A stretch of 64,000 nucleotides of DNA from Crossiella equi (GTDB lineage: Bacteria; Actinomycetota; Actinomycetes; Mycobacteriales; Pseudonocardiaceae): the NCBI RefSeq assembly GCF_017876755.1, contig NZ_JAGIOO010000001.1, positions 1 to 64,000 on the forward strand, read 5' to 3'. A model generated the notes under the pieces. That model was not told the origin of the DNA, made no database searches, and was given only the letters and a program-made list of their open reading frames with translations. Both the position numbers and the translations under genes were made by a program. This document shows positions 1 through 64,000 of this stretch, in pieces. Positions within the stretch are counted from its first letter, which is position 1. Each line of letters opens with the position of its first letter.

Positions 1-1854
1 CTGCCTGTGTGCGAGAGACTGGAGGCTCAGGATCTCGTCCAGTGCCTGCTGAACGCGGCGGGACGCCTGGCGGTGGCGGTCAGCCCTCGCCTGCGCCAGG
101 CGGACGACGCGGTCTACCGCGTTGCCGACGAGCGGGGTCCGCGGTTCACCACCGTGGGCCTGTAGAACAACCGCTAGCTCGCGCGACACCTGGGCGACGA
201 GGAGCTCGTCGTCGGCGGCCAGGAGGAACTGGGCGTCCCCGGGCTCTCCTTGCCGCGCAGTGCGGCCGACCAACTGGTCGTCGACACGCCGCGAGGTTGA
301 CCGTCCGGACACCACGACCAGTAGGCCGCCGAGTTCCCTGATCGTCCGGCTTTCCGAAGTGGACCGCCCGAGAGCGATGTCGGTGCCTCGGCCAGCCAGG
401 CCCGCGGCAATCGTGACCGCGAAGAGGTTTCCGGCCCGGCCGACGGCGGCCGCCTCGTGCCGGTCCTGGCGTGCGGTGAGCAGGCTGTGGCGCACCCCGA
501 GTCCTTTCAGACGAGCGGAGAGAGCCTCAGCTGTGGCAACCGACGGTGCACTCACCAGTACCGGGCGGCCTGTTCGGTGGGCGTTGAGGACGCTGTCGAG
601 CAATGCCTCGTCTCGTGCGAACCCGGTGGTGAAGAGGAGGTTGGGGAGCTCCCGCCGCCGACTGGGGCGGTGCCGCGGGACGCGGACCACCTCCAGCCCG
701 TAGGTGTCTCGGAGTTCCGGCGCCTCGGACACGACTGTGGCGCTTGTTCCCCCGACGTATCGATATCGCCGCACCAGCTCCCGCACGCTGATCAGATCCT
801 GGGGGCAGGTGTCCGGGGTGATGACCAGTCCCTCCTTGGCTTCCAGCGCCTGGTGCAGGCCGCCGGCGAGGCGGCGGTCAGGGATGCGGCGTCCGGTGGT
901 GCGGTCGAGCAGGACCAGCTGGCCATCCTCGACGAGGTAGTCCCGGAGCTCCTCGAAGCCGAGGTGTGCATGGAGGGCTCGCTGGGCGTCGGCGAGGAGT
1001 TCCCCGTCTCCGCCGGATCGAAATCTGCATCGCCGGGCTACCTCCGCCCAGCCCCTGTCGGTCAAGGTGACGGACCCGGCGACGAGGTTGCCCCGGTAGT
1101 CCCGGACAGGCCGGAGTTCGGTGACAACTTCGGCCATGCGGTGCAGGTGGTCATGGGGTCGTGAGGAGGTCCGACGGGCGAGTAACAAAGGCGTGGTGGC
1201 CTCGTCGATGAGCACCGCGTCGGCCTCGTCGACGAGCAGTGCATGCAGCTCTCCCTGGACCTGGAGTTCGGGGCGCGCTGCGAGGTTGTCGCGGAGGTAG
1301 TCGAAGCCGAAGTCGGTGATGGTCCCGTAGGTGACGTCGGTCCGGTACGCCTGCCTACGGGCATCGCGCTCGTCGGCAGTGGACAGAGCCTCGGACCGTA
1401 GCCCCAGAGCCTCGTACGCCGGGCGCAACATCTCGACGTCGCGCGCTGCCAGGTACGGGTTGGCGGTCACGACGTGCACACCTCGACGGTCGAGCGCGCG
1501 GAGGGTTGCGGCGAGGAACAACATGAGCGTTTTGCCTTCACCAGTCGCGACCTCGACAACACGTCCATCCGCCAGCGCGGCAGCACCGACCAGCTGTTCC
1601 CGGAACGCGGTGAGCCCCAGGGCGCGGCGGGCTGCCTCGCGTGCGAGCACGAGTCCCGCTACGGAGAGGCTCCTCGCCGACCTGGCCCGAGCCGGGCTGG
1701 TGGCTGCGCGGGCACGGAGCTGGTCGTAGCGCCGTACGAGCCCTGGGCCTGCCTGGCGTCGCGCCCACACAGAATGGTCCATGCACAGGTCCGCGACCCG
1801 CTGGTACCGCCTCGGCACCCAGGACTCGATCGCCACCAGAGTTCGTTCCAGCAC
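1..1854 (-). CDS. SecA-like preprotein translocase ATPase (3' end cut by window edge)
   Basis: Reading the minus strand from a GTG at 1854 gives a continuous SecA-type protein. Visible in order are Walker A TGEGKT (about residue 110), the TYGTITDFGFDYLRDNL block, DEAD-box-like VDEADAVLIDEATTPLL, the VGGTSATVVSEAPELRDTYG block, and the second nucleotide-binding domain with GLAGRGTDI, ELGGLLVV and DDQLVGRTARQGEPGDAQF. SecA drives protein export through SecYEG; housekeeping SecA has DEVDSILIDEARTPL, so this copy is divergent. An in-frame TAA lies about 35 bases upstream of the GTG and there is no strong ribosome site. A SecA copy inside a mobile element suggests an accessory SecA2-like exporter, perhaps for the element's own secreted proteins. 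The C-terminal region is not visible. Confidence 0.85.
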   Translation of the reverse strand, partial: MLERTLVAIESWVPRRYQRVADLCMDHSVWARRQAGPGLVRRYDQLRARAATSPARARSARSLSVAGLVLAREAARRALGLTAFREQLVGAAALADGRVVEVATGEGKTLMLFLAATLRALDRRGVHVVTANPYLAARDVEMLRPAYEALGLRSEALSTADERDARRQAYRTDVTYGTITDFGFDYLRDNLAARPELQVQGELHALLVDEADAVLIDEATTPLLLARRTSSRPHDHLHRMAEVVTELRPVRDYRGNLVAGSVTLTDRGWAEVARRCRFRSGGDGELLADAQRALHAHLGFEELRDYLVEDGQLVLLDRTTGRRIPDRRLAGGLHQALEAKEGLVITPDTCPQDLISVRELVRRYRYVGGTSATVVSEAPELRDTYGLEVVRVPRHRPSRRRELPNLLFTTGFARDEALLDSVLNAHRTGRPVLVSAPSVATAEALSARLKGLGVRHSLLTARQDRHEAAAVGRAGNLFAVTIAAGLAGRGTDIALGRSTSESRTIRELGGLLVVVSGRSTSRRVDDQLVGRTARQGEPGDAQFLLAADDELLVAQVSRELAVVLQAHGGEPRTPLVGNAVDRVVRLAQARADRHRQASRRVQQALDEILSLQSLAHRQ

Positions 1855-1890
1855 GGCGGAAGAGGTCGGTCGTCGGTGGCCATCCGTGGC

Positions 1891-1911
1891 GCGTTAGCTG
1901 GTGGGGTGTCC
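1891..1911 (+). promoter_or_regulatory. Element motif, GCGTTAGCTG plus GTGTCC
   Basis: GCGTTAGCTG followed after five bases by GTGTCC, 23 bases upstream of the membrane-protein gene at 1934 and pointing towards it. One of the best-matching copies. Confidence 0.6.
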
Positions 1912-1933
1912 GACCTGTCGAAGGGAGTGCACG

Positions 1934-2401
1934 ATGTCACCCGAGCTTCGCGATGTGGTGGTCGCACTGGGATTCATCGCCGGATTCGTTGGTTTGACGT
2001 TGATCGCGTGGTGGACGGTCCACCCGCCTGGCGAATCGAGACCGGTGCGGTTGTCCGCCCGGAAGCTGGTGCGGCAAGCCACGGAGTTCCGGTTCCCGCT
2101 GTGGCCGGACGAGCCCGATGACGGATCACCGCGGCAGGCGGTCACCGTCTTGGTCGCGGACTGGGACGAGGACGTCGAAGGTCAGCGTTGGGCCGTCCGG
2201 CACGACGGGGCCTCGTTCACCGCGACCGGCAGGGGTGTGGCCGAGGATAGGCTGCTGTCCGGTGTGCCGGTCGACGGTGGGCTGCGGTTCAGCCGCGATG
2301 AGGCGCTGGCGGTCGCACTGCAGGTGGTGCTCCCACGTGTTCGGGAGTACTGGGAGTCGGTGCGCCAGGACGGTCGGGACACACGGTCGACTGACGGCTG
2401 A
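1934..2401 (+). CDS. Small membrane-anchored protein of unknown function
   Basis: This 155-residue protein starts at ATG 1934 behind an AAGGGAG ribosome site. Residues about 8-28 (VVVALGFIAGFVGLTLIAWW) form one transmembrane helix. The rest is soluble and acidic, with no motif I recognise. It is transcribed divergently from the SecA-like gene and has the element motif at 1891-1911 in front. A hairpin follows the stop codon. The N-terminal anchor beside a SecA homologue hints at an envelope role, but that is only inference from position. A longer reading frame from 1901 is possible, but the ribosome site favours 1934. Confidence 0.7.
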   Translation: MSPELRDVVVALGFIAGFVGLTLIAWWTVHPPGESRPVRLSARKLVRQATEFRFPLWPDEPDDGSPRQAVTVLVADWDEDVEGQRWAVRHDGASFTATGRGVAEDRLLSGVPVDGGLRFSRDEALAVALQVVLPRVREYWESVRQDGRDTRSTDG

Positions 2402-2411
2402 AGGATCCAGT

Positions 2412-2445
2412 GGTCGGGCTGTGCGCTGCGGTGTGCGGCCCGACC
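2412..2445. terminator. Hairpin between convergent genes
   Basis: GGTCGGGC and GCCCGACC form an 8-bp stem around an 18-base loop, between the convergent ends at 2401 and 2452. There is no T-run, as is usual for actinomycete terminators. Confidence 0.5.
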
Positions 2446-2451
2446 GCTCGG

Positions 2452-3846
2452 CTACCTGTCGGCCTGGTTGCCCTCGTGCAGCTCCGCACGGCGTGAACAC
2501 GCAGGGCACCGGAGCTCAGCCAAGGTGAAGCGGCGGCGCCACCATCGTTCCTGCCCGGTCCAGCCGCAGTGCGTGCACCGGTACTGGGTCGTGAACGCGC
2601 TCACGTCACGCTGAGGGACCTCGGGCAGACGCGGCCGGAACCCCGTGAGCAACACGGGCATGGGCGCCGGTGGCTCGGCTGCGGCCGGGATCGGTGCCAG
2701 TAGGCGAACCAGGTTGGTGAGCTCCAGGTCATCGATCTCCTCGGCGCGGAGGTGGCCCAGGACGTGGCGGAGACGGCCGTCCGGTCCCGCGGCTTGGAGG
2801 CGGAATTCCAGGAGGATCTCGTGCACCTCGCTGCGGGGTGTGCCGATCCGGGCCGCGATGGCGTGTTCGGTGCGCTGGGCCTCGGTCAGCTCGTCGTACG
2901 GGGGGATGCCGGCGTGCTGGGCGACCAGGTCCGCCTGCTGTGGCCCGAGCTGCAGGATGTTGAGGATCGAGCCCCAGGCGCCGACCGGGAGCGCCGGGTC
3001 AGCAGCGGGTTGTTCGGCGGCGTCGATGGCCGCCTCGTCGGCACGGCGGTCGGTTCGATCCGAGGTGGCCAGGTGGATGTCGGCGCCGTCGCGTTCGATG
3101 CGCTCGGTGTCGAGCCCCGTGCGGTTCAACGAGCGTCGCGGGCGGGTGTACCGCTCGTCGTTGAGGTCGGTGAGGGTGAAGGCGCCGTTGGCCTGCGCGA
3201 GCATCTCGGTGTAGGTCGGCTCCCGGTCGAGCTGGTCCACCAAGGTGGCGCGCACGGCGGCGATGCGCCGGAAGCGCCGGTACACCTTGGCCGGGATGGC
3301 CACCTGGTAGAGCAGCAGGGACATCTCGCGGTGCACGTGCTCCTCGATCCACTGCCGCAGGTAGTGCGGCCCGGAGCACCGGTCCGGGTCGTAGGCCCAG
3401 ATGCCCTGGGCGACGGCGGCGCGAGCGATGCACAGCAGGTCGGCGAACTCCGCGATCGGCGTGCGGTCCACGGTGCGGCTCGCCATGGGACGGAGGACGC
3501 GGCGGATCAGCGGTTCGGCACGATCCACGAGGTGCGCGGTTACCACGTCGCCGACCATGCGGCGGTGAACGAGCTCGCGGCGTTGGACGGGATCGTTGAA
3601 CGCCTGCTGGGCTGCATCCCAGTCAAGCTCGGCGGCGAGCTTGCCCCGGGTGACGAACGCGGGTGGCGTACCGCTGCCCGCTCGCCACTGGTCGGCGTGT
3701 TCGCCGATGTGGAGTACGAGGTGCGCTCGGTGACCGTCGGTGGCGATCGGCGCAAGCGCGGCGAGGGTCTGGGCGTCCAGTGCCGGGTGTGCCGCGCAGA
3801 GGTGGCGGGTCTCCGCCAGCCCGAGGCGGCGCAGAATCGTGCTCAT
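2452..3846 (-). CDS. Sigma-70-family-like protein with C-terminal zinc ribbon
   Basis: 464 residues from ATG 3846, which overlaps the stop of the upstream ParA-like gene in an ATGA. The middle (about residues 120-200) follows sigma-70 regions 2 and 3: DLLCIARAAVAQGIWAYDPD resembles the DLxQEGxxGLxxAxxxFDPxxG core, followed by YLRQWIEEHVHREM (the WIRQAI helix) and a VRATLVDQLDREPTYTEM segment like the region 3 GREPTPEE helix. The N-terminal 100 residues are unique. The C-terminus carries CTHC and CPAC pairs about 25 residues apart, a four-cysteine zinc ribbon. A region 4 helix-turn-helix was not obvious. It is a good candidate for an element-specific sigma factor that could read the repeated GCGTTACCTG motif, but this is inference. 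Confidence 0.65.
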   Translation of the reverse strand: MSTILRRLGLAETRHLCAAHPALDAQTLAALAPIATDGHRAHLVLHIGEHADQWRAGSGTPPAFVTRGKLAAELDWDAAQQAFNDPVQRRELVHRRMVGDVVTAHLVDRAEPLIRRVLRPMASRTVDRTPIAEFADLLCIARAAVAQGIWAYDPDRCSGPHYLRQWIEEHVHREMSLLLYQVAIPAKVYRRFRRIAAVRATLVDQLDREPTYTEMLAQANGAFTLTDLNDERYTRPRRSLNRTGLDTERIERDGADIHLATSDRTDRRADEAAIDAAEQPAADPALPVGAWGSILNILQLGPQQADLVAQHAGIPPYDELTEAQRTEHAIAARIGTPRSEVHEILLEFRLQAAGPDGRLRHVLGHLRAEEIDDLELTNLVRLLAPIPAAAEPPAPMPVLLTGFRPRLPEVPQRDVSAFTTQYRCTHCGWTGQERWWRRRFTLAELRCPACSRRAELHEGNQADR

Positions 3847-5159
3847 GGCACCTCCTGAGGTGGGGTTGGCGACGTTCGCCGGTAGGGCAGGAAGCGCCGG
3901 CGCACGCGGATCTCGCGGCGGCGGGTGCCGTCGCGGTGCAGGCTCGGCAGCAGCTCGGCAACGTCGTCGTTCAGCACGGTGACGCAGCCGGGGCCGACCA
4001 CCGCTTCGAGCAGCAGCGTGATCCCGGCCGCCCACCGAGCGTTCGTCCTCAGCACCTCTGGGGAGGGCCCGGCCGTCGGCGTGTGTTCGCGGTCGGCCCC
4101 GATGTCGGGCAGGTGCTGGAGCACGGTGAGCCCGTGGCCGGGAAGCGAGGTGCGACTCCCGGCAGCCGCTTGTGGTTCGGCTCGGGTCCACACCAGTCCC
4201 GCGTACTGGCTCGGGAAGGCGTGTCCGGATGTGCCGCACAGCGCAGCCAGTTCGGACTCGAGCCCGGACTCGGTGGTCCGCGTGCGATCGGCGAGGTACA
4301 GCACCTGGCTGGTGAACTCCAGCACCGCGTGCTCCACACCGTCCAGGTCCCAGCGAAGGCGGCCGAGGTCGACGACCACGACGTCGTAGTAGCCGCTGAG
4401 CGTGTCCAGCGCCCGGACCGCTGCGGCGGGCTCGACGAGCCGCGCCTCGGGTGGGGTGCTGACGCCGGTGAACAAGTCGAGCCGCCAGTCCGTCAACGCC
4501 ACGGCGTGGCGGTGGACGGTGTCGAGGTCGAAGTCCGGCTCCAGAAGGAAAGAGGACGCCGAGCGCGGACTCGTCGCGCTCACCGCGCCCAGCACGCCTC
4601 CAGCCATGTCCAGGTCCAGCAGGCACACCTTCGCGGAGGTGGTAGATCGGGCGGCGAGGCAGGCGGCCAGCGACAGCGCGACGGTCGTGCAGCCCGCTCC
4701 GCCACGTCCGGCGGTGATGACGACGATGTGCGGCTCGTCGACCCGACGGCTACTTCCCGCTGCGGTTTCCGTGCTCGTCAGTGCGACGGAGGCGATCAAG
4801 TCGAAGAGGCGCGCGGGCTCAGGTCCCGCGGCTTCCCAGCGGTGCACCACCGCGCGGTCGGCGATATCGGCCAAGTCACCGGCTTGACCCGTGTCGACGA
4901 GGACCGCGACAACGGAGGGCTGCCCGCCCATCAGCTCCAGCCAAGCGCGCACGTCGGCAGCTGGGCCCGAGGTGTCAGTGATGACGAACACGAGCGGCCG
5001 GCCACCTTTGATCACTGGCTCCGCGCCCTCGGTCATCATGCGGAGCTGCGCGGTGTCCTCGGCCACGGGCTCCAGGTAGCAGTCCACTGTGGACTGCTGG
5101 AGGCCGAGGACGACCGTTTCGCTCGGCAGTCCGCAGATGACCAGTCGCGGGAGGTTCAT
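3843..5159 (-). CDS. CpaE/TadZ- or ParA-like ATPase
   Basis: 438 residues from ATG 5159. The N-terminal 130 residues look like a receiver-type domain (ITDTSGPAADVRAWL, VVAVLVDTGQAGDLADIAD), as in CpaE/TadZ proteins. The P-loop half starts near residue 147 with the deviant Walker A TAGRGGAGCTT and continues with CLLDLDMAGG and VVVDLGR, typical of the MinD/ParA superfamily. CpaE-type ATPases localise secretion or pilus machinery at the pole. No other tad genes are in view, so a partner role with the nearby SecA-like or secreted proteins, or a partition role, is equally possible. Its stop overlaps the start of the sigma-like gene, indicating translational coupling. Confidence 0.75.
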   Translation of the reverse strand: MNLPRLVICGLPSETVVLGLQQSTVDCYLEPVAEDTAQLRMMTEGAEPVIKGGRPLVFVITDTSGPAADVRAWLELMGGQPSVVAVLVDTGQAGDLADIADRAVVHRWEAAGPEPARLFDLIASVALTSTETAAGSSRRVDEPHIVVITAGRGGAGCTTVALSLAACLAARSTTSAKVCLLDLDMAGGVLGAVSATSPRSASSFLLEPDFDLDTVHRHAVALTDWRLDLFTGVSTPPEARLVEPAAAVRALDTLSGYYDVVVVDLGRLRWDLDGVEHAVLEFTSQVLYLADRTRTTESGLESELAALCGTSGHAFPSQYAGLVWTRAEPQAAAGSRTSLPGHGLTVLQHLPDIGADREHTPTAGPSPEVLRTNARWAAGITLLLEAVVGPGCVTVLNDDVAELLPSLHRDGTRRREIRVRRRFLPYRRTSPTPPQEVP

Positions 5160-5182
5160 GTCCTCGTTGGTACTCGTGAGGG

Positions 5183-5203
5183 GGCAACGAAAATCAAGGT
5201 AAG
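5183..5203 (-). promoter_or_regulatory. Degenerate element motif (CTTACCTT)
   Basis: On the minus strand CTTACCTT is followed five bases later by TCGTTG, about 35 bases upstream of the ParA-like gene at 5159. It is a weaker relative of the GTTACCTG-N5-GTGTCC pattern. Confidence 0.35.
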
Positions 5204-5234
5204 TACGGCGGGATTCAACACATCCGGTGACGTG

Positions 5235-6071
5235 CTACTCGAACGCCAGCAGGCACAGGTGCTCCAGCGCGTTGCCGGCCAACGGCACGTAGTCCATCAG
5301 CGAGTCGAGACTGCGGCACGAGGAGTTGGATTCCGCCAGCTCCGTCGGAAGGACCGGATGAGTTGGCGGCTGCCGGGGCCGTTCCACCCGCTGCTGGTGC
5401 TGATCGAGGAGCGCTTGCGGTGGGTTGTCGGGCAGCTGGCGCAGCCGGTCGCGGAAGAGGTTCGGGTCGAGCGGGGTTTGTTCCCGGTAGGCCATGCCCA
5501 CGGGCCCGTTCATGCAGAGCCCGCCGGAGCCGGGCTTGCCGAAGGACTTGGTCGTGTCGGCGGCGTGCTCGGTGATGCTCGACCGGCAGGCGTCGACCGC
5601 GGCGGCACGTCCGCGGATGAAGGCGGCCGGATCGATCGCGCGACCGCCGGAGACTTCGGCGAGGCTCGGCATCGCCATGAGGCTTGCCGCGAACCGGGGC
5701 CCGGTCCGCGGTGCGGGCAGCCAGTCGCGGTCAGGTGTCCGGGAGCTGGACCGGCCTCCCGGTAGTCCGGCGCGTTGGAGCAGGTCGGATTCGGCTTGGA
5801 AACTGGTGAGCGCGGTGTCGAGCTGGGCACGCCGTGCCTGCTGCGTGCGTGAACTGTCCGCGAGCATCGGCTGCAGGCGGGACGCTCGTGCCTTCGCCGC
5901 CAGGAGCTCCAGGTAGGCCTGTTGGCGCCCGGCGAACGAGCCGAGGTCGTCCGCAGCTGGTGCGGCGGTCTGATCGGGCTGTGCCGAGACCGATACGGGC
6001 ACGGCGACGATCAGCGCGAGCGACATCGCCAGGGATGCCAGGAGGAGTTGTGGTACTGGCTGGTGGGACAT
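5235..6071 (-). CDS. Secreted protein of unknown function
   Basis: 278 residues from ATG 6071, chosen because GGAGG lies six bases upstream; a TTG at 6077 overlaps the previous stop. A clear Sec signal peptide covers residues 1-32 with a SVSAQP-like cleavage region. The mature part has a helical, Ala- and Gln-rich N-terminal half that may form a coiled coil, then a Pro-rich stretch, and six cysteines, several spaced as in an oxidised extracellular protein. No family was recognised. It follows the lipoprotein gene at 6074-6481 with a 2-base gap, so the two are probably co-translated and may act together outside the membrane. Confidence 0.7.
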   Translation of the reverse strand: MSHQPVPQLLLASLAMSLALIVAVPVSVSAQPDQTAAPAADDLGSFAGRQQAYLELLAAKARASRLQPMLADSSRTQQARRAQLDTALTSFQAESDLLQRAGLPGGRSSSRTPDRDWLPAPRTGPRFAASLMAMPSLAEVSGGRAIDPAAFIRGRAAAVDACRSSITEHAADTTKSFGKPGSGGLCMNGPVGMAYREQTPLDPNLFRDRLRQLPDNPPQALLDQHQQRVERPRQPPTHPVLPTELAESNSSCRSLDSLMDYVPLAGNALEHLCLLAFE

Positions 6072-6073
6072 GT

Positions 6074-6481
6074 TCAACCTCCGTTGCGTTGTTGTGGGGT
6101 GGACTGGACGGTGGCCATCGCGGTGGCGATGCGCTGTCGCGCACGGCGCGCAGCCCCGACGTCGCCGACTCGAGCGGCACCCTCCAGCGAGGCGTAGGAG
6201 GCGGCGAGCTCGGCCGTGCCGGCCGTCGCGGTCACGGCGCGCAGTTCACTGGCACGCCGCCAGCCCTCCTGCGCGACCGGCACCAGCGCCGCGAAGTAGG
6301 TCTGACCGTCATCGCCGGGGTGCCGGGGTTCCCCAGCGGAGAGCGCCGCGAGGCGGACCTCGACTGCGGCCAGTTGCCGCACGGTCTCGGCGGGGTCGGG
6401 TGCTGTGGTGGGTGCGCAGCCCGCGAGCACGACGGCGACGAGGGCGAGGGCGAGGGGAGCGGAATGGTGACGATTGACCAT
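6074..6481 (-). CDS. Small lipoprotein
   Basis: 135 residues from ATG 6481. The N-terminus has a signal peptide ending in a lipobox LAGC (cysteine at residue 22), so the mature protein should be lipid-anchored on the outer face of the membrane. The remainder is predicted helical, rich in Ala and Arg, without known motifs. GTTACCTG ends seven bases before the ATG and there is no ribosome site, so the transcript may be leaderless or nearly so. Its stop codon abuts the secreted-protein gene at 5235-6071. Confidence 0.7.
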   Translation of the reverse strand: MVNRHHSAPLALALVAVVLAGCAPTTAPDPAETVRQLAAVEVRLAALSAGEPRHPGDDGQTYFAALVPVAQEGWRRASELRAVTATAGTAELAASYASLEGAARVGDVGAARRARQRIATAMATVQSTPQQRNGG

Positions 6482-6488
6482 GCCCGTT

Positions 6489-6500
6489 CAGGTAACACGC
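6489..6500 (-). promoter_or_regulatory. Element motif next to a start codon
   Basis: GCGTGTTACCTG read on the minus strand, with nine bases between GTTACC and the ATG at 6481. This short spacing suggests a leaderless transcript and a -10-like role. Confidence 0.6.
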
Positions 6501-6506
6501 GGACCG

Positions 6507-7358
6507 TCAGTTGGGGCGGGCTCGCCAGCGCACGCGGAACGTGGTTCCGAAGTGTTTGCCGGTCAGCACGAACTCGTCCGTCCCGGGCACCGCGGCGATG
6601 CCGTTGAGTACGTCGTCCGCGGCGACAGGGCGCTCGATCTCGGCGAGCCGGCGGACGTCGGCGACCGCGGTGACCAACCCGGTCCGGAGGTCGATCCGGA
6701 GCAGCTGCTTCGACAGCCAGATGTTCGCCCAGACCGTGCTGCCGGTGCACTCCAGCTCGTTGAGGTGCTCCACGCGGACGCCGTCCGGGCGGCGGACGAC
6801 CAGGTCGCCTTCGGCCTCGAAGGTCCGGGCGTTCCGGAACACGAGGCGGTCGCCACCGTCGGAGAGCACCAGGCGGTTGCCGTCGAAGCAGACGCCCCAG
6901 CCCTGGCCGGGGTACCGGACACGGCGGTGTTCGGCCAGGGTTTCGAGGTCGCGGAGAACCGCGACACCGTCCCGCCAGGTGAGTTGCCAGAGGCCGACCC
7001 CGGGTACCGCGGTGATGCCCATGCCGTAGAGCGGGGCGGCCAGGACCGCCTCCCGGAGCACCTTCCCCGTAGTCAGCTCAACGAGCCGAACCCGCGATAT
7101 TCCCGGCAGACCGGTGCTCTCGAGGAGGCCGCCGGACGTGAACTCCAAGCCCTGGGTGAAGGCATCGCGGTCGTGCGGGTACTCGCGCAAGACCTCCGGT
7201 TCGAGCACTTCGAGCTTAGGCGCCGCCGACGTGGTCGGTGGTGGCGTTGGTGGACCTCCAGGTGCGGCCGGGGAGGTGGGCGCGCCAGCCGAGGTGGTGC
7301 AGGCGGACAGCAACGCGACGGTGGCGCACAACGAGGCGCCGAAGTTCCTGGCTTCCAT
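6507..7358 (-). CDS. Glutaminyl-peptide cyclotransferase-like lipoprotein
   Basis: 283 residues from ATG 7358. A lipoprotein signal (LLSACTTS, lipobox Cys about residue 20) and a Pro/Thr/Ser-rich linker precede a domain that follows the bacterial/plant glutamine cyclotransferase pattern: HDRDAFTQGLEF, ESTGLPGISRVR, LTWRDGVAVL, YPGQGWGVCFDG, LSDGGDRLVFRN, HLNELE and WANIW. These are blades of a five-bladed propeller. The enzyme converts N-terminal glutamine to pyroglutamate, protecting secreted proteins from aminopeptidases. Here it would act on the cell surface. GTTACC ends nine bases before the ATG with no ribosome site, as for the lipoprotein at 6074-6481. A surface cyclase inside a mobile element is unusual. 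Confidence 0.82.
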   Translation of the reverse strand: MEARNFGASLCATVALLSACTTSAGAPTSPAAPGGPPTPPPTTSAAPKLEVLEPEVLREYPHDRDAFTQGLEFTSGGLLESTGLPGISRVRLVELTTGKVLREAVLAAPLYGMGITAVPGVGLWQLTWRDGVAVLRDLETLAEHRRVRYPGQGWGVCFDGNRLVLSDGGDRLVFRNARTFEAEGDLVVRRPDGVRVEHLNELECTGSTVWANIWLSKQLLRIDLRTGLVTAVADVRRLAEIERPVAADDVLNGIAAVPGTDEFVLTGKHFGTTFRVRWRARPN

Positions 7359-7365
7359 ACCTGCA

Positions 7366-7376
7366 CTGGTAACGCG
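7366..7376 (-). promoter_or_regulatory. Element motif variant (CGCGTTACCAG)
   Basis: Nine bases separate GTTACC from the ATG at 7358, the same spacing as at the lipoprotein gene 6074-6481. Confidence 0.55.
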
Positions 7377-7390
7377 CCGCACTCGGGGGT

Positions 7391-7425
7391 GGGTGTGTGC
7401 CGCCGTCCAGCAGCGGCACACACCC
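7391..7425 (-). terminator. 13-bp perfect hairpin terminator
   Basis: GGGTGTGTGCCGC pairs perfectly with GCGGCACACACCC around a nine-base loop, immediately downstream of the gene ending at 7437 and upstream of the next promoter motif. Confidence 0.7.
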
Positions 7426-7436
7426 GATGTTCCGGC

Positions 7437-7892
7437 TCAGGACTGCATCTGCTGCGCTGCGGCAGGCGGTTGGGGGACCGGCGTGCGAGGTGCCTGAGGC
7501 ACCGGAGCGGTGGGCCCAGCAGGATTCGGCGGTGCGGACAGGGCGGCGATGGCTCGCCTGGTGTTCCCGCCTTCCTGCCGGATCTCCTCGCACAGGGCCT
7601 GGAACATGCGTTCCACGCCCCGAATCGCGGCCAGCACATCCTCCTGCTGGGGACCGTCACCGCTCGTGCGCAGCTGCTGGCGCAGTTGAGCGGCCTTGAG
7701 CCCCATCTCGTACGCGTTCCGCGCCGTGCTCAGGTCGAGCTGCTCCTGGATGCGACGGGTGGACGAGCTCGCGCGCGAGTACCTGAGTGCGGCCACCGCC
7801 CCGGCGGCGAGGATCAGCACTCCGATGACCGTGCCGATCACGAGCCCGGCGATCGAGGACGGTGACAGGGGTGGGTACATCGGGTTCGGCAT
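7437..7892 (-). CDS. Membrane-anchored protein with Pro-rich tail
   Basis: 151 residues from ATG 7892, with GGAGGAG eight bases upstream. Residues about 13-36 (SIAGLVIGTVIGVLILAAGAVAAL) form one transmembrane helix. A charged helical region (RRIQEQLDLSTARNAYEMGL onward to GNTRRAI) follows and probably forms a coiled coil. The last 30 residues are Pro/Ala/Gln rich. No family recognised. It has its own element motif about 57 bases upstream and its own strong terminator, so it is monocistronic. Confidence 0.75.
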   Translation of the reverse strand: MPNPMYPPLSPSSIAGLVIGTVIGVLILAAGAVAALRYSRASSSTRRIQEQLDLSTARNAYEMGLKAAQLRQQLRTSGDGPQQEDVLAAIRGVERMFQALCEEIRQEGGNTRRAIAALSAPPNPAGPTAPVPQAPRTPVPQPPAAAQQMQS

Positions 7893-7948
7893 GACGTTCT
7901 CCTCCGTGAGGCGTGGATGGCGGCCGAGTTCGGAACACCACGCCCAGT

Positions 7949-7960
7949 CAGGTAACGACC
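7949..7960 (-). promoter_or_regulatory. Element motif (GTCGTTACCTG)
   Basis: GTTACCTG on the minus strand about 57 bases upstream of ATG 7892. Confidence 0.6.
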
Positions 7961-7969
7961 CCGAACCCC

Positions 7970-8563
7970 TCAGCCCAGGTGATCTGGCGAGTGCGACGCA
8001 GCGTCCTGGGGAGTGAGGATCACGGCAGCCCCAAGTTCGGCCAGTGGCCCCCGCTTCGTCGCCTTGGTGAAGTTCCGGTCTGAGGTGACGAACACGTGGT
8101 TCCCGGCCCGGATGTGACAGTGCAGGGCAAGACCGTCGAGCCGCTTGTTCCGCCAGCGGCTTTCCTCGCGGGAACGTTCCTCGCCGTCGAGAGCGTCCGG
8201 GACCGCGTCCCGGTAGTCGAACGGCGTGGGGAACAGCACCTCGTGGATCTGCCGAAGGAGGTTGTCGTCCCCTTCGGAGGCGGGGACGCACCAGTCGAGG
8301 TAGACGAGGTCGAGGACCATGACCGGCCGGATCAGCTCGATGTGCTCAAGGCTGGCGGCAGCCAGGCGGTCGAGCAGGGAGGAGATGCTCGTGGCCACCG
8401 TGCCGTCCGTCTGGGTTTCGGCCGCCATCGTGGCGGCGAACTCAACCACCGCTTCGCCCTGGCGGTGCCTGGCCAGCAACTGGCGTACGGCAGACGCTTC
8501 GGGCCGCTCCTCTTCGAGCGCGATCAAGCAGTTCGTGTCCAGGGTGAAGGTTGGCGCGGACAT
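7970..8563 (-). CDS. PIN-domain-like ribonuclease
   Basis: 197 residues from ATG 8563. The N-terminus FTLDTNCLIALEEE has the first acidic residue of a PIN nuclease, and the C-terminal HVFVTSDRNFTK matches the last conserved acidic block. An acidic/helical middle lies between them. PIN proteins are Mg-dependent RNases, most often the toxins of VapBC modules. The preceding gene (8563-8841) starts upstream and overlaps it as TGATG. It could act as antitoxin, but it does not look like a typical VapB or Phd protein and carries cysteines. Toxin, host-defence or element-stability roles are all possible. Confidence 0.7.
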   Translation of the reverse strand: MSAPTFTLDTNCLIALEEERPEASAVRQLLARHRQGEAVVEFAATMAAETQTDGTVATSISSLLDRLAAASLEHIELIRPVMVLDLVYLDWCVPASEGDDNLLRQIHEVLFPTPFDYRDAVPDALDGEERSREESRWRNKRLDGLALHCHIRAGNHVFVTSDRNFTKATKRGPLAELGAAVILTPQDAASHSPDHLG

Positions 8564-8841
8564 CAGGTTGCCACGTCGTAGGCGCCTGGACGCACCTCGG
8601 CCTGCCTCGGCGTGGGACCGGTGAATGTCAGCCGCCAGGTGCGGGCCTGGGTGTTCGCGCCTGCCTGTGCGCAAGCCGGGCAATCGACCTTGATCGAACC
8701 GCTCGACGCGACGGCGCGGAAGTGCTCGATCCGGAGTGGGTGCAGGCCGAGGCGGCACTGACCGGGCAGGACCGCGGTGCCGGAGTGGCCACGGCGTAGT
8801 GCGGTCTCGGTGAGACGGGCTGGCGAGGTGGAGGGGGCCAT
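8563..8841 (-). CDS. Small Cys-containing protein preceding the PIN gene
   Basis: 92 residues from ATG 8841. The visible features are one early cysteine (GQCRLG), a CPAC pair and a nearby histidine, which could bind a metal, and a basic N-terminal half. No family recognised. The stop overlaps the PIN gene start as TGATG, so the two are translated together and may form a toxin-antitoxin-like pair. GTTAGG ends eight bases before the ATG, so the transcript is probably leaderless. Confidence 0.6.
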   Translation of the reverse strand: MAPSTSPARLTETALRRGHSGTAVLPGQCRLGLHPLRIEHFRAVASSGSIKVDCPACAQAGANTQARTWRLTFTGPTPRQAEVRPGAYDVAT

Positions 8842-8847
8842 GCGAGG

Positions 8848-8858
8848 AACCTAACATC
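8848..8858 (-). promoter_or_regulatory. Degenerate element motif (GATGTTAGGTT)
   Basis: GTTAGG lies eight bases from ATG 8841. It may be a degenerate copy of the element motif or a plain TAnnnT (TAGGTT) -10 box. Confidence 0.35.
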
Positions 8859-8993
8859 TGGATCGAACAGGTGTTCGAGATTGCTGGTCGGCGCGCGCGA
8901 CCTGATCGGGTGAGGACATGGAGCGTGTCCGGTTGGCCACGCCGTGTGCATACGGTCGTCCAAACTGGACATTGCCAGTGGAAGGACAGCCCT

Positions 8994-9752
8994 GTGCCTC
9001 AATTCCCGCCGCCGCTGTTGCCGGACCACGCCCTCGGTGCCGTCGTGCGCGAACTTCCTGAGCTGTTCGCGGCGGTCCCCGTCTGCACGGACAAGCTGCG
9101 CGCCGTGCTCACCTTTCGTCCGGGGTTGCTGGAAGTCCTGGCGGTGCACCCGCTCGCGCCCCACCTGAGCGAGCGGGCGGGGGAGAGGCGGACAGCCCTG
9201 GACGTCACGTTGTCCGTCGCGCTCACGTTGCGCGCCGCCGTGTTGTACGCCTGCGGCATCGCGCCCGCCGGTGCTGCTGCGCTGGACTGCATCTCGGTAC
9301 GGCACTCCTACCGGCGGGTGGCCTGTTACGACGAGCTGATGTGCGGGAAGCAGGGGATTCCGCGCCTCCACCTGCGCCGGTTCGGGTCCAGGAGGCTGAG
9401 CAAGGCCGAGTTGGAGGTCGTGCTCGGTGAGTTCGTTGAACGGGTGCTGGACAGCACCTGTTCGATGCTGGGGGCCGGGCGTTGGCGTGACCACCAGGAC
9501 GCCGCGTCGTCGAAACCGGTGACGGACGCGGTGTGGCGGGAGATCGTCCCGGTCCTGGGGGCGAACGCCGGGCCTCAGCACCGTGCGGCCGCCGACGGTG
9601 TGCTGTGGAAGCTGCGCACCTGCCGCCCTTGGGAGGAGCTGCCCGAAGAGTTCGGCGACAGGCACGCGATCTACCGACAGGCCCTCAAGTGGAAGCACGA
9701 CGGCACCTGGAGCGTGCTGGTGCAGTTCTTCGAGGAGCACGCGTACGCCTGA
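8994..9752 (+). CDS. Transposase-derived protein with only the DUF4096-like part
   Basis: 252 residues from GTG 8994 (AAGGACAG about ten bases upstream; an in-frame start at 8871 is possible). The last 80 residues (VTDAVWREIVPVLG, WKLRTCRPWEELPEEFGD, ALKWKHDGTWSVLVQFFEEH) match the N-terminal DNA-binding part of IS5-type transposases. The DDE catalytic core that would follow is absent because the protein stops there. The N-terminal 170 residues are unrelated to a transposase as far as I can see, with helix-rich segments such as LDVTLSVALTLRAAVLYACG. It looks like a domesticated DNA-binding protein rather than a broken insertion sequence, since no inverted repeats are evident. Confidence 0.6.
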   Translation: MPQFPPPLLPDHALGAVVRELPELFAAVPVCTDKLRAVLTFRPGLLEVLAVHPLAPHLSERAGERRTALDVTLSVALTLRAAVLYACGIAPAGAAALDCISVRHSYRRVACYDELMCGKQGIPRLHLRRFGSRRLSKAELEVVLGEFVERVLDSTCSMLGAGRWRDHQDAASSKPVTDAVWREIVPVLGANAGPQHRAAADGVLWKLRTCRPWEELPEEFGDRHAIYRQALKWKHDGTWSVLVQFFEEHAYA

Positions 9753-9767
9753 CCGGCAGGCTCGCGC

Positions 9768-11147
9768 TCACCGAGGAGGTCGGGTGAGGACGGCGGCTTC
9801 CTCCGGGGTGAACGGCGGCGCGGGAAGCGCCGACCTCCGCGGTCCTCGAAGTGCGGCACGGAGGATGTGCCGGTTCAGCATTCGGCTGGGCGGCGCGGCG
9901 AGCACGAACAGGTCGATGTGCGCCTTGGCCACCTCCACGTCGGTGGCCCCGCCCGCCGCCACCCGGTCCTGCAGGCGGTTGAGCAACCGGGCGAGCACGC
10001 CGGGACGCGGTCCTCGGGTCTGGGGGTACCGGAGGTCCTGACCGACCGCCATGGCCCACGGAAGACTGCTCGCTCGGGCGACGGCCCGTTGCAGCGCGTT
10101 GGTGGTGGCGTTCGGTGACTTGCGCAGGAGGTTCCGCACGGCGACCGCGGCCAGCGCGGCGGTGGCCATGCCGTGCCCGTACACCGGGTTGAAGGTGGCG
10201 TAGGCGTCGCCGATGGCCAGGAAGCCGTGTGGTGCTGGTCGGAGCCGCTCGTACTGCCGCAGGCGGTTGGCGTCCGCCCGGAAGCCCACCGGGGTGCCGA
10301 TCGGGTTGGCGGCCGAGATGAAGTCGGCGATGGTTGGGTAGGGCAGCACGGCGGCGTAGGCGTGGAAGGCATCCGGTGCCGTTGATGGTTCGCTGCCCCG
10401 TGCTCCCGCCAGCGTGACCGTCCACCGGTTTCCTTCGATGGGCAGGGCCACGCCACCGCGCCGGGTCTCCTCGGTCGAGCCCGGTTGGGTCTGCACGTTG
10501 AGGCCGGGAAAGGTGCTGGGCAGACCGGGCGGTGATTCGAAGATGCAGGTGGCGTAGAAGATGCCGGGATCCACTACGCGTTCGGGGACCTGCGGGAAAC
10601 CGAGCTCGGTGAGCCAGCGGTCGGCCGCGGAGCGGCGGCCGGTGGCGTCGACGACGAGATCCGCCGGGACGGCGTCCGTGCCCAGGCGGGCACCGGTGAT
10701 GCGCTCGGTGCCGCCCGTCAGACCGTCCACGTGCGTGTGGTCGACCGTCGTGACGTTCGGGATCTGTCGGAGGCGCTCCCGCAGGAGGGATTCGAGCAGC
10801 CCACGGGTGCAGCCGAGGATGAACTGGTCGGTGTGGAACCGAGGCTGCCAACCGTCGTGGATGAGCCCGAGGTAACGGCCTGGGATGTTCACCTCGACAG
10901 CACCCGCCGCGCGCAGAGCCCTGGTGGCACCGGGGGAGAGGTCGTCGATGGCGCGGGCGCCGCCGGAGATGAGCACGTGGGTGTGGCGGGCCTGCGGAGC
11001 GCCGCGCCGCGCGCTGGGGTCGGCGTCGGCGGGATCCGCTTCGACCACGGTGAGCCGGTCGGCGTGCGGGGCCAGCGCCATCGCGGTGAAGATGCCGGCG
11101 AGACCACCGCCGAGGACCAGCACGTGCTCGTATGAGGAGGGCGTCAT
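9768..11147 (-). CDS. FAD-dependent monooxygenase/epoxidase-like protein
   Basis: 459 residues from ATG 11147, which overlaps the stop of the membrane-protein gene as ATGA. The N-terminus has the Rossmann GGGLAGIFTAMALA fingerprint, then VVEAD, DLVVDATGRRS (the DG-like motif) and AIGDAYATFNPVYGHGMATA (the GD motif that binds the FAD ribityl chain). This is the plan of squalene-epoxidase and aromatic-hydroxylase flavoproteins. It uses NAD(P)H and oxygen to oxidise a small molecule; the substrate is unknown. It is the last gene of the operon XRE - ImmA/IrrE - seven-TM protein - oxygenase, which suggests controlled synthesis or modification of a small molecule. Confidence 0.8.
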   Translation of the reverse strand: MTPSSYEHVLVLGGGLAGIFTAMALAPHADRLTVVEADPADADPSARRGAPQARHTHVLISGGARAIDDLSPGATRALRAAGAVEVNIPGRYLGLIHDGWQPRFHTDQFILGCTRGLLESLLRERLRQIPNVTTVDHTHVDGLTGGTERITGARLGTDAVPADLVVDATGRRSAADRWLTELGFPQVPERVVDPGIFYATCIFESPPGLPSTFPGLNVQTQPGSTEETRRGGVALPIEGNRWTVTLAGARGSEPSTAPDAFHAYAAVLPYPTIADFISAANPIGTPVGFRADANRLRQYERLRPAPHGFLAIGDAYATFNPVYGHGMATAALAAVAVRNLLRKSPNATTNALQRAVARASSLPWAMAVGQDLRYPQTRGPRPGVLARLLNRLQDRVAAGGATDVEVAKAHIDLFVLAAPPSRMLNRHILRAALRGPRRSALPAPPFTPEEAAVLTRPPR

Positions 11148-12337
11148 GCGGCCGCCTTCGTGGTTGTGGGGGACAGGAGCGCCGTCGCCACCAGGAGCAG
11201 CCGGGCTCGTTCGGAGGCGAACGCGTGCGGGAGCGCACCGCCGCTGGTGGCTTCGCCCGGCGGCACATCGGGCGGCGGAAGGCCGCGGGCGCGGAGGTGG
11301 AGCGCCGTGCGGATCTCGCGTACCTGGTGAGCGGCCCAAGCTCGGGGATCGTCGACCGCTTCGACTTCGCGTGGCCGGTAGGGCTCCAGCACGTGCAACC
11401 AGTCGTTGATCTCCACGATGCGTTCCAGCAGCCGAGCCGGGGCGTTGAGCCTGCCGAACGGAGACCGGAGCTCGTGCACCAGGGCCGGGTTCACCGGCTT
11501 CAACAGCAGCCAGAGCGGCCGAAGCCTCCGGTGCTCGCGGAACGCGACCAGGAACTGGCCGAGCCGACCGACCCGCTCCTGGATGTTGTTGCCCCACAAC
11601 GGGAGAAAGACACCCACGATTATCAGGGGCATGGTGGCGACATTGAGCAGGCCCGCGGCCGGGCTGATGACGGCGCTGAGGTCGTGGCCCCACCAGGCCG
11701 CCACGACCATGACCACGACCAGTGCGGAGCTCGTGGAGGACGCCAGAAACGACAGCCCGGCCGCGCGCAAGCCGGGGCACAGCCAGCGGTGCCCGTCAGC
11801 TCGCGCGATCGCGGCCCACCGGAAGCAGAGCGGGACGGCGGTGGCCATGGCGAACGAGTTGCTGACGAAGTGCACGAGGGTGAGTTCGCACAGGTACGGG
11901 TAGCCGGTGGTCGCGTAGGCCGTGACGAAGTCGAGGTGGTGCTCCTCCGCCCCGCCGAGGCAGAACAGGACCACCTCGGCGATGATCACGGCCGCGAACA
12001 CGGGGAGGAGCCACCGGGCGATGAGCCAGGCCCGCCCGGGCGGGTGCTGCCAGTACACCAACGAGACGTTGATGGCGCACGCCGTGATGGCCTGGCTGAT
12101 GCTCATCAGCAGGATCGACAACGACGGCACGCCGGTGAACGCGTTCAGGGGCACGCCCACCTCGGGGGTCGCGATCGTCGAGGTGAGCGCGGTGCCGAAC
12201 GCGGCTGTCCACATCGGGAGCAGCGCCGGTCGGAGGTCCGGTGAGGCCAGGCGCCAGGCGAGCAGGTTCCGCACGCCGATCAGGAGCGCTCCGACGACGA
12301 AGAACGGCTGCACCAGCTCAACCAGCACGGTGATCAC
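11144..12337 (-). CDS. Multi-spanning membrane protein, MAB_1171c-like
   Basis: 397 residues from GTG 12337, overlapping the protease gene by 20 bases. The first 240 residues contain seven hydrophobic helices (for example LVQPFFVVGALLIGVRNL and LLPVFAAVIIAEVVLFCLGG). The C-terminal 150 residues are soluble and Arg/Leu rich (RLRPLWLLLKPVNPAL, LHLRARGL), which fits the DUF6545 part of proteins annotated as MAB_1171c-family putative transporters. That family is known to sit next to ImmA/IrrE proteases and XRE regulators in actinomycetes, as here. Its biochemical role is not established. Confidence 0.7.
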   Translation of the reverse strand: MITVLVELVQPFFVVGALLIGVRNLLAWRLASPDLRPALLPMWTAAFGTALTSTIATPEVGVPLNAFTGVPSLSILLMSISQAITACAINVSLVYWQHPPGRAWLIARWLLPVFAAVIIAEVVLFCLGGAEEHHLDFVTAYATTGYPYLCELTLVHFVSNSFAMATAVPLCFRWAAIARADGHRWLCPGLRAAGLSFLASSTSSALVVVMVVAAWWGHDLSAVISPAAGLLNVATMPLIIVGVFLPLWGNNIQERVGRLGQFLVAFREHRRLRPLWLLLKPVNPALVHELRSPFGRLNAPARLLERIVEINDWLHVLEPYRPREVEAVDDPRAWAAHQVREIRTALHLRARGLPPPDVPPGEATSGGALPHAFASERARLLLVATALLSPTTTKAAA

Positions 12338-12878
12338 GTCCGGGTTGGAACTCGAAGCAGTACCGAAGCCGGGAAGAGCCGCTGTCGGAGGACACCGTGA
12401 GCGGCGCGACCTGCTGCTTGGCCGCCCAGCGCATGAGCGCCCGCATGAGCATGTTCGCCACCTGCTCCGCCTCGCGTTCGTGGCGGTCGGACATGCACTC
12501 CCGCGCCGCCACCTTCATCACCCGCTCCGGGGACACCGCGGGCAGGAGCAGTTCGGTCCGCTCTTCGTTGTCGAGCTGGGCGGTGCGGTGCCCGCAGAGC
12601 ATGTGGGCGAGCTCGTGGGTGAGGATGTAGAGCCGGTGGGTCCAGGAACGCGCGGTCGTGACGAGGATGATGTTCTCCTGGTCCACCGTGGACACCCAGA
12701 GCCCGGTCGGCCCGTCCGACCCGAGGTCGTCGAAGTGCAGGCGGATCCGGAGACCGAGGTGCCGGGCGACAGTGGCGCAGAGCTGCACGCAGATGTCCTG
12801 GGCGCTCGCGGATGGTGGCGCGTCGAGGTCCAGGAGGAGCTCGTCGAGTTGGCGGCGGAGTCGCCTGCGGCGGAACAT
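12318..12878 (-). CDS. ImmA/IrrE-type metallopeptidase
   Basis: 186 residues from ATG 12878. The zinc site HELAHMLCGH (HExxH) lies at about residue 87, preceded by YILT, and an acidic DRHEREAEQVANMLM segment supplies the third ligand, as in ImmA/IrrE proteins. Such proteases cleave a cognate XRE repressor in response to a signal, lifting repression. The XRE gene immediately upstream (12883-13575) is the likely substrate. Confidence 0.85.
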   Translation of the reverse strand: MFRRRRLRRQLDELLLDLDAPPSASAQDICVQLCATVARHLGLRIRLHFDDLGSDGPTGLWVSTVDQENIILVTTARSWTHRLYILTHELAHMLCGHRTAQLDNEERTELLLPAVSPERVMKVAARECMSDRHEREAEQVANMLMRALMRWAAKQQVAPLTVSSDSGSSRLRYCFEFQPGRDHRAG

Positions 12879-12882
12879 CGGC

Positions 12883-13575
12883 TCACCCCTCGCCCTGGTC
12901 GTGGAAGGCCTGCCTCGCCTCGGGGCTCGGGTTGAGCGCTCGCGCGATGGCGAGGAATGCCCTGTCCCTGGCGGCTGCGGACAGCAGCGGGCCGCGCGCG
13001 ATGACGAAGTCCACGCCGTGCTCCGCCAGGACCTGGCTGGTGCGCAGCTCGCCCTCGGTCTCGGCGGCGACCGCGTCGTCCAGGAAGTAGGCCGGAGGCA
13101 CGTCGAACGCCGCGGCGAGCATGACCAGGTGCGGCAACCTCGGGTTCAGGTTCCTGCCGGACCTGAGGTCCGAGATGGTGTTGGGCGAGATCGTCCAGCC
13201 TTCGACACCGCAGGAGCGGACGGCCTCGACTACCGAGTCCAGGCTGCGCTCGGCCGCGCCTGGCTGCCGCCGCAACGAGAACAGGGCGTTGAGCTTGTCC
13301 TGGAACGGCCGGACCGGCAAGGTGCCGTGCGCCCGGTCGCGGCGCCCGCCGACGAAGTACGCGGGATGGATCCGCAGCGCCTCGGCGAGGTTCAGCACGA
13401 CCGCGTAGGACGGGTCCTTCATGCCGCGGGCGAGCTGGGAGATGTAGCTCGGCGTGACGGTGGCAGCCCTCGCCAGCTCGGTGTTGCTGATCCTGCCCGA
13501 GCCGTCGCCGCCGCTGTTCTCGGCGAGCACGGTGCGCAGCACTTCGGCGAACGAGCGCTGCGGTTCCACACGCAC
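12883..13575 (-). CDS. XRE-family regulator, probable ImmA target
   Basis: 230 residues from GTG 13575 with GGAGG seven bases upstream. An N-terminal HTH (ISNTELARAATVTPSYISQLARG, about residues 28-50) fits the XRE/Cro fold. A second HTH-like stretch is at about residues 125-145 (WTISPNTISDLRSGRN), so the protein may hold two DNA-binding domains. It heads the ImmA - membrane protein - oxygenase operon and is likely its autoregulator. An element motif sits just upstream but points away from the gene. Confidence 0.82.
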   Translation of the reverse strand: MRVEPQRSFAEVLRTVLAENSGGDGSGRISNTELARAATVTPSYISQLARGMKDPSYAVVLNLAEALRIHPAYFVGGRRDRAHGTLPVRPFQDKLNALFSLRRQPGAAERSLDSVVEAVRSCGVEGWTISPNTISDLRSGRNLNPRLPHLVMLAAAFDVPPAYFLDDAVAAETEGELRTSQVLAEHGVDFVIARGPLLSAAARDRAFLAIARALNPSPEARQAFHDQGEG

Positions 13576-13592
13576 GACCGCACCTCCCCTGG

Positions 13593-13603
13593 GTCGTTAC
13601 CTG
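13593..13603 (+). promoter_or_regulatory. Element motif facing away from the XRE gene
   Basis: GTCGTTACCTG on the plus strand, about 20 bases upstream of the divergent XRE start at 13575. It points to the HxlR gene 250 bases away and may also act as an operator for the XRE operon. Confidence 0.5.
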
Positions 13604-13804
13604 GTCCTTTCAGGAAACTCCGGAACCAGGTTGCACGCGATCCCTCGATCGGGTTCACCTTGGTAATTGCCACGGCAACTGGCCATAAGCTCGTGTAGGT
13701 ACTGAATTGCGGACTGCGGTGGATGAGTACCGCAATCTGGTTGCCGAAAGTCGGGGGTGGAGGCGGCCCAGCCCTGATGCGGCGTCCCAGTCGGTGACTG
13801 CTGT

Positions 13805-13814
13805 GCGTTACCTG
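13805..13814 (+). promoter_or_regulatory. Element motif (GCGTTACCTG)
   Basis: 38 bases before ATG 13853. It is followed by TCTGGAGTAAC, so GTTAC and GTAAC form a small inverted pair. The 277-base gap 13576-13852 otherwise holds no convincing gene. Confidence 0.6.
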
Positions 13815-13852
13815 TCTGGAGTAACTGACGCTGCTGAAGACGGGGAGGGGAC

Positions 13853-14182
13853 ATGCACGGGACGAACGAGGGCTGGGAGGACATGCACGCGGCGGCGCGT
13901 GCGTTGTCCGGGACGTGGGTGATGGCCATCTTGGCCGCGCTGTCGAGCGGGCCGCTGAGGTTCGGTGAACTCAGCGCCCGAGTCCAGAACGGCGGGGCGG
14001 GCGGTGGGCGGACGCTGCACGACCGCTCGCTGACGCAGACGTTGACCACGATGCAGCGGGACGGCCTGGTGCTGCGCACGGAGGTGGGCCGCTCCGTGCC
14101 GAGGGTGGTGACCTACGAGCTCACCGGCAAGGCCCGGTCGCTCATCGCGGCGATGGGCGCCGTGCGCGGTTGGCGGAACTGA
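13853..14182 (+). CDS. HxlR-type winged-helix regulator
   Basis: 109 residues from ATG 13853 (GGGGAGGGG upstream). The protein is one winged HTH: GTWVMAILAALSSGPLRFGELSARV is the first helices, LTQTLTTMQRDGLVLRT the recognition helix and wing, and VTYELTGKARSLI the C-terminal helix. This is the HxlR layout (KWxxxIL, RFxEL, RxLxxxLxxLExxGLV, YxLTxxG). The usual N-terminal cysteine redox switch is not seen. A perfect hairpin terminates it. Confidence 0.82.
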   Translation: MHGTNEGWEDMHAAARALSGTWVMAILAALSSGPLRFGELSARVQNGGAGGGRTLHDRSLTQTLTTMQRDGLVLRTEVGRSVPRVVTYELTGKARSLIAAMGAVRGWRN

Positions 14183-14188
14183 GGGGTG

Positions 14189-14224
14189 AGGTGGTGCCGG
14201 AACCGATCGGGTCCGGCACCACCT
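14189..14224. terminator. 13-bp perfect hairpin between convergent genes
   Basis: AGGTGGTGCCGGA pairs with TCCGGCACCACCT around a ten-base loop, between the HxlR gene (+) and the VWA gene (-). Likely works for both strands. Confidence 0.75.
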
Positions 14225-14251
14225 GGTTGTGGCAGCTCCACGCGTACCCGG

Positions 14252-16003
14252 TCAGCCGGTCAGCTCACGCTGGCGGACGATGTCCTCGACCACCTGGTGC
14301 AGCCGAGTCGGCAACTGGTGGGTCAGGTTCGACGGCAAGGTCATCGCCCTCGGCGAGATGTCCAGCAGATCGCCGAGGGTGACATCCCCTACGCCGATGA
14401 CAACGGTATGGACGTCGGGGTGCTCGGAGATGGCTTCTCGGAGGTCGTGCGGGTCATCGTCGTCCAGGCACGCATCGGTCACCACCACGAGGAGCCGCTG
14501 CTCGGACGGGTTGCCCCCAAGATCGCTGAACTGGTCGAAAGCCCAGTTCAGTGCGGGAGTGAGCTCGGTGCCTCCTTTGAGTGCCTGTGCCTGGGCCAGG
14601 ACCTTCTGGCTCTGCTCTGCTGTCATCTGGCTCTCGAACTCCCGAACGGGAAGCACCTCCTCGGTGAAGCCCGCCACGGACAGTTCGGCGCGGTCGGTCA
14701 TGCTGTCCACCGCACCGATCAGCGCCGCACCCGCGAGGTACGCGGAAACGGCCGGCCTCGTGTTGCCGACCACCTCCGCCATGGAGCCGGAACAGTCCAC
14801 CAGCAAGACGCACTTCAACCGGGTGATCTGCGGAGGCAGTGGTCGCCGTCGCAGCCAGATCCGCGGTGACCACTCCATTGCGTGGTGGGCGTTGAGGTAC
14901 ACCCTGCTCGCTTGGTGGCGGAGGTCCAGCACCGGCCCGTCGGAGTGCGGCTGACGGCGCCACGCCTGACCGTAGAGGAGCGGCCGCAACACCTCGGTGA
15001 GCTGGGAGGCGAGCACTGGCACGACCGCGGTGTCGATCTGCAGAACCTTCCTGATGTCCCGGGCGTTCGGTGAAGGCGACCACGTCTCGGTTTTCTCGAC
15101 GGTTCGTGACCACGCCCTGCGCAGGCTGGTTCGTTCCCGCCTGTGCTGGGTGATCGCCCGGCGCATCAGCGGAGTGCCTTCCAGCTGGGACAGGATCGCC
15201 GACAGCATCGTGTCGGAGCTGATCTCGCTGAGCCTCAAGCAACGGGTCGGTCGTTGGGTCTGGTTGAGCACCTCGTCCAGTCGCTGCTCGAACTCCTCCT
15301 TCGTCGTGGTGCGCGGGAACAACTGGAGGTGCTGCTCCCGTTGCCGTACCCAGCCGAAGAGGACGTCGAGCACCGCCTCGATGAACGTCGCCTCGGCCGA
15401 CCAGTCGGAGAGGTGGGTACCGACGATGATGGAAGCGAGCTGGCCCCACACCTCCTGGAACTCGGTCGCCACCGGTGAGGTGGTGATCCTCGCGTCGTCC
15501 AGCCGGAGCCTGCGACACCTCATGACCAGGAGGCACCAGTCCAGCAGCAGCACGGCATCCCGGTAGGGTGCGCCGGTCGCCGGGCTGTCCGCTGGCTGGC
15601 CCATGGGTTCAACCATGGTCTGGCAGGCGAGGTCGCGGTTGACCGACCAGTTGGTGATCCTGCTGAGGACCGGCAGGTGGTCGACCCGCATGTCCGCCAG
15701 GATCCGGCCGAGCAAGACGCGCAGCGCGTCGCCAGGCACTTCGGTGAAGCCTTGCCTGTGTTCCCAGGCATGAGCGGCTTCGTGACCTGCGAGGTAGCAG
15801 ATCACCTGGAGTCTCAGCGCCTCGGTGAGCACGTCCCACCGCGGGCCGAAGAACGCCTCGGCGAGCGTGTCGTTCGTGGGAAACCCCACGACGTAGCCGA
15901 AGGAGTTCGGGCAAGTGCTGGCCTGGGGGCTGGGCTTCACGAAGATCCGTGCCCCTGGCAGCACCATCTGGAACGTGCGGCGGACGATGAACTCGTAGAG
16001 CAT
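14252..16003 (-). CDS. HExxH metallopeptidase-like plus von Willebrand A protein
   Basis: 583 residues from ATG 16003, overlapping the AAA+ gene stop as TGATG. An N-terminal domain holds HEAAHAWEH (HExxH, about residue 72) followed by RILADMRVDHL. The C-terminal VWA domain has the MIDAS motif DCSGSM near residue 399, a GGTELTPAL segment carrying the MIDAS threonine, and VVTDACLDDDD. This is the DUF2201 plan: a putative metallopeptidase fused to VWA and paired with a MoxR-type ATPase. Such pairs act as chaperones or metal-insertion machines, and related systems occur in biological-conflict loci. The substrate here is unknown. Confidence 0.75.
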   Translation of the reverse strand: MLYEFIVRRTFQMVLPGARIFVKPSPQASTCPNSFGYVVGFPTNDTLAEAFFGPRWDVLTEALRLQVICYLAGHEAAHAWEHRQGFTEVPGDALRVLLGRILADMRVDHLPVLSRITNWSVNRDLACQTMVEPMGQPADSPATGAPYRDAVLLLDWCLLVMRCRRLRLDDARITTSPVATEFQEVWGQLASIIVGTHLSDWSAEATFIEAVLDVLFGWVRQREQHLQLFPRTTTKEEFEQRLDEVLNQTQRPTRCLRLSEISSDTMLSAILSQLEGTPLMRRAITQHRRERTSLRRAWSRTVEKTETWSPSPNARDIRKVLQIDTAVVPVLASQLTEVLRPLLYGQAWRRQPHSDGPVLDLRHQASRVYLNAHHAMEWSPRIWLRRRPLPPQITRLKCVLLVDCSGSMAEVVGNTRPAVSAYLAGAALIGAVDSMTDRAELSVAGFTEEVLPVREFESQMTAEQSQKVLAQAQALKGGTELTPALNWAFDQFSDLGGNPSEQRLLVVVTDACLDDDDPHDLREAISEHPDVHTVVIGVGDVTLGDLLDISPRAMTLPSNLTHQLPTRLHQVVEDIVRQRELTG

Positions 16004-17550
16004 CACGAGACCTGCCCGCCGAGCTCCGGGAAGTACTCCTGTAGCTGCTCGTCGGTGACGGCCGCCCCGAAGGGCAGCGAGCCCAACGCGGGCTTGCCCC
16101 AGCCGCACAGGCCGTGCACCTGGGACAGCGCGTAGAGCGCGAGCGCCGGATCGCGGAGCAGCTTGCCGGCGAAGACGACCACGGCAATCTCACCGACCGG
16201 CTGCCCGAGAGCACGACGCTCGACGGCCTCCCGCACCGCCCGGGTTCCCCAGCTGTGCCGGAGGCCGAGCATCGGGTCCCGGTTGAGCATCGCCGCGGTC
16301 CGGCTGACGAGCTGTGCGAACTTCTCGAGCTCGTCGGTGGCGGCCGCCAGCCTCTCCGGCTGGACGAGGTCACGGTTGGCCAGCTCCGCCAAGCCCCTGC
16401 TGCCGTCCGCGAAGGCGTCGGCGGCAAGCAGCTCGGTGTCGAGCTGGCCGACCGGCAGAAGCGTCATCCGGTCGAGCCACTTGGCGCCGAAGTCGATGCT
16501 GGGACGGTTGGTGGTCGCCGCGATCACCGCCTGGCGGTGGATCGGCACGTCGATCGCCCCAGCCGTCACCGGGAAGTAGGCCTGGAGCCGGGTGGCGGTC
16601 GGGTTGAGGAGGGGCTCGATGGCGTCGAGCACGTCCAGCCGGTCCGTCCACCGGTGCAGGTCCACCAGCTCGACGACGCACGGGTGCTGCACGGCCTCCG
16701 CGAGGAGGCTGTGCTGGAGGACGGTCGCCCCGCCCTCCAGACCGACCCGGAACAGCTCGATCTGGTCCGGGCAGTTCACCGTGAGGTGCGGAACCCCGCG
16801 CTCAGCGGCGAACCGGGCCAACGTGGCCGACTTGCCCGTCCCGGGCGGCCCCGCCAGCAGGAAAACGCGCCGCCGGAGCGTGCTCAGGTTCTCCAGCTGT
16901 TGGAGGATCGAGCAGTCGGTCACCGCACCGGTCAACCTCGCCGGCTCCGGGATCCGCTCGGCCAGTTGCTCGGGCCAGTGGTAGTTGTGCAGCACGGTCC
17001 GCTCCGCCCGCACAGGCCGCAGCGCGACGACCGCACGCTCCCACTTCTCGGCAGCCGGGTCGAACACGAGCCGGTCTTCGTCGACGAAGTCCAGCGGGTG
17101 GTCCCGCTGGGTGAAGGTGCTGAACTCGGGCAGGTTGGCGAGTACCGCCTTGACGATGTCGCTGGTGGCACCCTCGAGCGTGCTGGCCGCCTGTAGCAGG
17201 ACCTCGTGGTGGTCGCACAGGCGCGCGGTGCAGATGTCGCAGGAAGCCATCTTGCCGCCGGGCTGCTTGAGGTAGAGCAGCAGCGCGGCGGGCCTTTCGT
17301 CGAGGCCGCCGTCGCGGATCCTCAGCCCGACGTAGGTGTTGCGGTCACCGCTGTCGTCGGTGAAGTGCGCCGCGAGGTCGACGGTGGTGATGCCATTGTC
17401 GTTGGTCACCTTCGCCGAGCTGTTGGCGAGGTTGGTCCACATGCTGCGCGACTTCTGGACGCGCGTCAGGTATGCCAGTCCGTCCACGTTGTGCCCTGGC
17501 GGCGCCAGTACCCGCGGTCCGGTGGACCACGAGCCGCCAGGGGGTGCCAC
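16003..17550 (-). CDS. MoxR-like AAA+ ATPase
   Basis: 515 residues from GTG 17550. Walker A GPPGTGKS is at about residue 235. The Walker B position reads CVVELVDLHRW, so the usual DE is D followed by L; the catalytic glutamate appears lost. Sensor 1 is VIAATTNRPS. The first 220 residues are a separate domain with a Cys cluster (CDICTARLCDHH, about residues 100-112) that may bind zinc. It is translated together with the VWA protein, the usual AAA+/VWA partnership. The degenerate Walker B suggests altered ATP turnover. Confidence 0.8.
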   Translation of the reverse strand: MAPPGGSWSTGPRVLAPPGHNVDGLAYLTRVQKSRSMWTNLANSSAKVTNDNGITTVDLAAHFTDDSGDRNTYVGLRIRDGGLDERPAALLLYLKQPGGKMASCDICTARLCDHHEVLLQAASTLEGATSDIVKAVLANLPEFSTFTQRDHPLDFVDEDRLVFDPAAEKWERAVVALRPVRAERTVLHNYHWPEQLAERIPEPARLTGAVTDCSILQQLENLSTLRRRVFLLAGPPGTGKSATLARFAAERGVPHLTVNCPDQIELFRVGLEGGATVLQHSLLAEAVQHPCVVELVDLHRWTDRLDVLDAIEPLLNPTATRLQAYFPVTAGAIDVPIHRQAVIAATTNRPSIDFGAKWLDRMTLLPVGQLDTELLAADAFADGSRGLAELANRDLVQPERLAAATDELEKFAQLVSRTAAMLNRDPMLGLRHSWGTRAVREAVERRALGQPVGEIAVVVFAGKLLRDPALALYALSQVHGLCGWGKPALGSLPFGAAVTDEQLQEYFPELGGQVS

Positions 17551-17627
17551 CGCCTTCCAGCGGAGTGCGGGTACGCCCTGGCGCGGGCGCCGGTGTTCAG
17601 GTACGCGTGTTGAGCTGTCAAGGAACC

Positions 17628-17647
17628 TGCCCGCGACTAGGCGGGCA
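17628..17647 (-). terminator. Hairpin in the leader of the AAA+ gene
   Basis: TGCCCGC and GCGGGCA pair around a six-base loop, between the gene ending at 17665 and the AAA+ start at 17550. It could terminate the upstream gene or act in the AAA+ leader RNA. Confidence 0.4.
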
Positions 17648-17653
17648 ACCGGA

Positions 17654-17664
17654 CAGGTAACGCG
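17654..17664 (-). promoter_or_regulatory. Element motif (GCGCGTTACCTG)
   Basis: About 105 bases upstream of GTG 17550 and directly after the stop of the preceding gene (17665). It is followed by TTGCCC in the place of the GTGTCC block. Confidence 0.6.
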
Positions 17665-18045
17665 CTACGGCTGCCGGGCAGCCTGCAACACCTCTGCGAC
17701 CTTGGCCGCGACCAAGAGCTCGTCCTCTGCGGAGAGTTGGTAGACACCGGAGATCGAGGAGCTCAGGCTGTCGACCCACTCGCGGGCATCAAACCTATGA
17801 GTCGCCCCGGAAGCGGAAGGTCGGCCAACGACCAGATCGTCCAGCGCGGCTTGACGGGAGCCAGTCGATGCCTCGTCGACCACGGGACCCGGCAGTGGTG
17901 ATCGCTCCTGCCCGTGCAGCGGTCTCAGGACGGCGAGCAGGCCGGCTTCGACCGTGTCGATCTTGGCGCCGGAGAGTCCGGCTCCCATGGCAAAGCGGTA
18001 GGTCAGCACCGAGACGAGCGCATGGGCCACGATGTGCGAATCCAC
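17665..18045 (-). CDS. Small protein of unknown function upstream of the AAA+/VWA pair
   Basis: 126 residues from GTG 18045, which has an excellent GGAGGAGGG site. Predicted mostly helical (HIVAHALVSVLTYRFAMGAGL, LSAEDELLVAAKVAEVLQAA). It contains no cysteine or known motif. It has its own element motif and lies just upstream of the AAA+ motif, so it may be an accessory of the AAA+/VWA system, but this is inferred from position only. Confidence 0.65.
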   Translation of the reverse strand: MDSHIVAHALVSVLTYRFAMGAGLSGAKIDTVEAGLLAVLRPLHGQERSPLPGPVVDEASTGSRQAALDDLVVGRPSASGATHRFDAREWVDSLSSSISGVYQLSAEDELLVAAKVAEVLQAARQP

Positions 18046-18083
18046 CGGTTGCCCTCCTCCGCCGTCACGCCGCTGGCGAACCA

Positions 18084-18094
18084 AGCGTAACGAC
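18084..18094 (-). promoter_or_regulatory. Element motif variant (GTCGTTACGCT)
   Basis: GTTACGCTTGG on the minus strand about 40 bases upstream of GTG 18045. Confidence 0.5.
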
Positions 18095-18105
18095 GGGGGG
18101 TGGGC

Positions 18106-18137
18106 GCCGCCCGTCACCGGAAGCGGTGACGGGCGGC
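18106..18137 (-). terminator. 14-bp perfect hairpin after the helicase gene
   Basis: GCCGCCCGTCACCG pairs with CGGTGACGGGCGGC around GAAG, a stable tetraloop, downstream of the minus-strand gene ending at 18176. Confidence 0.75.
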
Positions 18138-18175
18138 GGCCTGTGGTGACGGTCGTCCAGCACAGCAGAGCGCGG

Positions 18176-19819
18176 TCAGGCGGTCTCGGGCTGCCAGGCG
18201 TCAACCTCGGGGTCAACCGGCACCCACTGCGCGCGTGCAACGCGCAGCCCACCAGCGAGGTCCGGGGATGCTGGTGGCTGCACCACGTAGGACGGCAGCT
18301 CCCACAGTCGGATCTCGTGTTCCTGGACCGGCTCGGTCGGCCCCGGGACGGCAGTCGCAGCGGGTTGTTCATTCACCACGACCTGCACCTCGCCGGGGAA
18401 CTGGAAAATGCCGCCGACGAACTTGAGGGACAGCTGCCTGGTCATGACCGAGCGGCCGGAGACCCGGAGCTCGGCGTGCTCCGGCGGGTGTACCCGGCCC
18501 TCGTAGTCGCGGGCCAGCATGCAGAACACGCTCGCCGTCTCGAACAGGGCCCGCGCACCGTTGATTTCGGTCGGGGCCGGGGGTTCGAGGGTCGGACGGA
18601 CCTGTTGCTGGGTCCGGTGGTCGACCGTGACGCGCTGCGGGGCCTCCCGGCGGGCGTTGACCTGTTCGCACACGATCACGTTGCACGGCAGGCCTGCCAG
18701 GTTGGCGTACCGGCGGCCGCCGAGCCCGAACCAGCCCGGGTCGAACACCCGGAGGCTGGTGTCGGCGCCGCGGATGAACTCCTCGCAGGCGGAGAAGTCG
18801 TTGCCCGCCGCGAGCATCGAGGTGAGGTAGTCCACCAGGCAGCCGGCGAACCAGCACTGCTCGACGTCCAAGCCGTGCTGGTCGGCCCACCGGTGGTTGG
18901 CCACGGCGAACCGGCGGATCTCCGACTTCACGCTCGCCAGCCGCTTCGCCGGGTCGGTGCCTGCCCGGGCGAAGAACTCCTTCCCGAACAGCAGGTACTT
19001 CGGTCGACCGAGCGGGGTGGCCGAGCCGACCTCCTGGCCGGTAGGTAGGTACCGCTGCAACCGCGTGACCAGCTCCGCGCGGGTCATCTCGGTGCAGAAG
19101 TACACGACCTGCGCCTCCGGGGCCACGACGGCCGCGGCCGCCACCAGGCGTGCGGCCCACCAGCAGGCCAACGCGGTCTTGCCCACCTTGGTGCGTGCGC
19201 CCAGGAGCACGAGCTCGCCGAGCCAGTCCGCGCGCTGGTGCAGCAGCCGGTCCAGCGTGGGGTGCACGGGGAAGCCACGGCCGGTGCCGACGGCGGCCAG
19301 TTCGGCTCGCAGTACCTCCGCGCTGTGTGCGGCGTACGGGTCGGTGGCGACCCACTGGTCGTCGTCGGTGAGCACCAGGTCCCGGAGTTCCTGCAGGTCC
19401 TCGCCCGCCCGGTCGTTCGCGCCGGACTGGTAGTGGTGCTGGACCGACTTCAGCAGCTTCTCCACCCGCCGGTGGCGGTACCGGCGGGAGACGAGCGCGG
19501 CCAGCACCTCGACCTCGTCCGCACAGCCGGGCAGCTGGGGGTGCCGGCGCTCGGCCTCCTCGTCCCACGCCGCGATGGCGCGGTCGAGGTGCGGGTGCAG
19601 GCCCGCGTCCAGGTTGTACCGGACGCCGACCTCCGCCAGCTGCGGATATCCCTCCCGGATCGCGCGGATCCGGTCGAACGTCCGCCCGGCGGTGTGGTCG
19701 CCGAACTCCTCGGCGCCGCTGACGACCGAGCCGGTGTGCCCCTCGGCGAGTTCCGGGGCGCGCACCAGGCAGGCGATCAGCAGCAGCTCCGCGCGGTCGG
19801 CCTCGGCATCGAGGTGCAC
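18176..19819 (-). CDS. DnaB-like replicative helicase (RecA-fold ATPase)
   Basis: 547 residues from GTG 19819, which has ACGGAG seven bases upstream. The C-terminal RecA-type domain has Walker A GARTKVGKTA (about residue 205), VVYFCTEMTRAEL in the Walker B region, and LVDYLTSML. The N-terminal 190 residues (AELLLIACLVRAPELAEG, YPQLAEVGVRYNLDAGL) resemble the DnaB N-terminal helical domain. DnaB-type hexamers unwind DNA ahead of the fork. Together with the primase (25220) and polymerase (23469) genes this gives the element a replication core. The arginine finger and loop motifs are less clear, so a DnaB-derived ATPase with another role cannot be excluded. Confidence 0.65.
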   Translation of the reverse strand: MHLDAEADRAELLLIACLVRAPELAEGHTGSVVSGAEEFGDHTAGRTFDRIRAIREGYPQLAEVGVRYNLDAGLHPHLDRAIAAWDEEAERRHPQLPGCADEVEVLAALVSRRYRHRRVEKLLKSVQHHYQSGANDRAGEDLQELRDLVLTDDDQWVATDPYAAHSAEVLRAELAAVGTGRGFPVHPTLDRLLHQRADWLGELVLLGARTKVGKTALACWWAARLVAAAAVVAPEAQVVYFCTEMTRAELVTRLQRYLPTGQEVGSATPLGRPKYLLFGKEFFARAGTDPAKRLASVKSEIRRFAVANHRWADQHGLDVEQCWFAGCLVDYLTSMLAAGNDFSACEEFIRGADTSLRVFDPGWFGLGGRRYANLAGLPCNVIVCEQVNARREAPQRVTVDHRTQQQVRPTLEPPAPTEINGARALFETASVFCMLARDYEGRVHPPEHAELRVSGRSVMTRQLSLKFVGGIFQFPGEVQVVVNEQPAATAVPGPTEPVQEHEIRLWELPSYVVQPPASPDLAGGLRVARAQWVPVDPEVDAWQPETA

Positions 19820-19909
19820 ATCGTTCTCCGTCTCGTGTGGACGGCCGGACCGCGACGCGGTCACCGGCCGCGTCTCTGCTGTGGAGTTGCCAAAGGACAG
19901 TCGCTCCGC

Positions 19910-19917
19910 CAGGTAAC
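19910..19917 (-). promoter_or_regulatory. Element motif, left half of divergent pair
   Basis: GTTACCTG read on the minus strand, about 90 bases upstream of the helicase GTG at 19819. It forms an inverted pair with 19929-19936, with 11 bases between them. Confidence 0.65.
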
Positions 19918-19928
19918 GCGAACCGCGC

Positions 19929-19936
19929 GTTACCTG
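19929..19936 (+). promoter_or_regulatory. Element motif, right half of divergent pair
   Basis: GTTACCTG then, five bases later, GGGTCC, about 108 bases before ATG 20044. It is preceded by GCGC. Confidence 0.65.
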
Positions 19937-20043
19937 GAGCTGGGTCCAACCGGTGGACCAGGCGCACGTAGCGGCGTCCGGTTCGCCGGACCGCCGCCGC
20001 ACGTCGTCTCGGGACCGCCGACGAACCCAGGAAGGAGAGCGTC

Positions 20044-20631
20044 ATGGGCCGGAACGCAGCCTCGTTGGCGCACGTCGGGGCGATCATCGGGTGTGGCAGC
20101 GAACCAGCAGGTGGCGGCCACGGCAACTACTGGCTCGACAAGATCGGGGCCGGTCGGTGGCAGTGGCTCGCCGTGAACCCGGTGCACGGCACCTACCACT
20201 CCGGGCACGGCTGGCCCGTGCCAGTGGGGGAGCTGCCGCCGGGCACCGTGTTCGAGCACCGGCACCACGCGTTGTTCCTGCTGTGGGGACGGCCTGAGCT
20301 CCGTGCGGGCGAGGCGGTACCTCAGGAGGACGTCGACCAGGTCGGCACCGCGCTGGACCGGCTCGCGGGCTACGACGGTGCACAGCTCGATGCCGGACGT
20401 CCCGCGATGGTCCCGGTGCTCGACGTGCTCGTGCGTGCGCAGTTCGGCGGCATCCGCTGGTGGCTGTCCGCGTTGCACGGCGACCTGCTGGCACCACCGC
20501 CCAGGCCGGACGCCGGACTGACCAGGATCCGCAAGTACCTGGCCGAGCCGCACCTGCTCGCTGCCTGGGCAAGCCCGGACGGCACCAGGTGGGCTCGCCC
20601 GGCCGCGTTCGTCGGAGGCACGCCGTGCTGA
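20044..20631 (+). CDS. Protein of unknown function
   Basis: 195 residues from ATG 20044 with AGGAGAGCG upstream. The N-terminal half is rich in Gly, His and Trp (GGGHGNYWLDKIGAGRWQWLAVN, YHSGHGWPVPVG), the C-terminal half is helical with a RWWLSALHGDLL segment. No family recognised. It is the first gene of a probable two-gene unit, overlapping the next gene by seven bases, and shares a divergent control region with the helicase gene, so a role in element replication is possible. Confidence 0.65.
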   Translation: MGRNAASLAHVGAIIGCGSEPAGGGHGNYWLDKIGAGRWQWLAVNPVHGTYHSGHGWPVPVGELPPGTVFEHRHHALFLLWGRPELRAGEAVPQEDVDQVGTALDRLAGYDGAQLDAGRPAMVPVLDVLVRAQFGGIRWWLSALHGDLLAPPPRPDAGLTRIRKYLAEPHLLAAWASPDGTRWARPAAFVGGTPC

Positions 20632-22307
20632 AACGATCGGTCGACCGCGCGGCTCTCGCGCGCTGCGTTGAGCGGGACCTCGCTGAGCTCGACGAGCTGG
20701 GCACCGCGGTGGCCACGGCGAAGCGGTTGCGCGGACAGGTCCACCAGGCCGCGCTGCCAGCGCGGCGGAAGGTCTGCGGGTTGCACGATGCCGTTCTCGC
20801 GGTCCAGCACCGGGCCGGGGCGAACAGGACCGCGCTCAGGCAGATCCGGGATCTGCTGCGGCGCCGATCCGGTCCCGTCCGGTCGATCCGCTTGGCGGCG
20901 ATGTTCCACGACCACCTGCACGGGGTGGGCGTGCCGCCGTGTGCTCGGACGCAGGCCGTGAACGCCCTGCCGCACGGTGAGCTGGCCGAGGTGCTGGAGG
21001 CTGGGGAGAACCTCAGCTCCGCGCTCTGGTCAGAGGCGCACTGGAGGCGGGACGACTTCGCCCGGGATCTCGACCAGCTGCGGTCCTGGCTGGGCCGGGT
21101 ACCGGAACTTCGGGCCCCGGACCGGCTCGTCCTGCTCACCGACCACGGGCACGAGGTGCTGCGGCACCCGCGGCCCGCTGTGCGCGGACGGCAGCCGAAC
21201 TCGGGTGACGACGTGGAAATCCTCAGCGCGGCACAGCTCGATCTGCTGCACGCCGGGATGGTGAAGGGCTGGCATGCGCAGCGCGTGGCCGAAATGGCCG
21301 GCACCTCCACGTACCGGGCGATCGACGCCACGGTGCGGTGTGGCAGCTGGCTCCGACGCCACCTCGGGGTTCGACGGCCAACCTCCCGGCCGGTGTTCGG
21401 CCGGACCAGGATGTCCACGTCCTGGCTGGCACAACACCGAGCGGCGGCCAAGGGCGACGTACTCACCTTCGCCTGGCACTACCGGCCACAGCTGGGAGCC
21501 TGGTACCAGATCGAGCGTGGGGACGTGCTCGACCTGCTCGGCCTCTCGCCGATGGGTTCGGTCCACCACCGCGCGCTCCTGGCGCACGTCGTCGCGGGCG
21601 GGGTTCTGTCGGACTTCGCCGCGCAGGACGGTCGCCGGTACCGCGAGGTGGTCGCGGCCTGGACGGCGATGGTCGAGCACACGGCGACGCTCCAACAGGT
21701 CGAGCAGCAGCTCCTCCAACAGGCGGGCGTACTGCCCACCCGGCACGACCACGTGCGGGAGCACGCGCTGGCTGAACAAGCCCGCAGCGTTCGAGTGGGC
21801 TTGCGCACCCTCAGCCTGTCCATCGAGGACAACCTCGCCAGCAGCTACCAGGCCTTGGCGGATGCGGTGAAGGACGGTTCCTCGACCACGGCCGGGGCCG
21901 CACTGCGCGCGTACCGCGCGGTCCTGAACCGTCACCTCGCTCGAGTGCGCCGGTACCCGGTCGCCACCTCACCACTGCGGTGGGGCCGACGGGAGCTGGA
22001 GTCCTTCGAGCGGAGTCGTGGCCTGGCTGGTGCCCCGGACCTCGGGTTGAGGGCCAGGGCGATCGAAAGCATTCGTGCCGAGGTGCGCAGGCTCGGCAAG
22101 TGCGGAACATCGGGGCGGCCGCAGCCGGAGTACGAGCTGCTCACCTTGCTGCACCGGACGCTCGCCTCGGCGTTGAGGAACGGCACCGAGCCGGAGTTGC
22201 CGCTGCACTGGCGGCTCTGGCTGAGCCCCGGGGCACCCGATGCGCACGTGTGGCAGGCCTTCCAGGTCTGGCCGGACCTCATCGTGCTGGCGGCGAGCAC
22301 TCCGTGA
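20625..22307 (+). CDS. Large Arg-rich helical protein of unknown function
   Basis: 560 residues from GTG 20625, which has GGAGG six bases upstream and overlaps the previous stop. Very rich in Arg, Leu, Ala and His with long predicted helices (ERDLAELDELGTAVATAKRL, QQVEQQLLQQAG). A possible helix-turn-helix lies near residues 215-245 (LHAGMVKGWHAQRVAEMAGTSTYRAIDATVR). This suggests a DNA-binding or structural protein; no enzyme motif was seen. A hairpin terminates the unit. Confidence 0.65.
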   Translation: MLKRSVDRAALARCVERDLAELDELGTAVATAKRLRGQVHQAALPARRKVCGLHDAVLAVQHRAGANRTALRQIRDLLRRRSGPVRSIRLAAMFHDHLHGVGVPPCARTQAVNALPHGELAEVLEAGENLSSALWSEAHWRRDDFARDLDQLRSWLGRVPELRAPDRLVLLTDHGHEVLRHPRPAVRGRQPNSGDDVEILSAAQLDLLHAGMVKGWHAQRVAEMAGTSTYRAIDATVRCGSWLRRHLGVRRPTSRPVFGRTRMSTSWLAQHRAAAKGDVLTFAWHYRPQLGAWYQIERGDVLDLLGLSPMGSVHHRALLAHVVAGGVLSDFAAQDGRRYREVVAAWTAMVEHTATLQQVEQQLLQQAGVLPTRHDHVREHALAEQARSVRVGLRTLSLSIEDNLASSYQALADAVKDGSSTTAGAALRAYRAVLNRHLARVRRYPVATSPLRWGRRELESFERSRGLAGAPDLGLRARAIESIRAEVRRLGKCGTSGRPQPEYELLTLLHRTLASALRNGTEPELPLHWRLWLSPGAPDAHVWQAFQVWPDLIVLAASTP

Positions 22308-22311
22308 ACGG

Positions 22312-22340
22312 GGTGGGCGCCGGTACTCCCGGCGCCCACC
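22312..22340 (+). terminator. 12-bp perfect hairpin
   Basis: GGTGGGCGCCGG pairs with CCGGCGCCCACC around TACTC, just after the stop at 22307 and before the next element motif. Confidence 0.75.
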
Positions 22341-22346
22341 AACCCC

Positions 22347-22356
22347 GCGTTACCTG
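22347..22356 (+). promoter_or_regulatory. Element motif (GCGTTACCTG plus GTGTCC)
   Basis: Followed after five bases by GTGTCC, 42 bases before ATG 22398. One of the best-matching copies. Confidence 0.65.
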
Positions 22357-22397
22357 GAGTTGTGTCCTGCTGCTGGCACGGGAGAGGAACGATCACG

Positions 22398-22706
22398 ATG
22401 CCCACCACCGAGCTCTTGCCGGACACACCGTTCCTCCTGCACCTGAGGTTCCGTGTCCCGCTGTGGCGGATCACGCGGGGCACCGTGCGCATCGAGGCGG
22501 CCCTCACCGCGCTCGAGGTCGACGCCGTGCTCATCGATCAAGCACTCGCGGACGACCTCTTCGTGACGGTCTCGCTGCCCGCGGGAACCGTGCGCGAGGC
22601 GCTCCGCGGTGCCGAACCGACCGCACACGCCTTGCGGGCCGCGCGACGGCTCGCCGAGATGCTGTGGGACCTGGACCCGGTGCTCGTCCCGGGGAGCTCG
22701 TCGTGA
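22398..22706 (+). CDS. Small protein coupled to the second sigma-like gene
   Basis: 102 residues from ATG 22398. Two short beta-rich segments (LHLRFRVPLWRITRG, LFVTVSLPAG) and helices (EAALTALEVDAVLIDQALA, AHALRAARRLAEML). No family recognised. Its stop overlaps the start of the sigma-like gene (GTGA), an arrangement often seen for a sigma regulator or anti-sigma partner, though it has no membrane segment. The function is open. Confidence 0.65.
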   Translation: MPTTELLPDTPFLLHLRFRVPLWRITRGTVRIEAALTALEVDAVLIDQALADDLFVTVSLPAGTVREALRGAEPTAHALRAARRLAEMLWDLDPVLVPGSSS

Positions 22707-23413
22707 CCGCCGGAAGCTGGTGGCAGACCGCGCCGCTGGGGCCGGCGGGCCGCCGCGATCTCGCGCGGCTCGCCCCCAGCTTGATGACCGAGGTGCTCGA
22801 CCAGGCGATGGGCCTGGCCCGGCACGCGATCCGGGCCCAGCACTCCGCCTTGCGGGAGCTCTTGGGCGGTCCGGACGACCTGACCCAGCAGCTGCGACTG
22901 TGGATCCTGGAGGCCGCGGCGACCTACGACCCGGCACGCGGGCCCTGGACCGCCCACCTCACCCAGCGGGTGCGCCACCAGGCCGGTGACCACTGGCGGG
23001 CAGTCGTCGGGCAGTGCGCCCTGCGCCGGATACGGCGCTACCGTGCGGACGGAACTCCCCTCACCGGAGCCGAGCAGCTGCACGTTGCCCGGATCCTCTC
23101 GCTGCTGCCCGGCCGCCAGCACCAGCTGAACATCGCCGACTGCTCGGCTGACCCCTCCGAGAACCACCTCGCGGTCGAACAGAGCATGGCTGCCGGGACG
23201 GCGACCCTGGCCTACCTGCACGCGGTGGAGGCGGACGAGGAACAGCACGCCCGGCGCCTGCGGCAGGGCTTCGTGGTGCACGTCCTCCGGCACCTGCACG
23301 GGCAGGCGTTGCGCAGGATCGCGCCGTGCGGCGGCATGCACCACCGCACCAGCGCCGCGGTCGAGGAGGAGTTCCAGCAGCGAGTACGAGACCTGCTCCA
23401 ACCCCCGGGGTGA
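22703..23413 (+). CDS. Second sigma-70-family-like protein
   Basis: 236 residues from GTG 22703, overlapping the previous stop. Residues 55-100 follow sigma region 2: DDLTQQLRLWILEAAATYDPARGPWTAHLTQRVRHQAGDHW mirrors the DLxQEGxxxLxxAxxxYDPxxGxFxxYxxxxIRxxIxD pattern. The C-terminal half is helical and could contain a region 4-like HTH, but I could not assign it with certainty. It lies in an operon led by a best-match element motif. Along with the sigma-like protein at 2452-3846 it could direct element transcription. Confidence 0.6.
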   Translation: MTAGSWWQTAPLGPAGRRDLARLAPSLMTEVLDQAMGLARHAIRAQHSALRELLGGPDDLTQQLRLWILEAAATYDPARGPWTAHLTQRVRHQAGDHWRAVVGQCALRRIRRYRADGTPLTGAEQLHVARILSLLPGRQHQLNIADCSADPSENHLAVEQSMAAGTATLAYLHAVEADEEQHARRLRQGFVVHVLRHLHGQALRRIAPCGGMHHRTSAAVEEEFQQRVRDLLQPPG

Positions 23414-23421
23414 CAGAGGAA

Positions 23422-23452
23422 GGGGTGGGGCGGCTCACCGCCACCCCACCCC
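23422..23452. terminator. Hairpin between convergent genes
   Basis: GGGGTGGGG pairs with CCCCACCCC, with inner CGG and CCG also pairing, between the stops of the sigma-like gene (23413) and the polymerase gene (23469). Confidence 0.65.
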
Positions 23453-23468
23453 GGTACATCTTCTGCGG

Positions 23469-25088
23469 TCAGGGTTTCGCTGAGGCCCAATCCGGGCCCG
23501 AACCGATCGCGAGCGGCAGCTCGACGGCGTGCGGCCCGAGGACCCACGTCGAGCCGAGGACGAGGGCTTGGCGCAGCACCTCCTGGGCCTCGTGCACCTG
23601 GTCCTCGGCGGCCTCCACCACGAACTCGTCGTGCTGCACGGTCACCAGCGAGATGTCCCTGCCCCTGAGCAGCATGCGCAGGGAGGCCAACATCGCCGCG
23701 CACAGCTCGGTGGCGGTCGCCTGCACCGGGAAGTTCCGGGCCTGCCTGCTCACCCGGGCGAGCAAGGCGTGCTGCTCGGCCGTGCGCCGGACGGCGCGCA
23801 CCGTCGCGCGCACCTCGCCGGACTCCGGCATCGGCATCGTGCGACCGAGCCGGGTGCGAACCGCTTCTCCGGTGCGAGCTTGACGCGCCGACTCGTCCAG
23901 GAAGCTCATCGCAGCCGGGTACCTCCGGCGCAGGAGCGCGAGAGCGCGGCGGTCCTCGCTGCTCCGACCACCGTTGAGCACCCGGATCACGACCTCCTTG
24001 GCACTCTGCCTGGACAGGCCGAGCTCAGCCCCGACCCGCGCGTACAGGTCGCCGCCAGCGGCTGCGGAGAGCAAACCCTGGTCCGAGGAGAGCGCCGCGA
24101 GCACCCTCGGGTCCAACTGCGCGATGTCGGCGACGACCAGTACCCGGCCAGGCCGGGCTCGAACACACTGCCGGAGTGGCGGCGGGAGCTGGAGACCGCC
24201 CCCTTCCGCACTCCACCGCCCGGTGACCGCGCCGCCGGGCCGGAAGTGCGGGTACCAACGGCCCTCGCGAACCCACCGCGCGGACCACGCGCGGCCGTAG
24301 TTATGCGCGAGCAGGTCCAGCCGTCGCCACTCCCGGAACGCGGGTACGGCCGGGTGGTCGAGGTGCTCGACGTCCCGGAGCCGCGAACCTCGTACCGCGA
24401 TCCCGTCCCCGTCGAAGGCCTCGCCGATCTCGGTACGCCACCGGAACCGGGCGCCGCCGAAGCACGCGGCCAGCTCCCGGTCGGCCCGGGCGAGGTTCGG
24501 GTGTAGGTCCTGCCCAGTCGGCACGCCCAGCTCGGCGTTGAGGATCCGCTCGTGCTCGTCGGCGCTCCACGGCAGGCCGGAGGCGTTGAGGTCGCCCGCG
24601 GTGAGAGCCGCTGCCGAGTCGAGCTCGACCAAGCGGTGAAGACCCACGGTGTGACCACTCGTGGCCAGCGCCCACATCAGGTTGTGGTACCGCTCGGGGA
24701 GGTCGCTGACCGGCGCGGCATCGCTGATGCGGTGGTAGCCCGTCAGCACCTTGGCCGCGAGGGTGGCGCAGAACCCGTTGCGGAGGTGCACACCGTTCCT
24801 GGCGAGTGCCGTGGCAGTCGCGGTCAAGTCCTCCGCGACCCAGCGGATACGCCGGTCCTGGTCGAGACCGGCGAGCTCCTCGTACCCGTCGCGAGGCACT
24901 ACGGCCGTGGTGGCCGAGGACAGGCCGACCAGTGAGACGACGCTCAGAACCGGTTTCCCGGCTACTTCGCTGAGCTCGACGGCAACTGGTAGGGGTGCGC
25001 CCGTTGCGGGCGCGCTGGCACGGAGCTCGGCGACCAGGTGTGCCCAGCTCGACGTGATCTCCGAGCTGGGCGAGATGGTGGCGACCAT
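23469..25088 (-). CDS. Family A DNA polymerase-like protein (PolA type)
   Basis: 539 residues from ATG 25088 (GGAGG 11 bases upstream). Motif A reads VADIAQLDPRVLAALS, matching the actinobacterial PolA-like form DLAQVEPRVLAALS. Motif C is QHDEFVVEA with the HDE triad. Motif B, normally ending in a YG pair, reads SAKEVVIRVLNGGRSS, so the O-helix lysine is present but the tyrosine-glycine is lost. The N-terminal half resembles an inactive exonuclease region. It belongs with the adjacent primase and the helicase as an element replication set. The altered O-helix may change nucleotide selection or activity. Confidence 0.78.
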   Translation of the reverse strand: MVATISPSSEITSSWAHLVAELRASAPATGAPLPVAVELSEVAGKPVLSVVSLVGLSSATTAVVPRDGYEELAGLDQDRRIRWVAEDLTATATALARNGVHLRNGFCATLAAKVLTGYHRISDAAPVSDLPERYHNLMWALATSGHTVGLHRLVELDSAAALTAGDLNASGLPWSADEHERILNAELGVPTGQDLHPNLARADRELAACFGGARFRWRTEIGEAFDGDGIAVRGSRLRDVEHLDHPAVPAFREWRRLDLLAHNYGRAWSARWVREGRWYPHFRPGGAVTGRWSAEGGGLQLPPPLRQCVRARPGRVLVVADIAQLDPRVLAALSSDQGLLSAAAGGDLYARVGAELGLSRQSAKEVVIRVLNGGRSSEDRRALALLRRRYPAAMSFLDESARQARTGEAVRTRLGRTMPMPESGEVRATVRAVRRTAEQHALLARVSRQARNFPVQATATELCAAMLASLRMLLRGRDISLVTVQHDEFVVEAAEDQVHEAQEVLRQALVLGSTWVLGPHAVELPLAIGSGPDWASAKP

Positions 25089-25158
25089 GACGATGACGTC
25101 CTCCTTGACGGCAGCTGGCTGCTGCGGACCAGGTGGTCCGCAACAGGTGTGGCGGGGT

Positions 25159-25198
25159 GGGGTGGGACGCGCGGGGAGGGGGTAGCGCGTCCCACCCC
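25159..25198 (-). terminator. 14-bp perfect hairpin after the primase gene
   Basis: GGGGTGGGACGCGC pairs with GCGCGTCCCACCCC, between the primase stop (25220) and the polymerase start (25088). A second small palindrome (GCGGACC and GGTCCGC, 25127-25143) lies in the polymerase leader. Confidence 0.7.
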
Positions 25199-25219
25199 TG
25201 GGGTGGCCGGTGCGTCGGG

Positions 25220-26524
25220 TCAGCCGACGTCTCCCGGCGGGGCGAGCAGCGCGGCCAGTCGTGCGGGTCCCGCGTGCGGCTCGAGGAAGAGTGAGTCGCA
25301 CCAGTCGGTTCCCGGCGGCAGCGTCAGCCGCTCGACGCGGGGGCAGATCGACGTCAAGCGCTCGCGCCACAACTTCGCGCTGGCCTCACCGGCAGCGTCC
25401 TGGTCCTGGCAGAGGACCACGTGCCGACCGGCGAGCAGGCGCAGCCACCAGGTGGCCGGCCCGGACGCCCCTGGCACCCCGATCACGGTCCAACCGCGGC
25501 AGGCCAAGGCCAGCCAGTCGGTTGGACCTTCTGCCACCAGCACTGGTTCCGTTGGCGCGGAGGCCAGTAGCCGGGGCAGGCCCAGCGGGCACGGCACGAT
25601 GCCGGTGAGCGAACGCCACCGGTACCGCTTCGCGACCGAGGGATTGGTGGACCTGGCCTGCAACCACACCACCGCGCCGTCCCGCTGGGCGGGGACGTGC
25701 AGGCGGTGTCGCCGCAGGGTGTAGAACCCGGCCTCGTCGAGCAGTCCGGCCTCTCCGGCTCGTTCCCGGCGAGCCAGCAAAGCCTGCACGCGGCCGAGGG
25801 CCGGGTTGGACATCCAGCGGACGCCGAGCTGCTGAGCAGCCGCCGGGTCGATGCCTCTGCCGGACAGGTACGTGGCACCTGCGGTGTCGACGAGAGGCTC
25901 GCAGCACTGAAGCACCTCGGCGTAGAGCTCGGCGAACTGCTCGCCGTCGCGCGAGGTGCGGTCCGAGCACGACTCCGGCCAGACAGCAGGTGCTTCGAGC
26001 CCCTGGGCCATGCCCAGGAGTTCCGACCACGCGGTGCGGAAGTCGACCTGGTGAGCCTGTTCCCACACGCCGAAGACGTCCGCGTGGAAGCCGCAGGCGA
26101 AGCAGTGCACGGCGTCCCGGTACAGCGAGCAGGACGGATCGACGTCGCCCCGTGCGTGCCCACCGGTGTTCAGGCACCGGATCCGGCCGTGCTCAGGCGT
26201 GACGCCCAGCCGGGCCAGGACGAACGGCACGGGCAAGGCAGCCCGGAGGGAGGCCTTCTCCCAACCGGACCAGCTCGTGCCGTTCGTCACCAGCAAGGAG
26301 CGGGCCTGCGGGAAGGACAGCCCAGTGGTGGTCAGGTAGTCGATCTGGTCACCGCCGGTCGCGCAGTGCACGCACGACCAACGGGCGCCCCACCCAGCGG
26401 GCAGGTGCCGGTCACACTTCGGGCAGCGCACTCGGAACGGCGGGTCGAACCTGCCGCAGTGGTTGGCCGCGGCGGCGACGGTCACCCGTGCCAGCACACG
26501 CTGGAGAACTGGATCTGCCGCCAT
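25220..26524 (-). CDS. DnaG-like primase with zinc ribbons and Toprim domain
   Basis: 434 residues from ATG 26524 with GGAGGAGG about ten bases upstream. Two zinc-binding modules are visible: CPKC with CVHC near residues 34-54, and CLNTGGHARGD with CFAC near residues 117-144, the second with the DPSCSLYRDAVHCFAC pattern of primase zinc ribbons. The Toprim part has VLVAEGPTDWLAL (catalytic Glu) and VVLCQDQDAAGE (DxD). It would make RNA primers for element DNA replication or for converting a transferred single strand. An element motif lies 46 bases upstream. Confidence 0.85.
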   Translation of the reverse strand: MAADPVLQRVLARVTVAAAANHCGRFDPPFRVRCPKCDRHLPAGWGARWSCVHCATGGDQIDYLTTTGLSFPQARSLLVTNGTSWSGWEKASLRAALPVPFVLARLGVTPEHGRIRCLNTGGHARGDVDPSCSLYRDAVHCFACGFHADVFGVWEQAHQVDFRTAWSELLGMAQGLEAPAVWPESCSDRTSRDGEQFAELYAEVLQCCEPLVDTAGATYLSGRGIDPAAAQQLGVRWMSNPALGRVQALLARRERAGEAGLLDEAGFYTLRRHRLHVPAQRDGAVVWLQARSTNPSVAKRYRWRSLTGIVPCPLGLPRLLASAPTEPVLVAEGPTDWLALACRGWTVIGVPGASGPATWWLRLLAGRHVVLCQDQDAAGEASAKLWRERLTSICPRVERLTLPPGTDWCDSLFLEPHAGPARLAALLAPPGDVG

Positions 26525-26569
26525 CCGCGGTCACCTCCTCCGGATCTGTTGATGTGGTCCACGTGGACC

Positions 26570-26580
26570 CAGGTAACGCG
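26570..26580 (-). promoter_or_regulatory. Element motif (GCGCGTTACCTG)
   Basis: About 46 bases upstream of the primase ATG. It is followed by a CCACGTGG palindrome (26555-26562). Confidence 0.6.
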
Positions 26581-26589
26581 CAGCTCCGG

Positions 26590-26925
26590 CTACAGCGGGT
26601 AGCACTTCGTGGGCAGCTTCTCGAGGTGGGAGGCGTCCACCCAGCCGCCACCGGAGCCGGACAGCTCCCGCACCGCGAACGAGTGGTGGTACCGCGGGTT
26701 GAGCCGCGACTGCCGGTTCGCCCACACCACAGTCCCGCCAGGCAGGTGGATGGACGGACCGTCCAGGTCGAACTGGGAAGTGGGGTAGCGCCGGGTCCCG
26801 GGACCGACGGGGACGTACTCGCAGACGATCACCTCGGGGGCGAGGTGCCGAGTACTCGTCGGAGGGATGGGCGCCAAGGCGCCCGCGGTGAGGAGCAGCG
26901 ACAGGAGCACGGGTGACGCGGCCAT
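26590..26925 (-). CDS. Small secreted two-cysteine protein, paralogue of 51405-51740
   Basis: 111 residues from ATG 26925. A signal peptide (ASPVLLSLLLTAGALA) precedes a roughly 80-residue domain with two cysteines (VICEYVP and TKCYPL) likely to form a disulfide. The blocks VICEY, YPTSQF, GTVVWANRQ, HHSFAVREL and GGGWVDA match in order IICEY, YPESQF, NSIVWAHQH, GEHVREL and GGGWVWA in the protein at 51405-51740. The family is not one I recognise. Two secreted paralogues, each behind its own element motif, suggest a surface or extracellular function such as entry exclusion, which is speculative. Confidence 0.72.
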   Translation of the reverse strand: MAASPVLLSLLLTAGALAPIPPTSTRHLAPEVIVCEYVPVGPGTRRYPTSQFDLDGPSIHLPGGTVVWANRQSRLNPRYHHSFAVRELSGSGGGWVDASHLEKLPTKCYPL

Positions 26926-26970
26926 GGCCGGGGCCTTCCAGTTCGGACTTGTGTCATGCGGTCACAAGTC

Positions 26971-26981
26971 CGAGTAACGCC
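26971..26981 (-). promoter_or_regulatory. Element motif variant (GCGTTACTCG)
   Basis: GTTACTCG then, five bases later, GTGACC, 46 bases upstream of ATG 26925. Confidence 0.5.
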
Positions 26982-26999
26982 GAGCTGGCGATGACTGGC

Positions 27000-27257
27000 T
27001 CAGAAGCCGTTCACGCCGTCCCCGAAGTCGAAGTCGTGCTCTTGGCCGTAGGCCCCGTCGAACAAGGGATCACCAGGCACTTCGGTTTCGTGGATCATCA
27101 CCCGGAACTCCGCGTCGGCCTCGTCAGCCCCTCGTGCGGCCTGGGTGTGCGCGAGGTCAGCCGCGTCCCGCGAACTCTCCGCTTCGGCTGCGGCGAGCTG
27201 CTCGGCCTCGTGCTGCTGACCGGCATCCCACCGGAAGAACCACTCGGGTTGGCTCAC
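27000..27257 (-). CDS. Small acidic protein of unknown function
   Basis: 85 residues from GTG 27257 (GGAGG eight bases upstream). Strongly acidic with a predicted long helix (HEAEQLAAAEAESSRDAADLAHTQ) and an acidic Asp/Phe/Gly-rich tail (HDFDFGDGVNGF). No family recognised. A degenerate element motif lies 27 bases upstream. An acidic protein of this kind could be a DNA mimic or an inhibitor, but nothing in the sequence proves it. Confidence 0.6.
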   Translation of the reverse strand: MSQPEWFFRWDAGQQHEAEQLAAAEAESSRDAADLAHTQAARGADEADAEFRVMIHETEVPGDPLFDGAYGQEHDFDFGDGVNGF

Positions 27258-27283
27258 CGCAGGCACCTCCGTCTGACTCCGCC

Positions 27284-27294
27284 ACGCTAACAGC
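27284..27294 (-). promoter_or_regulatory. Degenerate element motif (GTTAGCGT)
   Basis: GCTGTTAGCGTGG on the minus strand, 27 bases upstream of GTG 27257. Confidence 0.4.
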
Positions 27295-27320
27295 GGACCA
27301 CCGCCACGCGGCCGGCCGAG

Positions 27321-27641
27321 GTGGCGACGTACTCGGTCATGGAGAGGACGAAGTACTTCTCGGCCAGCGGCGCGCTGCTCAGCCACTGGTACCGCGCCGA
27401 GCTGGTCGCGGGCAGCCACTTCGCCTGCCTGCAACGAAATCCGTCGCCCACCACCGCGCATCCGGCGTGGCCCGGACTGGTGGCCGCGCTCGGGCTCGCG
27501 GTGGCGCTCCCGCACCAGCACCCGGTGCCCAGGTTCACCCATCTGATTGACGTTCGTCTCACCGGTGACGAATGGCGTCTGCTGACCGACCTCAGCGCCG
27601 CCATCCCGGTGGTGCACGAGATGCTGGAGGAGGAGCGATGA
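27321..27641 (+). CDS. Small protein of unknown function
   Basis: 106 residues from GTG 27321 (ATG 27339 is an alternative; neither has a strong ribosome site). Contains an aromatic-rich N-terminus and an acidic C-terminal helix (DLSAAIPVVHEMLEEER). No family recognised. It overlaps the next gene as ATGA and is divergent from the acidic-protein gene. Confidence 0.55.
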   Translation: MATYSVMERTKYFSASGALLSHWYRAELVAGSHFACLQRNPSPTTAHPAWPGLVAALGLAVALPHQHPVPRFTHLIDVRLTGDEWRLLTDLSAAIPVVHEMLEEER

Positions 27642-28321
27642 GCCGTGCGTCCTACGTGTCGTCCTTGCGGGACAGGTGGATTCCCGAGATGCGCGCCCGG
27701 GGCTGGCACGCCGAGCTGGTCGATCCGGACGGGTTGGCCCCCATCCTGCTGGTCGACCACGACGAACGCTTCCTGCGGGTGCCGCTGACCGCGTTCGGTG
27801 ATCCCCACGTCTCCCAGACGACCGTGGACGCGGTGCTCTCGGCCTGGGTGGACCAGGTGCCGGTCTCCGACCCGGAGGCGGCACAGCAGGCCGTGCCCGT
27901 CCTTGACGGGAGCACCGACGTGCGGTTGCGCTGGCGGCTGTCCGTCCACCGTGGACTCCGTTGGTCCAACTGGAGTCCAGGACCGTTGACCACCGCCGCG
28001 ATCGAGACCAGTTTGTGGCGCAAGGCGCGCGAACGCGCCGCCCGGCAGGAGGTGCGGTTCGAGGCGAACCGGGGTGTCGCCCTTCTCTGGAGCGAGTCCG
28101 GTGCCGCCGTCTCCGCACTCGCCTGGCCGAGCCGGTTCGGGCTCGACGGGCACTCCGCGCTGGTGGGTGGCAACGAGGTGGTCTACGTCGGCGATCACGT
28201 GCTGTTGAGCCGACTGCGGGAGAGCGAGATGCCGGAGGCGGTGTTGCTGGGGACACGGGCAGTCCGTGGTCTCGCTCACCGGCTCGCCGAGCTCGCGGGC
28301 CGTCCCGGGAGGTCAGGCTGA
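27638..28321 (+). CDS. Protein of unknown function
   Basis: 227 residues from ATG 27638, GGAGGAG upstream. Alternating beta and helix segments (WHAELVDPDGLAPILLVDHDERFLRVPLTAFGD, DVRLRWRLSVHRGLRWSNW) and conserved-looking Trp residues. I could not place it; a DUF317-like fold crossed my mind but the match is too weak. It is translated with the 106-residue protein before it and overlaps the convergent gene at 28313 by nine bases. Confidence 0.6.
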   Translation: MSRASYVSSLRDRWIPEMRARGWHAELVDPDGLAPILLVDHDERFLRVPLTAFGDPHVSQTTVDAVLSAWVDQVPVSDPEAAQQAVPVLDGSTDVRLRWRLSVHRGLRWSNWSPGPLTTAAIETSLWRKARERAARQEVRFEANRGVALLWSESGAAVSALAWPSRFGLDGHSALVGGNEVVYVGDHVLLSRLRESEMPEAVLLGTRAVRGLAHRLAELAGRPGRSG

Positions 28322-28588
28322 CCGGGGGAGCGCCTGCGGGGTGGAACGTGCCACCCCGAGCTGGCCAAGGCAGGCGTCGAAGTACGCCCGCGCGGCACCG
28401 AGCAGGTTCGCTGCCTGCACGACGTCGTCCCTGGTGACGTCCGTCCGGCCGACCGGCCGGAACAGGATCGGCAACCCGGTCGTCTCGACGACCAGCACCG
28501 GCACGCCAGCGTGCTGCTCGGTCCGGAACGAGATCTGCTTGACCAGCGGAATGCCCACCGGGGTCGTCGGCTGGAGGTCATCGAGCAT
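28313..28588 (-). CDS. Small protein of unknown function
   Basis: 91 residues from ATG 28588 with GGGAGAAGG upstream. Predicted beta-rich N-terminal half (VKQISFRTEQHAGVPVLVVETTGLPILFRPVG) followed by a helix (DDVVQAANLLGAARAYFDACL). No family recognised. It follows the gene at 28602-29057 after 13 bases, so probably one operon. Confidence 0.6.
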   Translation of the reverse strand: MLDDLQPTTPVGIPLVKQISFRTEQHAGVPVLVVETTGLPILFRPVGRTDVTRDDVVQAANLLGAARAYFDACLGQLGVARSTPQALPRSA

Positions 28589-28601
28589 GGTCCTTCTCCC
28601 G

Positions 28602-29057
28602 TCATTCGTGGGCCGTTCCGGCGGCCAGGGTGACCGACAGGCGTGCCCGCCGCCGGTCGGCCCGGCTGGGTGGTGGCAGGCGCAGGCGCATCGGGCGGCG
28701 CAGCCGTTCCGGCACGGTGAGCGGCCACGGTGAGCTGATCGGCGTCCTCGGTGCGGCGGGGTCCTCCGGGTGCGGCAGGGCGAGCAGCGCGCGGATCGTG
28801 GCCGACGGCTCGGCGCCGTAGGCCCACACGACCTGGCCCGGGGCGAGCACGTCGAGGTCGGTGTGCCGGACGGCCCTGGCAGCCACGGTGTAGCCGGGAT
28901 CGGCGAGCACGAGGAGGTCCACGTACCGCTCCCAGTCGTAGGAGGCCACCAGCACGGTGAAGTCCGGCGGCCGGCCGCACAGGCGGAAGGCGAACCCGTC
29001 GTCGACGAGCGCCTGGAGCAACTCGTCGAGGTCCGTGGACGTGCAGGAGCTGTGCAT
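28602..29057 (-). CDS. Protein of unknown function
   Basis: 151 residues from ATG 29057 (GTG 29069 is also possible; no clear ribosome site). The first 90 residues alternate helix and strand (DLDELLQALVDDGFAFRL, FTVLVASYDWERYVDLLVLAD), then a Pro/Arg-rich basic tail. No family recognised. The start is uncertain. Confidence 0.55.
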   Translation of the reverse strand: MHSSCTSTDLDELLQALVDDGFAFRLCGRPPDFTVLVASYDWERYVDLLVLADPGYTVAARAVRHTDLDVLAPGQVVWAYGAEPSATIRALLALPHPEDPAAPRTPISSPWPLTVPERLRRPMRLRLPPPSRADRRRARLSVTLAAGTAHE

Positions 29058-29208
29058 CGTGTGGGCCACCGTGGTCGTCGTCGGCAGGGTCCGGCCGCGG
29101 CCATCACTTGTCGGGGAACGTGATGTGCCGCGGCCGGTACGACCATGGAAGCCTTGTCCTGGCAATGGCCACCAGATGACATCCCATGACATGGGGAGCG
29201 GAGGCGCC

Positions 29209-29670
29209 ATGACGAGGTTCGTCACGATCACCGGGCCGCGCGACATCGAGCAGGTGCCACAGCGGCGACTGGTCGAGTTGTTCGAGGCGTACCTGGCTCC
29301 GTTCGCGACGGCAGCCAGCCACTTCTACCTGGGCGGGGCCGCTGGGATCGACACCGTTGCCCTCGGCTGGCTCGCCGAGCACAGCCACGCCGAGCTGACC
29401 GTGGTCGCCCCGGCCCGGATGGTCGACCAGCCGGAGGTCGCGCAGGAGGAGGTCACCCGATTGAGTGCGGCCGGGCGGCTGGCGGAGCTCGTGGAACTCG
29501 GTGCGGCCGGGCTTGGTCGGGACGCCTTCCACGCCCGCAACCGGTGGATGGTGGACCGCAGCTCCCTGGTCGTGGGCTTCCCCATGAACGACGACCCGGC
29601 GAGCGGGACCTGGTACACGCTGAACTACGGCGCCGAACAGGGGACGGCCCGCCTGGTCGTGCCACTGTGA
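29209..29670 (+). CDS. SLOG-superfamily nucleotide-binding protein
   Basis: 153 residues from ATG 29209, GGAGCGGAGG upstream. The Rossmann-like SLOG pattern is clear: FVTITGPRD at the N-terminus, FYLGGAAGIDTVALGWLAEH (GGAxGxD), NRWMVDRSSLVVGFP and SGTWYTLNYGAEQG. SLOG proteins (DprA-, LOG- and TIR-linked families) bind or cleave nucleotides, or act as sensors of nucleotide signals in conflict systems. It stands alone between unknown genes. A nucleotide-sensing role is inference. Confidence 0.7.
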   Translation: MTRFVTITGPRDIEQVPQRRLVELFEAYLAPFATAASHFYLGGAAGIDTVALGWLAEHSHAELTVVAPARMVDQPEVAQEEVTRLSAAGRLAELVELGAAGLGRDAFHARNRWMVDRSSLVVGFPMNDDPASGTWYTLNYGAEQGTARLVVPL

Positions 29671-29697
29671 GCACGGGCAGGTGGTGTACTGGAACTC

Positions 29698-31044
29698 GTG
29701 ACCGGCACCAACCACGCTGTCGCCGCTCCGTCGCTCCGGTTCCTTCGTGAACGGCGAGGCTGGTCCTGGCGGGACCTGGCCCAGGCGCTCCGCACCACCG
29801 CTCGTGAGCTCGGGGTGGTGGCCGTGGCCGGGCGTCCCTCGGCCTCCATCGAACGGACCGTCGCCAGGTGGGAGAGCCAGCGCAACCCGACCCTGCCCGG
29901 CGAGCGCTACCAGTTCCTCCTGGCCGCCGTGTACGCGCGTACCCCGGCAGGTGGGCTTGAGCTGGGCCCCGGCTCGGATTTCGTGACGTACCTGGAGGTC
30001 CTCCGGCAGGCAGGGACCGCAGAGGGACGGCTGCGCGAGCTGCGGAACCTGGTCGAGGGCGGCTCAGCGCGGGATACGACCGACCTGCTCGCTGCGGTTG
30101 TGCCGGGCGTCCAAGCTCGGGTGCTCGCGGTTCTGCGGGCGCCGGAGCGCCTCGACGACGAGCTGTGCCAGGAGCTGTCCGACAGCACCGCCGCCATCAA
30201 CCAGTCCATCGGCACGGTGCCGTTCGGCAGGCTGCACGTACGGCTGGCTCCGCTGCTGGAGGTCGGTCGACAGCTCGCAGAGGCGGAGCTACCGGACGCG
30301 GTGCAAGGCCAGGCAGTGGCGTTCGCGGCCCAGACGTACGCGCTCGGAGCCCGCCTGGCTTTCGAGACCAGGGACGACGAGATGGCCGTCCACCTCTACC
30401 GGCGCGCGGCCGAGACCGCCGCCCAGCACCTCGATCGGCGCCTACGGGCCGAGATCGCGACGAGCCACACCATGGTGACCTTGCACGCCACCGGCGACGT
30501 TGAAGCCGCGCGCGGGATCGCCCGAGGCGCGGTCCGGGACGCGCACGCCGCCAGCAGCTACGCCGTCCGCGCCCGCGCGCACGCGGTGCACGCCGAGCTG
30601 TGCGCCCGAGGTGGCCAGCCCGAGGCGGCCAACAACGCCCTGGAGCGCGCCTGGCGCTCCGTGGAGCAGCTCCACGTGGACGAGCCCGCCAACAGCTTCA
30701 ACGAGGACCGGTTGAACGGCTTCGACGGGCTGTGCGCGCTGCACGCCGGAAACGCCGAACACGCGCACAACCGGCTGTCCACCTCGGTGGCCACCCTGAC
30801 CGGCCCGCGTGACGCTGTTCAGCGCGGGATCGTGCTCGCGGACCTGGCCCTCGCCCGGTTGAAACTCGGTGAGCCCGACGCGTGCGCCGAGCTGCTGGCG
30901 GAGTCGGTGGACCTCGCCGCCCGGACGCAGGGCCGGGTCGCCGCCCAACGGATCCGCCAGACCCGCGCGGCCCTCCAGCCGTGGCGGACGGAGGACTTCG
31001 TGGGCGTGCTGGACGAGCACATCCACGAACAGTTGCTCGGCTGA
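29698..31044 (+). CDS. HTH-TPR transcriptional regulator
   Basis: 448 residues from GTG 29698. An N-terminal XRE-type HTH (LRFLRERRGWSWRDLAQAL, then VARWESQRNPTLPGERYQFLLAAVY) is followed by about 350 residues of helical TPR-like repeats. This is the plan of actinomycete peptide- or ligand-sensing regulators. A signal peptide or ligand is unknown. There is no ribosome site and TGTACT sits about ten bases upstream, so the transcript is probably leaderless. Confidence 0.75.
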   Translation: MTGTNHAVAAPSLRFLRERRGWSWRDLAQALRTTARELGVVAVAGRPSASIERTVARWESQRNPTLPGERYQFLLAAVYARTPAGGLELGPGSDFVTYLEVLRQAGTAEGRLRELRNLVEGGSARDTTDLLAAVVPGVQARVLAVLRAPERLDDELCQELSDSTAAINQSIGTVPFGRLHVRLAPLLEVGRQLAEAELPDAVQGQAVAFAAQTYALGARLAFETRDDEMAVHLYRRAAETAAQHLDRRLRAEIATSHTMVTLHATGDVEAARGIARGAVRDAHAASSYAVRARAHAVHAELCARGGQPEAANNALERAWRSVEQLHVDEPANSFNEDRLNGFDGLCALHAGNAEHAHNRLSTSVATLTGPRDAVQRGIVLADLALARLKLGEPDACAELLAESVDLAARTQGRVAAQRIRQTRAALQPWRTEDFVGVLDEHIHEQLLG

Positions 31045-31085
31045 GTCCCGGCCCGTGACGATCGACGACGGAAGGGGTGGACAGC

Positions 31086-32318
31086 GTGACGACCTCCGAA
31101 CCACTGGATCCCGATCTGCCCGTGGGCAAGCGGATCCAGCACTTCCGCACGAAGGCGGGCATGAGCCGGGAGGCGCTGGCCGCCCAGCTCGGCAAGACCG
31201 TCCGCTGGCTGAAGGCCGTCGAGAGCGGGCAGATCCGGCAGCCCAGGTTGCCCGACCTGGTCCGCTTCGCCGCGACCCTGGGCGTACGCGACCTCGCCCT
31301 GCTCACCGGCGCGGTCACCGGCCGCCTCCCGGTGGACGCCTTCCTCACCCGGGCACACCAGGCGTTGCCCGCGGTGCAGGCCGCCCTGGGCGACTACGCG
31401 CTCGCTGGCCATCAGCCACCGCCCGACCTGCGCCACCTCCGAGAGCGGATCGCGTTCGCGTGGAAGGCCCGGCACGCTTCGCCGAACCACCGCACCGTCC
31501 TGGGCGAGCTGCTCCCCGCCCTGCTGCACGACGCGCAGACGGCAGCCCGCGGCTACGACGGTCCCCGGCGCGCCGAAGGGCAGGCCCTGCTCGCGGAAAC
31601 ACTGGTGCTGTCGACCTTCTACCTCGCCTACCAGCCCGTCGCCTCCCTGGTGTGGCGGGCGAAGGAACGGGCGATGGCTGTCGCCCAGGACTCGGGTGAC
31701 ACCAGGGTGATCGCGATGGCCGCCTGGTCGCTCGCCCACGCCCACCGGGACACGGGGGACTGGGACAGCGCCCACCACGTCACCGAGGACGCGCTGCGGA
31801 TGCTGCGCAGCCGGTTGCCGGGCGGGCCCGCGGAGTTGCTCGGCCTGTACGGCGCGCTCCAGTTCGAGGCGGCCTACACGGCGGCCAGGAGCGGCTGTTC
31901 AGGCGAGGCCCTGCACAACCTCGACGAGGCGGAGCGCACCGCACGCCGGCTTCCGGCCGGGTACCACCAGGTGATGAGCTCCTTCTCGCCGTCGCTCATG
32001 GTGGCGAACGCGGTTACCGTGCACGTCGAGCTGCGGCAAGGCGGAGAGGCCCTCCGCTGCGCTACCGCCGGTGACTTCACCGCCATCCCGTCCATCCCTC
32101 GGCGCAGTCGGCACTTGATCGAGGTCGCCCGCGCGCACCACCTGCGCAACGACCTGGCGGCCTCGCTCGACTGCGTGGAGGCGGCCGTCGCGACCGCGCC
32201 GGAGACAGCTCGGTTCAACGGCTTCGCGCGCCAGATCGTGCTCGACGGCACCGAGGCGTCCGGCGAGGTCCGTCGGCGTGCCCAGCGGCTTGTGGAGGTG
32301 GCGGGGCTGGTCGCCTGA
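31086..32318 (+). CDS. HTH-TPR transcriptional regulator
   Basis: 410 residues from GTG 31086 with GGAAGGGG eight bases upstream (GTG 31077 is the alternative). The N-terminal HTH (RIQHFRTKAGMSREALAAQLGKTVRWLKAVESGQ) is a classic XRE fold. The rest is TPR-like helices. It lies 41 bases after the other HTH-TPR gene on the same strand; the two are not close paralogues but share architecture. The target is unknown. Confidence 0.78.
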   Translation: MTTSEPLDPDLPVGKRIQHFRTKAGMSREALAAQLGKTVRWLKAVESGQIRQPRLPDLVRFAATLGVRDLALLTGAVTGRLPVDAFLTRAHQALPAVQAALGDYALAGHQPPPDLRHLRERIAFAWKARHASPNHRTVLGELLPALLHDAQTAARGYDGPRRAEGQALLAETLVLSTFYLAYQPVASLVWRAKERAMAVAQDSGDTRVIAMAAWSLAHAHRDTGDWDSAHHVTEDALRMLRSRLPGGPAELLGLYGALQFEAAYTAARSGCSGEALHNLDEAERTARRLPAGYHQVMSSFSPSLMVANAVTVHVELRQGGEALRCATAGDFTAIPSIPRRSRHLIEVARAHHLRNDLAASLDCVEAAVATAPETARFNGFARQIVLDGTEASGEVRRRAQRLVEVAGLVA

Positions 32319-32598
32319 ACGGCCCTCCGCACGAGCACCGCCTACTGCCGGACATCACGCTGAGAGCTGCCCGGCGGGTGGGTCAAGATCATGGAGTCGA
32401 TCCATGATCAATTACCGGGCATGATCGGCGCCAGGCGCGGCAAACCGCCGCGCCCAGAGGAACGGCGACCCAAGGGTCGCCGAGAAGAAGATATGGGCCA
32501 AGGCCCATATCACGATGAACTCCGTACGCGATCATGCTCCCATTGCCGCAGGTGGCGCGCCTGAGGATTCGTCGGAGCCGTGCGCGATTCCGCACACC
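32319..32598. other. Intergenic region with three perfect hairpins
   Basis: No gene is visible. It holds GATCATGGA and TCCATGATC (32387-32409, five-base loop), CGGCGACCC and GGGTCGCCG (32463-32482, two-base loop) and ATATGGGCC and GGCCCATAT (32491-32510, two-base loop), plus another CATGATC copy at 32420-32426. The stretch is richer in AT than its surroundings. It lies between two convergent genes, so terminator function is possible. The GATCATGG palindromes near a ParA/ParB and relaxation-type gene set also make it a candidate centromere or origin. Confidence 0.45.
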
Positions 32599-33666
32599 TC
32601 ACCACCGCGGCGCGGCGGGCCGCGCGTGCTCGTCCACACCCCAGTCGTCGAGCCGGGCGAGGAGCAGGTCCGGGGTGGTCACGGCGGCCCGGAGGTTGTT
32701 CGGCGTGCTCGGGGCCGCCAGCACGTCCTCGATCGCGGCGACTCGGCCAGGGCTGTGGTGGCGGCACAGCACGGCGAGGAGAACCTCGTCATGCGGGTGC
32801 TGTGCCGCCAGCCTGCGGACGCGTTCGGCGTGCCGGAGCAGCCCGTCGTAGCGGCCGTGCCTCTCCGCCTCGACCACGAGCAGCGCCGTGCCCCGCTGGG
32901 TGCGGAAGCCCGCAGCGGCGTCCGGCAGGATCCAGCCGTGCCCCTCGGCACCGGGGACCGGACAACGCCGGGCGAGCCGCAGCACGGGGACGAGCTCCGG
33001 CCAACGGGCCAGTGCACGCCGGAGCCCGGCGAGAAGAAGCTGATCGTGGTCCTCGTCCTGGCGACGGGGACGGCGGGGGAGAGGCGCCCGCACCGCGGTG
33101 GCCAAGGCTCGGCAGGCCCGGAAGCCCAGCTCGGTGAGTTGCCAACGGCCCTCGGGTACCGCACCGGTGGTGAGCCAGCGGACGCGCTTCCACTCTGCCA
33201 GTACCTCGCGGACATCGCCCGGACGGACCAGCCGGTGCCAGCCCGCGGCGATCTCGACCGCGTCGGCCACCACCGTGGGGCCGGAAAGCGCGCTTCCCCC
33301 TGCCAAGACCACGGCGACGGCGCGACGTGAGACCTCCCGGCTGGAGGCGGTCCACGCAGGTGCTCCGGCGGTGATCTCGGCCAGCGCGGCCGCACCAGCC
33401 CGTGTCCGGCGGACCGCGGCGGCTGGCCTTCCCGCGCGACGGCTCCGGCTCGCCCAGCCTGCTCGGCGGAGCCGGTCGACCTGGCCGAGGACCACACCTG
33501 AGCCAGGCAGCACCTGCACGAGGTCGTCGGTCAACCAGCCGACCTCGGTGAACGCCCACCAGGTCGACCACCAGGCCGGGTTGATCTCCAGCGCCGGTGA
33601 GTCCCGTACCAGACCGAGCCGGATCGCTTCGCGGACGGCCGCGCCGGGCCGGAGAGCGGGACGCAC
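32599..33666 (-). CDS. Replication-relaxation-family-like protein
   Basis: About 355 residues if GTG 33666 is the start; the frame stays open upstream, so the N-terminus is uncertain. The N-terminal part has a winged-helix look (VLGQVDRLRRAGWASRSRRAGRPAAAV). The C-terminal part (GWILPDAAAGFRTQRGTALLVVEAERHGRYDGLLRHAERVRRL) follows the pattern of replication-relaxation proteins of actinomycete plasmids: xPDAxxxL...xxxExDxGT followed by a lysine/arginine helix. These are thought to process plasmid origins. It is divergent from the ParA-like gene, which suits a plasmid maintenance locus. Confidence 0.5.
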   Translation of the reverse strand: MRPALRPGAAVREAIRLGLVRDSPALEINPAWWSTWWAFTEVGWLTDDLVQVLPGSGVVLGQVDRLRRAGWASRSRRAGRPAAAVRRTRAGAAALAEITAGAPAWTASSREVSRRAVAVVLAGGSALSGPTVVADAVEIAAGWHRLVRPGDVREVLAEWKRVRWLTTGAVPEGRWQLTELGFRACRALATAVRAPLPRRPRRQDEDHDQLLLAGLRRALARWPELVPVLRLARRCPVPGAEGHGWILPDAAAGFRTQRGTALLVVEAERHGRYDGLLRHAERVRRLAAQHPHDEVLLAVLCRHHSPGRVAAIEDVLAAPSTPNNLRAAVTTPDLLLARLDDWGVDEHARPAAPRW

Positions 33667-33750
33667 CTCCTGCGCGGTCGGTTCCGGACACGGCCACCGT
33701 GGCGCTCCCGACCACTTCGGGTGATGCCAGCCGACCCGGAGGAGCAGCCC

Positions 33751-34485
33751 GTGACCAGGCCGAAGATCATCATGGCCGCGAAGCTCAAAGGTGGTGTCGG
33801 GGCGAGCCACCTGTGCGCCCTGCTGCTGCACGGGCTCGGAGAGACCGACCCGACCCTGTACGTCGACCTCGAACCGCAGGGTGACGGCGCGCAGGTGCTC
33901 GCCGTGGCGGTGCGGGCGCACGGCACCGTGCGCGACTTCGTTTTCGGCACCCGCCCGGTCCACGAGGTCCTGCTCGAAGTGCCCACGGCCGTGCACGGCT
34001 ACTACGTGGCTCCCGACCCGCAGCTGAACCGGGCGACCGGCCACGGGTTGTGCGACCCGGACCGGCTCCGCAAGGCCGCGGCCGACGCGGGCATCAGCTG
34101 GGTCGTCGTGGACTCGGTGAAGCTGCCCGATCCACGGACCCTGGAGGTCCTGTCTGGGGCGGACCTGGTGCTGCATGTCGTGGCGAACGCCTTCGGTGTG
34201 CGAACTCTGGCGACGGCGCACACCGAGCTGGTCCGGCACGCCAAGACCGGTTCCGTGCACACCGTCCTCAACCGGACCCGCAAAGACCGGAGCGAGATGG
34301 TCCTGCTCGATGGGCTCGCCGAGCACGCCGAGCGGTTCGCGGTGTGCCCGGTCCAGATCGGGCATGACGGCTGGGTGGCCAACGCGATGTTGCACCGGAG
34401 GAGCCCGTTCGCCATCGGCAACGCCCGGGCCACCCGCACCGCCTCGGCCGAACTCGGCGCCTGGATCCGCAGGCGGCTGCCATGA
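33751..34485 (+). CDS. ParA-like partition ATPase
   Basis: 244 residues from GTG 33751 behind GGAGGAG (ATG 33724 is an alternative). Deviant Walker A AAKLKGGVGASHLCALLLHGL, a LYVDLEPQGDGAQVLA switch region and WVVVDSVKLPDPR as Walker B. The A-box serine replaces the usual threonine (GVGAS). The C-terminal part is less similar to ParA than usual. ParA proteins segregate plasmids by ATP-driven movement with ParB. Its stop overlaps the ParB-like start as ATGA. Confidence 0.75.
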   Translation: MTRPKIIMAAKLKGGVGASHLCALLLHGLGETDPTLYVDLEPQGDGAQVLAVAVRAHGTVRDFVFGTRPVHEVLLEVPTAVHGYYVAPDPQLNRATGHGLCDPDRLRKAAADAGISWVVVDSVKLPDPRTLEVLSGADLVLHVVANAFGVRTLATAHTELVRHAKTGSVHTVLNRTRKDRSEMVLLDGLAEHAERFAVCPVQIGHDGWVANAMLHRRSPFAIGNARATRTASAELGAWIRRRLP

Positions 34486-35393
34486 CGTCCCTGCTCGACG
34501 ACCTCGCCACCGCTGACACCAGCTCCGTGCTCGGACACCTCGACGGCGCCGCCGCCGACCGGGTCGCGGTGGAGATCCCGCTCGCGTCCATCACCCGGTC
34601 CATCCAGGTGTGCGGGGTCGATGCCAAGGACGAGGACGTCCTGGCTCTGGCGCGGAACATCGAGGAGTTCGGCCTCCAGCACCCGGTCGAGGTCAACGTG
34701 AACGGCGACGGCACCTTCACCCTGGTGCAGGGGAACAGCCGGCGCCTCGCCCACGTGCAGCTCGGCCGGACCGTGATCCCGGCCTTCGTGGACACCAGAC
34801 CTGCCACCGACGAGGTGGTCGCGGAGTTCATCTGCACCCAGGCCTCGGAGAACGCCCACCGCAAGCAGCTCACCGTCCTGGAAACGCTGAACACCATCGA
34901 CCGCTTGACCTCCCCTCCGTGCTCCTGCGGCCGCAACGCGGTCGGCCGGATCATGCGCCTGCCGGAGACGACGTTGAAGCGCTACTGGCGGGTCCACCGC
35001 ACGCTGCGCGAGCGCGGCGTGCCCTGGCTGCCCGAGGTGGCACAGTGGCTGAACACCTCGGAGGCGACGTGGGCGGCAGCCGGGATGTTCGCCGCCAACC
35101 GCGAGCTCGAACGCCAGTACGCCAGCACGGGACAGCTACCCGGAGTCGAGCCGGACGCCGTGACCGAGGTCGAGGGGGGCCAATCGGCCCCGCCCGAACG
35201 GGTTACTCGACGCCCGGTGAGGTCGGCCGACTCGCTGCTTCGGCAGGCCCAACGCCTCGTCCGCGTGCTGCACGACGAAGTGAACGAGCTGCCGCAGGGG
35301 ACGAAGGAAGAGCTGAGGGCGGTGCTGCTCACTGCTGCCGATCTCCTCGGTGACGGAGCTTCGGGGAGGTCGACGTGTTCTTCTCCGTCCTGA
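34482..35393 (+). CDS. ParB-like DNA-binding protein
   Basis: 303 residues from ATG 34482. The ParB/sulfiredoxin-type domain is clear: ALARNIEEFGLQHPVEV, LVQGNSRRLAHVQLGRTVIPAFV and ASENAHRKQLTVLET, the last being the ParB box 2 ENxxRxxL variant. A central HTH lies in GRIMRLPETTLKRYWRVHRTL. A SPPCSCG insert (about residue 145) carries two cysteines. The C-terminal 60 residues are helical and may dimerise. It works with the preceding ParA-like protein; target sites may be the palindromes at 32387-32510. Confidence 0.8.
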   Translation: MTSLLDDLATADTSSVLGHLDGAAADRVAVEIPLASITRSIQVCGVDAKDEDVLALARNIEEFGLQHPVEVNVNGDGTFTLVQGNSRRLAHVQLGRTVIPAFVDTRPATDEVVAEFICTQASENAHRKQLTVLETLNTIDRLTSPPCSCGRNAVGRIMRLPETTLKRYWRVHRTLRERGVPWLPEVAQWLNTSEATWAAAGMFAANRELERQYASTGQLPGVEPDAVTEVEGGQSAPPERVTRRPVRSADSLLRQAQRLVRVLHDEVNELPQGTKEELRAVLLTAADLLGDGASGRSTCSSPS

Positions 35394-35581
35394 TCGGACT
35401 GATCATCCCCGGTGGCGCGCAGTGGCATGCGTGCAGGTTCTGGGCCGGGCTGACCTTCCTCGTCTGTGCCGGGGTGGTGGCGTACTTCGCCTACCCGAGG
35501 TTCGGCTGGCCGCCCCTGGTGTTCGTGCCGTTGCTCGCTCTTCTCGAGCAGGGGTTGTGGCAACGGGGCCGCGTTACCTGA
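35375..35581 (+). CDS. Small two-helix membrane protein
   Basis: 68 residues from GTG 35375, GGGGAGG upstream, overlapping the ParB-like gene by 19 bases. Two hydrophobic segments (SVLIGLIIPGGAQW near the N-terminus, and FWAGLTFLVCAGVVAYFAY) plus a third short one (PPLVFVPLLALLEQG). Function unknown. Its stop is fused to the next element motif: the stop TGA lies at 35579-35581. Confidence 0.6.
   Translation: MFFSVLIGLIIPGGAQWHACRFWAGLTFLVCAGVVAYFAYPRFGWPPLVFVPLLALLEQGLWQRGRVT
35571..35580 (+). promoter_or_regulatory. Element motif (GCGTTACCTG plus GTGTCC)
   Basis: Overlaps the end of the small membrane-protein gene and is followed five bases later by GTGTCC. It lies about 150 bases before the first CRP-like gene. 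Confidence 0.65.
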
Positions 35582-35644
35582 CCGCGTGTCCGGGCCGTGT
35601 CGCGGACACGTACCCAGACAGCTCCACAGTGTGCCCGAAACCGT

Positions 35645-35698
35645 TCCACGCCAGGGGAATGCCCACGCCTTCGTGAAGGTGGTGTTCGACCCCTGGCG
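35645..35698 (+). repeat. 54-base leader repeat, copy 1
   Basis: TCCACGCCAGGG at the start, GTGAAGGTGGTG in the middle and ACCCCTGGCG at the end. The ends are complementary (CGCCAGGGG and CCCCTGGCG), so the RNA can fold. Ends 31 bases before ATG 35730. The second copy precedes the other CRP-like gene. Confidence 0.7.
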
Positions 35699-35729
35699 CC
35701 CTCGTGGGCCTGGCTCGTCAGGGAACTCG

Positions 35730-36446
35730 ATGGACAACAGGAACAACGGATCGATGCCCGGGGACGAGTTCCTGTCCTCGAGCTGCCTGCTCCGCGCGCT
35801 CGACGGTCCGACCGCTGAGGCGTACGCGAAAGAGATGGACCGCGGGTGCTTCATGTCCGGAAAGTGGCTGTACACCCAGGGAAGCTCCGACGACCGCGTG
35901 CACGTGGTGCTCGCAGGACTGGTGAAGATCGTCACCACCGAGAAGGACGGCAAACACCTCGTGTGCGTGCACGGGCCAGGCGATGTCGTTGGCCTGCAGG
36001 CGGGCGTGAAGTCGAACACCGCGTTGGCCGCGGGCCTCGTGCGGACCGCGACCATCACCCGCTCGCGGCTCCAACAGTGGGCCGCGCGGTGGCCGGTGAT
36101 CGACGACGAGCTGCACCAGTACGCCACGGCGCGGATCGCGGAGTTCGGTGACGTGTACTTCGAGATCAAGCGCGCCGGTGACCACCTCCTGCTCCGGCGG
36201 CTGGCACCACCGGTCCGTCTGGCTCGGCTGTACGTGCACCTGGTACGGCGGTGCGGTGTCCAGGACGGTGCGGTCCTCCGCGTCAAGCACCACCTGAACC
36301 ACACTGAGCTCGCTGAGCTGATCGGCTCCTCGAAGGAAGAGGTGCACGACGCCCTGACCGCGCTGACGAGGGCCGCCTTGGTCCTGCCCGCTCGCCGAGG
36401 GGTGACCGTGCTCGACCTCGAAGCCCTTCACCACTTCGGCCGCTGA
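35730..36446 (+). CDS. CRP/FNR-family regulator 1
   Basis: 238 residues from ATG 35730 (AGGGAACTCG upstream). The N-terminal beta-roll is recognisable (GKWLYTQGSSDDRVHVVLAGLVKIVTT, DGKHLVCVHGPGDVVGLQAG), but the phosphate-binding cassette with its Arg and Ser is not conserved, so cAMP binding is doubtful. The C-terminal HTH is LNHTELAELIGSSKEEVHDALTAL. It follows the first 54-base leader repeat, which suggests a shared control with the second CRP-like gene. Confidence 0.8.
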   Translation: MDNRNNGSMPGDEFLSSSCLLRALDGPTAEAYAKEMDRGCFMSGKWLYTQGSSDDRVHVVLAGLVKIVTTEKDGKHLVCVHGPGDVVGLQAGVKSNTALAAGLVRTATITRSRLQQWAARWPVIDDELHQYATARIAEFGDVYFEIKRAGDHLLLRRLAPPVRLARLYVHLVRRCGVQDGAVLRVKHHLNHTELAELIGSSKEEVHDALTALTRAALVLPARRGVTVLDLEALHHFGR

Positions 36447-36456
36447 CCCCACTCGC

Positions 36457-36510
36457 TCCACGCCAGGGAGCCGCTCCTCTCACCTGTGAAGGTGGTGAAA
36501 ACCCCTGGCG
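36457..36510 (+). repeat. 54-base leader repeat, copy 2
   Basis: Same length and landmarks as copy 1 (TCCACGCCAGGG, GTGAAGGTGGTG, ACCCCTGGCG), with the inner CACCT-GTGA-AGGTG hairpin perfect in this copy. Ends 36 bases before ATG 36547. The region between the two CRP-like genes (36447-36546) holds nothing else. Confidence 0.7.
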
Positions 36511-36546
36511 GCTCCGCACGCGGAGCGCTGGTGCGCCAGGGCGACC

Positions 36547-37233
36547 ATGACCGATGAACTCGACGCGAACCTGTACTCGTCCTGCCTGTTCCGAGGACTG
36601 CCGACTCGGGACCGGCGTGAGCTGAAGGACAGCATGGTGATCGAGGTCTACCCGCGACGATCAATGATCTTCGCGGAGGGCTCCTACAGCGACCGATTGC
36701 AGATCGTCTGTGCGGGACAGGTGAAGCTCACCGCGACCAGCCAGGCGGGGAGGCAGGCCATGACGGCCTTGGCCGGACCAGGCGATGTCCTGGAGTTGTT
36801 GCCCGAGCTGGCACCGGGTCGTCGCGTGCAAACCGCGACGGCGGCGACCGCGGTCACCACGGCGAGCATCACCTACGAGGAACTGCGTGGTTGGTGGCAG
36901 CGGCGTCCGGTCATCCTCCGGGAGCTGCTGCGGGAACTCGAGGCAGCCGTGCGCATGCGTGAGCAGGTGCGGCTGGACTACCACCACATGGACGTACCGG
37001 CGAGGATCGCGAAGCTTCTGTTGGGGCTTGCCAAGCGATTCGGCCAGCCGGAGGCCAACACCGTGCTGGTGACGCACCACCTCACCCAGACCGACATGGC
37101 CGACCTCGTCTGCTCCGTTCGGGAATCGGTGAACCACGCGGTCACGTACTTCAGCGAGAGGGGCTGGATCATGCAGTTCCGAACCGGCACCCTGCTGAGC
37201 GATGTGAACGCGCTGGCCAGACGGGCACGCTGA
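36547..37233 (+). CDS. CRP/FNR-family regulator 2
   Basis: 228 residues from ATG 36547. The sensory fold reads RSMIFAEGSYSDRLQIVCAGQVKLT and ALAGPGDVLELLPEL; the HTH is LTQTDMADLVCSVRESVNHAVTYFSERGW, close to the CRP recognition helix (SRETVNRxLxxLxxxG) but with CSVRESVN. It is a paralogue of the preceding gene with modest similarity. The pair may form a switch controlling transfer or maintenance genes. A strong hairpin follows. Confidence 0.82.
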   Translation: MTDELDANLYSSCLFRGLPTRDRRELKDSMVIEVYPRRSMIFAEGSYSDRLQIVCAGQVKLTATSQAGRQAMTALAGPGDVLELLPELAPGRRVQTATAATAVTTASITYEELRGWWQRRPVILRELLRELEAAVRMREQVRLDYHHMDVPARIAKLLLGLAKRFGQPEANTVLVTHHLTQTDMADLVCSVRESVNHAVTYFSERGWIMQFRTGTLLSDVNALARRAR

Positions 37234-37246
37234 CTGGAGCACCACC

Positions 37247-37281
37247 GGGCGTTGGGGCCGCGGTTCGCGGTCCCAACGCCC
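37247..37281 (+). terminator. Long hairpin after CRP regulator 2
   Basis: GGGCGTTGGG and CCCAACGCCC pair, with an inner CCGCG and CGCGG stem, just after the stop at 37233. Confidence 0.75.
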
Positions 37282-37286
37282 CACCC

Positions 37287-37296
37287 TCGTTAGCTG
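37287..37296 (+). promoter_or_regulatory. Element motif variant (TCGTTAGCTG plus ACGTCC)
   Basis: GTTAGCTG followed five bases later by ACGTCC, 42 bases before GTG 37339 of the transfer block. Confidence 0.6.
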
Positions 37297-37338
37297 GGAC
37301 AACGTCCCGGTGGTCTCCGACCAGACGAGGTGGTTCCG

Positions 37339-37890
37339 GTGGTTCGCACCGCCCTGCGCATCCTGCTCTTCATCACCGCGGTCGCGGCCGCCGCCGGGGC
37401 GGTGGTGACCCGCGAGCTCGACGGGCGCGCCCTCCTGCTCACCTCACCGCAGTCGGACGCGGCGGACTACGTGAAGCGGCTGGACGTGCTGACCGAGGAG
37501 GTCCTCGGCAACGACACGACGATGCGCGCGGTGCTCAGCCAGAACACGCGAGGCCTGACCGCCGAACCCGTGCGCCGGAGCCTGGCCACGATTCGTCAGG
37601 TGCTCGGCGCGGCCGGCCAGGAGCTCGGCCGCCAGCGTGAGGAGAAGAAGGTCCCGGACGGGTTCGGCACCAGCCACGGCAAGCTCGTCACGGTCGTCAG
37701 CGCGCTCGACCAGCACTACGAGGCCCTCCAGCGGGCCATCGCGGCGACCTCCGCCCAGGACCAGCAGCAGGCACTCCTCGCCGCCCGGAGCACGGACAAC
37801 CGGTACGCCGAACTGCTCATGGACTACCTGCGCGAGTACCAGCAGCGGCTCGCCGCAGCAGGCTTCCGCCTGACCGAGGCCCCGCGTTGA
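37339..37890 (+). CDS. Membrane-anchored extracytoplasmic helical protein
   Basis: 183 residues from GTG 37339 (GAGG eight bases upstream; GTG 37330 also possible). An N-terminal helix (LRILLFITAVAAAAGAVV) is followed by a soluble, Gln/Arg-rich helical domain (LDQHYEALQRAIAATSAQDQQQALLAARSTDN). No family recognised. It opens the block that leads to the large ATPase, so it may be a periphery component of the transfer channel. Its end overlaps the next start by four bases. Confidence 0.65.
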   Translation: MVRTALRILLFITAVAAAAGAVVTRELDGRALLLTSPQSDAADYVKRLDVLTEEVLGNDTTMRAVLSQNTRGLTAEPVRRSLATIRQVLGAAGQELGRQREEKKVPDGFGTSHGKLVTVVSALDQHYEALQRAIAATSAQDQQQALLAARSTDNRYAELLMDYLREYQQRLAAAGFRLTEAPR

Positions 37891-39161
37891 CGAGCGTTCC
37901 GGCAACCTTCCAGCACGTGGCGGGCTGCCCCGGGTGCCAGGACTACGAGCTGCTGCTCCGCCGTGAGGCGCACGCCCGGCACGCGTTCTACCAGGCCGGT
38001 GTCGCCCACGCGGATGCCCTCGCGGAGTTCAGGCGGGGCGTGATCGCTTACCTCCGCGCCCGCCACCCGCTGCGCACCGAAAAGTTGAAACGTGACGGCC
38101 AGACCCTGGGACCCGCGACGCCCGAGGACGTGCTGCTCGCCGCGATGGCGCAGTGGGACTCGATGCGGGACGCCGAGCTCCGGTCGAACGCCACCCGCGC
38201 GACCGCCGAGGAGCTGGCACGCCTCCGCACGCGGAACACCGAGCTGGAGGCGGCGCTCGCCAAGCACGCGGACCAGCGCAACGCCGACCAGGAGGCCGTC
38301 CTCGAACAGCTCGCCGCCTATGCGCAGAAGGTGGAGAAGCTGACTGCCCAGCTCGAGGAGACCGTGAACGACCGCCGCGCCCTCGCACAGGGCTTCGTCC
38401 GGCTCGCCGACCACATCACCGCCAACGGCGGCACCCTGCCCAGCCTGCTGCGTCGGCCGGACTGGTACCGGAGGTGGGCCGAGCCCAAGACCGCGAAGGC
38501 CAAGCCCGCACCGAGCCGACGCTGGGCCCAGCTCGCCCAGTCCTACCATCCGCGGTGGGGAGAACCCATCCTGCAGGGTCTGTGGACCGGCGCGGTGTGG
38601 ACGATCGCCCAGCTGGCCCGGGGAGGTCCCGATCGACGTGCGTTCCTCGAGAAGCTGGCGGAGCACCAGCTGATCCAGTGGCACGACCCGGGACAGTCCG
38701 ACGTCGCCACCGTCGAGGACGAGCTCGGTGCGTTCGCCACCGAGGTGAACGCCAAACTCGGCCCGCGTCGCCCGTCCGCCGCCCAACGGGTGCTTGATGT
38801 CCTCGGCGACGCTCCAGGCCCCATACGGGCTGCGGTCCTCCGCGCCATCGCGGTCGCGGGCAAGGACCACCAGTTGCAGGTCCACCCGGGCAAGGGCGGC
38901 CGGATCCCGCTCGTCGGGGTGAAGCCGCTCAGCGGCCCGAAACTGCGCGCCCGGTGGCTGGTGCCCTGGCCCGACGAGCACCCCGAGGCCATCCGCGACC
39001 TCCTCGCCCGCACCCGGGCCAAGGACGCGCAGGCGGGCCTGACCATCGTGGTGCGCAGGCAGGACGACGGCGACGACGACAGCCGGTGGGGCCCGCTGGT
39101 GGGCGAAGCGGGCTACGACCCGGCTGCGGTCAAGCGGATCTGGCTGCCCGCCGCGCCGTGA
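37887..39161 (+). CDS. Coiled-coil protein of the putative transfer block
   Basis: 424 residues from TTG 37887, overlapping the previous stop. CPGCQDYELLLRRE with a CxxC pair (residues 14-17) at the N-terminus, then a long coiled coil (about residues 95-165: ELARLRTRNTELEAALAKH, VLEQLAAYAQKVEKLTAQLEETVNDRR), and a C-terminal domain of unknown fold with a Trp-rich patch (WYRRWAEPK). No enzyme motif seen. Co-transcribed with the membrane proteins and ATPase, it could be a scaffold, coupling factor or regulator of the channel. Confidence 0.6.
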   Translation: MTSVPATFQHVAGCPGCQDYELLLRREAHARHAFYQAGVAHADALAEFRRGVIAYLRARHPLRTEKLKRDGQTLGPATPEDVLLAAMAQWDSMRDAELRSNATRATAEELARLRTRNTELEAALAKHADQRNADQEAVLEQLAAYAQKVEKLTAQLEETVNDRRALAQGFVRLADHITANGGTLPSLLRRPDWYRRWAEPKTAKAKPAPSRRWAQLAQSYHPRWGEPILQGLWTGAVWTIAQLARGGPDRRAFLEKLAEHQLIQWHDPGQSDVATVEDELGAFATEVNAKLGPRRPSAAQRVLDVLGDAPGPIRAAVLRAIAVAGKDHQLQVHPGKGGRIPLVGVKPLSGPKLRARWLVPWPDEHPEAIRDLLARTRAKDAQAGLTIVVRRQDDGDDDSRWGPLVGEAGYDPAAVKRIWLPAAP

Positions 39162-39165
39162 ACCT

Positions 39166-39175
39166 GCGTTACCTG
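39166..39175 (+). promoter_or_regulatory. Element motif (GCGTTACCTG)
   Basis: 37 bases before GTG 39212, directly after the stop at 39161. It drives the small-membrane/ATPase genes as a sub-operon. Confidence 0.65.
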
Positions 39176-39211
39176 GCGGGGTGAACAGACGGACTGACCC
39201 GGGAGGCACCC

Positions 39212-39388
39212 GTGCACGTCATCGCCAACGTCGGCATGCTCGTCACCAACGGAGTACTGGCCGCGGCCATGTTCATCACGAACTACGCCGGGCTCCTCGT
39301 CCTCGCCGCCAGCTGCGCCGTGCTCGGCCAGCTCGACCTCCTCGCCGCCCGCCGCGCCGCCGCCAAGGTCGCCGCGGAGCGGGTGTGA
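39212..39388 (+). CDS. 58-residue membrane peptide
   Basis: GTG 39212 with GGGAGG five bases upstream gives 58 residues: a hydrophobic stretch (IANVGMLVTNGVLAAAMFIT, then YAGLLVLAASCAVLG) followed by a basic tail (AARRAAAKVAAERV). Two transmembrane helices are plausible. It is too short to recognise. Its stop overlaps the next start as GTGA. Position just before a channel ATPase resembles small prepilin- or VirB2-like subunits of secretion systems, but the identity is inferred. Confidence 0.6.
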   Translation: MHVIANVGMLVTNGVLAAAMFITNYAGLLVLAASCAVLGQLDLLAARRAAAKVAAERV

Positions 39389-39933
39389 CCAGAACCGAGC
39401 TGCCGCTGCGCCTGCTCGGCCGTGCGCTGCGGCTCAGGGAGGAACGGCGCGACCCGGTCCGGCCGGCGGTGAACGCGACGCGCACCTGGTGCAAGCACGC
39501 GCTCCTCGGCGGGGCGCTTTGGACGGTGTCTACGGTGACCGGCTCGGCCGCCGTGCTGCACGTCGGGCTCTACCTGCTCATCACCGGCATCGTCGCGTCC
39601 TGCTTCCTCGTCAACGCCGCGCACGAGGTCCGGCACGAGACGCGGTGCTGGATCGCCGTGCTCTGCGCGGGCACGGCGGCTGTGAAGATCACGGTCTTCG
39701 TCGTGACCGGGATGCCCCCGGCGGACGGTGTCGGCGCGTTCAGCGAGGAGTTCTCCGGAACGGCCCGCAGCCTGCTCAGCGGGCACCTGCCTTCGCTGTT
39801 CGTCTACGCGGTGATCGTGGTCCCGTTCGCCTGGAGCCTGTGGCTGGTGCAGAAGTGGCGGATCTACGGACGCACCCAGAGGTACGAGTCCCTCGTCCGC
39901 CACGCGCGGCGGCTCGACGAGTTCCAGCCGTGA
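39385..39933 (+). CDS. Multi-spanning membrane protein of the transfer block
   Basis: 182 residues from GTG 39385. Four hydrophobic helices (ALLGGALWTVSTVTGSAAVL, VGLYLLITGIVASCFLV, IAVLCAGTAAVKITVFVV and LPSLFVYAVIVVPFAWSLWLV), with a basic N-terminus in the cytoplasm. The layout resembles a VirB3/VirB6-type or TrbL-like channel protein in size and position before a large ATPase. No diagnostic motif, so the function is inferred from context. Overlaps the ATPase start as GTGA. Confidence 0.6.
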   Translation: MTRTELPLRLLGRALRLREERRDPVRPAVNATRTWCKHALLGGALWTVSTVTGSAAVLHVGLYLLITGIVASCFLVNAAHEVRHETRCWIAVLCAGTAAVKITVFVVTGMPPADGVGAFSEEFSGTARSLLSGHLPSLFVYAVIVVPFAWSLWLVQKWRIYGRTQRYESLVRHARRLDEFQP

Positions 39934-42900
39934 CCGGCGCGCTGGAGGAGTTCGCCGACCTCCGCCTGGACGCCGCCGACGTCGTCCCGGAACGAGGCGA
40001 CCCGAGAGCGGTTCGCTACCTCGACTACCAGCTCAGCGTCCGCGACCACGGCGACCCCGCCTGGCGCACCATCGTGAAGTCGGTCCGCCTCCTGCGGATC
40101 ATCCGCATGCCGGTGGTCCCGCCCGCCTTGCGCAGACGCACCTCCGAGTACGACGACCAGCGCGACCTGGTCCGGGCGCTGTGGGCGCAGCGCATCCACT
40201 ACCTGTGCCTGCTCGGCGACAGCGGCCCGGAAGGTCTCGGCGTGCTCAACCTGATGGGCGTCCAAGGAGTGGGCGCCACGATCGAGGAGGCCCGCGCCCA
40301 GGCGGACCGGCACTTCGCGGCGCTCAGCGCACAGCTCGTCGGCGCCTACCCCCAGATCCGCACCCGTGCCCTGACCCCGCCGGAAGCCGACTGGCTCCTG
40401 CAGAAGCAGCAGCAGTGGGTGCACGTGCTGCCGGTCCGAGGCATCCCGATGCCCCGCCGGGACGTCGGCGAGGACCTGCGGATGCCGCTCGCGGGCCACC
40501 GGCAGTCCGGCGGCGAGATCGAGGAGGGCGTGGAGGAGCTCGTCCGCGGCATGCTCGGCGGCCAGGGCTACCTCCTGGTGCTGATGGCGAGCCCGATCTC
40601 CCTGGACCAGGTGACGACGCGGCTCAGCGCCGCCGCCGAGCAGCTGTCGACCATCGCCTCGCAGATCCACGGCCAGCGCTCGGTGAGCGCGGGGGTCGGC
40701 GTGCCGCTGATGTTCTCGACCGCGACCGGCGACCCGGCGGGAACCGCGCACAGCTTCGGCGTCAACACCGGCAGCACGGACACGGCCTCCACTACGCACG
40801 GCTCGACGGCGACCACCACGGACGGGGTGTCGCAGGCGGTGACCGACACCCGGGGCGTGACGAGCACCGACGGCACCAGCGTCACCGACACCCGCGGTGC
40901 CACCGAAGGCCGGACCCACAGCCAGGGGCTGAGCGGCGGCCAGTCCGAGACGGAGGGCGTCTCCACCCAGCAGACGCACGGCACCACCAAGGGCGTCTCC
41001 ACCGGCACCAGCGACCAGATCTCGCACAGCCAGACCAGCACGACCGGGCAGGCGCACCAGGTCAGCCAGGGCACCAGCGCGGGCCTGTCGTCCACGGCCA
41101 GCGACTCGAGCTCCCTGGGCACCAACAGCTCGGTCGGGGAAACCAGCGGTCGCACGGTCGGTGGCAGCGAGTCTCGCACGAGGAACTGGAGCGAGGGCAC
41201 CAACGAGCAGTTCTCCGCCAGCACCACCGCCACCCACGGGGAGAACTCCAACCGCAGCCTCGGCGGCTCGCTGATCCTCAACCTCGGCACCTCCTCGGGT
41301 ACGAGCGACCAGCTCAGCCACCAGTCCTCGCAGTCCCACGGCACCACCACGAGCGTGGGCGGCAGCCACGGCGTGACCGCCTCGGAGTCCGAGAGCCGGG
41401 GCACCAGCAGCAGCCACGGCGTGAACAGCTCGCACACCACCGGGGTCTCGCAGTCAGCCAACCAGGGCTGGAACGCCGGCGTCGCCGACACGGTGAGCCA
41501 GCAGTTCGGCAACACGGTGGGCCGGACCCAGGGCGTGACCACCGGGCAGAGCCTGTCCACCTCGGACTCGACCTCGACGGGGCAGAACGCGAGCGTGGGC
41601 ACGAACCGCGGCTGGACCGAAGGCACGGCCCAGAACACCGGCACCCAGCAGTCCAGTGCCGTCGGCCGGAGTCAGAGCGTGGCGCACCAGGAGTCCACCT
41701 CACACCAGACCGGGCGCACGCACAGCATCGCCAACGGCGTCAGCGACACCACCGGGCGCAGCCTGGGGGAGACCTACGGCCGCTCGGACGCGCTCTCCCA
41801 GTCCAACGCGCGCAACTCACAGCTGGGCGGCAGCCTGTCCTTCGTCCCGACCGTGGGCCTGTCGGCGTCCCGGCAGACCCTGGACGCGATGGCCGACCAG
41901 GTCGGCAAGATCTACACCGCGCTCGTGCACCGCCTCTCCCTGGGCCTGGAGGAGGGCATGTGGCTCTCCCACGGCTACATGCTCGTCCCGGACGAGGACA
42001 CCGGCGCGGCCGCGGCCGGGCTGTTGACGTCCAGCTTCTGGGGCACAGGGGAGAAGGCCCCGATCCCACAACCGTTCTGCGTGTCCACCACGCTCACCCC
42101 GGCACAGTCCGAACACCTCCTCCTGCACGCCCGCGCGTTCAGCCCGTGCGCACACGCCGACCGCCGCCCGCAGGTCATCGAGCCGCACTACTACGGCACC
42201 GCGCTGCTCTCCAACGAGGTGGCGGTCCTGACCACCCCGCCACGCATCGACGTGCCCGGCATCGTGGCCGCCGCGGCAGGCCGACTGCCCGCGCTGGTCT
42301 TCCCCCAGGCCCGCAACGGCCAGATCCGCCTGGGCCACGTCGTGGACACCCAACGCGGCATGGTCTCCTCCGAGGAGTTCTCCCTCATCGTCGACGACCA
42401 GCACAACGACATGCTCCACCCCCTGGTCACCGGCTCCACCGGCCGAGGCAAGACCGAGTCCGGGCTGCGCCTGGCCCACGAATGGCTGCACACCACGCAG
42501 AGCCTGCGCACGATCGACCCGGCAACCGGCCTGCCGACCACCCGCCAGGTCCCGCGCGGCGTCTTGGCCCTGGACCGCAAGAGCGACTGGCGCCGCCTGG
42601 CCCACAGCCTTCCCACCGAGGAGTCCGACCGCTTCCGCTTCTACGACCTGAGCTGTGAACCTCCGCAGGGCCACCGATGCACCGGCGCCGGACCGTACCT
42701 GCGGTACAACCTGCTGCGCATCCCACCGGGCGTGCGCGCCAACGTCTTCCGCGACGCCATCTGCGACACGATGGCCAAGGTCGGCGCCCTGGGCCCACGC
42801 GGCCGGGGCATCCTGTGGCAGGCCCTGCACGCGCTCTGGTCCTCACCCCGCCCGGACCCCGTCCACGGCGACACCGCCACGGTCTACGAACGCCCGGAGC

Positions 42901-43670
42901 TGAGCCGCTTCATCGGCATGCCGGACCTGGCCGAGTGGGTGGACACGCATCTGCAGGCGATCTCGCGGAAGTCGACCACGAGCAAGGAGCTGATCACCGG
43001 CCTGAACATCATCCAGAACCGCCTGCAGTTCTTCCACCGCGACGTCTACGGCTCGGGCATCTACCTCGCCGACACCCCGGGCTCCACCACGAGCGACACC
43101 ATCGAGATCAGCGACCTGGTGGGCCAGGGTCACTGCGTGGTCCTGGAGGCCGCGCACCTGGACGCCCAGTCCGGCGCGCTGGTGCTGGCGGCCATCTTCA
43201 CCGCGGCCTTCGCTTACGCCCGGGACAACGTCGGCTCGCTGTCGGAGACCCTGGTCATTTTGGAGGAGGCCAACGACTACCTGCCCAACGAGCGAGAGGA
43301 CGTCTCCGGCGTGACGCAGACGGTCTTCGACCAGACGCTGGCCATGGGTCGGCACCTCCGGTTGTCGTTGATGTTGCTGGTCCAGAGCCCGGAACGGCTG
43401 TCCCAGCAGGCGATCAACTGCGCTGGCCTGGTGGTGATCCACTCGGCGGACAGCTACGAGTCCAAGCAGCGGATGATGGCCAAGATCTCCCGCGACGGCC
43501 GATACGACCACCGGGACTTGGCGCAGTTCCTCGGCGACGTGCCCACTGGATGGGCAGTGCTGCGCCCGCGGCCGACCAGGGACTGGATTGACGGGGCGCC
43601 GGTGCTGGTGGCAATCGACGCGGTCGACCTACCGCAGCCGAGTGATGACGAGCTTGGTCTGCTGGCCTAG
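39930..43670 (+). CDS. HerA/VirB4-like transfer ATPase with Ser/Thr/Gly-rich insert
   Basis: 1246 residues from GTG 39930. Residues 1-270 form a VirB4-like N-terminal domain (LNLMGVQGVGATIEEARAQA, GGQGYLLVLMASPISLDQ). Residues about 270-630 are a degenerate repeat of Ser, Thr, Gly, His and Gln. The C-terminal ATPase has Walker A TGSTGRGKTES (near residue 833), a DRKSDWRRLA strand, Walker B LVILEEAND (near residue 1110) and SLMLLVQSPERLSQQ, as in HerA/TraB/VirB4 DNA pumps. It probably powers DNA or protein transfer through a channel made by the membrane proteins before it. An insertion sequence sits at its stop codon, but the protein ends intact (LGLLA, then TAG). Confidence 0.75.
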   Translation: MTGALEEFADLRLDAADVVPERGDPRAVRYLDYQLSVRDHGDPAWRTIVKSVRLLRIIRMPVVPPALRRRTSEYDDQRDLVRALWAQRIHYLCLLGDSGPEGLGVLNLMGVQGVGATIEEARAQADRHFAALSAQLVGAYPQIRTRALTPPEADWLLQKQQQWVHVLPVRGIPMPRRDVGEDLRMPLAGHRQSGGEIEEGVEELVRGMLGGQGYLLVLMASPISLDQVTTRLSAAAEQLSTIASQIHGQRSVSAGVGVPLMFSTATGDPAGTAHSFGVNTGSTDTASTTHGSTATTTDGVSQAVTDTRGVTSTDGTSVTDTRGATEGRTHSQGLSGGQSETEGVSTQQTHGTTKGVSTGTSDQISHSQTSTTGQAHQVSQGTSAGLSSTASDSSSLGTNSSVGETSGRTVGGSESRTRNWSEGTNEQFSASTTATHGENSNRSLGGSLILNLGTSSGTSDQLSHQSSQSHGTTTSVGGSHGVTASESESRGTSSSHGVNSSHTTGVSQSANQGWNAGVADTVSQQFGNTVGRTQGVTTGQSLSTSDSTSTGQNASVGTNRGWTEGTAQNTGTQQSSAVGRSQSVAHQESTSHQTGRTHSIANGVSDTTGRSLGETYGRSDALSQSNARNSQLGGSLSFVPTVGLSASRQTLDAMADQVGKIYTALVHRLSLGLEEGMWLSHGYMLVPDEDTGAAAAGLLTSSFWGTGEKAPIPQPFCVSTTLTPAQSEHLLLHARAFSPCAHADRRPQVIEPHYYGTALLSNEVAVLTTPPRIDVPGIVAAAAGRLPALVFPQARNGQIRLGHVVDTQRGMVSSEEFSLIVDDQHNDMLHPLVTGSTGRGKTESGLRLAHEWLHTTQSLRTIDPATGLPTTRQVPRGVLALDRKSDWRRLAHSLPTEESDRFRFYDLSCEPPQGHRCTGAGPYLRYNLLRIPPGVRANVFRDAICDTMAKVGALGPRGRGILWQALHALWSSPRPDPVHGDTATVYERPELSRFIGMPDLAEWVDTHLQAISRKSTTSKELITGLNIIQNRLQFFHRDVYGSGIYLADTPGSTTSDTIEISDLVGQGHCVVLEAAHLDAQSGALVLAAIFTAAFAYARDNVGSLSETLVILEEANDYLPNEREDVSGVTQTVFDQTLAMGRHLRLSLMLLVQSPERLSQQAINCAGLVVIHSADSYESKQRMMAKISRDGRYDHRDLAQFLGDVPTGWAVLRPRPTRDWIDGAPVLVAIDAVDLPQPSDDELGLLA

Positions 43671-43671
43671 C
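43666..43671 (+). repeat. Target-site duplication, left copy (CCTAGC)
   Basis: Six-base direct repeat that matches 44756-44761 and contains the TAG stop of the transfer ATPase gene (43668-43670). Confidence 0.8.
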
Positions 43672-44755
43672 TGTTGTAACTAGGGACGTTGTTGAGAGCG
43701 TGTCGGGTTGAACGCAGGGAGGACCTTCAGGCGAAGTGGGTGTGTCTGACGCACTCACTCCACGCACTGAAGGTCCTCGCATGCACCGTAACGCCCGCAC
43801 CACCATCCACGCACGCCGCCTCATCAACACCCGCTACCAAGCCGGGTGGCCCGCCCCGCGCATCGCCGAACAACTCGGCATCTCGGTGGCCACGGTCTAC
43901 AAGTGGATCCGCCGCTATGAGGCTGCAGGTGAAGCGGGCCTGGCCGACCGCTCCTCCCGCCCCCACACCAGCCCCGCCCGCACCCCCGCCGAGATCGAGG
44001 CCGCGGTCTTGGCCGCCCGGACCGAGCATCGCCGGGGCGCGCTGCACCTGGCCGGGCTGCTCGGCTTGGCCGCGGCCACCGTCGGCCGGATCCTGCGCCG
44101 ACACCACGTGCCCGCCTTGGCTCATCTGGACGCCGTCACCGGGCTGCCCGTACGCCGCCGTCACTCCGGGATCTGCTACCAGCGCCCGCACCCCGGTGAC
44201 CTGCTGCATGTCGATGTCAAGAAACTCGGCCGCATCCCCGACGGCGGCGGCTGGCGCCTGCACGGCCGCGGCGAGGCCGTCCGCGGACGCGGGATCGGCT
44301 GGGACTACCTCCACGTCGCTGTCGATGACCGCTCCCGGCTGGCCTATGTCGAGGCCTTGCCGGATGAGAAGGGCCTGACCTGCGCGGGCTTCCTGCACCG
44401 GGCCGCCTCGTGGTTCCGGGAACACGGAGTGCTGGTGTTACGGGTGCTCACCGACAACGCCAAGGCCTACCGCATCGACCGGGACTGGCAGGCGGTCTGC
44501 ACCGCCCTGGGCATCCGGCGGCGCTTCATCAAACCGGGGTGTCCCTGGACCAACGGCAAGGCCGAACGATTCAACCGGACCCTGCAGACCGAGTTCGCCT
44601 ACGCGAGGGCCTGGACCTCCAACCAGGAACGGCTAGCGGCCCTGCCGGGCTGGCTCGAGCGCTACAACACCCACCGCGCTCACTCAGCCCTGGCAGGCCA
44701 CCCACCGATCAGCGTCCTGGCCGGGTGAGTCTCAACAACGTCACGAATCAGTACA
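43672..44755 (+). mobile_element. IS481-type insertion sequence
   Basis: 1084 bases bounded by imperfect 26-base inverted ends that start with TGT and share GACGTTGTTGAGA (12-13 identical bases next to the transposase). The left end is TGTTGTAACTAGGG..., the right end in reverse complement TGTACTGATTCGTG.... Flanked by the six-base direct repeat CCTAGC. It contains a single transposase gene. The intact ends and open frame suggest a recent insertion. Confidence 0.85.
43781..44728 (+). CDS. IS481-family transposase
   Basis: 315 residues from ATG 43781. N-terminal HTH (ARRLINTRYQAGWPAPRIAEQLGISVATVYKWIRRYE), then the integrase core with the DDE residues placed as in IS481: HVDVKKLG, YLHVAVDDRSR, VLTDNAKAYR and GKAERFNRTLQTEFAYAR, the last giving the catalytic Glu. 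Full length and uninterrupted, so probably active. Confidence 0.9.
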   Translation: MHRNARTTIHARRLINTRYQAGWPAPRIAEQLGISVATVYKWIRRYEAAGEAGLADRSSRPHTSPARTPAEIEAAVLAARTEHRRGALHLAGLLGLAAATVGRILRRHHVPALAHLDAVTGLPVRRRHSGICYQRPHPGDLLHVDVKKLGRIPDGGGWRLHGRGEAVRGRGIGWDYLHVAVDDRSRLAYVEALPDEKGLTCAGFLHRAASWFREHGVLVLRVLTDNAKAYRIDRDWQAVCTALGIRRRFIKPGCPWTNGKAERFNRTLQTEFAYARAWTSNQERLAALPGWLERYNTHRAHSALAGHPPISVLAG

Positions 44756-44761
44756 CCTAGC
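44756..44761 (+). repeat. Target-site duplication, right copy (CCTAGC)
   Basis: Second copy of the six-base repeat. The short gap to 44848 holds no gene and is richer in AT than the element average. Confidence 0.8.
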
Positions 44762-44848
44762 CGAAGTGCGCACCAGACGGCCGGGCACGGTGGGTCGACT
44801 TGTTTCGGTCGCACTGCGGTACTTAGGCTACACAACTTGAGTGAATGA

Positions 44849-46138
44849 TCATGGTGGAGGAAGCAGAGACAAGGTGGGCAGACCGAACTGGTGCATCACG
44901 TCCTCAGCGAGGGTCCTAGCAGAGTCGCGCAGGTCGTCGATGGTGGAGAGGGCTGGAACTTCGCCTAGAACTGGAGCGCAGAACTCAATGGTTCGTGTGC
45001 CCGGAAGTTTCTCGACCGTATTCGACACTGTTGTGCCGAAGCGCTTGTGGTCAATCGCGGTCCAGGGGCGCGCGAGTTTTGTGCGGAGCAATTCTGCGCG
45101 GGCTACGAACGGCGTTTGTAGACCGAGATGCTGCGCGTAGGTGTCCGCGATCGCTGCGAAGTCAGCCATGAAGCACTCTACGAGTACACTCGGTACGTGA
45201 TACTGGCCTTCGAGAATCGGTTCGTACCACCCTTCTAGGGCAGCTGCGAAGACAATCGATCCATCATGGTGAAGTTCCACGTGAACCAGCTGTGCCCGGT
45301 CGTCGTTGCTAGGTTGGTATGATCGTGAGCATACCCACCTGCGCAGGCCGACACGTGGATTCAGCGCGGAGTTCTCAAGATCTCTCAGAAGATTGTACCT
45401 GTTGAATGCAGTTGGAGGGATCAACTCGTTGGTCCGATGTAATGCCTTAGTCAAGATCGTACTTATGTCGGCACGAGTAGGGCTCGCAGTTAGCGGTGTT
45501 GGTGCAACCGATGTCCTTGCGGTCGCGACGATCCACGGCGTGGAACGATCCAAGAGATGGTGTGCTTCTTCGTGTAACCTTTCCAGATGTGCCCGCTCCT
45601 CCTGTCGGCGAGAGAAGCGGGCGCTGTAGGCACGTTCGAGGTCTCTTTCTCGCATCCAGTTTGTTTCGGCGCCGGCTCTGTATGGACAGCCTATTTTGTT
45701 GCGTTGACCGATGAGGTGCGGCGCTTCAGGGCTTCTTGGGATCGAAAGTGCCAGTACGGTGATGTCGCCGTCTGTGTTGCTGAGAGAAGTGAAATCAAGT
45801 CCGGCGATGAATGGGTGGACTCGATTGGCAAGTATCGACCGGAGTCGACGCTGAGTTGATTCAGAGCTATCTACGGTGTTGAATTCTAGTGCGCGACCTG
45901 TGCCGCGCTCTTCTTTGATGCCAAACACGATCATGCCACCGTTGGTGTTTGCCATCGCGGCCACATCCTTGGCAAGCTCGTCCAGTTCGGGATCGCTGGA
46001 ACCTGGCAAGGACTTCTTCCAGTCCAGATCATCGGATTCGATGACTCCTTGGGCGACGGCCTGCTCGATCAGCGCGTAGGTTAAATCGCTCGGTGGTTCC
46101 CCGAGTTGGGCATGAATTCTTGACCATGTCGGCGGCAT
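44849..46138 (-). CDS. Schlafen/AlbA_2-domain ATP-binding protein
   Basis: 429 residues from ATG 46138. The N-terminal AlbA_2 domain is clear: ESDDLDWKKSLPGSS, ELAKDVAAMANTNGGMIVFGIKEE, VHPFIAGLDF and VLALSIPRSPEAPHLIG. It is normally an ATP-binding divergent AAA domain, often fused to HTH or other effector domains in phage-defence and stress proteins. The C-terminal 250 residues have no domain I recognise. Base composition is visibly lower in GC than the flanking genes and the codons are less biased, which suggests separate acquisition. It is in the cargo island and lacks the element motif. Confidence 0.75.
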   Translation of the reverse strand: MPPTWSRIHAQLGEPPSDLTYALIEQAVAQGVIESDDLDWKKSLPGSSDPELDELAKDVAAMANTNGGMIVFGIKEERGTGRALEFNTVDSSESTQRRLRSILANRVHPFIAGLDFTSLSNTDGDITVLALSIPRSPEAPHLIGQRNKIGCPYRAGAETNWMRERDLERAYSARFSRRQEERAHLERLHEEAHHLLDRSTPWIVATARTSVAPTPLTASPTRADISTILTKALHRTNELIPPTAFNRYNLLRDLENSALNPRVGLRRWVCSRSYQPSNDDRAQLVHVELHHDGSIVFAAALEGWYEPILEGQYHVPSVLVECFMADFAAIADTYAQHLGLQTPFVARAELLRTKLARPWTAIDHKRFGTTVSNTVEKLPGTRTIEFCAPVLGEVPALSTIDDLRDSARTLAEDVMHQFGLPTLSLLPPP

Positions 46139-46263
46139 CGTCTCACCCTAGGCGAGGGTCGGCTGGGCGCCACCGTCCGAGATCGTGCTGTTGCACGGTG
46201 GTGTTCAAACTGCCTACCTTGCCGCCTGCGACCGGGTAGGGCTCTGCACAGGCCGGAGTTTGC

Positions 46264-46893
46264 TTAGGCGTCGGCGACCACGAGAAGCGTTCCGACCTCT
46301 CCGTCCCTTGGTGCAGTGACGCGTTTGGCTCGCGTGAGCTGGAATCCTGCGATGCGCAGATGCTCTCGCCACTCCGCAACCGGAAGCTCCCACTTCGGAA
46401 CCACCTGCTCAGGGTCGTGGAGCGCGATGGTGGGCAGGTGGGAGAAGGCGAGGCGCCCGCCCGGCGTGAGCACGCGGTGGATGAGGGGCAGCAGCTTGGC
46501 GGGATTGCTGAACCAGACTGCTCCGAAGATCGAGATTGCGATGTCGAACCGACTAACCGTGGTGTCGAGGTAGTCAACGGCGTCGGCGGTGCGGAAGTCG
46601 ATGCGCCTGGCGTGCGACCAGGTCGCTGTTGCGTCAGCGATTCGACTGGGAGCGAGGTCGACGCCGGTGCAGTGGGCGCCGAGGGTGGCCAGGTGGGCGA
46701 GGTTGTCCCCACTACCACAGCCAAGGTCGAGGACCTTCTTGCCCGCCACGTCACCCAGGATGGACTCGTCGGGGCCGTGGTCGGGGTACTGGGTCCAGTT
46801 CAGCCAAGTGCGCGCGCCAGCGGCGTTGACCTCGCGGCGAGGTGTGGAGCGCTGGGCGAAGCGCTCCCAGGCTTCGACCGGGGTCATCGTCAT
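46264..46893 (-). CDS. SAM-dependent methyltransferase
   Basis: 209 residues from ATG 46893 with GGAAGGG upstream. Motif I is VLDLGCGSGDNLAHLA, motif II/III THCTGVDLAPSRI and FDIAISIFGAVWF, and the C-terminal LTPGGRLAFSHLP completes a class I methyltransferase. Small-molecule or protein target unknown. It lies 62 bases downstream of the gene 46956-47408 on the same strand and may modify its product. The region 46139-46263 downstream holds no gene. Confidence 0.85.
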   Translation of the reverse strand: MTMTPVEAWERFAQRSTPRREVNAAGARTWLNWTQYPDHGPDESILGDVAGKKVLDLGCGSGDNLAHLATLGAHCTGVDLAPSRIADATATWSHARRIDFRTADAVDYLDTTVSRFDIAISIFGAVWFSNPAKLLPLIHRVLTPGGRLAFSHLPTIALHDPEQVVPKWELPVAEWREHLRIAGFQLTRAKRVTAPRDGEVGTLLVVADA

Positions 46894-46955
46894 GGTGGCC
46901 CTTCCGTGGTGCTCGCCGCGCCCCGGCGGATGGGGCGCGGCGAGCCTATCGGTGA

Positions 46956-47408
46956 CTACTTGCCCTTGCCCGGGCTGTTGCTGCACCCGGCGTAGCACTG
47001 GTTGCAGTCCACGCCCTCGGCGTTCCACAGCTGCTCGTCGAGGGTGAAGCCGGCGTCGCGGATGGCCTGGATGGTGGTGCGCAGGACCAGCGGTCCTTCC
47101 TGGTCCTCGCCCGGCAGGTGGGGGATGTGGTTGATGTAGTCGCCGTTGTGTGCCTGGCAAAAGGCACGGTAGGGGACGGTGTCGGTGAGGAAGGTGTGCC
47201 AGCCCTTGTCCACCATCGGCGCTGGCCCCAGCGGCAGGCCTGGGTTGCGAGCGCAGGTGATGAGGAAGGCCACGGTCTGGGCCAGGATCCGCTCGGCCAA
47301 GGCCCGGTCCACGTCGTGGTCGCGGCTGATCAGGATGGCCAGACGGTCCCAGTGGGCGGCCGGGATGTATTCGCGGGCGTCGCGGACGACGGAGAGTGTG
47401 ATCGGCAT
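46956..47408 (-). CDS. GRDP-like protein with Cys-rich C-terminal tail
   Basis: 150 residues from ATG 47408. The block MVDKGWHTFLTDTVPYRAFCQAHNGDYINHIPH resembles the conserved DxxWHxFLLHTxxYxxFC motif of glycine-rich-domain-like proteins. The C-terminal 20 residues end in GVDCNQCYAGCSNSPGKGK with three cysteines and no obvious hydrophobic core. The tail could bind metal or be a peptide substrate for the adjacent methyltransferase. No decisive function. Upstream is the ribbon-type gene (47442-47756) on the same strand. Confidence 0.6.
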   Translation of the reverse strand: MPITLSVVRDAREYIPAAHWDRLAILISRDHDVDRALAERILAQTVAFLITCARNPGLPLGPAPMVDKGWHTFLTDTVPYRAFCQAHNGDYINHIPHLPGEDQEGPLVLRTTIQAIRDAGFTLDEQLWNAEGVDCNQCYAGCSNSPGKGK

Positions 47409-47441
47409 GGCGGAGGTTCCCTTCTCGATGGTGCTTCCGGC

Positions 47442-47756
47442 TCAGGCGGCGCGCTGGTGGTGGCGCCCGTGGGGTTCGTCGGGCGGGAGCAGGTGCTGGC
47501 GGGCCACGTTCCAGAAGTCGCAGGGGAAGCGGACGCGGCGAAGACCGTGGTGGCAGCGGCAGCAGTAGCCCCGGCGGGTAGGCCGGTGCTGGTGCAGGGT
47601 GATGCGCCAGGCGGCGACGAGGCGGGCGAGTTCGGTGTCGGCCAGCGCCGCCTTCGACGGGATGTCGCCGCGGGCGACGAGCTCGTCGAGGTAGTCCAAG
47701 CGGCCGAGAACGTCCTGGCCCCGACTGTCGACTCGAGGGTTCGGGGTACTGGTCAT
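47442..47756 (-). CDS. Small Cys/His-rich protein
   Basis: 104 residues from ATG 47756. A basic segment ITLHQHRPTRRGYCCRCHHGLRRVRFPCDFW has CCRCHH and PC about 12 residues apart, a possible zinc ribbon. The N-terminal half is helical. No family recognised, although similar small proteins are often found beside XRE-TPR regulators in streptomycete genomes (recalled, not checked). It is divergent from the HTH-TPR gene at 47908. Confidence 0.55.
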   Translation of the reverse strand: MTSTPNPRVDSRGQDVLGRLDYLDELVARGDIPSKAALADTELARLVAAWRITLHQHRPTRRGYCCRCHHGLRRVRFPCDFWNVARQHLLPPDEPHGRHHQRAA

Positions 47757-47907
47757 CGGCGGGGTCTCCGTTAGTGTGAGAGCTGTGTCGCACCGTGATC
47801 AGTAGGCAACCGTCCGTGAGGTCGGTTGGCCATGGCGTTCGTTGTGGCGGTCCTGTCGCATCGTGTGGCATTCACAGCGTGAACAGGGGAAACAGGGAGG
47901 GGTGGCT

Positions 47908-49209
47908 ATGGCCAGGCGCCTGGGGCTCATCCAGCGACGCACCGAGCTGGGCCTCACGCAGGAGGGCTTGGCCGAGGCGCTGCGGGTCGACCGGACGACG
48001 GTCGCCCGGTGGGAAGCCGGCACGTGCACCCCGCAGCCCTTGTACCGGCTCCGCCTGGCCCAGTTGCTGAACCTCACCCCGGTGGAGTTGGAACTGCTGC
48101 TGCAGCACTCGGACGTGGGCAGCAGGGCTGTCCGCCTCTACGATGATCACGCCACCGCGAGCATCCACCCCGGACCGCCGGATGCCTCCGAGAGGGACGA
48201 TGTGAACCGACGCGACCTGCTCCGCCTGTTCAGCACGCTCAGCGCGACCCTGGCCATCCCCGCGACCCTCGACACCGAGCGGATCGCTGCGGCCGCCACC
48301 AATCCCAGCTCGCTGGATGCGGGCGTGCTCGCCGAGTACGCGAAGCTCAACGGGCACCTGTGGCAGACCTTCATGCTCACCCCGGCCAAGGCGCGGCTGC
48401 TGCCGGTGGTCCAAGCCCAAATCGCCACGCTCACCACCAGCCTGCGCGCTGAACAAGCCGGTCCGGTCCGGACCCAGCTGCAAGCCTTGACCGGCGACCT
48501 GCTGCAACTGGCCGGAGAACTCTGCTTCGACGCCGACCGCTACACCGACGCCGCCCACTGCTACACCGTGGCCGCCAAAGCCGCCGAGGAAGCAGGCCAG
48601 TTCGACCTGTGGGCCTGCGCGCTGACCCGACACGCGTTCCTTGCGGTCTACGAACGCCAGCACGGCAGCGCGGTGCCCCTCCTGGAGACCGCTGCCGTTC
48701 TGGCCCGCCGTGGTGATTCCGGGTTGGCGACCCGCCACTGGGTGGCTGCGGTCCAAGCCGAGACCTTCGCCGGACTCGGGGACGCCGAGCGCTGCGACCG
48801 AGCCCTCGACATCGCCGCCAGGGTTGGTGGCGTGGCCAACAACGGCGGCTGGTTGCGGTTCGACGGCAGCCGCATCCCCGAGCAGCGCGGCACCTGCTAC
48901 GCCGCGCTCGGCCGCACCGAGCGGGCTGAGGCGGTGCTCACCGAGGCGCTGTCCGAGCCGCTTTCGGTGCGGCGCCGGGCCAGTGTGCTGACCGACCTTG
49001 CCTGCCTCGGCGCCCGCGCTCGCGACACGGGTCGGGTCAGCACCTACGCGGGGGCTGCGGTGGCCACGGCCCGGCGCACCGGGTCCGGTGTGATCGTCAA
49101 GCGCTTGGAAGGGCTGCGTCCGCACCTGAAGCCGTTGCTGGACAACGCCGAGGTCCGGCAGCTGGATGCCGAGATCCAGGCGCTGGCCGGTCGCCACACC
49201 ACGAACTAG
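47908..49209 (+). CDS. XRE-TPR regulator of the cargo island
   Basis: 433 residues from ATG 47908 with GGGAGGGG upstream. N-terminal HTH (RRTELGLTQEGLAEALRVDRTTVARWEAG) and a long helical TPR-like region, with a RRDLLRLFSTLSATLAIPA segment that could be a membrane-proximal or ligand-binding helix. It is the likely controller of the divergent small-protein genes. The 150-base gap upstream (47757-47907) holds a GTGTCGCAC and a TGTCGCATCGTGTGG pair that may be an operator. Confidence 0.78.
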   Translation: MARRLGLIQRRTELGLTQEGLAEALRVDRTTVARWEAGTCTPQPLYRLRLAQLLNLTPVELELLLQHSDVGSRAVRLYDDHATASIHPGPPDASERDDVNRRDLLRLFSTLSATLAIPATLDTERIAAAATNPSSLDAGVLAEYAKLNGHLWQTFMLTPAKARLLPVVQAQIATLTTSLRAEQAGPVRTQLQALTGDLLQLAGELCFDADRYTDAAHCYTVAAKAAEEAGQFDLWACALTRHAFLAVYERQHGSAVPLLETAAVLARRGDSGLATRHWVAAVQAETFAGLGDAERCDRALDIAARVGGVANNGGWLRFDGSRIPEQRGTCYAALGRTERAEAVLTEALSEPLSVRRRASVLTDLACLGARARDTGRVSTYAGAAVATARRTGSGVIVKRLEGLRPHLKPLLDNAEVRQLDAEIQALAGRHTTN

Positions 49210-49223
49210 GACAGGAGCAGCTG

Positions 49224-49586
49224 GTGCAGCAAGATGAACGTGGCCGCCTTTTCCGCGAGGCCTGGATTGCCGGGGTGCACAAGCACTTCCCGGGCGAGCC
49301 CAAGCCGGGCTACGTCACGCCGTGGGAGCAGACCCCGGAGTGGGAACGCGCCGCTGCGGCCGCGGTGTGCGAGCAGGTCGAGCAGTTCGTCCTGATCAGC
49401 GACGGCAACACCGACCGGTTGACGCGAGAGCAGAAGGGCCGGTTCGTCGCGCTGTGCTGGATCGCCCAGATCCACAAGCACATCCTCGACCCCAAGCCTT
49501 CTTACGTCGCGGACTGGAGCGAGCTGCCGGAGTGGCAGCGGGAGACTGACGCCGACATCTTCGAGCGCATCGAAGCCGAGCTCTAA
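49224..49586 (+). CDS. Small protein with an internal tandem duplication
   Basis: 120 residues from GTG 49224, GGAG six bases upstream. Two similar halves: GRLFREAWIAGVHKHFPGEPKPGYVTPWEQTPEWER and GRFVALCWIAQIHKHILDPKPSYVADWSELPEWQR, about 16 identical residues in 36. Each half has a W, HKH, PKP-Y-W-E-WxR pattern that could bind a nucleotide or metal, or pair as a homodimer-like fold. No family recognised. It ends 39 bases before the element motif at 49624, so it belongs to the cargo island. Confidence 0.65.
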   Translation: MQQDERGRLFREAWIAGVHKHFPGEPKPGYVTPWEQTPEWERAAAAAVCEQVEQFVLISDGNTDRLTREQKGRFVALCWIAQIHKHILDPKPSYVADWSELPEWQRETDADIFERIEAEL

Positions 49587-49623
49587 GCTCGGCACGGTCA
49601 CACCGTGATCGCTCTCGCAGGCG

Positions 49624-49633
49624 GCGTTAGCTG
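49624..49633 (+). promoter_or_regulatory. Element motif variant (GGCGTTAGCTG)
   Basis: 23 bases before GTG 49656 of the NlpC/P60 gene, the first element motif after the cargo island. Confidence 0.6.
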
Positions 49634-49655
49634 CGAGAGCGACAGGAGGTGTGCC

Positions 49656-51350
49656 GTGCGCCGCGAGTTCTACCGACTCCCCACAGCCGAAGAGGTGGAG
49701 CCAGACGACGATGTCCGGCGAGGGCGGGAGGCCATCGAACGGACCCGACAGCTCCTGAGAGCCGACACCGCAGCTGGCCGCCGCACCCGGACCGGGCTGG
49801 CTGTTCTCGGCGGAATCGGCGCACTGGCCGCCATCGCCCCGGTGATCTCAGCAGTCCAGGAGCAGCCACACGTCCCAGCGCCTGAGCTGAACCCGGCGCC
49901 GTCGGCCTCGGTTGAGGTGACCGGGGCGCAACCCATGGTCGCCGAGTTGGCGCGGAGCGAAGAACGGCTCCAGACCCTGGAGAAGGCGCTCACCGACGTC
50001 GAGAAGTCGGTGAGCGGCGTCCGGCCAGCGGCGGAGCTGGAGAAGGCCAAGGGCAGCATTGAGGTCCTGAAGAAGGACACCACGGTGGCCGCCGGCGCCA
50101 CCGGGGAGCTGGCGGCGGCGATCGAACAACTCGGCGATGCTGACCTGAGCCGTCGCGGTCACGCCGCCCGCGACCAGGCGGGAGCGTTGGCCGAGCGCGC
50201 GGCGGCGGCGTGGACGAACCACGACCAGGCCGTTCGTCGCGCCAAGGACGCGCAGCGAGTGGTGGAGGAGAGGGCGGCTGCGGCGACCGCGGACCGGGCG
50301 CTCGACGCGGCCGAGGTCGGCGTGCGCGCGGCGATCAGGTCGATCGCGGAGTTGCGCGTGGACCTGCGCGAGCGGACCCCGGCACTGCGGCTGGAGCCCG
50401 CATTCAGCGCGGCCGAGCAAGCAGTCGAGAAGGCCGGGTCTCTGGTGAGCCAGGCGAAGCGGGTCACCACGCCGGGCACCCGGTCCCGCCTCGCGGCGGG
50501 CGAAACTGCTGTTGGGGGAGCGCGGCGTGAACTCGGTGAGCTGCGCACGGCCCTGGACCAGGCGCACGAGTCTGAGCGGTTGCAACGGTTCCAGGCCGCA
50601 ACCCGTACCGCACAGGAGGCGGTCCGGTTCGCACGTCAGTCGGTGGACCTGGCGACCACGTCGGTGCGCGCGACGGGAGCCCCTGACACGCTGGTGGCGA
50701 CCCAGGCAGCCGCGACCGCGCTACCCCAGCTGCGCGCGGCACACGAACGACACCTCGCTGCGGAGCAGAGCCTCCGAGCCATCGAACCGGACGCACAGCT
50801 CGTCGCGGAACACACCGCGGTCGGCGAGCGACTGGCGACCCTTGATCGGGAGCTTCAGACCGCCACCGCTGCGATCGCGCAGCGCCCTGCTCAGCTTCCC
50901 GCCGCTGCTCCGCAACCAGCCCCAACTCCGGCTCCAGCGCCCACGACGACAGCCGGCGTCAGCGTCCAACTTCCTGGAGGACGCGGTGAGGTGCGGGCTC
51001 CCAACGCCAAAGCGGCCATCGCGATCCGCGCCGCGCTCGGGCAGCTGGGTGTGCCGTACGTGTGGGGCGGACGGACACCGGGGCGCGGCTTCGACTGCTC
51101 AGGCTTGACCAGCTGGGCCTACAGCCGGGCCGGGGTGACGCTGCCCCGGGTGTCGCGCTCACAGACGGTGGGTGTCCGGGTGAGCCAGCACGCGCTGCAG
51201 CCGGGTGACTTGGTGGTGTGGGACGGGCACGTGGCGATGTACCTCGGGAAGAACCTGATGGTCGAGGCCGGGGACCCCGTGCAGATCAGCCGCCTGCGCA
51301 CGACCAACCTGAAGATGCGGTTCCTGGGCTTCTATCGGCCGACCGCCTGA
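49656..51350 (+). CDS. Membrane-anchored coiled-coil NlpC/P60 hydrolase
   Basis: 564 residues from GTG 49656, AGGAGG six bases upstream. Residues about 45-66 (GLAVLGGIGALAAIAPVISAV) are a transmembrane anchor. A Pro/Thr linker and a long Ala/Arg/Glu-rich coiled coil (to about residue 410) follow. The C-terminal 110 residues are NlpC/P60: YVWGGRTPGRGFDCSGLTSWAYSRAG (catalytic Cys), DGHVAMYLG (catalytic His) and a polar third residue. The enzyme cuts peptide bonds in peptidoglycan and probably opens the wall for the transfer channel. It is separated from the ATPase gene by the cargo island. Confidence 0.85.
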   Translation: MRREFYRLPTAEEVEPDDDVRRGREAIERTRQLLRADTAAGRRTRTGLAVLGGIGALAAIAPVISAVQEQPHVPAPELNPAPSASVEVTGAQPMVAELARSEERLQTLEKALTDVEKSVSGVRPAAELEKAKGSIEVLKKDTTVAAGATGELAAAIEQLGDADLSRRGHAARDQAGALAERAAAAWTNHDQAVRRAKDAQRVVEERAAAATADRALDAAEVGVRAAIRSIAELRVDLRERTPALRLEPAFSAAEQAVEKAGSLVSQAKRVTTPGTRSRLAAGETAVGGARRELGELRTALDQAHESERLQRFQAATRTAQEAVRFARQSVDLATTSVRATGAPDTLVATQAAATALPQLRAAHERHLAAEQSLRAIEPDAQLVAEHTAVGERLATLDRELQTATAAIAQRPAQLPAAAPQPAPTPAPAPTTTAGVSVQLPGGRGEVRAPNAKAAIAIRAALGQLGVPYVWGGRTPGRGFDCSGLTSWAYSRAGVTLPRVSRSQTVGVRVSQHALQPGDLVVWDGHVAMYLGKNLMVEAGDPVQISRLRTTNLKMRFLGFYRPTA

Positions 51351-51404
51351 ACATGTCGGGCGGGAGGCGTGCAGCACGCCTCCCGCCTGGGCTCGATGGT
51401 CTTG

Positions 51405-51740
51405 TTACTGCGGCTGGCACCAGGTTTCGGTTCGGGTCAACAGGACAGCCCAGACCCAGCCGCCGCCGAGGCCGGTGAGCTCGCGGACGTGCTCACCGCC
51501 GTACTTGTGGTTGGGGACGGTGTGCTGGTGGGCCCAGACGATGCTGTTGCCCACGAGAAATCCGGTCTCCTTGTCTGCCCAGAATTGAGACTCGGGATAG
51601 ACCTCGATACCGTTGCGGTGGACCCGGTATTCACAGATGATGTCCTGCTTGCTGGTGGCGGCGTCGGAGACTCCGGAGAGCCCGAGGCTCAGGCCGATGG
51701 TGAGGGCCGCGCAGGCGGCGCGGCGCATGGTGGTGTTCAT
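51405..51740 (-). CDS. Small secreted two-cysteine protein, paralogue of 26590-26925
   Basis: 111 residues from ATG 51740 with GGAAGG upstream. A signal peptide (RRAACAALTIGLSLGLSGVSDA) precedes a domain with IICEY, YPESQF, NSIVWAHQH, GEHVREL, GLGGGWV and a final TWCQPQ. It matches in order the protein at 26590-26925, including both cysteines. Each copy has its own element motif. A surface or extracellular role is likely. Confidence 0.75.
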   Translation of the reverse strand: MNTTMRRAACAALTIGLSLGLSGVSDAATSKQDIICEYRVHRNGIEVYPESQFWADKETGFLVGNSIVWAHQHTVPNHKYGGEHVRELTGLGGGWVWAVLLTRTETWCQPQ

Positions 51741-51781
51741 CGTTGCGTTCCTTCCAAAGTGGACGTTGTGGAACGCTCTGT

Positions 51782-51789
51782 CAGGTAAC
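51782..51789 (-). promoter_or_regulatory. Element motif, left half of second divergent pair
   Basis: GTTACCTG on the minus strand, about 41 bases before ATG 51740. Inverted relative to the copy at 51798, with eight bases between them. Confidence 0.65.
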
Positions 51790-51797
51790 GCGCGCGT

Positions 51798-51805
51798 GTT
51801 ACCTG
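51798..51805 (+). promoter_or_regulatory. Element motif, right half of second divergent pair
   Basis: GTTACCTG then, five bases later, TTGTCA, 47 bases before GTG 51853 of the AbrB-like gene. Confidence 0.65.
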
Positions 51806-51852
51806 CTCGGTTGTCAGTCGAACATCCCGAGTCGTCCACAGAGGACAGGTCT

Positions 51853-52296
51853 GTGAATGCCCCTCCGCCAGTCGCGAACCTGGTGATCACCGCGCTCACG
51901 CCTCGACCACGTTCGCGTCATGCAGCGCCTCCGCTTCCCCTGGCAGCCTTGACGCCCAGAGCCAGTGACGAGTCGATGGTCTACGGGATGGTGACGGTCG
52001 ACCGCTCCGGCCGGATCGTCGACCGGGTTGTGTTCCGAGCGCTGGGGTGGACGCACGGTGTGCAGTTGAGGCTCGACTTGGTCGACGAAGTCCTGGTGGT
52101 TCGGCGGGAGGATGGAGGGAACGCTCGGGTGGTCGTGGGCCCGGCGGTCGCGATCCCCGCACCGCTGAGGGTGAAGCTCGGACTGCGGCCCGGGGACCGC
52201 GCGCTTGTGGCGGCCTCTCCGGCACACGGCGTCCTGCTCCTGGTCACCGTGGCACTGCTGGACCGGGTGTTGCTCAACTACTGGGGCAGGAACTAG
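51853..52296 (+). CDS. AbrB-like regulator, paralogue of 53363-53884
   Basis: 147 residues from GTG 51853 (GAGGACAGG upstream). The C-terminal 105 residues carry two swapped-hairpin-like repeats: MVYGMVTVDRSGRIVDRVVFRALGWTHG, and VAIPAPLRVKLGLRPGDRALVAASPAHG. The same blocks (YYGMGALDGSGRICNRAALDALGW, VPLSARRLLGLAPGDQVLLVASPHHH) are in the gene adjacent to the tRNA. It is likely a DNA-binding transition-state type regulator of the element. Confidence 0.72.
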   Translation: MNAPPPVANLVITALTPRPRSRHAAPPLPLAALTPRASDESMVYGMVTVDRSGRIVDRVVFRALGWTHGVQLRLDLVDEVLVVRREDGGNARVVVGPAVAIPAPLRVKLGLRPGDRALVAASPAHGVLLLVTVALLDRVLLNYWGRN

Positions 52297-52343
52297 CCGG
52301 TGTGGTGGCCGAGCCTGAAGTGGCCCCGGCCACCACACCTTGC

Positions 52344-53366
52344 TCAGGGCACCAGCGGATGCTTCTCCCCGGTGAGTTCCGACAGCGCGGTCGCAACCTC
52401 GACGAGGTTGGCGCGGATGTAGGAGCTGGTCGAGGTGTTGTCGTTGTTGGAGAAGTGGCCCGCGTAGGCCTTGGCGACGCCGTACCCGAAGTTGCGCTCC
52501 ACCCAGGTCAGCGTGGTGTGGCGGAGCCAGTGGGTGGCCACGTTCATCGATCGGACCCAGGACAGGTGCTCACCAAGCCGGAGCCAAAGCCCGTCGTAGC
52601 GGCGCGTGGTCAGCGGCCGGCCGTCGCGGTACCGGAGCAGCTGGTCTTCCGGGCTGCCGCCGCACCGGCTGTCGAAGTGCTCGACCAGGTGCCGCATCAA
52701 CGTCGGCGAGACCGGCGCCCAGAAGTCGATGCCGCCCTTCTCCCGCAGCAGGACCAGGCACTGGCGGACGTCGAGGTCCTGTCGGCGCAGGCGCAGGGCA
52801 GCGCCCCGCCGACTGGCCGTCTCGGTGTGCGTCCGGAGGAGCAGCCCGTCCAGTGCTGGATCATCGCCCGTGGTGACCGCGGCCGCGTTGAGCTCGGCGA
52901 GCTGGGTGTTGGACAGCGCGTGCCGCTTCGACGGGGGCCGCCGGGGCTTGGCGACCTTGAGCGCCGGGTTCTCCGACATCGGGGTGTCGGCGACCAGGTA
53001 CTTGTAGAGGCAGCGGAGCGCGGCGACGAAGTTCTCGGCCGCGGCCGTGCCACCACGGGTGGTCCGGCGGACGAGTGCGGTGCGCCGGACCTGCTCGCGC
53101 TTCGTGGTCATCTCCGTCGGGGTCACCTCGTCCATGCGGCGCTCGCCCCACTCGGCCACGATCAGGTCCCAGTAGTGCTGGTAGGTGGTGCGGGTCCGAT
53201 CTGAGACGGCGTCCGCGACCACCGGGACCCACTCGCGGAACGTCGGGACCGGCCGCGCCTGCTTGGTGTCCGCGGGGCTGGTGAGGTCCCCAACGGTGAG
53301 CCCCATGCTCTCCAGTACGACCAGGGCGGCCTGGAACTTCGCCGGGTCGGTGCCCGCCCCGGTCAC
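52344..53366 (-). CDS. int: Tyrosine recombinase (integrase)
   Basis: 340 residues from GTG 53366, which overlaps the stop of the AbrB-like gene as GTGA. An N-terminal core-binding domain precedes the catalytic domain with Arg (TASRRGAALRL, about residue 184), Lys (LREKGG), HWLRH (His and Arg, about residue 281), YAGHFSNN (second His) and the nucleophile Tyr (SSYIRANL, about residue 315). Complete R-K-H-R-H-Y set, so probably active. It integrates and excises the element at the 3' end of the tRNA-Leu gene. Co-transcribed with the AbrB-like protein, which may regulate or assist excision. Confidence 0.9.
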   Translation of the reverse strand: MTGAGTDPAKFQAALVVLESMGLTVGDLTSPADTKQARPVPTFREWVPVVADAVSDRTRTTYQHYWDLIVAEWGERRMDEVTPTEMTTKREQVRRTALVRRTTRGGTAAAENFVAALRCLYKYLVADTPMSENPALKVAKPRRPPSKRHALSNTQLAELNAAAVTTGDDPALDGLLLRTHTETASRRGAALRLRRQDLDVRQCLVLLREKGGIDFWAPVSPTLMRHLVEHFDSRCGGSPEDQLLRYRDGRPLTTRRYDGLWLRLGEHLSWVRSMNVATHWLRHTTLTWVERNFGYGVAKAYAGHFSNNDNTSTSSYIRANLVEVATALSELTGEKHPLVP

Positions 53367-53884
53367 GACGCACCTCCGAGCAGGTGTTCGTGTTGTTCGG
53401 AGAGCATCCGGTCCAGGCCGGGCACCGTGTGGATGAGCAGCCGGTGGTGGTGTGGGCTGGCCACGAGCAGGACCTGGTCGCCGGGTGCGAGGCCGAGGAG
53501 CCGCCGCGCGGACAAGGGGACGGTGACGTAAGTCCGAGCGCCCCAGCCCCAGATCTCGAACAGGCCCTCCGGGCTGGGGCTGACCACGATCGACCCGGCT
53601 CGGACCGTGACCTCGACCCGGTCGCCCGCCTGCCAGCCGAGGGCGTCGAGCGCTGCCCGGTTGCAGATGCGGCCGGAGCCGTCGAGGGCGCCCATGCCGT
53701 AGTACATCGTTGGGCGGGGCAGCGGCGTGGCCAACTCGGCGAGGGGAAGGCGCCGGAGTACCGGGGGAAGGTGCCGAAGTCCCAGATCGTGAGGGGTTGC
53801 TTCCGCACCGGGGTTGATGGCCTCGATGATGCGCTCAACCATGGCGGCCACCTGGTCGCCACTGAGGTCGCCGAACCTGGACAT
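53363..53884 (-). CDS. AbrB-like regulator in the integrase operon
   Basis: 173 residues from ATG 53884 with GGAGG six bases upstream. About 60 helical residues (GDLSGDQVAAMVERIIEAINPG) precede two AbrB/SpoVT-like repeats: MGALDGSGRICNRAALDALGWQAGDRVEV and TVPLSARRLLGLAPGDQVLLV. Paralogue of the protein at 51853-52296. Its upstream RNA can fold so that the ribosome site is in a stem (53892-53922), which hints at translational control of the whole integrase operon. No excisionase-like protein was otherwise seen, so it is a candidate directionality factor. Confidence 0.72.
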   Translation of the reverse strand: MSRFGDLSGDQVAAMVERIIEAINPGAEATPHDLGLRHLPPVLRRLPLAELATPLPRPTMYYGMGALDGSGRICNRAALDALGWQAGDRVEVTVRAGSIVVSPSPEGLFEIWGWGARTYVTVPLSARRLLGLAPGDQVLLVASPHHHRLLIHTVPGLDRMLSEQHEHLLGGAS

Positions 53885-53891
53885 GAAAAAC

Positions 53892-53922
53892 CTCCAGATG
53901 GCTGACGGGAAGCCACCTGGAG
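53892..53922 (-). promoter_or_regulatory. Hairpin hiding the ribosome site of the integrase operon
   Basis: On the plus strand CTCCAGATGGCT (53892-53903) pairs with AGCCACCTGGAG (53911-53922) with one G-U pair, and the GGAGG site of the AbrB-like gene lies inside the stem. It may also be a binding site for AbrB-like or recombinase proteins beside the attachment site. Confidence 0.45.
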
Positions 53923-53969
53923 ATCATCAACTGCTGGTATGCACTGTGGTGAAATCTCACCAGCGTGTG

Positions 53970-54010
53970 TGTCCGAGGGGGGACTTGAACCCCCACCCCC
54001 TTTCGGGGAC
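53970..54010 (-). other. Inferred attachment site in the tRNA 3' half
   Basis: The tRNA-Leu 3' half with T-arm (GTTCAAGTC type) is the junction of element and chromosome and lies beside the integrase. The duplicated left copy is outside the window, so the exact crossover is not seen. Confidence 0.4.
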
Positions 54011-54052
54011 TAGCACCTCAAGCTAGCGCGTCTGCCATTCCGCCACCCGGAC
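53970..54052 (-). tRNA. tRNA-Leu (anticodon GAG)
   Basis: 83 bases on the minus strand. Acceptor GTCCGGG pairs with CTCGGAC plus discriminator A. Anticodon loop TTGAGGT gives GAG, reading CUC and CUU. Long variable arm CCCCGAAAGGGG as in leucine tRNAs, and GGGGGTTCAAGTCCCCC T-arm. CCA is not encoded. Complete tRNA, so integration restored its 3' end. Confidence 0.95.
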
Positions 54053-54174
54053 AGGTGAGCACCCGCTTGGTGGTTGCCTGCGGGGCTGTGTGCAGGTTAG
54101 CTGATCAACTCGGCCTTCTCCAAATCGCGTCTCACCGGGGGGTGGGTGGGGGTTGGCGGTGATAGAAAGGCCTG

Positions 54175-55509
54175 GTGAGCGAGCAGCGTGGGGTTGGGAG
54201 TCAGCGGGTTGCCGAGGATGAGGTTGTCAGCCTTGCTTCGGAGTTGATCCGGATCGACAGCACGAACACCGGGGATCCGGCGACCCTGGTGGGGGAGCGG
54301 GCGGCTGCTGAGTACGTGGCCGCGCATCTCGCGGAGGTCGGGTTCGAGACGACCTATGTGGAGTCTGGGGCCAAGGGGCGCGGGAATGTCGTGGCCCGGT
54401 TGGCTGGGGCTGACTCCAGTCGCGGGGCTCTGTTGGTGCACGGGCACCTGGATGTTGTGCCCGCCGACGCCTCTGAGTGGTCTGTGCATCCGTTCTCCGG
54501 GGCCGTGCAGGACGGGTATGTGTGGGGGCGCGGGGCCGTTGACATGAAGGACATGGTGGCCATGACCCTGGCCACCGCGCGGCGGCTCAAGCGGGACGGG
54601 GTGGTGCCGCCCCGGGACATCGTGTTCGCCTTCCTCGCCGATGAGGAGGCCGGGGGGTTGCAGGGCGCGCAGTGGCTCGTGGACCACAAGCCCGATCTGT
54701 TCGAGGGGGTCACCGAGGCCATCGGGGAGGTCGGGGGGTTCTCGATCACCGTCAAGGACGGGGTTCGGGCCTATCTGATCGAGACCGCGGAGAAGGGGAT
54801 CGCCTGGATGCGGCTTCGGGTCCGGGCCCGCGCCGGGCACGGGTCCATGGTGCACGAGGACAACGCCGTCACCAAGCTCGCCGAGGCCGTCGCGCGGCTC
54901 GGGCGGCACCGGTTCCCCATCGTCATGACCGACTCCGTGCGGGAGTTCCTGGCCGGGATCACCGAGCTCACCGGGTTGGAGTTCCCCGAGGACGACATCG
55001 ACGGAACCGTGGCCAAGCTCGGGAACATGGCCCGGATGATCGGGGCCACGCTCCGCGACACCGCCAACCCCACGATGCTGGACGCCGGGTACAAGGCCAA
55101 CGTCATCCCCAGCACCGCCGAGGCCACCGTGGACTGCCGCATCCTGCCCGGGCGCAAGGAGGCCTTCGAGCGGGAGCTGGACGCCGTGCTCGGGCCCGAC
55201 GTCGAGCGCGAGTGGATCGCCAGCCTGCCCGCCGTGGAGACCACCTTCGACGGGCGGCTCGTCGACACCATGACCGCCTCGATCCTGGCCGAGGACCCCG
55301 AGGCCAAGCTCGTGCCGTACATGCTGTCCGGGGGCACCGATGCCAAGGCGTTCAGTCGCCTGGGCATCCGGTGCTTCGGGTTCGCGCCGCTGAAGCTGCC
55401 CGCCGACCTCGACTTCTCCGCGCTCTTCCACGGGGTGGACGAGCGGGTGCCGGTGGACGCGCTGCAGTTCGGCACCCGGGTGCTGGACCGGTTCCTGCGC
55501 GACTGCTGA
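54175..55509 (+). CDS. M20-family metallopeptidase
   Basis: 444 residues from GTG 54175. Metal and catalytic motifs are in place: HGHLDVVPAD (His and Asp), WGRGAVDMKDM, ADEEAGG (catalytic Glu pair) and GGTDAKAFSRLGI with the later H of FHGVDE. M20 enzymes (ArgE/DapE/PepV type) hydrolyse amide bonds of small peptides or N-acyl amino acids using two zinc ions. First chromosomal gene after the tRNA. Confidence 0.9.
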   Translation: MSEQRGVGSQRVAEDEVVSLASELIRIDSTNTGDPATLVGERAAAEYVAAHLAEVGFETTYVESGAKGRGNVVARLAGADSSRGALLVHGHLDVVPADASEWSVHPFSGAVQDGYVWGRGAVDMKDMVAMTLATARRLKRDGVVPPRDIVFAFLADEEAGGLQGAQWLVDHKPDLFEGVTEAIGEVGGFSITVKDGVRAYLIETAEKGIAWMRLRVRARAGHGSMVHEDNAVTKLAEAVARLGRHRFPIVMTDSVREFLAGITELTGLEFPEDDIDGTVAKLGNMARMIGATLRDTANPTMLDAGYKANVIPSTAEATVDCRILPGRKEAFERELDAVLGPDVEREWIASLPAVETTFDGRLVDTMTASILAEDPEAKLVPYMLSGGTDAKAFSRLGIRCFGFAPLKLPADLDFSALFHGVDERVPVDALQFGTRVLDRFLRDC

Positions 55510-55522
55510 CGGATTGACCAAC

Positions 55523-55536
55523 TAGAACAGGTTCTA
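55523..55536. promoter_or_regulatory. KstR-type palindrome
   Basis: TAGAACAGGTTCTA, a perfect match to the KstR operator pattern TnnAACnnGTTnnA known from actinomycete sterol catabolism. It sits between a TTGACC -35-like box (55514-55519) and TAATAC, 14 bases before the GTG at 55550. Confidence 0.6.
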
Positions 55537-55549
55537 ATACTGTCGTGGT

Positions 55550-56392
55550 GTGCGGCATGGCATCGTGTTGTTCACCAGTGACCGGGGCATCACCCCGGCC
55601 CAGGCGGCCGTCGCGGCCGAACGGGCCGGGTTCAGCTCCTTCTACGTGCCCGAGCACACCCACATCCCGGTGCGGCGGGAGTCCCCGCACCCGGGTACCG
55701 GCGACTCCTCTCTTCCCGACGACCGGTACTCGCGCACGCTCGATCCCTGGGTGGCCCTGGCCACGGCCGCGTCGCTGACCTCGCGGATCCGGCTGGCCAC
55801 GGCTGTCGCGCTGCCCGTGGAGAGCGACCCGATCACCCTGGCCAAGACGATCGCCAGCCTCGACCACCTCTCCGGCGGGCGGGTGACGCTCGGGGTCGGC
55901 TTCGGCTGGAACGTCGACGAGCTCACCGACCACCGCGTCCCGGCCAAGCGGCGGCGGACCGTGCTGCGGGAGTACCTCGAGGCGATGCGGACCCTGTGGG
56001 GTGCCGAGGAGGCCGCCTACCAGGGCGAGTTCATCTCCTTCGGACCGAGCTGGGCGTGGCCGAAGCCGGTGCAGCCGCGGCTGCCGGTGCTGCTCGGCGC
56101 GGGCGGTACGGAGAAGAACTTCGCCTGGATCACCAAGCACGCCGACGGCTGGATCACCACACCGTCCGAAGTGGACATCGACGCGCAGGTGGCACAGCTG
56201 CGGGCCATGTGGCGGGACGCCGGGCGTGCCGGTGAGCCCGAGATCGCCGCCCTCGGCGGCAGGCCGGACCCGGACCGGCTGGCCCACCTGGCCGCGCTCG
56301 GCGTCACCGAGACGATCTTCGGCCTGCCCGACCGGCCCGCCGACGAGGTCACCGCCTGGATCACGAGGCTGGCGGGCAAGCTCGGCCACTGA
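55550..56392 (+). CDS. F420-type luciferase-like oxidoreductase
   Basis: 280 residues from GTG 55550. Luciferase-like (bacterial TIM barrel) features: FYVPEHTHIPVRRESP, YSRTLDPWVALATAASLT, LGVGFGWNVDEL, EAMRTLWGAEEAAYQGEFISF and PRLPVLLGAGG. These enzymes use FMN or F420 to reduce or oxidise a small organic substrate. The short leader and the KstR-type operator suggest regulation with lipid or sterol metabolism. The stop region overlaps the convergent gene's end by 32 bases. Confidence 0.85.
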   Translation: MRHGIVLFTSDRGITPAQAAVAAERAGFSSFYVPEHTHIPVRRESPHPGTGDSSLPDDRYSRTLDPWVALATAASLTSRIRLATAVALPVESDPITLAKTIASLDHLSGGRVTLGVGFGWNVDELTDHRVPAKRRRTVLREYLEAMRTLWGAEEAAYQGEFISFGPSWAWPKPVQPRLPVLLGAGGTEKNFAWITKHADGWITTPSEVDIDAQVAQLRAMWRDAGRAGEPEIAALGGRPDPDRLAHLAALGVTETIFGLPDRPADEVTAWITRLAGKLGH

Positions 56393-57448
56393 GCGCGGGC
56401 AGGACGACCTGGCCGGGTTCCAGGTCCGCCGGGGAGCGGGCACCCAGCAGCTGGAGCGTGCGGCGGGTCTCGGCCGCGAAGATGTCCAGGGCTCGGGTGA
56501 CCCCGCGTTCACCACCTGCCATCAGGCCGTACAGGTAGGCGCGGCCGACCGGCACCCCGGTCGCGCCCAGACCGAGCGCGGCGACCAGGTCGGCGCCGCT
56601 GAGCACGCCGGTGTCGAGCAGGACCTCGGCGCGGTCACCGATGGCCGCGATGACGTCCGGGAGCAGGCGCAGCGGTACCGGGGTTCGGTCCAGCTGCCTG
56701 CCGCCGTGGTTGGACACGACCACGGCGTCCGCGCCCAGGCCGACGACCGCCTCGGCGTCGTCAGCGCGCTGGTTCCCCTTGACCACCAGCGATCCCGGCC
56801 AGGCCTCGCGCAGCCAGGCGAGGTCGGCGAGCGCCGCCGAGGGGTCGAAGATCTTGCCCACCAGCTCGCCGACCGTGCCCTCCCACCTGGTCAGCGACGC
56901 GAACTCCAGGGGTGCGGTGGTCAGCAGGTTCAGCCACCAGGCGGGGTGGCGGGCAATGTCGGCCAGCGTCCGCGGGCCCAGCGTCGGCGGGATGGTCATC
57001 CCGTTGCGGGCATCGCGCAGGCGGGCGCCCGCGACCGGGGTGTCCACGGTCAGGACCAGGGTGTCGTAGCCGTGGTCGCGGGCGACAGCGAGCTTGCCCT
57101 CGTGGTGCATCATGCGGGTGAACCCGGTGGGCGCCAGGACGAGCGGGAGTGTCGCCTCCCGGCCCAGGACGCGCCGGGCGGTGCTGACCGAGCTGACATC
57201 GCGCAGCACGTGCGGGCGGACCTGGACCTCGCGGAAGGCGCGGCGGGCGGCGGTGAGGCTGAGCTCCTCCTCGGCCGCGCCGTCGACGTAGTCGAAAACC
57301 GAGCGCGGGGTCCGGGCGCGGGCCAGCCGCCGCCCCAGCCGGTCGCCCCGGGGAGCCGGGGGTTGAGCAGCGGGCGCAGCTCGGACCAGCGGGGCAGCCG
57401 CCGGGGGACGGGGGGTCCGGAGTGGCCCTGCGCTTCGCTGCCCGGCAT
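56361..57448 (-). pseudogene. Decayed alpha-hydroxy-acid oxidase gene
   Basis: ATG 57448 has GAGGAG five bases upstream and begins like the family (RRLPRWSELRPLLNP). Near 57345-57365 the frame shifts, and the protein continues in a second frame (RRLARARTPRSVFDYVDGAAEEE and onward). Compared with the family, a stretch after MMHHEGKLAVAR is missing (about 40-60 residues including the substrate-loop LYxxxD region), since DHGYDTLVLTVDTP follows directly. Later parts (GADAVVVSNHGGRQLD with the active-site His, LLDTGVLSGADL) are intact. Looks like an FMN oxidase damaged by one frameshift and one deletion, though a sequencing error at the frameshift is possible. Confidence 0.7.
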
Positions 57449-57466
57449 GAGGACTCCTCACTCATT

Positions 57467-57495
57467 GTGCCACGATCTGCCAAAGATTGTGGCAC
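57467..57495. promoter_or_regulatory. Palindromic operator candidate
   Basis: GTGCCAC (57467-57473) and GTGGCAC (57489-57495) with 15 bases between them, just upstream of the oxidase pseudogene start. Possibly the site of a dimeric repressor. Confidence 0.45.
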
Positions 57496-57576
57496 CATTC
57501 GCCCGAGAGTGATCGACGTGATTTTCTCCTACGGCTGGCGCCCGCCAGCAAGCACTGGTGGGCGCGTGACCCCTGG

Positions 57577-58815
57577 TCAGACCCCGCGACCGCGCCGCAG
57601 CCACACGAACAGGCCGAGCCCCGCGGCCAACAGCCCCAGGAACACGATCAGCACCACGGTGCCGATGCCGATCCCACCCGACTCCTCCGCCGTCGCGGCG
57701 CCACCCTGCGGCGCGGCGTCCGGCGTGGGCTGGGCCCCCGGCGAGGTGCTCACCAGCTGCCCGACCGGCTGGCTGGCGGCCGCGCGCAGGGCGAAGCCGT
57801 AATCCAGGAGCTGTTTGGACTGGTTGTACTTCTCCACGGCCGGGTGCATGTCACCGCGCATGCCGACCAGGACCAGCCGGGTGCTGCCACGCTGCGCGGC
57901 GTTGATGTAGGTGTGCTGGGCGTCGTCGGTGAAGCCGGTCTTGCCGCCCAGGTTGCCGGGGTAGGTGCTCAGCAGGCGGTTGTCGTTGGCCACCACGAAG
58001 CCGGGTTTGCCGCCGTAGCCGGGGAAGTCGATGCGCTTGGTGGCCACCGCGGTGGCGAAGCGCTTGTCCCGCATGGCCTCCCGGAACACCAGCGCCATGT
58101 CGTAGGCCGAGGCGCTCATGCCCGGACCGTCCAGGCCGGACGGGGTCGCGGCCCGGATGTCCAGCGCGCCCAGGGACTTGGCCAGGGTGTTCATCTTGGC
58201 CAGGGTCGCCGGGATGCCGCCCAGCTGGCGGGCCAGCGCGTGTGCCACGTCGTTGCCGGAGCGCATGAGCAGGGACTGGAGGAGCTGCTCGTTGGTGTAC
58301 TGGCCGCCCGGGCCGATGCCCACCCGGGTGCCGTGCTGGTTGGCGTCCTCCTGCGTGGCCTCGACCACCGCGTCCATCTTCAGCTCGCGCAGCACCACCA
58401 GGCTCAGCAGCACCTTGATGATGGAGGCGGGCCGGTGCCGCGCGTGCGGGTCGCGCGCCGCGACGACCTCGCCGCTGTCCAGGTCGGCCAGCACCCACGA
58501 CTCGAACAGCACGTTCGGCGGCGGCAGCGCGCCCGGCGGCAGCACCGGTCCGCACTCGCCCATCCGCGCGCCGCCGACCGGGCTGGCGGGCACCGGGACC
58601 GGCCCGGGCGTCGGCTGGCCGGGCGCGGGCACCTCGGAGAGGTCCACCGCCGGGGGCGGCGACTGCTTGTACGGGCAGTGCGAGGTGTCCGGCACGGTGG
58701 CGGGCGCGGTCGGTGTCGTCGGCTTCGGCGCGGCGGTGGCCGCGGCCGGGCTCAGTGCCAGGACGGCACTGAGGGTCAGGACGAGGACGCGGTGTCGTGG
58801 GTGGGAACGCGGCAC
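57577..58815 (-). CDS. D-alanyl-D-alanine carboxypeptidase (DacB/PBP5 type)
   Basis: 412 residues from GTG 58815. Signal peptide (VLVLTLSAVLALSPAAATA), then active-site motifs SIIK (SxxK, about residue 131), SGN (SxN) and GKTG (KTG), in the S11 peptidase order. A C-terminal helix (GTVVLIVFLGLLAAGLGLFVWL) anchors it to the membrane. It trims the pentapeptide of peptidoglycan. Confidence 0.92.
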   Translation of the reverse strand: MPRSHPRHRVLVLTLSAVLALSPAAATAAPKPTTPTAPATVPDTSHCPYKQSPPPAVDLSEVPAPGQPTPGPVPVPASPVGGARMGECGPVLPPGALPPPNVLFESWVLADLDSGEVVAARDPHARHRPASIIKVLLSLVVLRELKMDAVVEATQEDANQHGTRVGIGPGGQYTNEQLLQSLLMRSGNDVAHALARQLGGIPATLAKMNTLAKSLGALDIRAATPSGLDGPGMSASAYDMALVFREAMRDKRFATAVATKRIDFPGYGGKPGFVVANDNRLLSTYPGNLGGKTGFTDDAQHTYINAAQRGSTRLVLVGMRGDMHPAVEKYNQSKQLLDYGFALRAAASQPVGQLVSTSPGAQPTPDAAPQGGAATAEESGGIGIGTVVLIVFLGLLAAGLGLFVWLRRGRGV

Positions 58816-58885
58816 GGCGGCAGGCTAGTGCATGGGCTGACTACCCGGTCGGGTTATGTGCGCGAAAGGAGCTGCTACAGCGTGT

Positions 58886-58891
58886 TACAGT
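58886..58891 (+). promoter_or_regulatory. -10 box for a leaderless transcript (TACAGT)
   Basis: TACAGT ends six bases before GTG 58898, the usual spacing for leaderless actinomycete genes. Confidence 0.6.
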
Positions 58892-58897
58892 CCGCGT

Positions 58898-59722
58898 GTG
58901 CGGAGAGTTCCCCTCGGCGAGGTCATTTCCGTCGGCGGTCGCGCGGTGCACGTGTGCCAGGACGGGGACGCTCGGGCCAAGCCTGTCGTGCTGTTGCACG
59001 GGGCGTGCGGATCGGTGCATTGGTTTGACCGTTTGACGCCTTTCCTGGCATCGGATTTCCGGGTTGTCCGAATCGACCTGCTCGGTCACGGCTGCACCGG
59101 CGGTACCACCGGCCTGGACGCCGTCTCGCAGGGCCGCGTGCTGGCTGACCTGCTGGCTCGGCTGGACCTCACCGGCGCGGCGGTCGCCGGGCATTCCTAC
59201 GGCGCCGATGTCGCGCTGGCGCTGGCCGCGCGTTCGGACCGGGTGCGCGAGCTCGTGCTCATCGGTCAGGCACCCGATTACAGCTATGCCGACTTTCCGT
59301 TCGGCGCGGCCTTCCTGCTCGACGCGATGAGTGCGTTCGCCCGCGGGTTCGCACACCGGTCCATCACCCGGGGAGTGGCCCGATTCCTGCCGCCCGTGCT
59401 TTTCGACGACCCGCTCCAGGGAATGCTCGACCGCGCGGTGACCGCGCCCGGGATGACCCGCCACATTTCCGTCAGCCGGCGCCGCGCGCTCACCGACCGG
59501 CCCCTGGACACACAGCTGCGCGATCTCGGCCTGCCGAGCCTGGTGATCCTCGGCGAGCGCGACCGCTACTACGACTGGGTCAGGACCCGGGCCCGCTACG
59601 AGGCGGTCGGCGCCCGGGTGGAGGTCGTCGCGGACGCGGGCCACTCCCCGTTCCTCACCCGGCCACGCGTGGTGGCCGGACTGATCGAGGCGTTCCTGGG
59701 CGTGCGGTGCCCGGGCGGCTAG
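58898..59722 (+). CDS. Alpha/beta hydrolase
   Basis: 274 residues from GTG 58898. Oxyanion HG (VVLLHGACG), nucleophile elbow GHSYGAD (Ser), acid GERDRYYDW and DAGHSPF (His) give the complete triad. Small-molecule esterase or hydrolase of unknown substrate. The transcript is probably leaderless from the TACAGT box. Confidence 0.9.
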   Translation: MRRVPLGEVISVGGRAVHVCQDGDARAKPVVLLHGACGSVHWFDRLTPFLASDFRVVRIDLLGHGCTGGTTGLDAVSQGRVLADLLARLDLTGAAVAGHSYGADVALALAARSDRVRELVLIGQAPDYSYADFPFGAAFLLDAMSAFARGFAHRSITRGVARFLPPVLFDDPLQGMLDRAVTAPGMTRHISVSRRRALTDRPLDTQLRDLGLPSLVILGERDRYYDWVRTRARYEAVGARVEVVADAGHSPFLTRPRVVAGLIEAFLGVRCPGG

Positions 59723-59785
59723 ACGAACCGGCGCTGTGACCGGGCGACCTGGTGCGGGCAGGACTTGAACGCCGCCCGTGCCTTC

Positions 59786-60925
59786 TCACGCCCGCCCGGC
59801 GTCGGCCAGCCAGGTGCGCAGGGCCCACCAGGTGTGCAGGGTGGTCAGCACGTGCGAGCGGCCGGTCTGGGCGGGTTCGGCGAGATCGAGCTCGGTCAGC
59901 TCGGCGAGGCGGTCCAGCCGGTACCGCACGGTGTTGGCGTGGATGTGCAGGGCGGTGGCGGTCGCGGTCAGTCTGCGGCCGTGGTCGAGGTAGCACAGCG
60001 CGGTGGTGACGATCTCGTGGTGGAAGGTGCTGCCCGGGTCCAGCGGGTGGGTCAGCTCCCGGGCCAGGGTCCGCGCCAGCTCCGGGTAGGCGGCCAGGGT
60101 GATCTCGGCGGCCAGGTCGGTCAGCCGGTGCACGCCCCTGGTGCCCACGGCCAGCGCCTGCACGCACAGTGGGTACAGGCCGCGCAGCGCGGTCAGCGGG
60201 GCGGCGGGGGAGAACACGAGCAGTGTGTCGTCCTCCCCGGTGACCGGCCAGGAGGGAGCCAGCCCGGCCAGGCGGCCCTCGACCAGTCCGTACACCCCGC
60301 CCAGGGGTTGCAGGCGGGCCTCCAGCGCGCGGGCGCGGGCCGGGTCGGTGACCGCGGAGACCACGCAGTGGTAGCGCTCGGCCGGGCGCAGGCCCGCGCG
60401 CTCCAGCTCGGCGGCGTCCGGGAACTCGCCGTCCGGGACCAGCAGGCGGCGTAGCACCTGGGTGTTCTGCTCGCGCGCGGTGCGGGAGAGCTGGAGCTCG
60501 GCGGTGTGGTAGCCGCTGATGATGTGCCGTTCGACCGCGCCCACGTAGCGGTCCAGGTCGACGATGAAGTCCAGGATGGTCGCGTCGTCGGCGTCGGTGG
60601 TACGGGCCAGCTCGACGCTCGCGCGGATCAGCTCGGTGCGGCCCGCGTGCACTCCGCGCAGCAGGCCGCCGATCGAGACGCCCTGCGCCGCGCGGTCGGC
60701 GCCCAGGGCCTGGGCCGCCGCGAAGTCGCCGTCCTCGTGCTCGTCACCGCGTTCCAGGTGTGCGATGCCCTCGGCCAGCAGGGTGGCGATGTGCCTGCGG
60801 TTCTCCGCCTCCGGCAGGCGCGCGACCTCCGGGGAGTGGGTGCGCGCCGCCGCGGTCACCCTGGCCACCACCTCGGTGTCGCCCGCGATCCGGGCCAGCG
60901 CTTTCAGGACGACGTCGGCGAGCAC
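59786..60925 (-). CDS. PucR-family regulator
   Basis: 379 residues from GTG 60925. The C-terminus LTATATALHIHANTVRYRLDRLAELTELDL is the PucR/CdaR helix-turn-helix. The N-terminal region (LLAEGIAHLERGDEHEDGDF, GVSIGGLLRGVHAGRTELIRAS) is a typical sensory domain. It is divergent from a FAD dehydrogenase and probably controls it. Confidence 0.88.
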   Translation of the reverse strand: MLADVVLKALARIAGDTEVVARVTAAARTHSPEVARLPEAENRRHIATLLAEGIAHLERGDEHEDGDFAAAQALGADRAAQGVSIGGLLRGVHAGRTELIRASVELARTTDADDATILDFIVDLDRYVGAVERHIISGYHTAELQLSRTAREQNTQVLRRLLVPDGEFPDAAELERAGLRPAERYHCVVSAVTDPARARALEARLQPLGGVYGLVEGRLAGLAPSWPVTGEDDTLLVFSPAAPLTALRGLYPLCVQALAVGTRGVHRLTDLAAEITLAAYPELARTLARELTHPLDPGSTFHHEIVTTALCYLDHGRRLTATATALHIHANTVRYRLDRLAELTELDLAEPAQTGRSHVLTTLHTWWALRTWLADAGRA

Positions 60926-61077
60926 GGGCTACCTCCGGGACGTCGTTGTGTGGCGGCCACAACGGGGTCGACGGCGTTTGGCGGTCCGAGCCTATCGCCG
61001 GTCGGCCACACCTGGTTACCTGTGATCACGCGAGCGTAGCCGAGACACCCCCTTCAGTGCGGAAAGGTGTGTTCACC

Positions 61078-62877
61078 GTGCCCAAGAGCAGTGCGGACAG
61101 CGGCGACGGGTTCAGCAGGCGGACCCTGCTGACGGCGAGCGGGGCGGTGGCCGTCGGCAGCACGCTCGGCCTCGGCCAGGGACACGCCGCCGCGGCCTCC
61201 GCCGCCGACGACGCGGACGTGATCGTGGTCGGTGCGGGCCTGGCCGGACTGGTCGCCACCTCCGAGCTGGCCGCAGCGGGCCGCCGCGTGCTGCTGGTCG
61301 ACCAGGAACCCGAGCAAAGCCTTGGCGGACAGGCGTTCTGGTCGCTGGGCGGCCTGTTCTTCGTCGACTCCCCGGAGCAGCGCACCGCGGGCATCAAGGA
61401 CTCCCTCCAGCTGGCGCGCGACGACTGGTTCACCACCGCGGGCTTCGACCGGGGCGTGGACAACCCGCTCGGCGAGGACTACTGGGCGGCGAAGTGGGCC
61501 GAGGCCTACCTGAACTTCGCGGCCACCGAGAAGCGCAACTGGCTGTACGGCCTGGGCGTGCGCTGGGTGCCGATCGTCGGCTGGGCCGAACGCGGCGGTC
61601 TGCTCGCCGACGGCCCCGGCAACTCCGTGCCCCGCTTCCACCTCACCCTCGGCACGGGCCCCGGCGTGATGGAGCCGTTCGAGAAGCTGGTGCGCGAGCA
61701 CCACGCCAAGGGCAAGGTCACCTTCCGCTTCCGCCACCAGGTCGACGGGCTCATCATGAGCGGCGGCGCCTGCGTGGGCGTGCGCGGCAGCGTCCTGGAG
61801 CACAGCACCGCCGCGCGCGGCACACCCAGCTCCCGCGTCAGGATCGGCGACTTCGAGCTGCGCGCGCCGATCGTGGTCGTCACCTCCGGCGGCATCGGCG
61901 GCAACCAGGACCTGGTGCGCCGCAACTGGCCCAGCCGCCTGGGCGCCCCGCCCAAGCGCATGATCACCGGCGTGCCCGCGCACGTGGACGGCCGCATGCT
62001 GGGCATCACCGAACAGGCGGGCGCCCGCGTCGTCAACCGCGACCGCATGTGGCACTACACCGAGGGCATGGCCAACCACAGCCCGATCTGGCCCGAGCAC
62101 GGCATCCGGGTGCTGGCCGCGCCGTCCTCGCTGTGGACCGACGCCACCGGCCGCCGCTTCCCGACCCCCGGCATGCCCAGCTACGACACGCTCGGCACGC
62201 TGGAGCTGATCAAACGCTCCGGCTACGACTACTCGTGGTTCGTGCTGAACAAGCGGATCATCGACAAGGAGTTCGTGCTCTCGGGCTCGGAGCAGAACCC
62301 GGAGCTGACCCGCAAGGACCTCGTCGGCTACCTGGCCATGCGCCTGCTCACCAGCACACCCCCGCCGGTGAAGGCGTTCGTGGACAAGGGCGCGGACTTC
62401 GTGGTGGCCAACAACCTGGCCGACCTGGTCGTCGGCATGAACCGGCTGACCGGCACCAACCTGGTCAACCACGACTTCCTGCGCAGGCAGGTCACCCTGC
62501 GGGACTCCCAGGTGGACAACCCGTTCACCAAGGACGCCCAGATCATGGGCATCCGCAACTCCCTGGCCTACTCCGGCGACAGCCTGGCCCGCACCGCGCC
62601 CCTGCACAAGATCCTGGACCCGGCGGCGGGACCGCTGATCGCCATCCGAATGAACATCCTCACCCGCAAGACCCTGGGCGGCCTGCAGACCGACCTGTCC
62701 GGCCGGGTCCTGGGCGCCAACGGCCAGCCCATCCGCGGCCTGTACGCCGCGGGCGAGGTGGCCGGGTTCGGCGGCGGCGGGGTGCACGGCTACCGGGCGC
62801 TGGAGGGCACGTTCCTCGGCGGCTGCCTGTTCTCCGGCCGCGCGGCCGGGCGGGCGGCGGCCGCGGAGAGCGCGTAA
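61078..62877 (+). CDS. Tat-exported FAD-binding dehydrogenase
   Basis: 599 residues from GTG 61078 (GGAAAGG upstream). A twin-arginine signal (SRRTLLTASGAVAVGS) precedes a FAD Rossmann site (VIVVGAGLAGLVATSEL) and VLLVDQEPEQSLGGQ. This is the FAD_binding_2 plan of ketosteroid- and fumarate-type dehydrogenases. It likely oxidises an external substrate under PucR control. GTTACCTG about 60 bases upstream is probably coincidental here. Confidence 0.85.
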   Translation: MPKSSADSGDGFSRRTLLTASGAVAVGSTLGLGQGHAAAASAADDADVIVVGAGLAGLVATSELAAAGRRVLLVDQEPEQSLGGQAFWSLGGLFFVDSPEQRTAGIKDSLQLARDDWFTTAGFDRGVDNPLGEDYWAAKWAEAYLNFAATEKRNWLYGLGVRWVPIVGWAERGGLLADGPGNSVPRFHLTLGTGPGVMEPFEKLVREHHAKGKVTFRFRHQVDGLIMSGGACVGVRGSVLEHSTAARGTPSSRVRIGDFELRAPIVVVTSGGIGGNQDLVRRNWPSRLGAPPKRMITGVPAHVDGRMLGITEQAGARVVNRDRMWHYTEGMANHSPIWPEHGIRVLAAPSSLWTDATGRRFPTPGMPSYDTLGTLELIKRSGYDYSWFVLNKRIIDKEFVLSGSEQNPELTRKDLVGYLAMRLLTSTPPPVKAFVDKGADFVVANNLADLVVGMNRLTGTNLVNHDFLRRQVTLRDSQVDNPFTKDAQIMGIRNSLAYSGDSLARTAPLHKILDPAAGPLIAIRMNILTRKTLGGLQTDLSGRVLGANGQPIRGLYAAGEVAGFGGGGVHGYRALEGTFLGGCLFSGRAAGRAAAAESA

Positions 62878-62919
62878 CCGGGACGTGGGCCGGGGAGTGC
62901 TGTCCCCGGCCCAGACCAC

Positions 62920-63558
62920 TCACCTCCGCAGCCGCTGGAACTCCGCCACCCGCGCCATGACGGCCGCGTCGGCCCTGCTCGGGTGCCCGGAGTCGAACGG
63001 CGGCTCCGGGTCGTACTCGATGAGCACCTGGGCCGCCCGCGCCGCGGTCTCGTCCACCAGCAGCTCGAGCAGCCGCAACGCCATGTCGATGCCCGAGGAC
63101 ACGCCCGCCGCGGTGATCACGCGCTCGGCCGGGTTGAGCACCACGCGTTCGGGCACCGGGACCGCGCCCAGCTCCGCCAGCAGGCCGGTGGCCGACCAGT
63201 GCGTGGTGGCGGGCAGGCCGTCCAGCAGCCCGGCCGCCGCCAGCAGCAGGGCACCGGTGCAGACCGAGGTGGTCCAGCGCGTGCCCGGGTGCACCGCGCG
63301 CAGCCAGTCCAGCAGCGGACCGCCGGACAGCAGGGCGCGGGTGCCGATGCCGCCGGGGACGACCACCACGTCCGGGGCGGGCACCTCGGCGTAGGTGGCG
63401 TCGGCGGTCAGGCCCAGGAAGCCGTTCTCGGTGCGGACCTCGCCGCGGTGTTCGCCGACGAAGACCAGGTCGGCCTCGGGGACGCGTTGCAGCACCTCGT
63501 AGGGGCCGATGGCGTCGAGTGCGGTGAGCTGGGGGAAGATCGGGATCGCGACCTGCAC
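62920..63558 (-). CDS. DJ-1/PfpI-family protein
   Basis: 212 residues from GTG or ATG at 63558. Class I amidotransferase-like fold with nucleophile Cys in TSVCTGALLLAAAG and the DVVVVPGGIG strand. Related to isonitrile hydratases and to the N-terminal half of GlxA regulators. It follows the GlxA/AraC gene by three bases, so the two are one operon. Confidence 0.85.
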   Translation of the reverse strand: MQVAIPIFPQLTALDAIGPYEVLQRVPEADLVFVGEHRGEVRTENGFLGLTADATYAEVPAPDVVVVPGGIGTRALLSGGPLLDWLRAVHPGTRWTTSVCTGALLLAAAGLLDGLPATTHWSATGLLAELGAVPVPERVVLNPAERVITAAGVSSGIDMALRLLELLVDETAARAAQVLIEYDPEPPFDSGHPSRADAAVMARVAEFQRLRR

Positions 63559-63561
63559 GGG

Positions 63562-64000
63562 CTACTCCTGGGTGGCGGTGGTGAAATGCCTGCGGTACTG
63601 GGCGGGCGGTACGCCGAGGCGGCGCAGGAACGCCCGGCGCATCGTCTCGGCGGTACCGAAACCGGTGGCCTCGGCGATGACCGGCACCGGTTCCTCGCCG
63701 GTTTCCAGGCGGGTGCGGGCCAGGTCCACGCGGACCTTCTCCACGTAGTCCCCGGGCGGGCAGCCCAGGGCGCGCTGGAACTCGCGGCTGAAATGGCGTT
63801 CGCTCAGGCCCACGTGCGCGGCCAGCACCGGGACCCGCAGGTCGGCGCCGGGGCGGCCGTGGATGAGGTCCTGGGCGGCGCGGATGGACGGCGTGCGGGC
63901 GGGCCGGTCCCAGACCGGCCCGGCGAACTGGCTCTGCCCGCCCGGCCTGCGCAGGAACACCACCAGCTCGCGGGCCACCTCCTGGGCCAGGTCCACGCCG
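63562..64000 (-). CDS. GlxA-type AraC-family regulator (N-terminus cut by window edge)
   Basis: The visible C-terminal 145 residues have two AraC HTH motifs: RVPVLAAHVGLSERHFSREFQRALG and PVPVIAEATGFGTAETMRRAFLRRLGVPPAQYRRHF. The first part (QEVARELVVFLRRPGGQSQFA) is the region after the DJ-1-like sensory domain in GlxA proteins. The gene starts beyond the right edge. It probably controls the DJ-1 protein that follows. Confidence 0.88.
   Translation of the reverse strand, partial: GVDLAQEVARELVVFLRRPGGQSQFAGPVWDRPARTPSIRAAQDLIHGRPGADLRVPVLAAHVGLSERHFSREFQRALGCPPGDYVEKVRVDLARTRLETGEEPVPVIAEATGFGTAETMRRAFLRRLGVPPAQYRRHFTTATQE

Follow-up and report, generated by a model that had tools for sequence, protein, structure and literature searches.

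Sigma-like proteins and a predicted element-specific promoter in integrative elements of Crossiella

Sigma factors are the RNA polymerase subunits that set where transcription starts. ECF factors use promoters of the form GGAAC-N16/17-GTT. In the clostridial UviA/TcdR/BotR group the sigma factor is encoded on a plasmid or mobile locus and serves neighbouring promoters, which are few and belong to one cluster, whereas the motif described here for Crossiella, a genus of soil bacteria, is spread over much of an element. The nearest precedent for an element-borne sigma factor appears to be SigN (ZpdN) of Bacillus subtilis pBS32, a plasmid with a cryptic prophage under LexA control; SigN has a regulon that lies mostly on that mobile replicon and includes DNA replication genes, and it activates its own expression (PMC6751061). 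The Crossiella system would share with it a mobile replicon that both encodes a sigma factor and carries most of that factor's regulon, but it differs in comprising integrative actinobacterial elements with two sigma-like proteins, one of which (A) carries a zinc ribbon. Among the matches listed by a literature search, none dealt with a Crossiella element or with a CRRCCA-N13-GCGTTACCT promoter.

The stretch analysed (the window) comprises 64,000 nt, positions 1-64,000 of the forward strand of contig NZ_JAGIOO010000001.1 of Crossiella equi (GCF_017876755.1). It covers part of an element of ~118.5 kb that is integrated at tRNA-Leu and continues past the contig origin, and whose integrase and att repeats at the tRNA gene mark it as integrative (Table 1). 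The element also carries a replication module and encodes several regulators of the XRE, Crp-like or ParB-like kind. Its initial description as conjugative is tentative: the integrase, att repeat, replication module and a weakly CedD-like ATPase are present, but no relaxase was found among the element proteins scanned, a subset of the element genes. Both open reading frames singled out in the initial annotation, here called A and B, are real, although for A the minus strand had been omitted (the plus strand there has stops). Both proteins are encoded in all five Crossiella genomes examined, within related large integrative elements.

Table 1. Coordinates of the features in the window (motif refers to the predicted -10 box).
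Feature	Position	Strand	Remarks
SecA-like protein gene, downstream of A	1..1524	-	crosses contig origin; 541 aa to stop
Motif GCGTTAGCT	1891..1899	+	
Protein A, putative sigma-70-type factor	2452..3846	-	regions 2-4 at residues ~86-354; C-terminal zinc ribbon ~418-457; likely motif reader
ParA-type ATPase, CpaE/TadZ-like, immediately upstream of A	3843..5159	-	4-bp overlap with A
Leaderless lipoprotein gene, 135 aa	6074..6481	-	ATG at motif +17
Predicted -10 motif GTGTTACCT of leaderless lipoprotein gene	6490..6498	-	heads gene row leading to A
-35-like box GCCCCA, same promoter as 6490..6498	6512..6517	-	CCA at -16 to -14 from motif start
Motif	13805..13813	+	48 nt before g14 start
Motif upstream of MoxR-like ATPase/VWA genes g16-g15	17655..17663	-	with structured leader
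Motif upstream of DnaB-like helicase gene g17	19911..19919	-	divergent with 19927
Motif upstream of g18-g19	19927..19935	+	7-bp gap to divergent copy at 19911
Motif upstream of g20-B operon	22347..22355	+	
g20, 102 aa, overlaps B start	22398..22706	+	homologs adjoin B in other element copies
Protein B, putative ECF-like sigma factor	22703..23413	+	region 2 ~1-105; region-4-like domain ~157-236
Motif upstream of primase-like gene g23	26571..26579	-	
Motif upstream of Crp-like g37	35571..35579	+	
Motif upstream of g41-g43	39166..39174	+	g43 = large ATPase
ATPase g43, 1246 aa, Walker A	39930..43670	+	NCBIfam ser_rich_anae_1; weak CedD DNA-translocase similarity
Motif GCGTTAGCT	49624..49632	+	
Motif upstream of g52 (small, secreted-looking protein)	51783..51791	-	divergent with 51796
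Motif GTGTTACCT	51796..51804	+	4-bp gap to divergent copy at 51783
Tyrosine recombinase (integrase)	52344..53366	-	
att repeat, 28 bp, 3' end of tRNA-Leu	53969..53996	.	second copy at contig 9375632-9375659

The motif, which had been left undefined in the initial annotation, was recovered independently by unseeded 9-mer over-representation. The top 9-mers of the window were CGTTACCTG, with 11 occurrences against 0.94 expected, and GCGTTACCT, with 9 against 0.92, and with no seed given the motif ranked first or second among the enriched 9-mers in the window (W) and in regions 448b, 449a and 449b. Over nine regions GCGTTACCT, with variants beginning GTG or ending AGCT, has 141 copies, mostly single and asymmetric, 136 of which lie outside called genes, compared with 39 of 57 matches to three control patterns pooled (Fisher p 2e-7); the other five lie inside called genes. 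Rates of placement upstream of a gene, which depend on sparse gene calls, did not differ significantly when the reversed pattern alone served as control (36/141 vs 3/24, p 0.20) and did so when two permuted patterns were pooled in (36/141 vs 3/57, p 7e-4), a pooling chosen after the first result. No GCGTTASCT occurs in the other half of the window element, the 64.5 kb that lie past the contig origin. Eight weak position-weight hits in a 120-kb tail stretch were not counted as sites, the reversed control having given four. The leader RNA had no match to Rfam in the window.

Alignment of the sites divided the elements into type I (W, 448a, 448b and 449b) and type II, a comparison made after the aligned sites had been viewed. 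A -35 box at fixed spacing was found in type II alone, where 56 of 87 sites have the CCA of a CRRCCA box, 13 bp upstream, at position -16 (mean for other offsets, 2.3); in type I, the window's own type, the CCA is present at 9 of 54. Divergent motif pairs are separated by 25-44 bp in type II and by 4-31 bp in type I. The five Crossiella genomes gave 43 matches to the bipartite pattern, compared with 8 for its reversed control; 292 other genomes of the family gave 15, compared with ~54 for the control by hand count. Of these, 34 of the 36 Crossiella matches listed fall within element regions, two lying outside. At the leaderless lipoprotein gene the ATG lies at +16/+17 from the motif start in seven element copies, all seven with CCA at -16, which would place the start of transcription ~16-17 nt downstream of the motif start. 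At two further sites, in E2 and 450a, a start at +17 belongs to an XRE-type HTH protein. Of 22 candidate starts located between +15 and +18, those given weight were the ATGs of the lipoprotein gene; the remainder, many of them GTGs that arise from the GTGTCC word, were set aside. The common element promoter proposed at the outset is borne out to the extent that the motif has the properties expected of a -10 box in a predicted element-specific promoter.

Protein A looks like a sigma-70-type factor, judging from a homolog profile and a structural model, and may function as one in vivo. Single-sequence scans of Pfam, NCBIfam and PHROGs were almost empty: the Pfam scan gave a sub-threshold HTH alone, the NCBIfam scan gave TIGR02937 at E 0.011 (15.4 bits, cut-off 42.9), and no curated model of either collection was above cut-off for the window sequence, which weakens the label and not the profile evidence. 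An NCBIfam match of A to LapB lay far below cut-off and was rejected. When a profile of 10 homologs of A was compared with the PDB, 58 of the 60 sequences at E <= 1 were sigma factors, and all nine matches at E <= 1e-3 were HrdB, SigA or RpoS (best E 2.6e-4). Those nine jointly cover profile positions 86-348, that is, regions 2 to 4, with homology in each of the three regions and alignment to HrdB 258-387 and RpoS 116-306. Structure prediction, proposed with the initial annotation for both proteins, gave AlphaFold2 models with sigma-fold matches for A and weaker ones for B. The model of A (pLDDT 68.3, shallow alignment) returned 118 Foldseek matches at E <= 1e-3, the best being SigA (6lts_F, E 4.4e-7), with low TM-scores of 0.2-0.3 and a differing domain placement. 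The sigma fold was also found by VIA, which matched SigA domain 2 (4x8k_A; Z 11.1, 121 aligned, 3.9 Å), a Z value that, like those for B, is within the range helical folds reach by common arrangement. The C-terminal zinc ribbon noted initially is confirmed by two pairs of CxxC type, one around residue 421 and one around 447, which are conserved in eight element copies and missing from two outgroup homologs. A resembles primary and group 3 factors (HrdB/SigA, RpoS, WhiG) in its alignment across regions 2-4 and in the match of its model to SigA structures, but it has an N-terminal part of its own, no Pfam domain above cut-off, the zinc ribbon, and a predicted promoter of the form CRRCCA-N13-GCGTTACCT. 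In helix 4.2 an arginine is kept in all five type II copies and lost in 448a and 448b; the W copy has an arginine there, although the -35 CCA is present at only one of the 13 sites in W.

Sigma likeness was borne out more weakly for B, which resembles a short ECF-type sigma factor in homolog matches and model fold. Pfam Sigma70_r2 matched the window sequence at 57-100 (E 1.6e-4; 21.8 bits, short of the 24 required) and was matched in all eight homologs (best E 2.3e-5). No NCBIfam sigma model was above cut-off, and an NCBIfam match to octaprenyl diphosphate synthase, far below cut-off, was rejected. The B profile had four PDB matches (E 0.26-0.49), none of them a sigma factor, and Foldseek gave the AlphaFold2 model (pLDDT 70.7, shallow alignment) no match at E <= 1e-3 (best E 1.9e-3). 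By VIA, residues 1-105 matched the sigma-2 fold of 9a4r_A (Z 9.7, 91 aligned, 2.4 Å), and residues 157-236 matched SigR region 4 (5fgm; Z 7.8, 64 aligned, 2.9 Å), the latter below the safe level for helical folds; there was no sequence match of B to region 4. Like ECF factors of the SigR and SigH type, B may have a region 2 and a region-4-like domain, and the promoter spacing resembles that of ECF promoters, but B differs in its sub-threshold Pfam score and in having no NCBIfam sigma model above cut-off. The product of g20 is a possible partner or anti-sigma factor of B.

Homologs of B were found in 5 of 390 genomes of the family, all Crossiella. Two genomes outside the genus, G014 and G204, encode A, and B was not detected in either. 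In both, CCA-N13-GCGTTA with an ATG at +17 precedes an orthologous prepilin-peptidase-like gene beside A; there was no such site directly upstream of A itself. Since RNCCA-N13-GCGTTA is not enriched genome-wide in these two (G014, 1 vs reversed control 4; G204, 5 vs 5), only its position counts as evidence there. The G014 site is the sole match in that genome, and the G204 site came from a relaxed pattern with three matches in 14.5 kb, the position-weight scan being empty. That this promoter geometry recurs beside A in relatives where B was undetected supports, for A, the link between protein and motif that had initially been drawn by inference. A scan of genome contigs found one locus, in Crossiella sp. 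S99.2. A class-wide profile search with A1 matched 53 of 296 genomes, and outside Crossiella and G014 the matches were mostly short (~positions 134-222) and are taken to be host sigma factors. No relatives of A were among the matches of plasmid, phage and viral-contig searches, and none of B among those of a plasmid search, at the limits of those searches.

The reading we favour, with a probability of roughly two in three, is a private transcription system of the element in which A reads GCGTTACCT as -10 box and CRRCCA, 13 bp upstream, as -35 box of an element-specific promoter. The zinc-ribbon protein would guide host RNA polymerase core to these sites via regions 2 and 4. A is probably a member of its own regulon, since the gene row leading to it begins with a motif promoter, which would give positive feedback; the B operon also bears a motif. 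Most promoters of type I elements would function without a -35 box, and B may be a second sigma factor, for the same or another promoter set. With its own sigma factors and a matching private promoter, the element could turn on as one unit.

Because A, B and the promoter type all track one set of element lineages, the two proteins cannot be told apart by most of the covariation, and their domain identities within and between types single out neither. That B alone reads GCGTTACCT, with A serving a different promoter set, would suit the resemblance of the bipartite geometry to the ECF layout, the finding that each genome containing motif-rich regions has B, and the case of region 449b, which has B and 10 motif sites and no A within the 130 kb examined. 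This is nevertheless unlikely given the CCA-N13-GCGTTA-ATG arrangement beside A in two genomes where B was undetected, and the restriction of B to Crossiella; on the sequence evidence A is the likelier reader. Action of both proteins on the motif, for example of A at -35-bearing promoters and B at the -35-less type I majority, or of the two in sequence, is a less likely possibility: two promoter architectures share one -10 box and both proteins occur in all five Crossiella genomes, but no B-specific box was found and gene function does not separate the two promoter sets. A more elaborate version, which we consider somewhat unlikely, is a two-sigma switch in which a zinc-ribbon A derived from a Tad-pilus locus and an ECF-like B share the -10 box. 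Decay of the -35 box and its reading helix in one lineage would then have left -35-independent promoters with -10 boxes back to back, and element-wide expression would be insulated from the host.

Readings that involve neither protein were also weighed. An operator for an element repressor or activator, overlapping ordinary promoters, would be in keeping with the XRE, Crp-like and ParB-like regulators that the element encodes, but is quite unlikely in view of the fixed distance to leaderless start codons, the fixed -35 spacing in type II and the predominance of single asymmetric copies. Recognition by a host sigma factor is very improbable. In genome G000, 34 of 65 GCGTTASCTS matches are scattered across the remaining chromosome, as such a factor might predict, and the other 31 lie in two motif-bearing stretches that make up ~2% of the genome (the reversed control matches 12 times genome-wide); the bipartite form, however, is concentrated in the Crossiella element regions, is at or below control elsewhere in the family, and in G000 has all seven of its matches in the second element.

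If reading by A is correct, the promoter may be useful as an orthogonal part for actinobacteria, and the paired element lineages with and without the -35 box would allow the joint change of a sigma factor and its promoters to be examined in a natural setting. In the manner of phages, an integrative element of Crossiella would then use a sigma factor and a promoter family of its own to control genes for replication and regulation as well as transfer-candidate and secretion-like genes.

The window genome (G000) is a single contig of 9.44 Mb, and since a SecA-like ORF runs on across the contig origin, the contig is circular. Two 28-bp copies of a tRNA-Leu 3′ end, at 53969-53996 and 9375632-9375659, flank an element of ~118.5 kb (W). 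A related second element (E2) lies at ~7.04-7.17 Mb of the same genome, and related copies, some of them incomplete, were found in four other Crossiella genomes, two each in G448 (448a, 448b) and G449 (449a, 449b) and others in G450 (contigs 450a, 450b) and G451 (451). Most copies share a DnaB-like helicase, a PolA-like polymerase, a primase, ParB-like and ParA-type proteins, a CpaE/TadZ-like ATPase, a SecA-like protein, an NlpC/P60 protein and a 1246-aa ATPase. The last (39930-43670, plus strand) is 66-77% conserved in other copies, with a Ser/Thr-rich middle and a C-terminal Walker ATPase; it matched NCBIfam ser_rich_anae_1 (1184 bits) and showed weak similarity to the CedD DNA translocase, while a Pfam scan gave no match. 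The SecA-like protein (1-1524, minus strand) is element-encoded, with homologs close to the sigma-70-type candidate, protein A, in six other copies. A helix-turn-helix protein (43781-44728, plus strand) appears, on reading its sequence, to resemble IS630-type transposases; tblastn found no match to it in the other regions fetched.

A shared candidate promoter motif was recovered by seedless 9-mer enrichment, considering 12 words per region. The top words in the window were CGTTACCTG/GCGTTACCT; GCGTTACCT was likewise the leading word for 448b and 449a and came second for 449b. In 451, second place went to the variant GCGTTAGCT. Lists for E2, 448a and the tail were dominated by repeats, and no motif-like word was among the 12 for 450a, 450b, 014, 204 or 598. 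The pattern G[CT]GTTA[CG]CT occurs at 141 sites in nine regions, five of them within called genes, compared with 18/57 for three control patterns. In G000, 31 of 65 GCGTTASCTS matches fall within two motif-bearing stretches (reversed control, 12). Across the five Crossiella genomes, the full bipartite pattern, with the proposed −35 box CRRCCA upstream, matched 43 times, against 8 for its reversed control; in 292 further genomes from the family it matched 15 times, against about 54 for the control by hand count. All seven G000 matches lie in E2, and among the 36 Crossiella matches listed two lie outside element regions.

The position of the motif is consistent with a −10 box. In seven copies (W, 448a, 448b, E2, 449a, 450a, 451) the ATG of a lipoprotein gene is located 16 or 17 nt past the motif start, and two genes for XRE-type HTH proteins likewise start at +17 (E2 7105581, 450a 116151). 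Since an ordinary leader has no room, transcription of the lipoprotein gene should start at or beside the ATG, which would place the motif at about −17 to −8 and the end of CCA near −31. CCA begins at −16 from the motif start in 7/7 of these promoters, of which the 448a copy reads GCGTTATCT. The initial annotation had proposed a promoter common to the element; a −10-like motif at a fixed distance from the ATG and concentrated in the elements supports this, but the half beyond the contig origin (9375659-9440186) contains no GCGTTASCT. The 120-kb stretch containing this half is rich in an GCGTGGGGCGGAC-like repeat, frequent also in the E2 region.

Sequences upstream of the motif fall into two types. 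Type I comprises W, 448a, 448b and 449b, with a protein B (the ECF-like candidate) ~60% identical to that of the window; type II comprises E2, 449a, 451, 450a and 450b, with ~45% identity. In type II, CCA at −16 (CRRCCA, 13-bp spacer) is found in 56/87 sites (E2 18/25, 449a 20/27, 450a 10/17, 450b 4/7, 451 4/11; mean at other offsets 2.3), versus 9/54 in type I (W 1/13, 448a 3/14, 448b 3/17, 449b 2/10; mean 1.2), a difference (Fisher p 3.5e-8) noticed on the very sites later counted and including near-duplicate sites from related copies. Type I sites instead carry a GTGTCC word at +15 to +20, with GTG at +15 in 12/44 de-duplicated sites. For type I regions, the gaps within divergent motif pairs measure 4, 5, 5, 7, 7, 16 and 31 bp; for type II they measure 25, 35, 37, 39, 39, 43 and 44 bp, so that two −35 boxes fit mostly in type II pairs only.

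A structured leader RNA recurs in the window and in E2, 448a, 448b, 449a, 449b, 450a, 450b and 451 (31 pattern matches, about 23 distinct leaders by our count), with the layout GCCAGGG-N-AAGGYGGUG-N-CCCUGGC-stem-CUGGCGnGCCAGG-AUG. Several copies lie ~75-130 nt below a motif promoter and others have none in reach. Because the central pairs of both hairpins, retained in 31/31, are nearly invariant, they offer weak covariation. Either GCCAGGG could be the pairing partner of CCCUGGC, and the second includes the probable ribosome site, which would make a riboswitch-like arrangement. An Rfam search found no match in the window.

Structured leader RNA copies in the window
Feature	Position	Strand	Remark
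Structured leader RNA	17487-17585	-	repeated pattern just before start codon
Structured leader RNA	about 35646-35730	+	repeated pattern just before start codon
Structured leader RNA	36459-36546	+	repeated pattern just before start codon

Both proteins had been proposed as sigma-like readers of the motif, and profile search and structure prediction supported the sigma likeness more firmly for A. Its frame is on the minus strand (2452-3846), where the plus strand has stops. Single-sequence family scans gave almost no match. Searching PDB with a 10-homolog profile (alignment A1) gave 60 sequences with E <= 1, and 58 of these were sigma factors. Every one of the nine with E <= 1e-3 was HrdB, SigA or RpoS, and jointly they span profile positions 86-348. 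The AlphaFold2 model (pLDDT 68.3) agreed, matching SigA by Foldseek at E 4.4e-7, with 118 matches reaching E <= 1e-3, and by VIA both over the flexed whole (Z 12.0, 255 aligned, 19.2 A) and over SigA domain 2 (Z 11.1, 121 aligned, 3.9 A). Its C-terminal zinc ribbon is kept in the 8 element copies. One G450 contig encodes A twice, ~16.5 kb apart (C25, L061/L062). Protein B (22703-23413, plus strand), whose operon has its own motif at 22347, gave a sub-threshold Sigma70_r2 match, repeated in 8/8 homologs. In its AlphaFold2 model (pLDDT 70.7), residues 1-105 fit sigma region 2, where VIA gave Z up to 9.7 (91 aligned, 2.4 A). A second fit, to SigR region 4, covers residues 157-236 (VIA: Z 7.8, 64 aligned, 2.9 A). 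Since Foldseek found nothing at E <= 1e-3 (best 1.9e-3), its predicted sigma assignment is weaker than that of A.

Proteins A and B and promoter type co-occur, and co-occurrence alone cannot assign the reader. The 449b stretch fetched has motif sites and B and no A, another A being elsewhere in that genome. An arginine in helix 4.2 of A is present in 5/5 type II copies and lost in 448a and 448b; its apparent correlation with promoter type is incomplete because the type I copy W retains it. Two related genomes of another genus, G014 and G204, would separate A from B, with A the likelier reader: both have A homologs, lacking the zinc ribbon (alignment A1), no protein B was found in either, and in both an orthologous prepilin-peptidase-like gene beside A has CCA-N13-GCGTTA with its ATG at +17. 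The bases between the boxes differ. RNCCA-N13-GCGTTA matched once in G014, beside A (reversed control, 4), five times in G204, one beside A (reversed control, 5), and 1-4 times in genomes of that genus without A; it is not enriched, and the outgroup argument therefore rests on site position. In the elements, the lipoprotein promoter lies on the same strand as A, 2.7-5.4 kb upstream of it (19.8 kb in 449a; 448a by coordinates), and A is therefore likely to be autoregulated.

A literature search found no publication on the Crossiella element or its promoter. The nearest precedent is SigN of pBS32, a sigma factor private to its replicon (PMC6751061). Of the proteins encoded near A in G014, one reads as CpaB/SAF-like and another as a TadA-like ATPase, which suggests that protein A was derived from a Tad-pilus locus.
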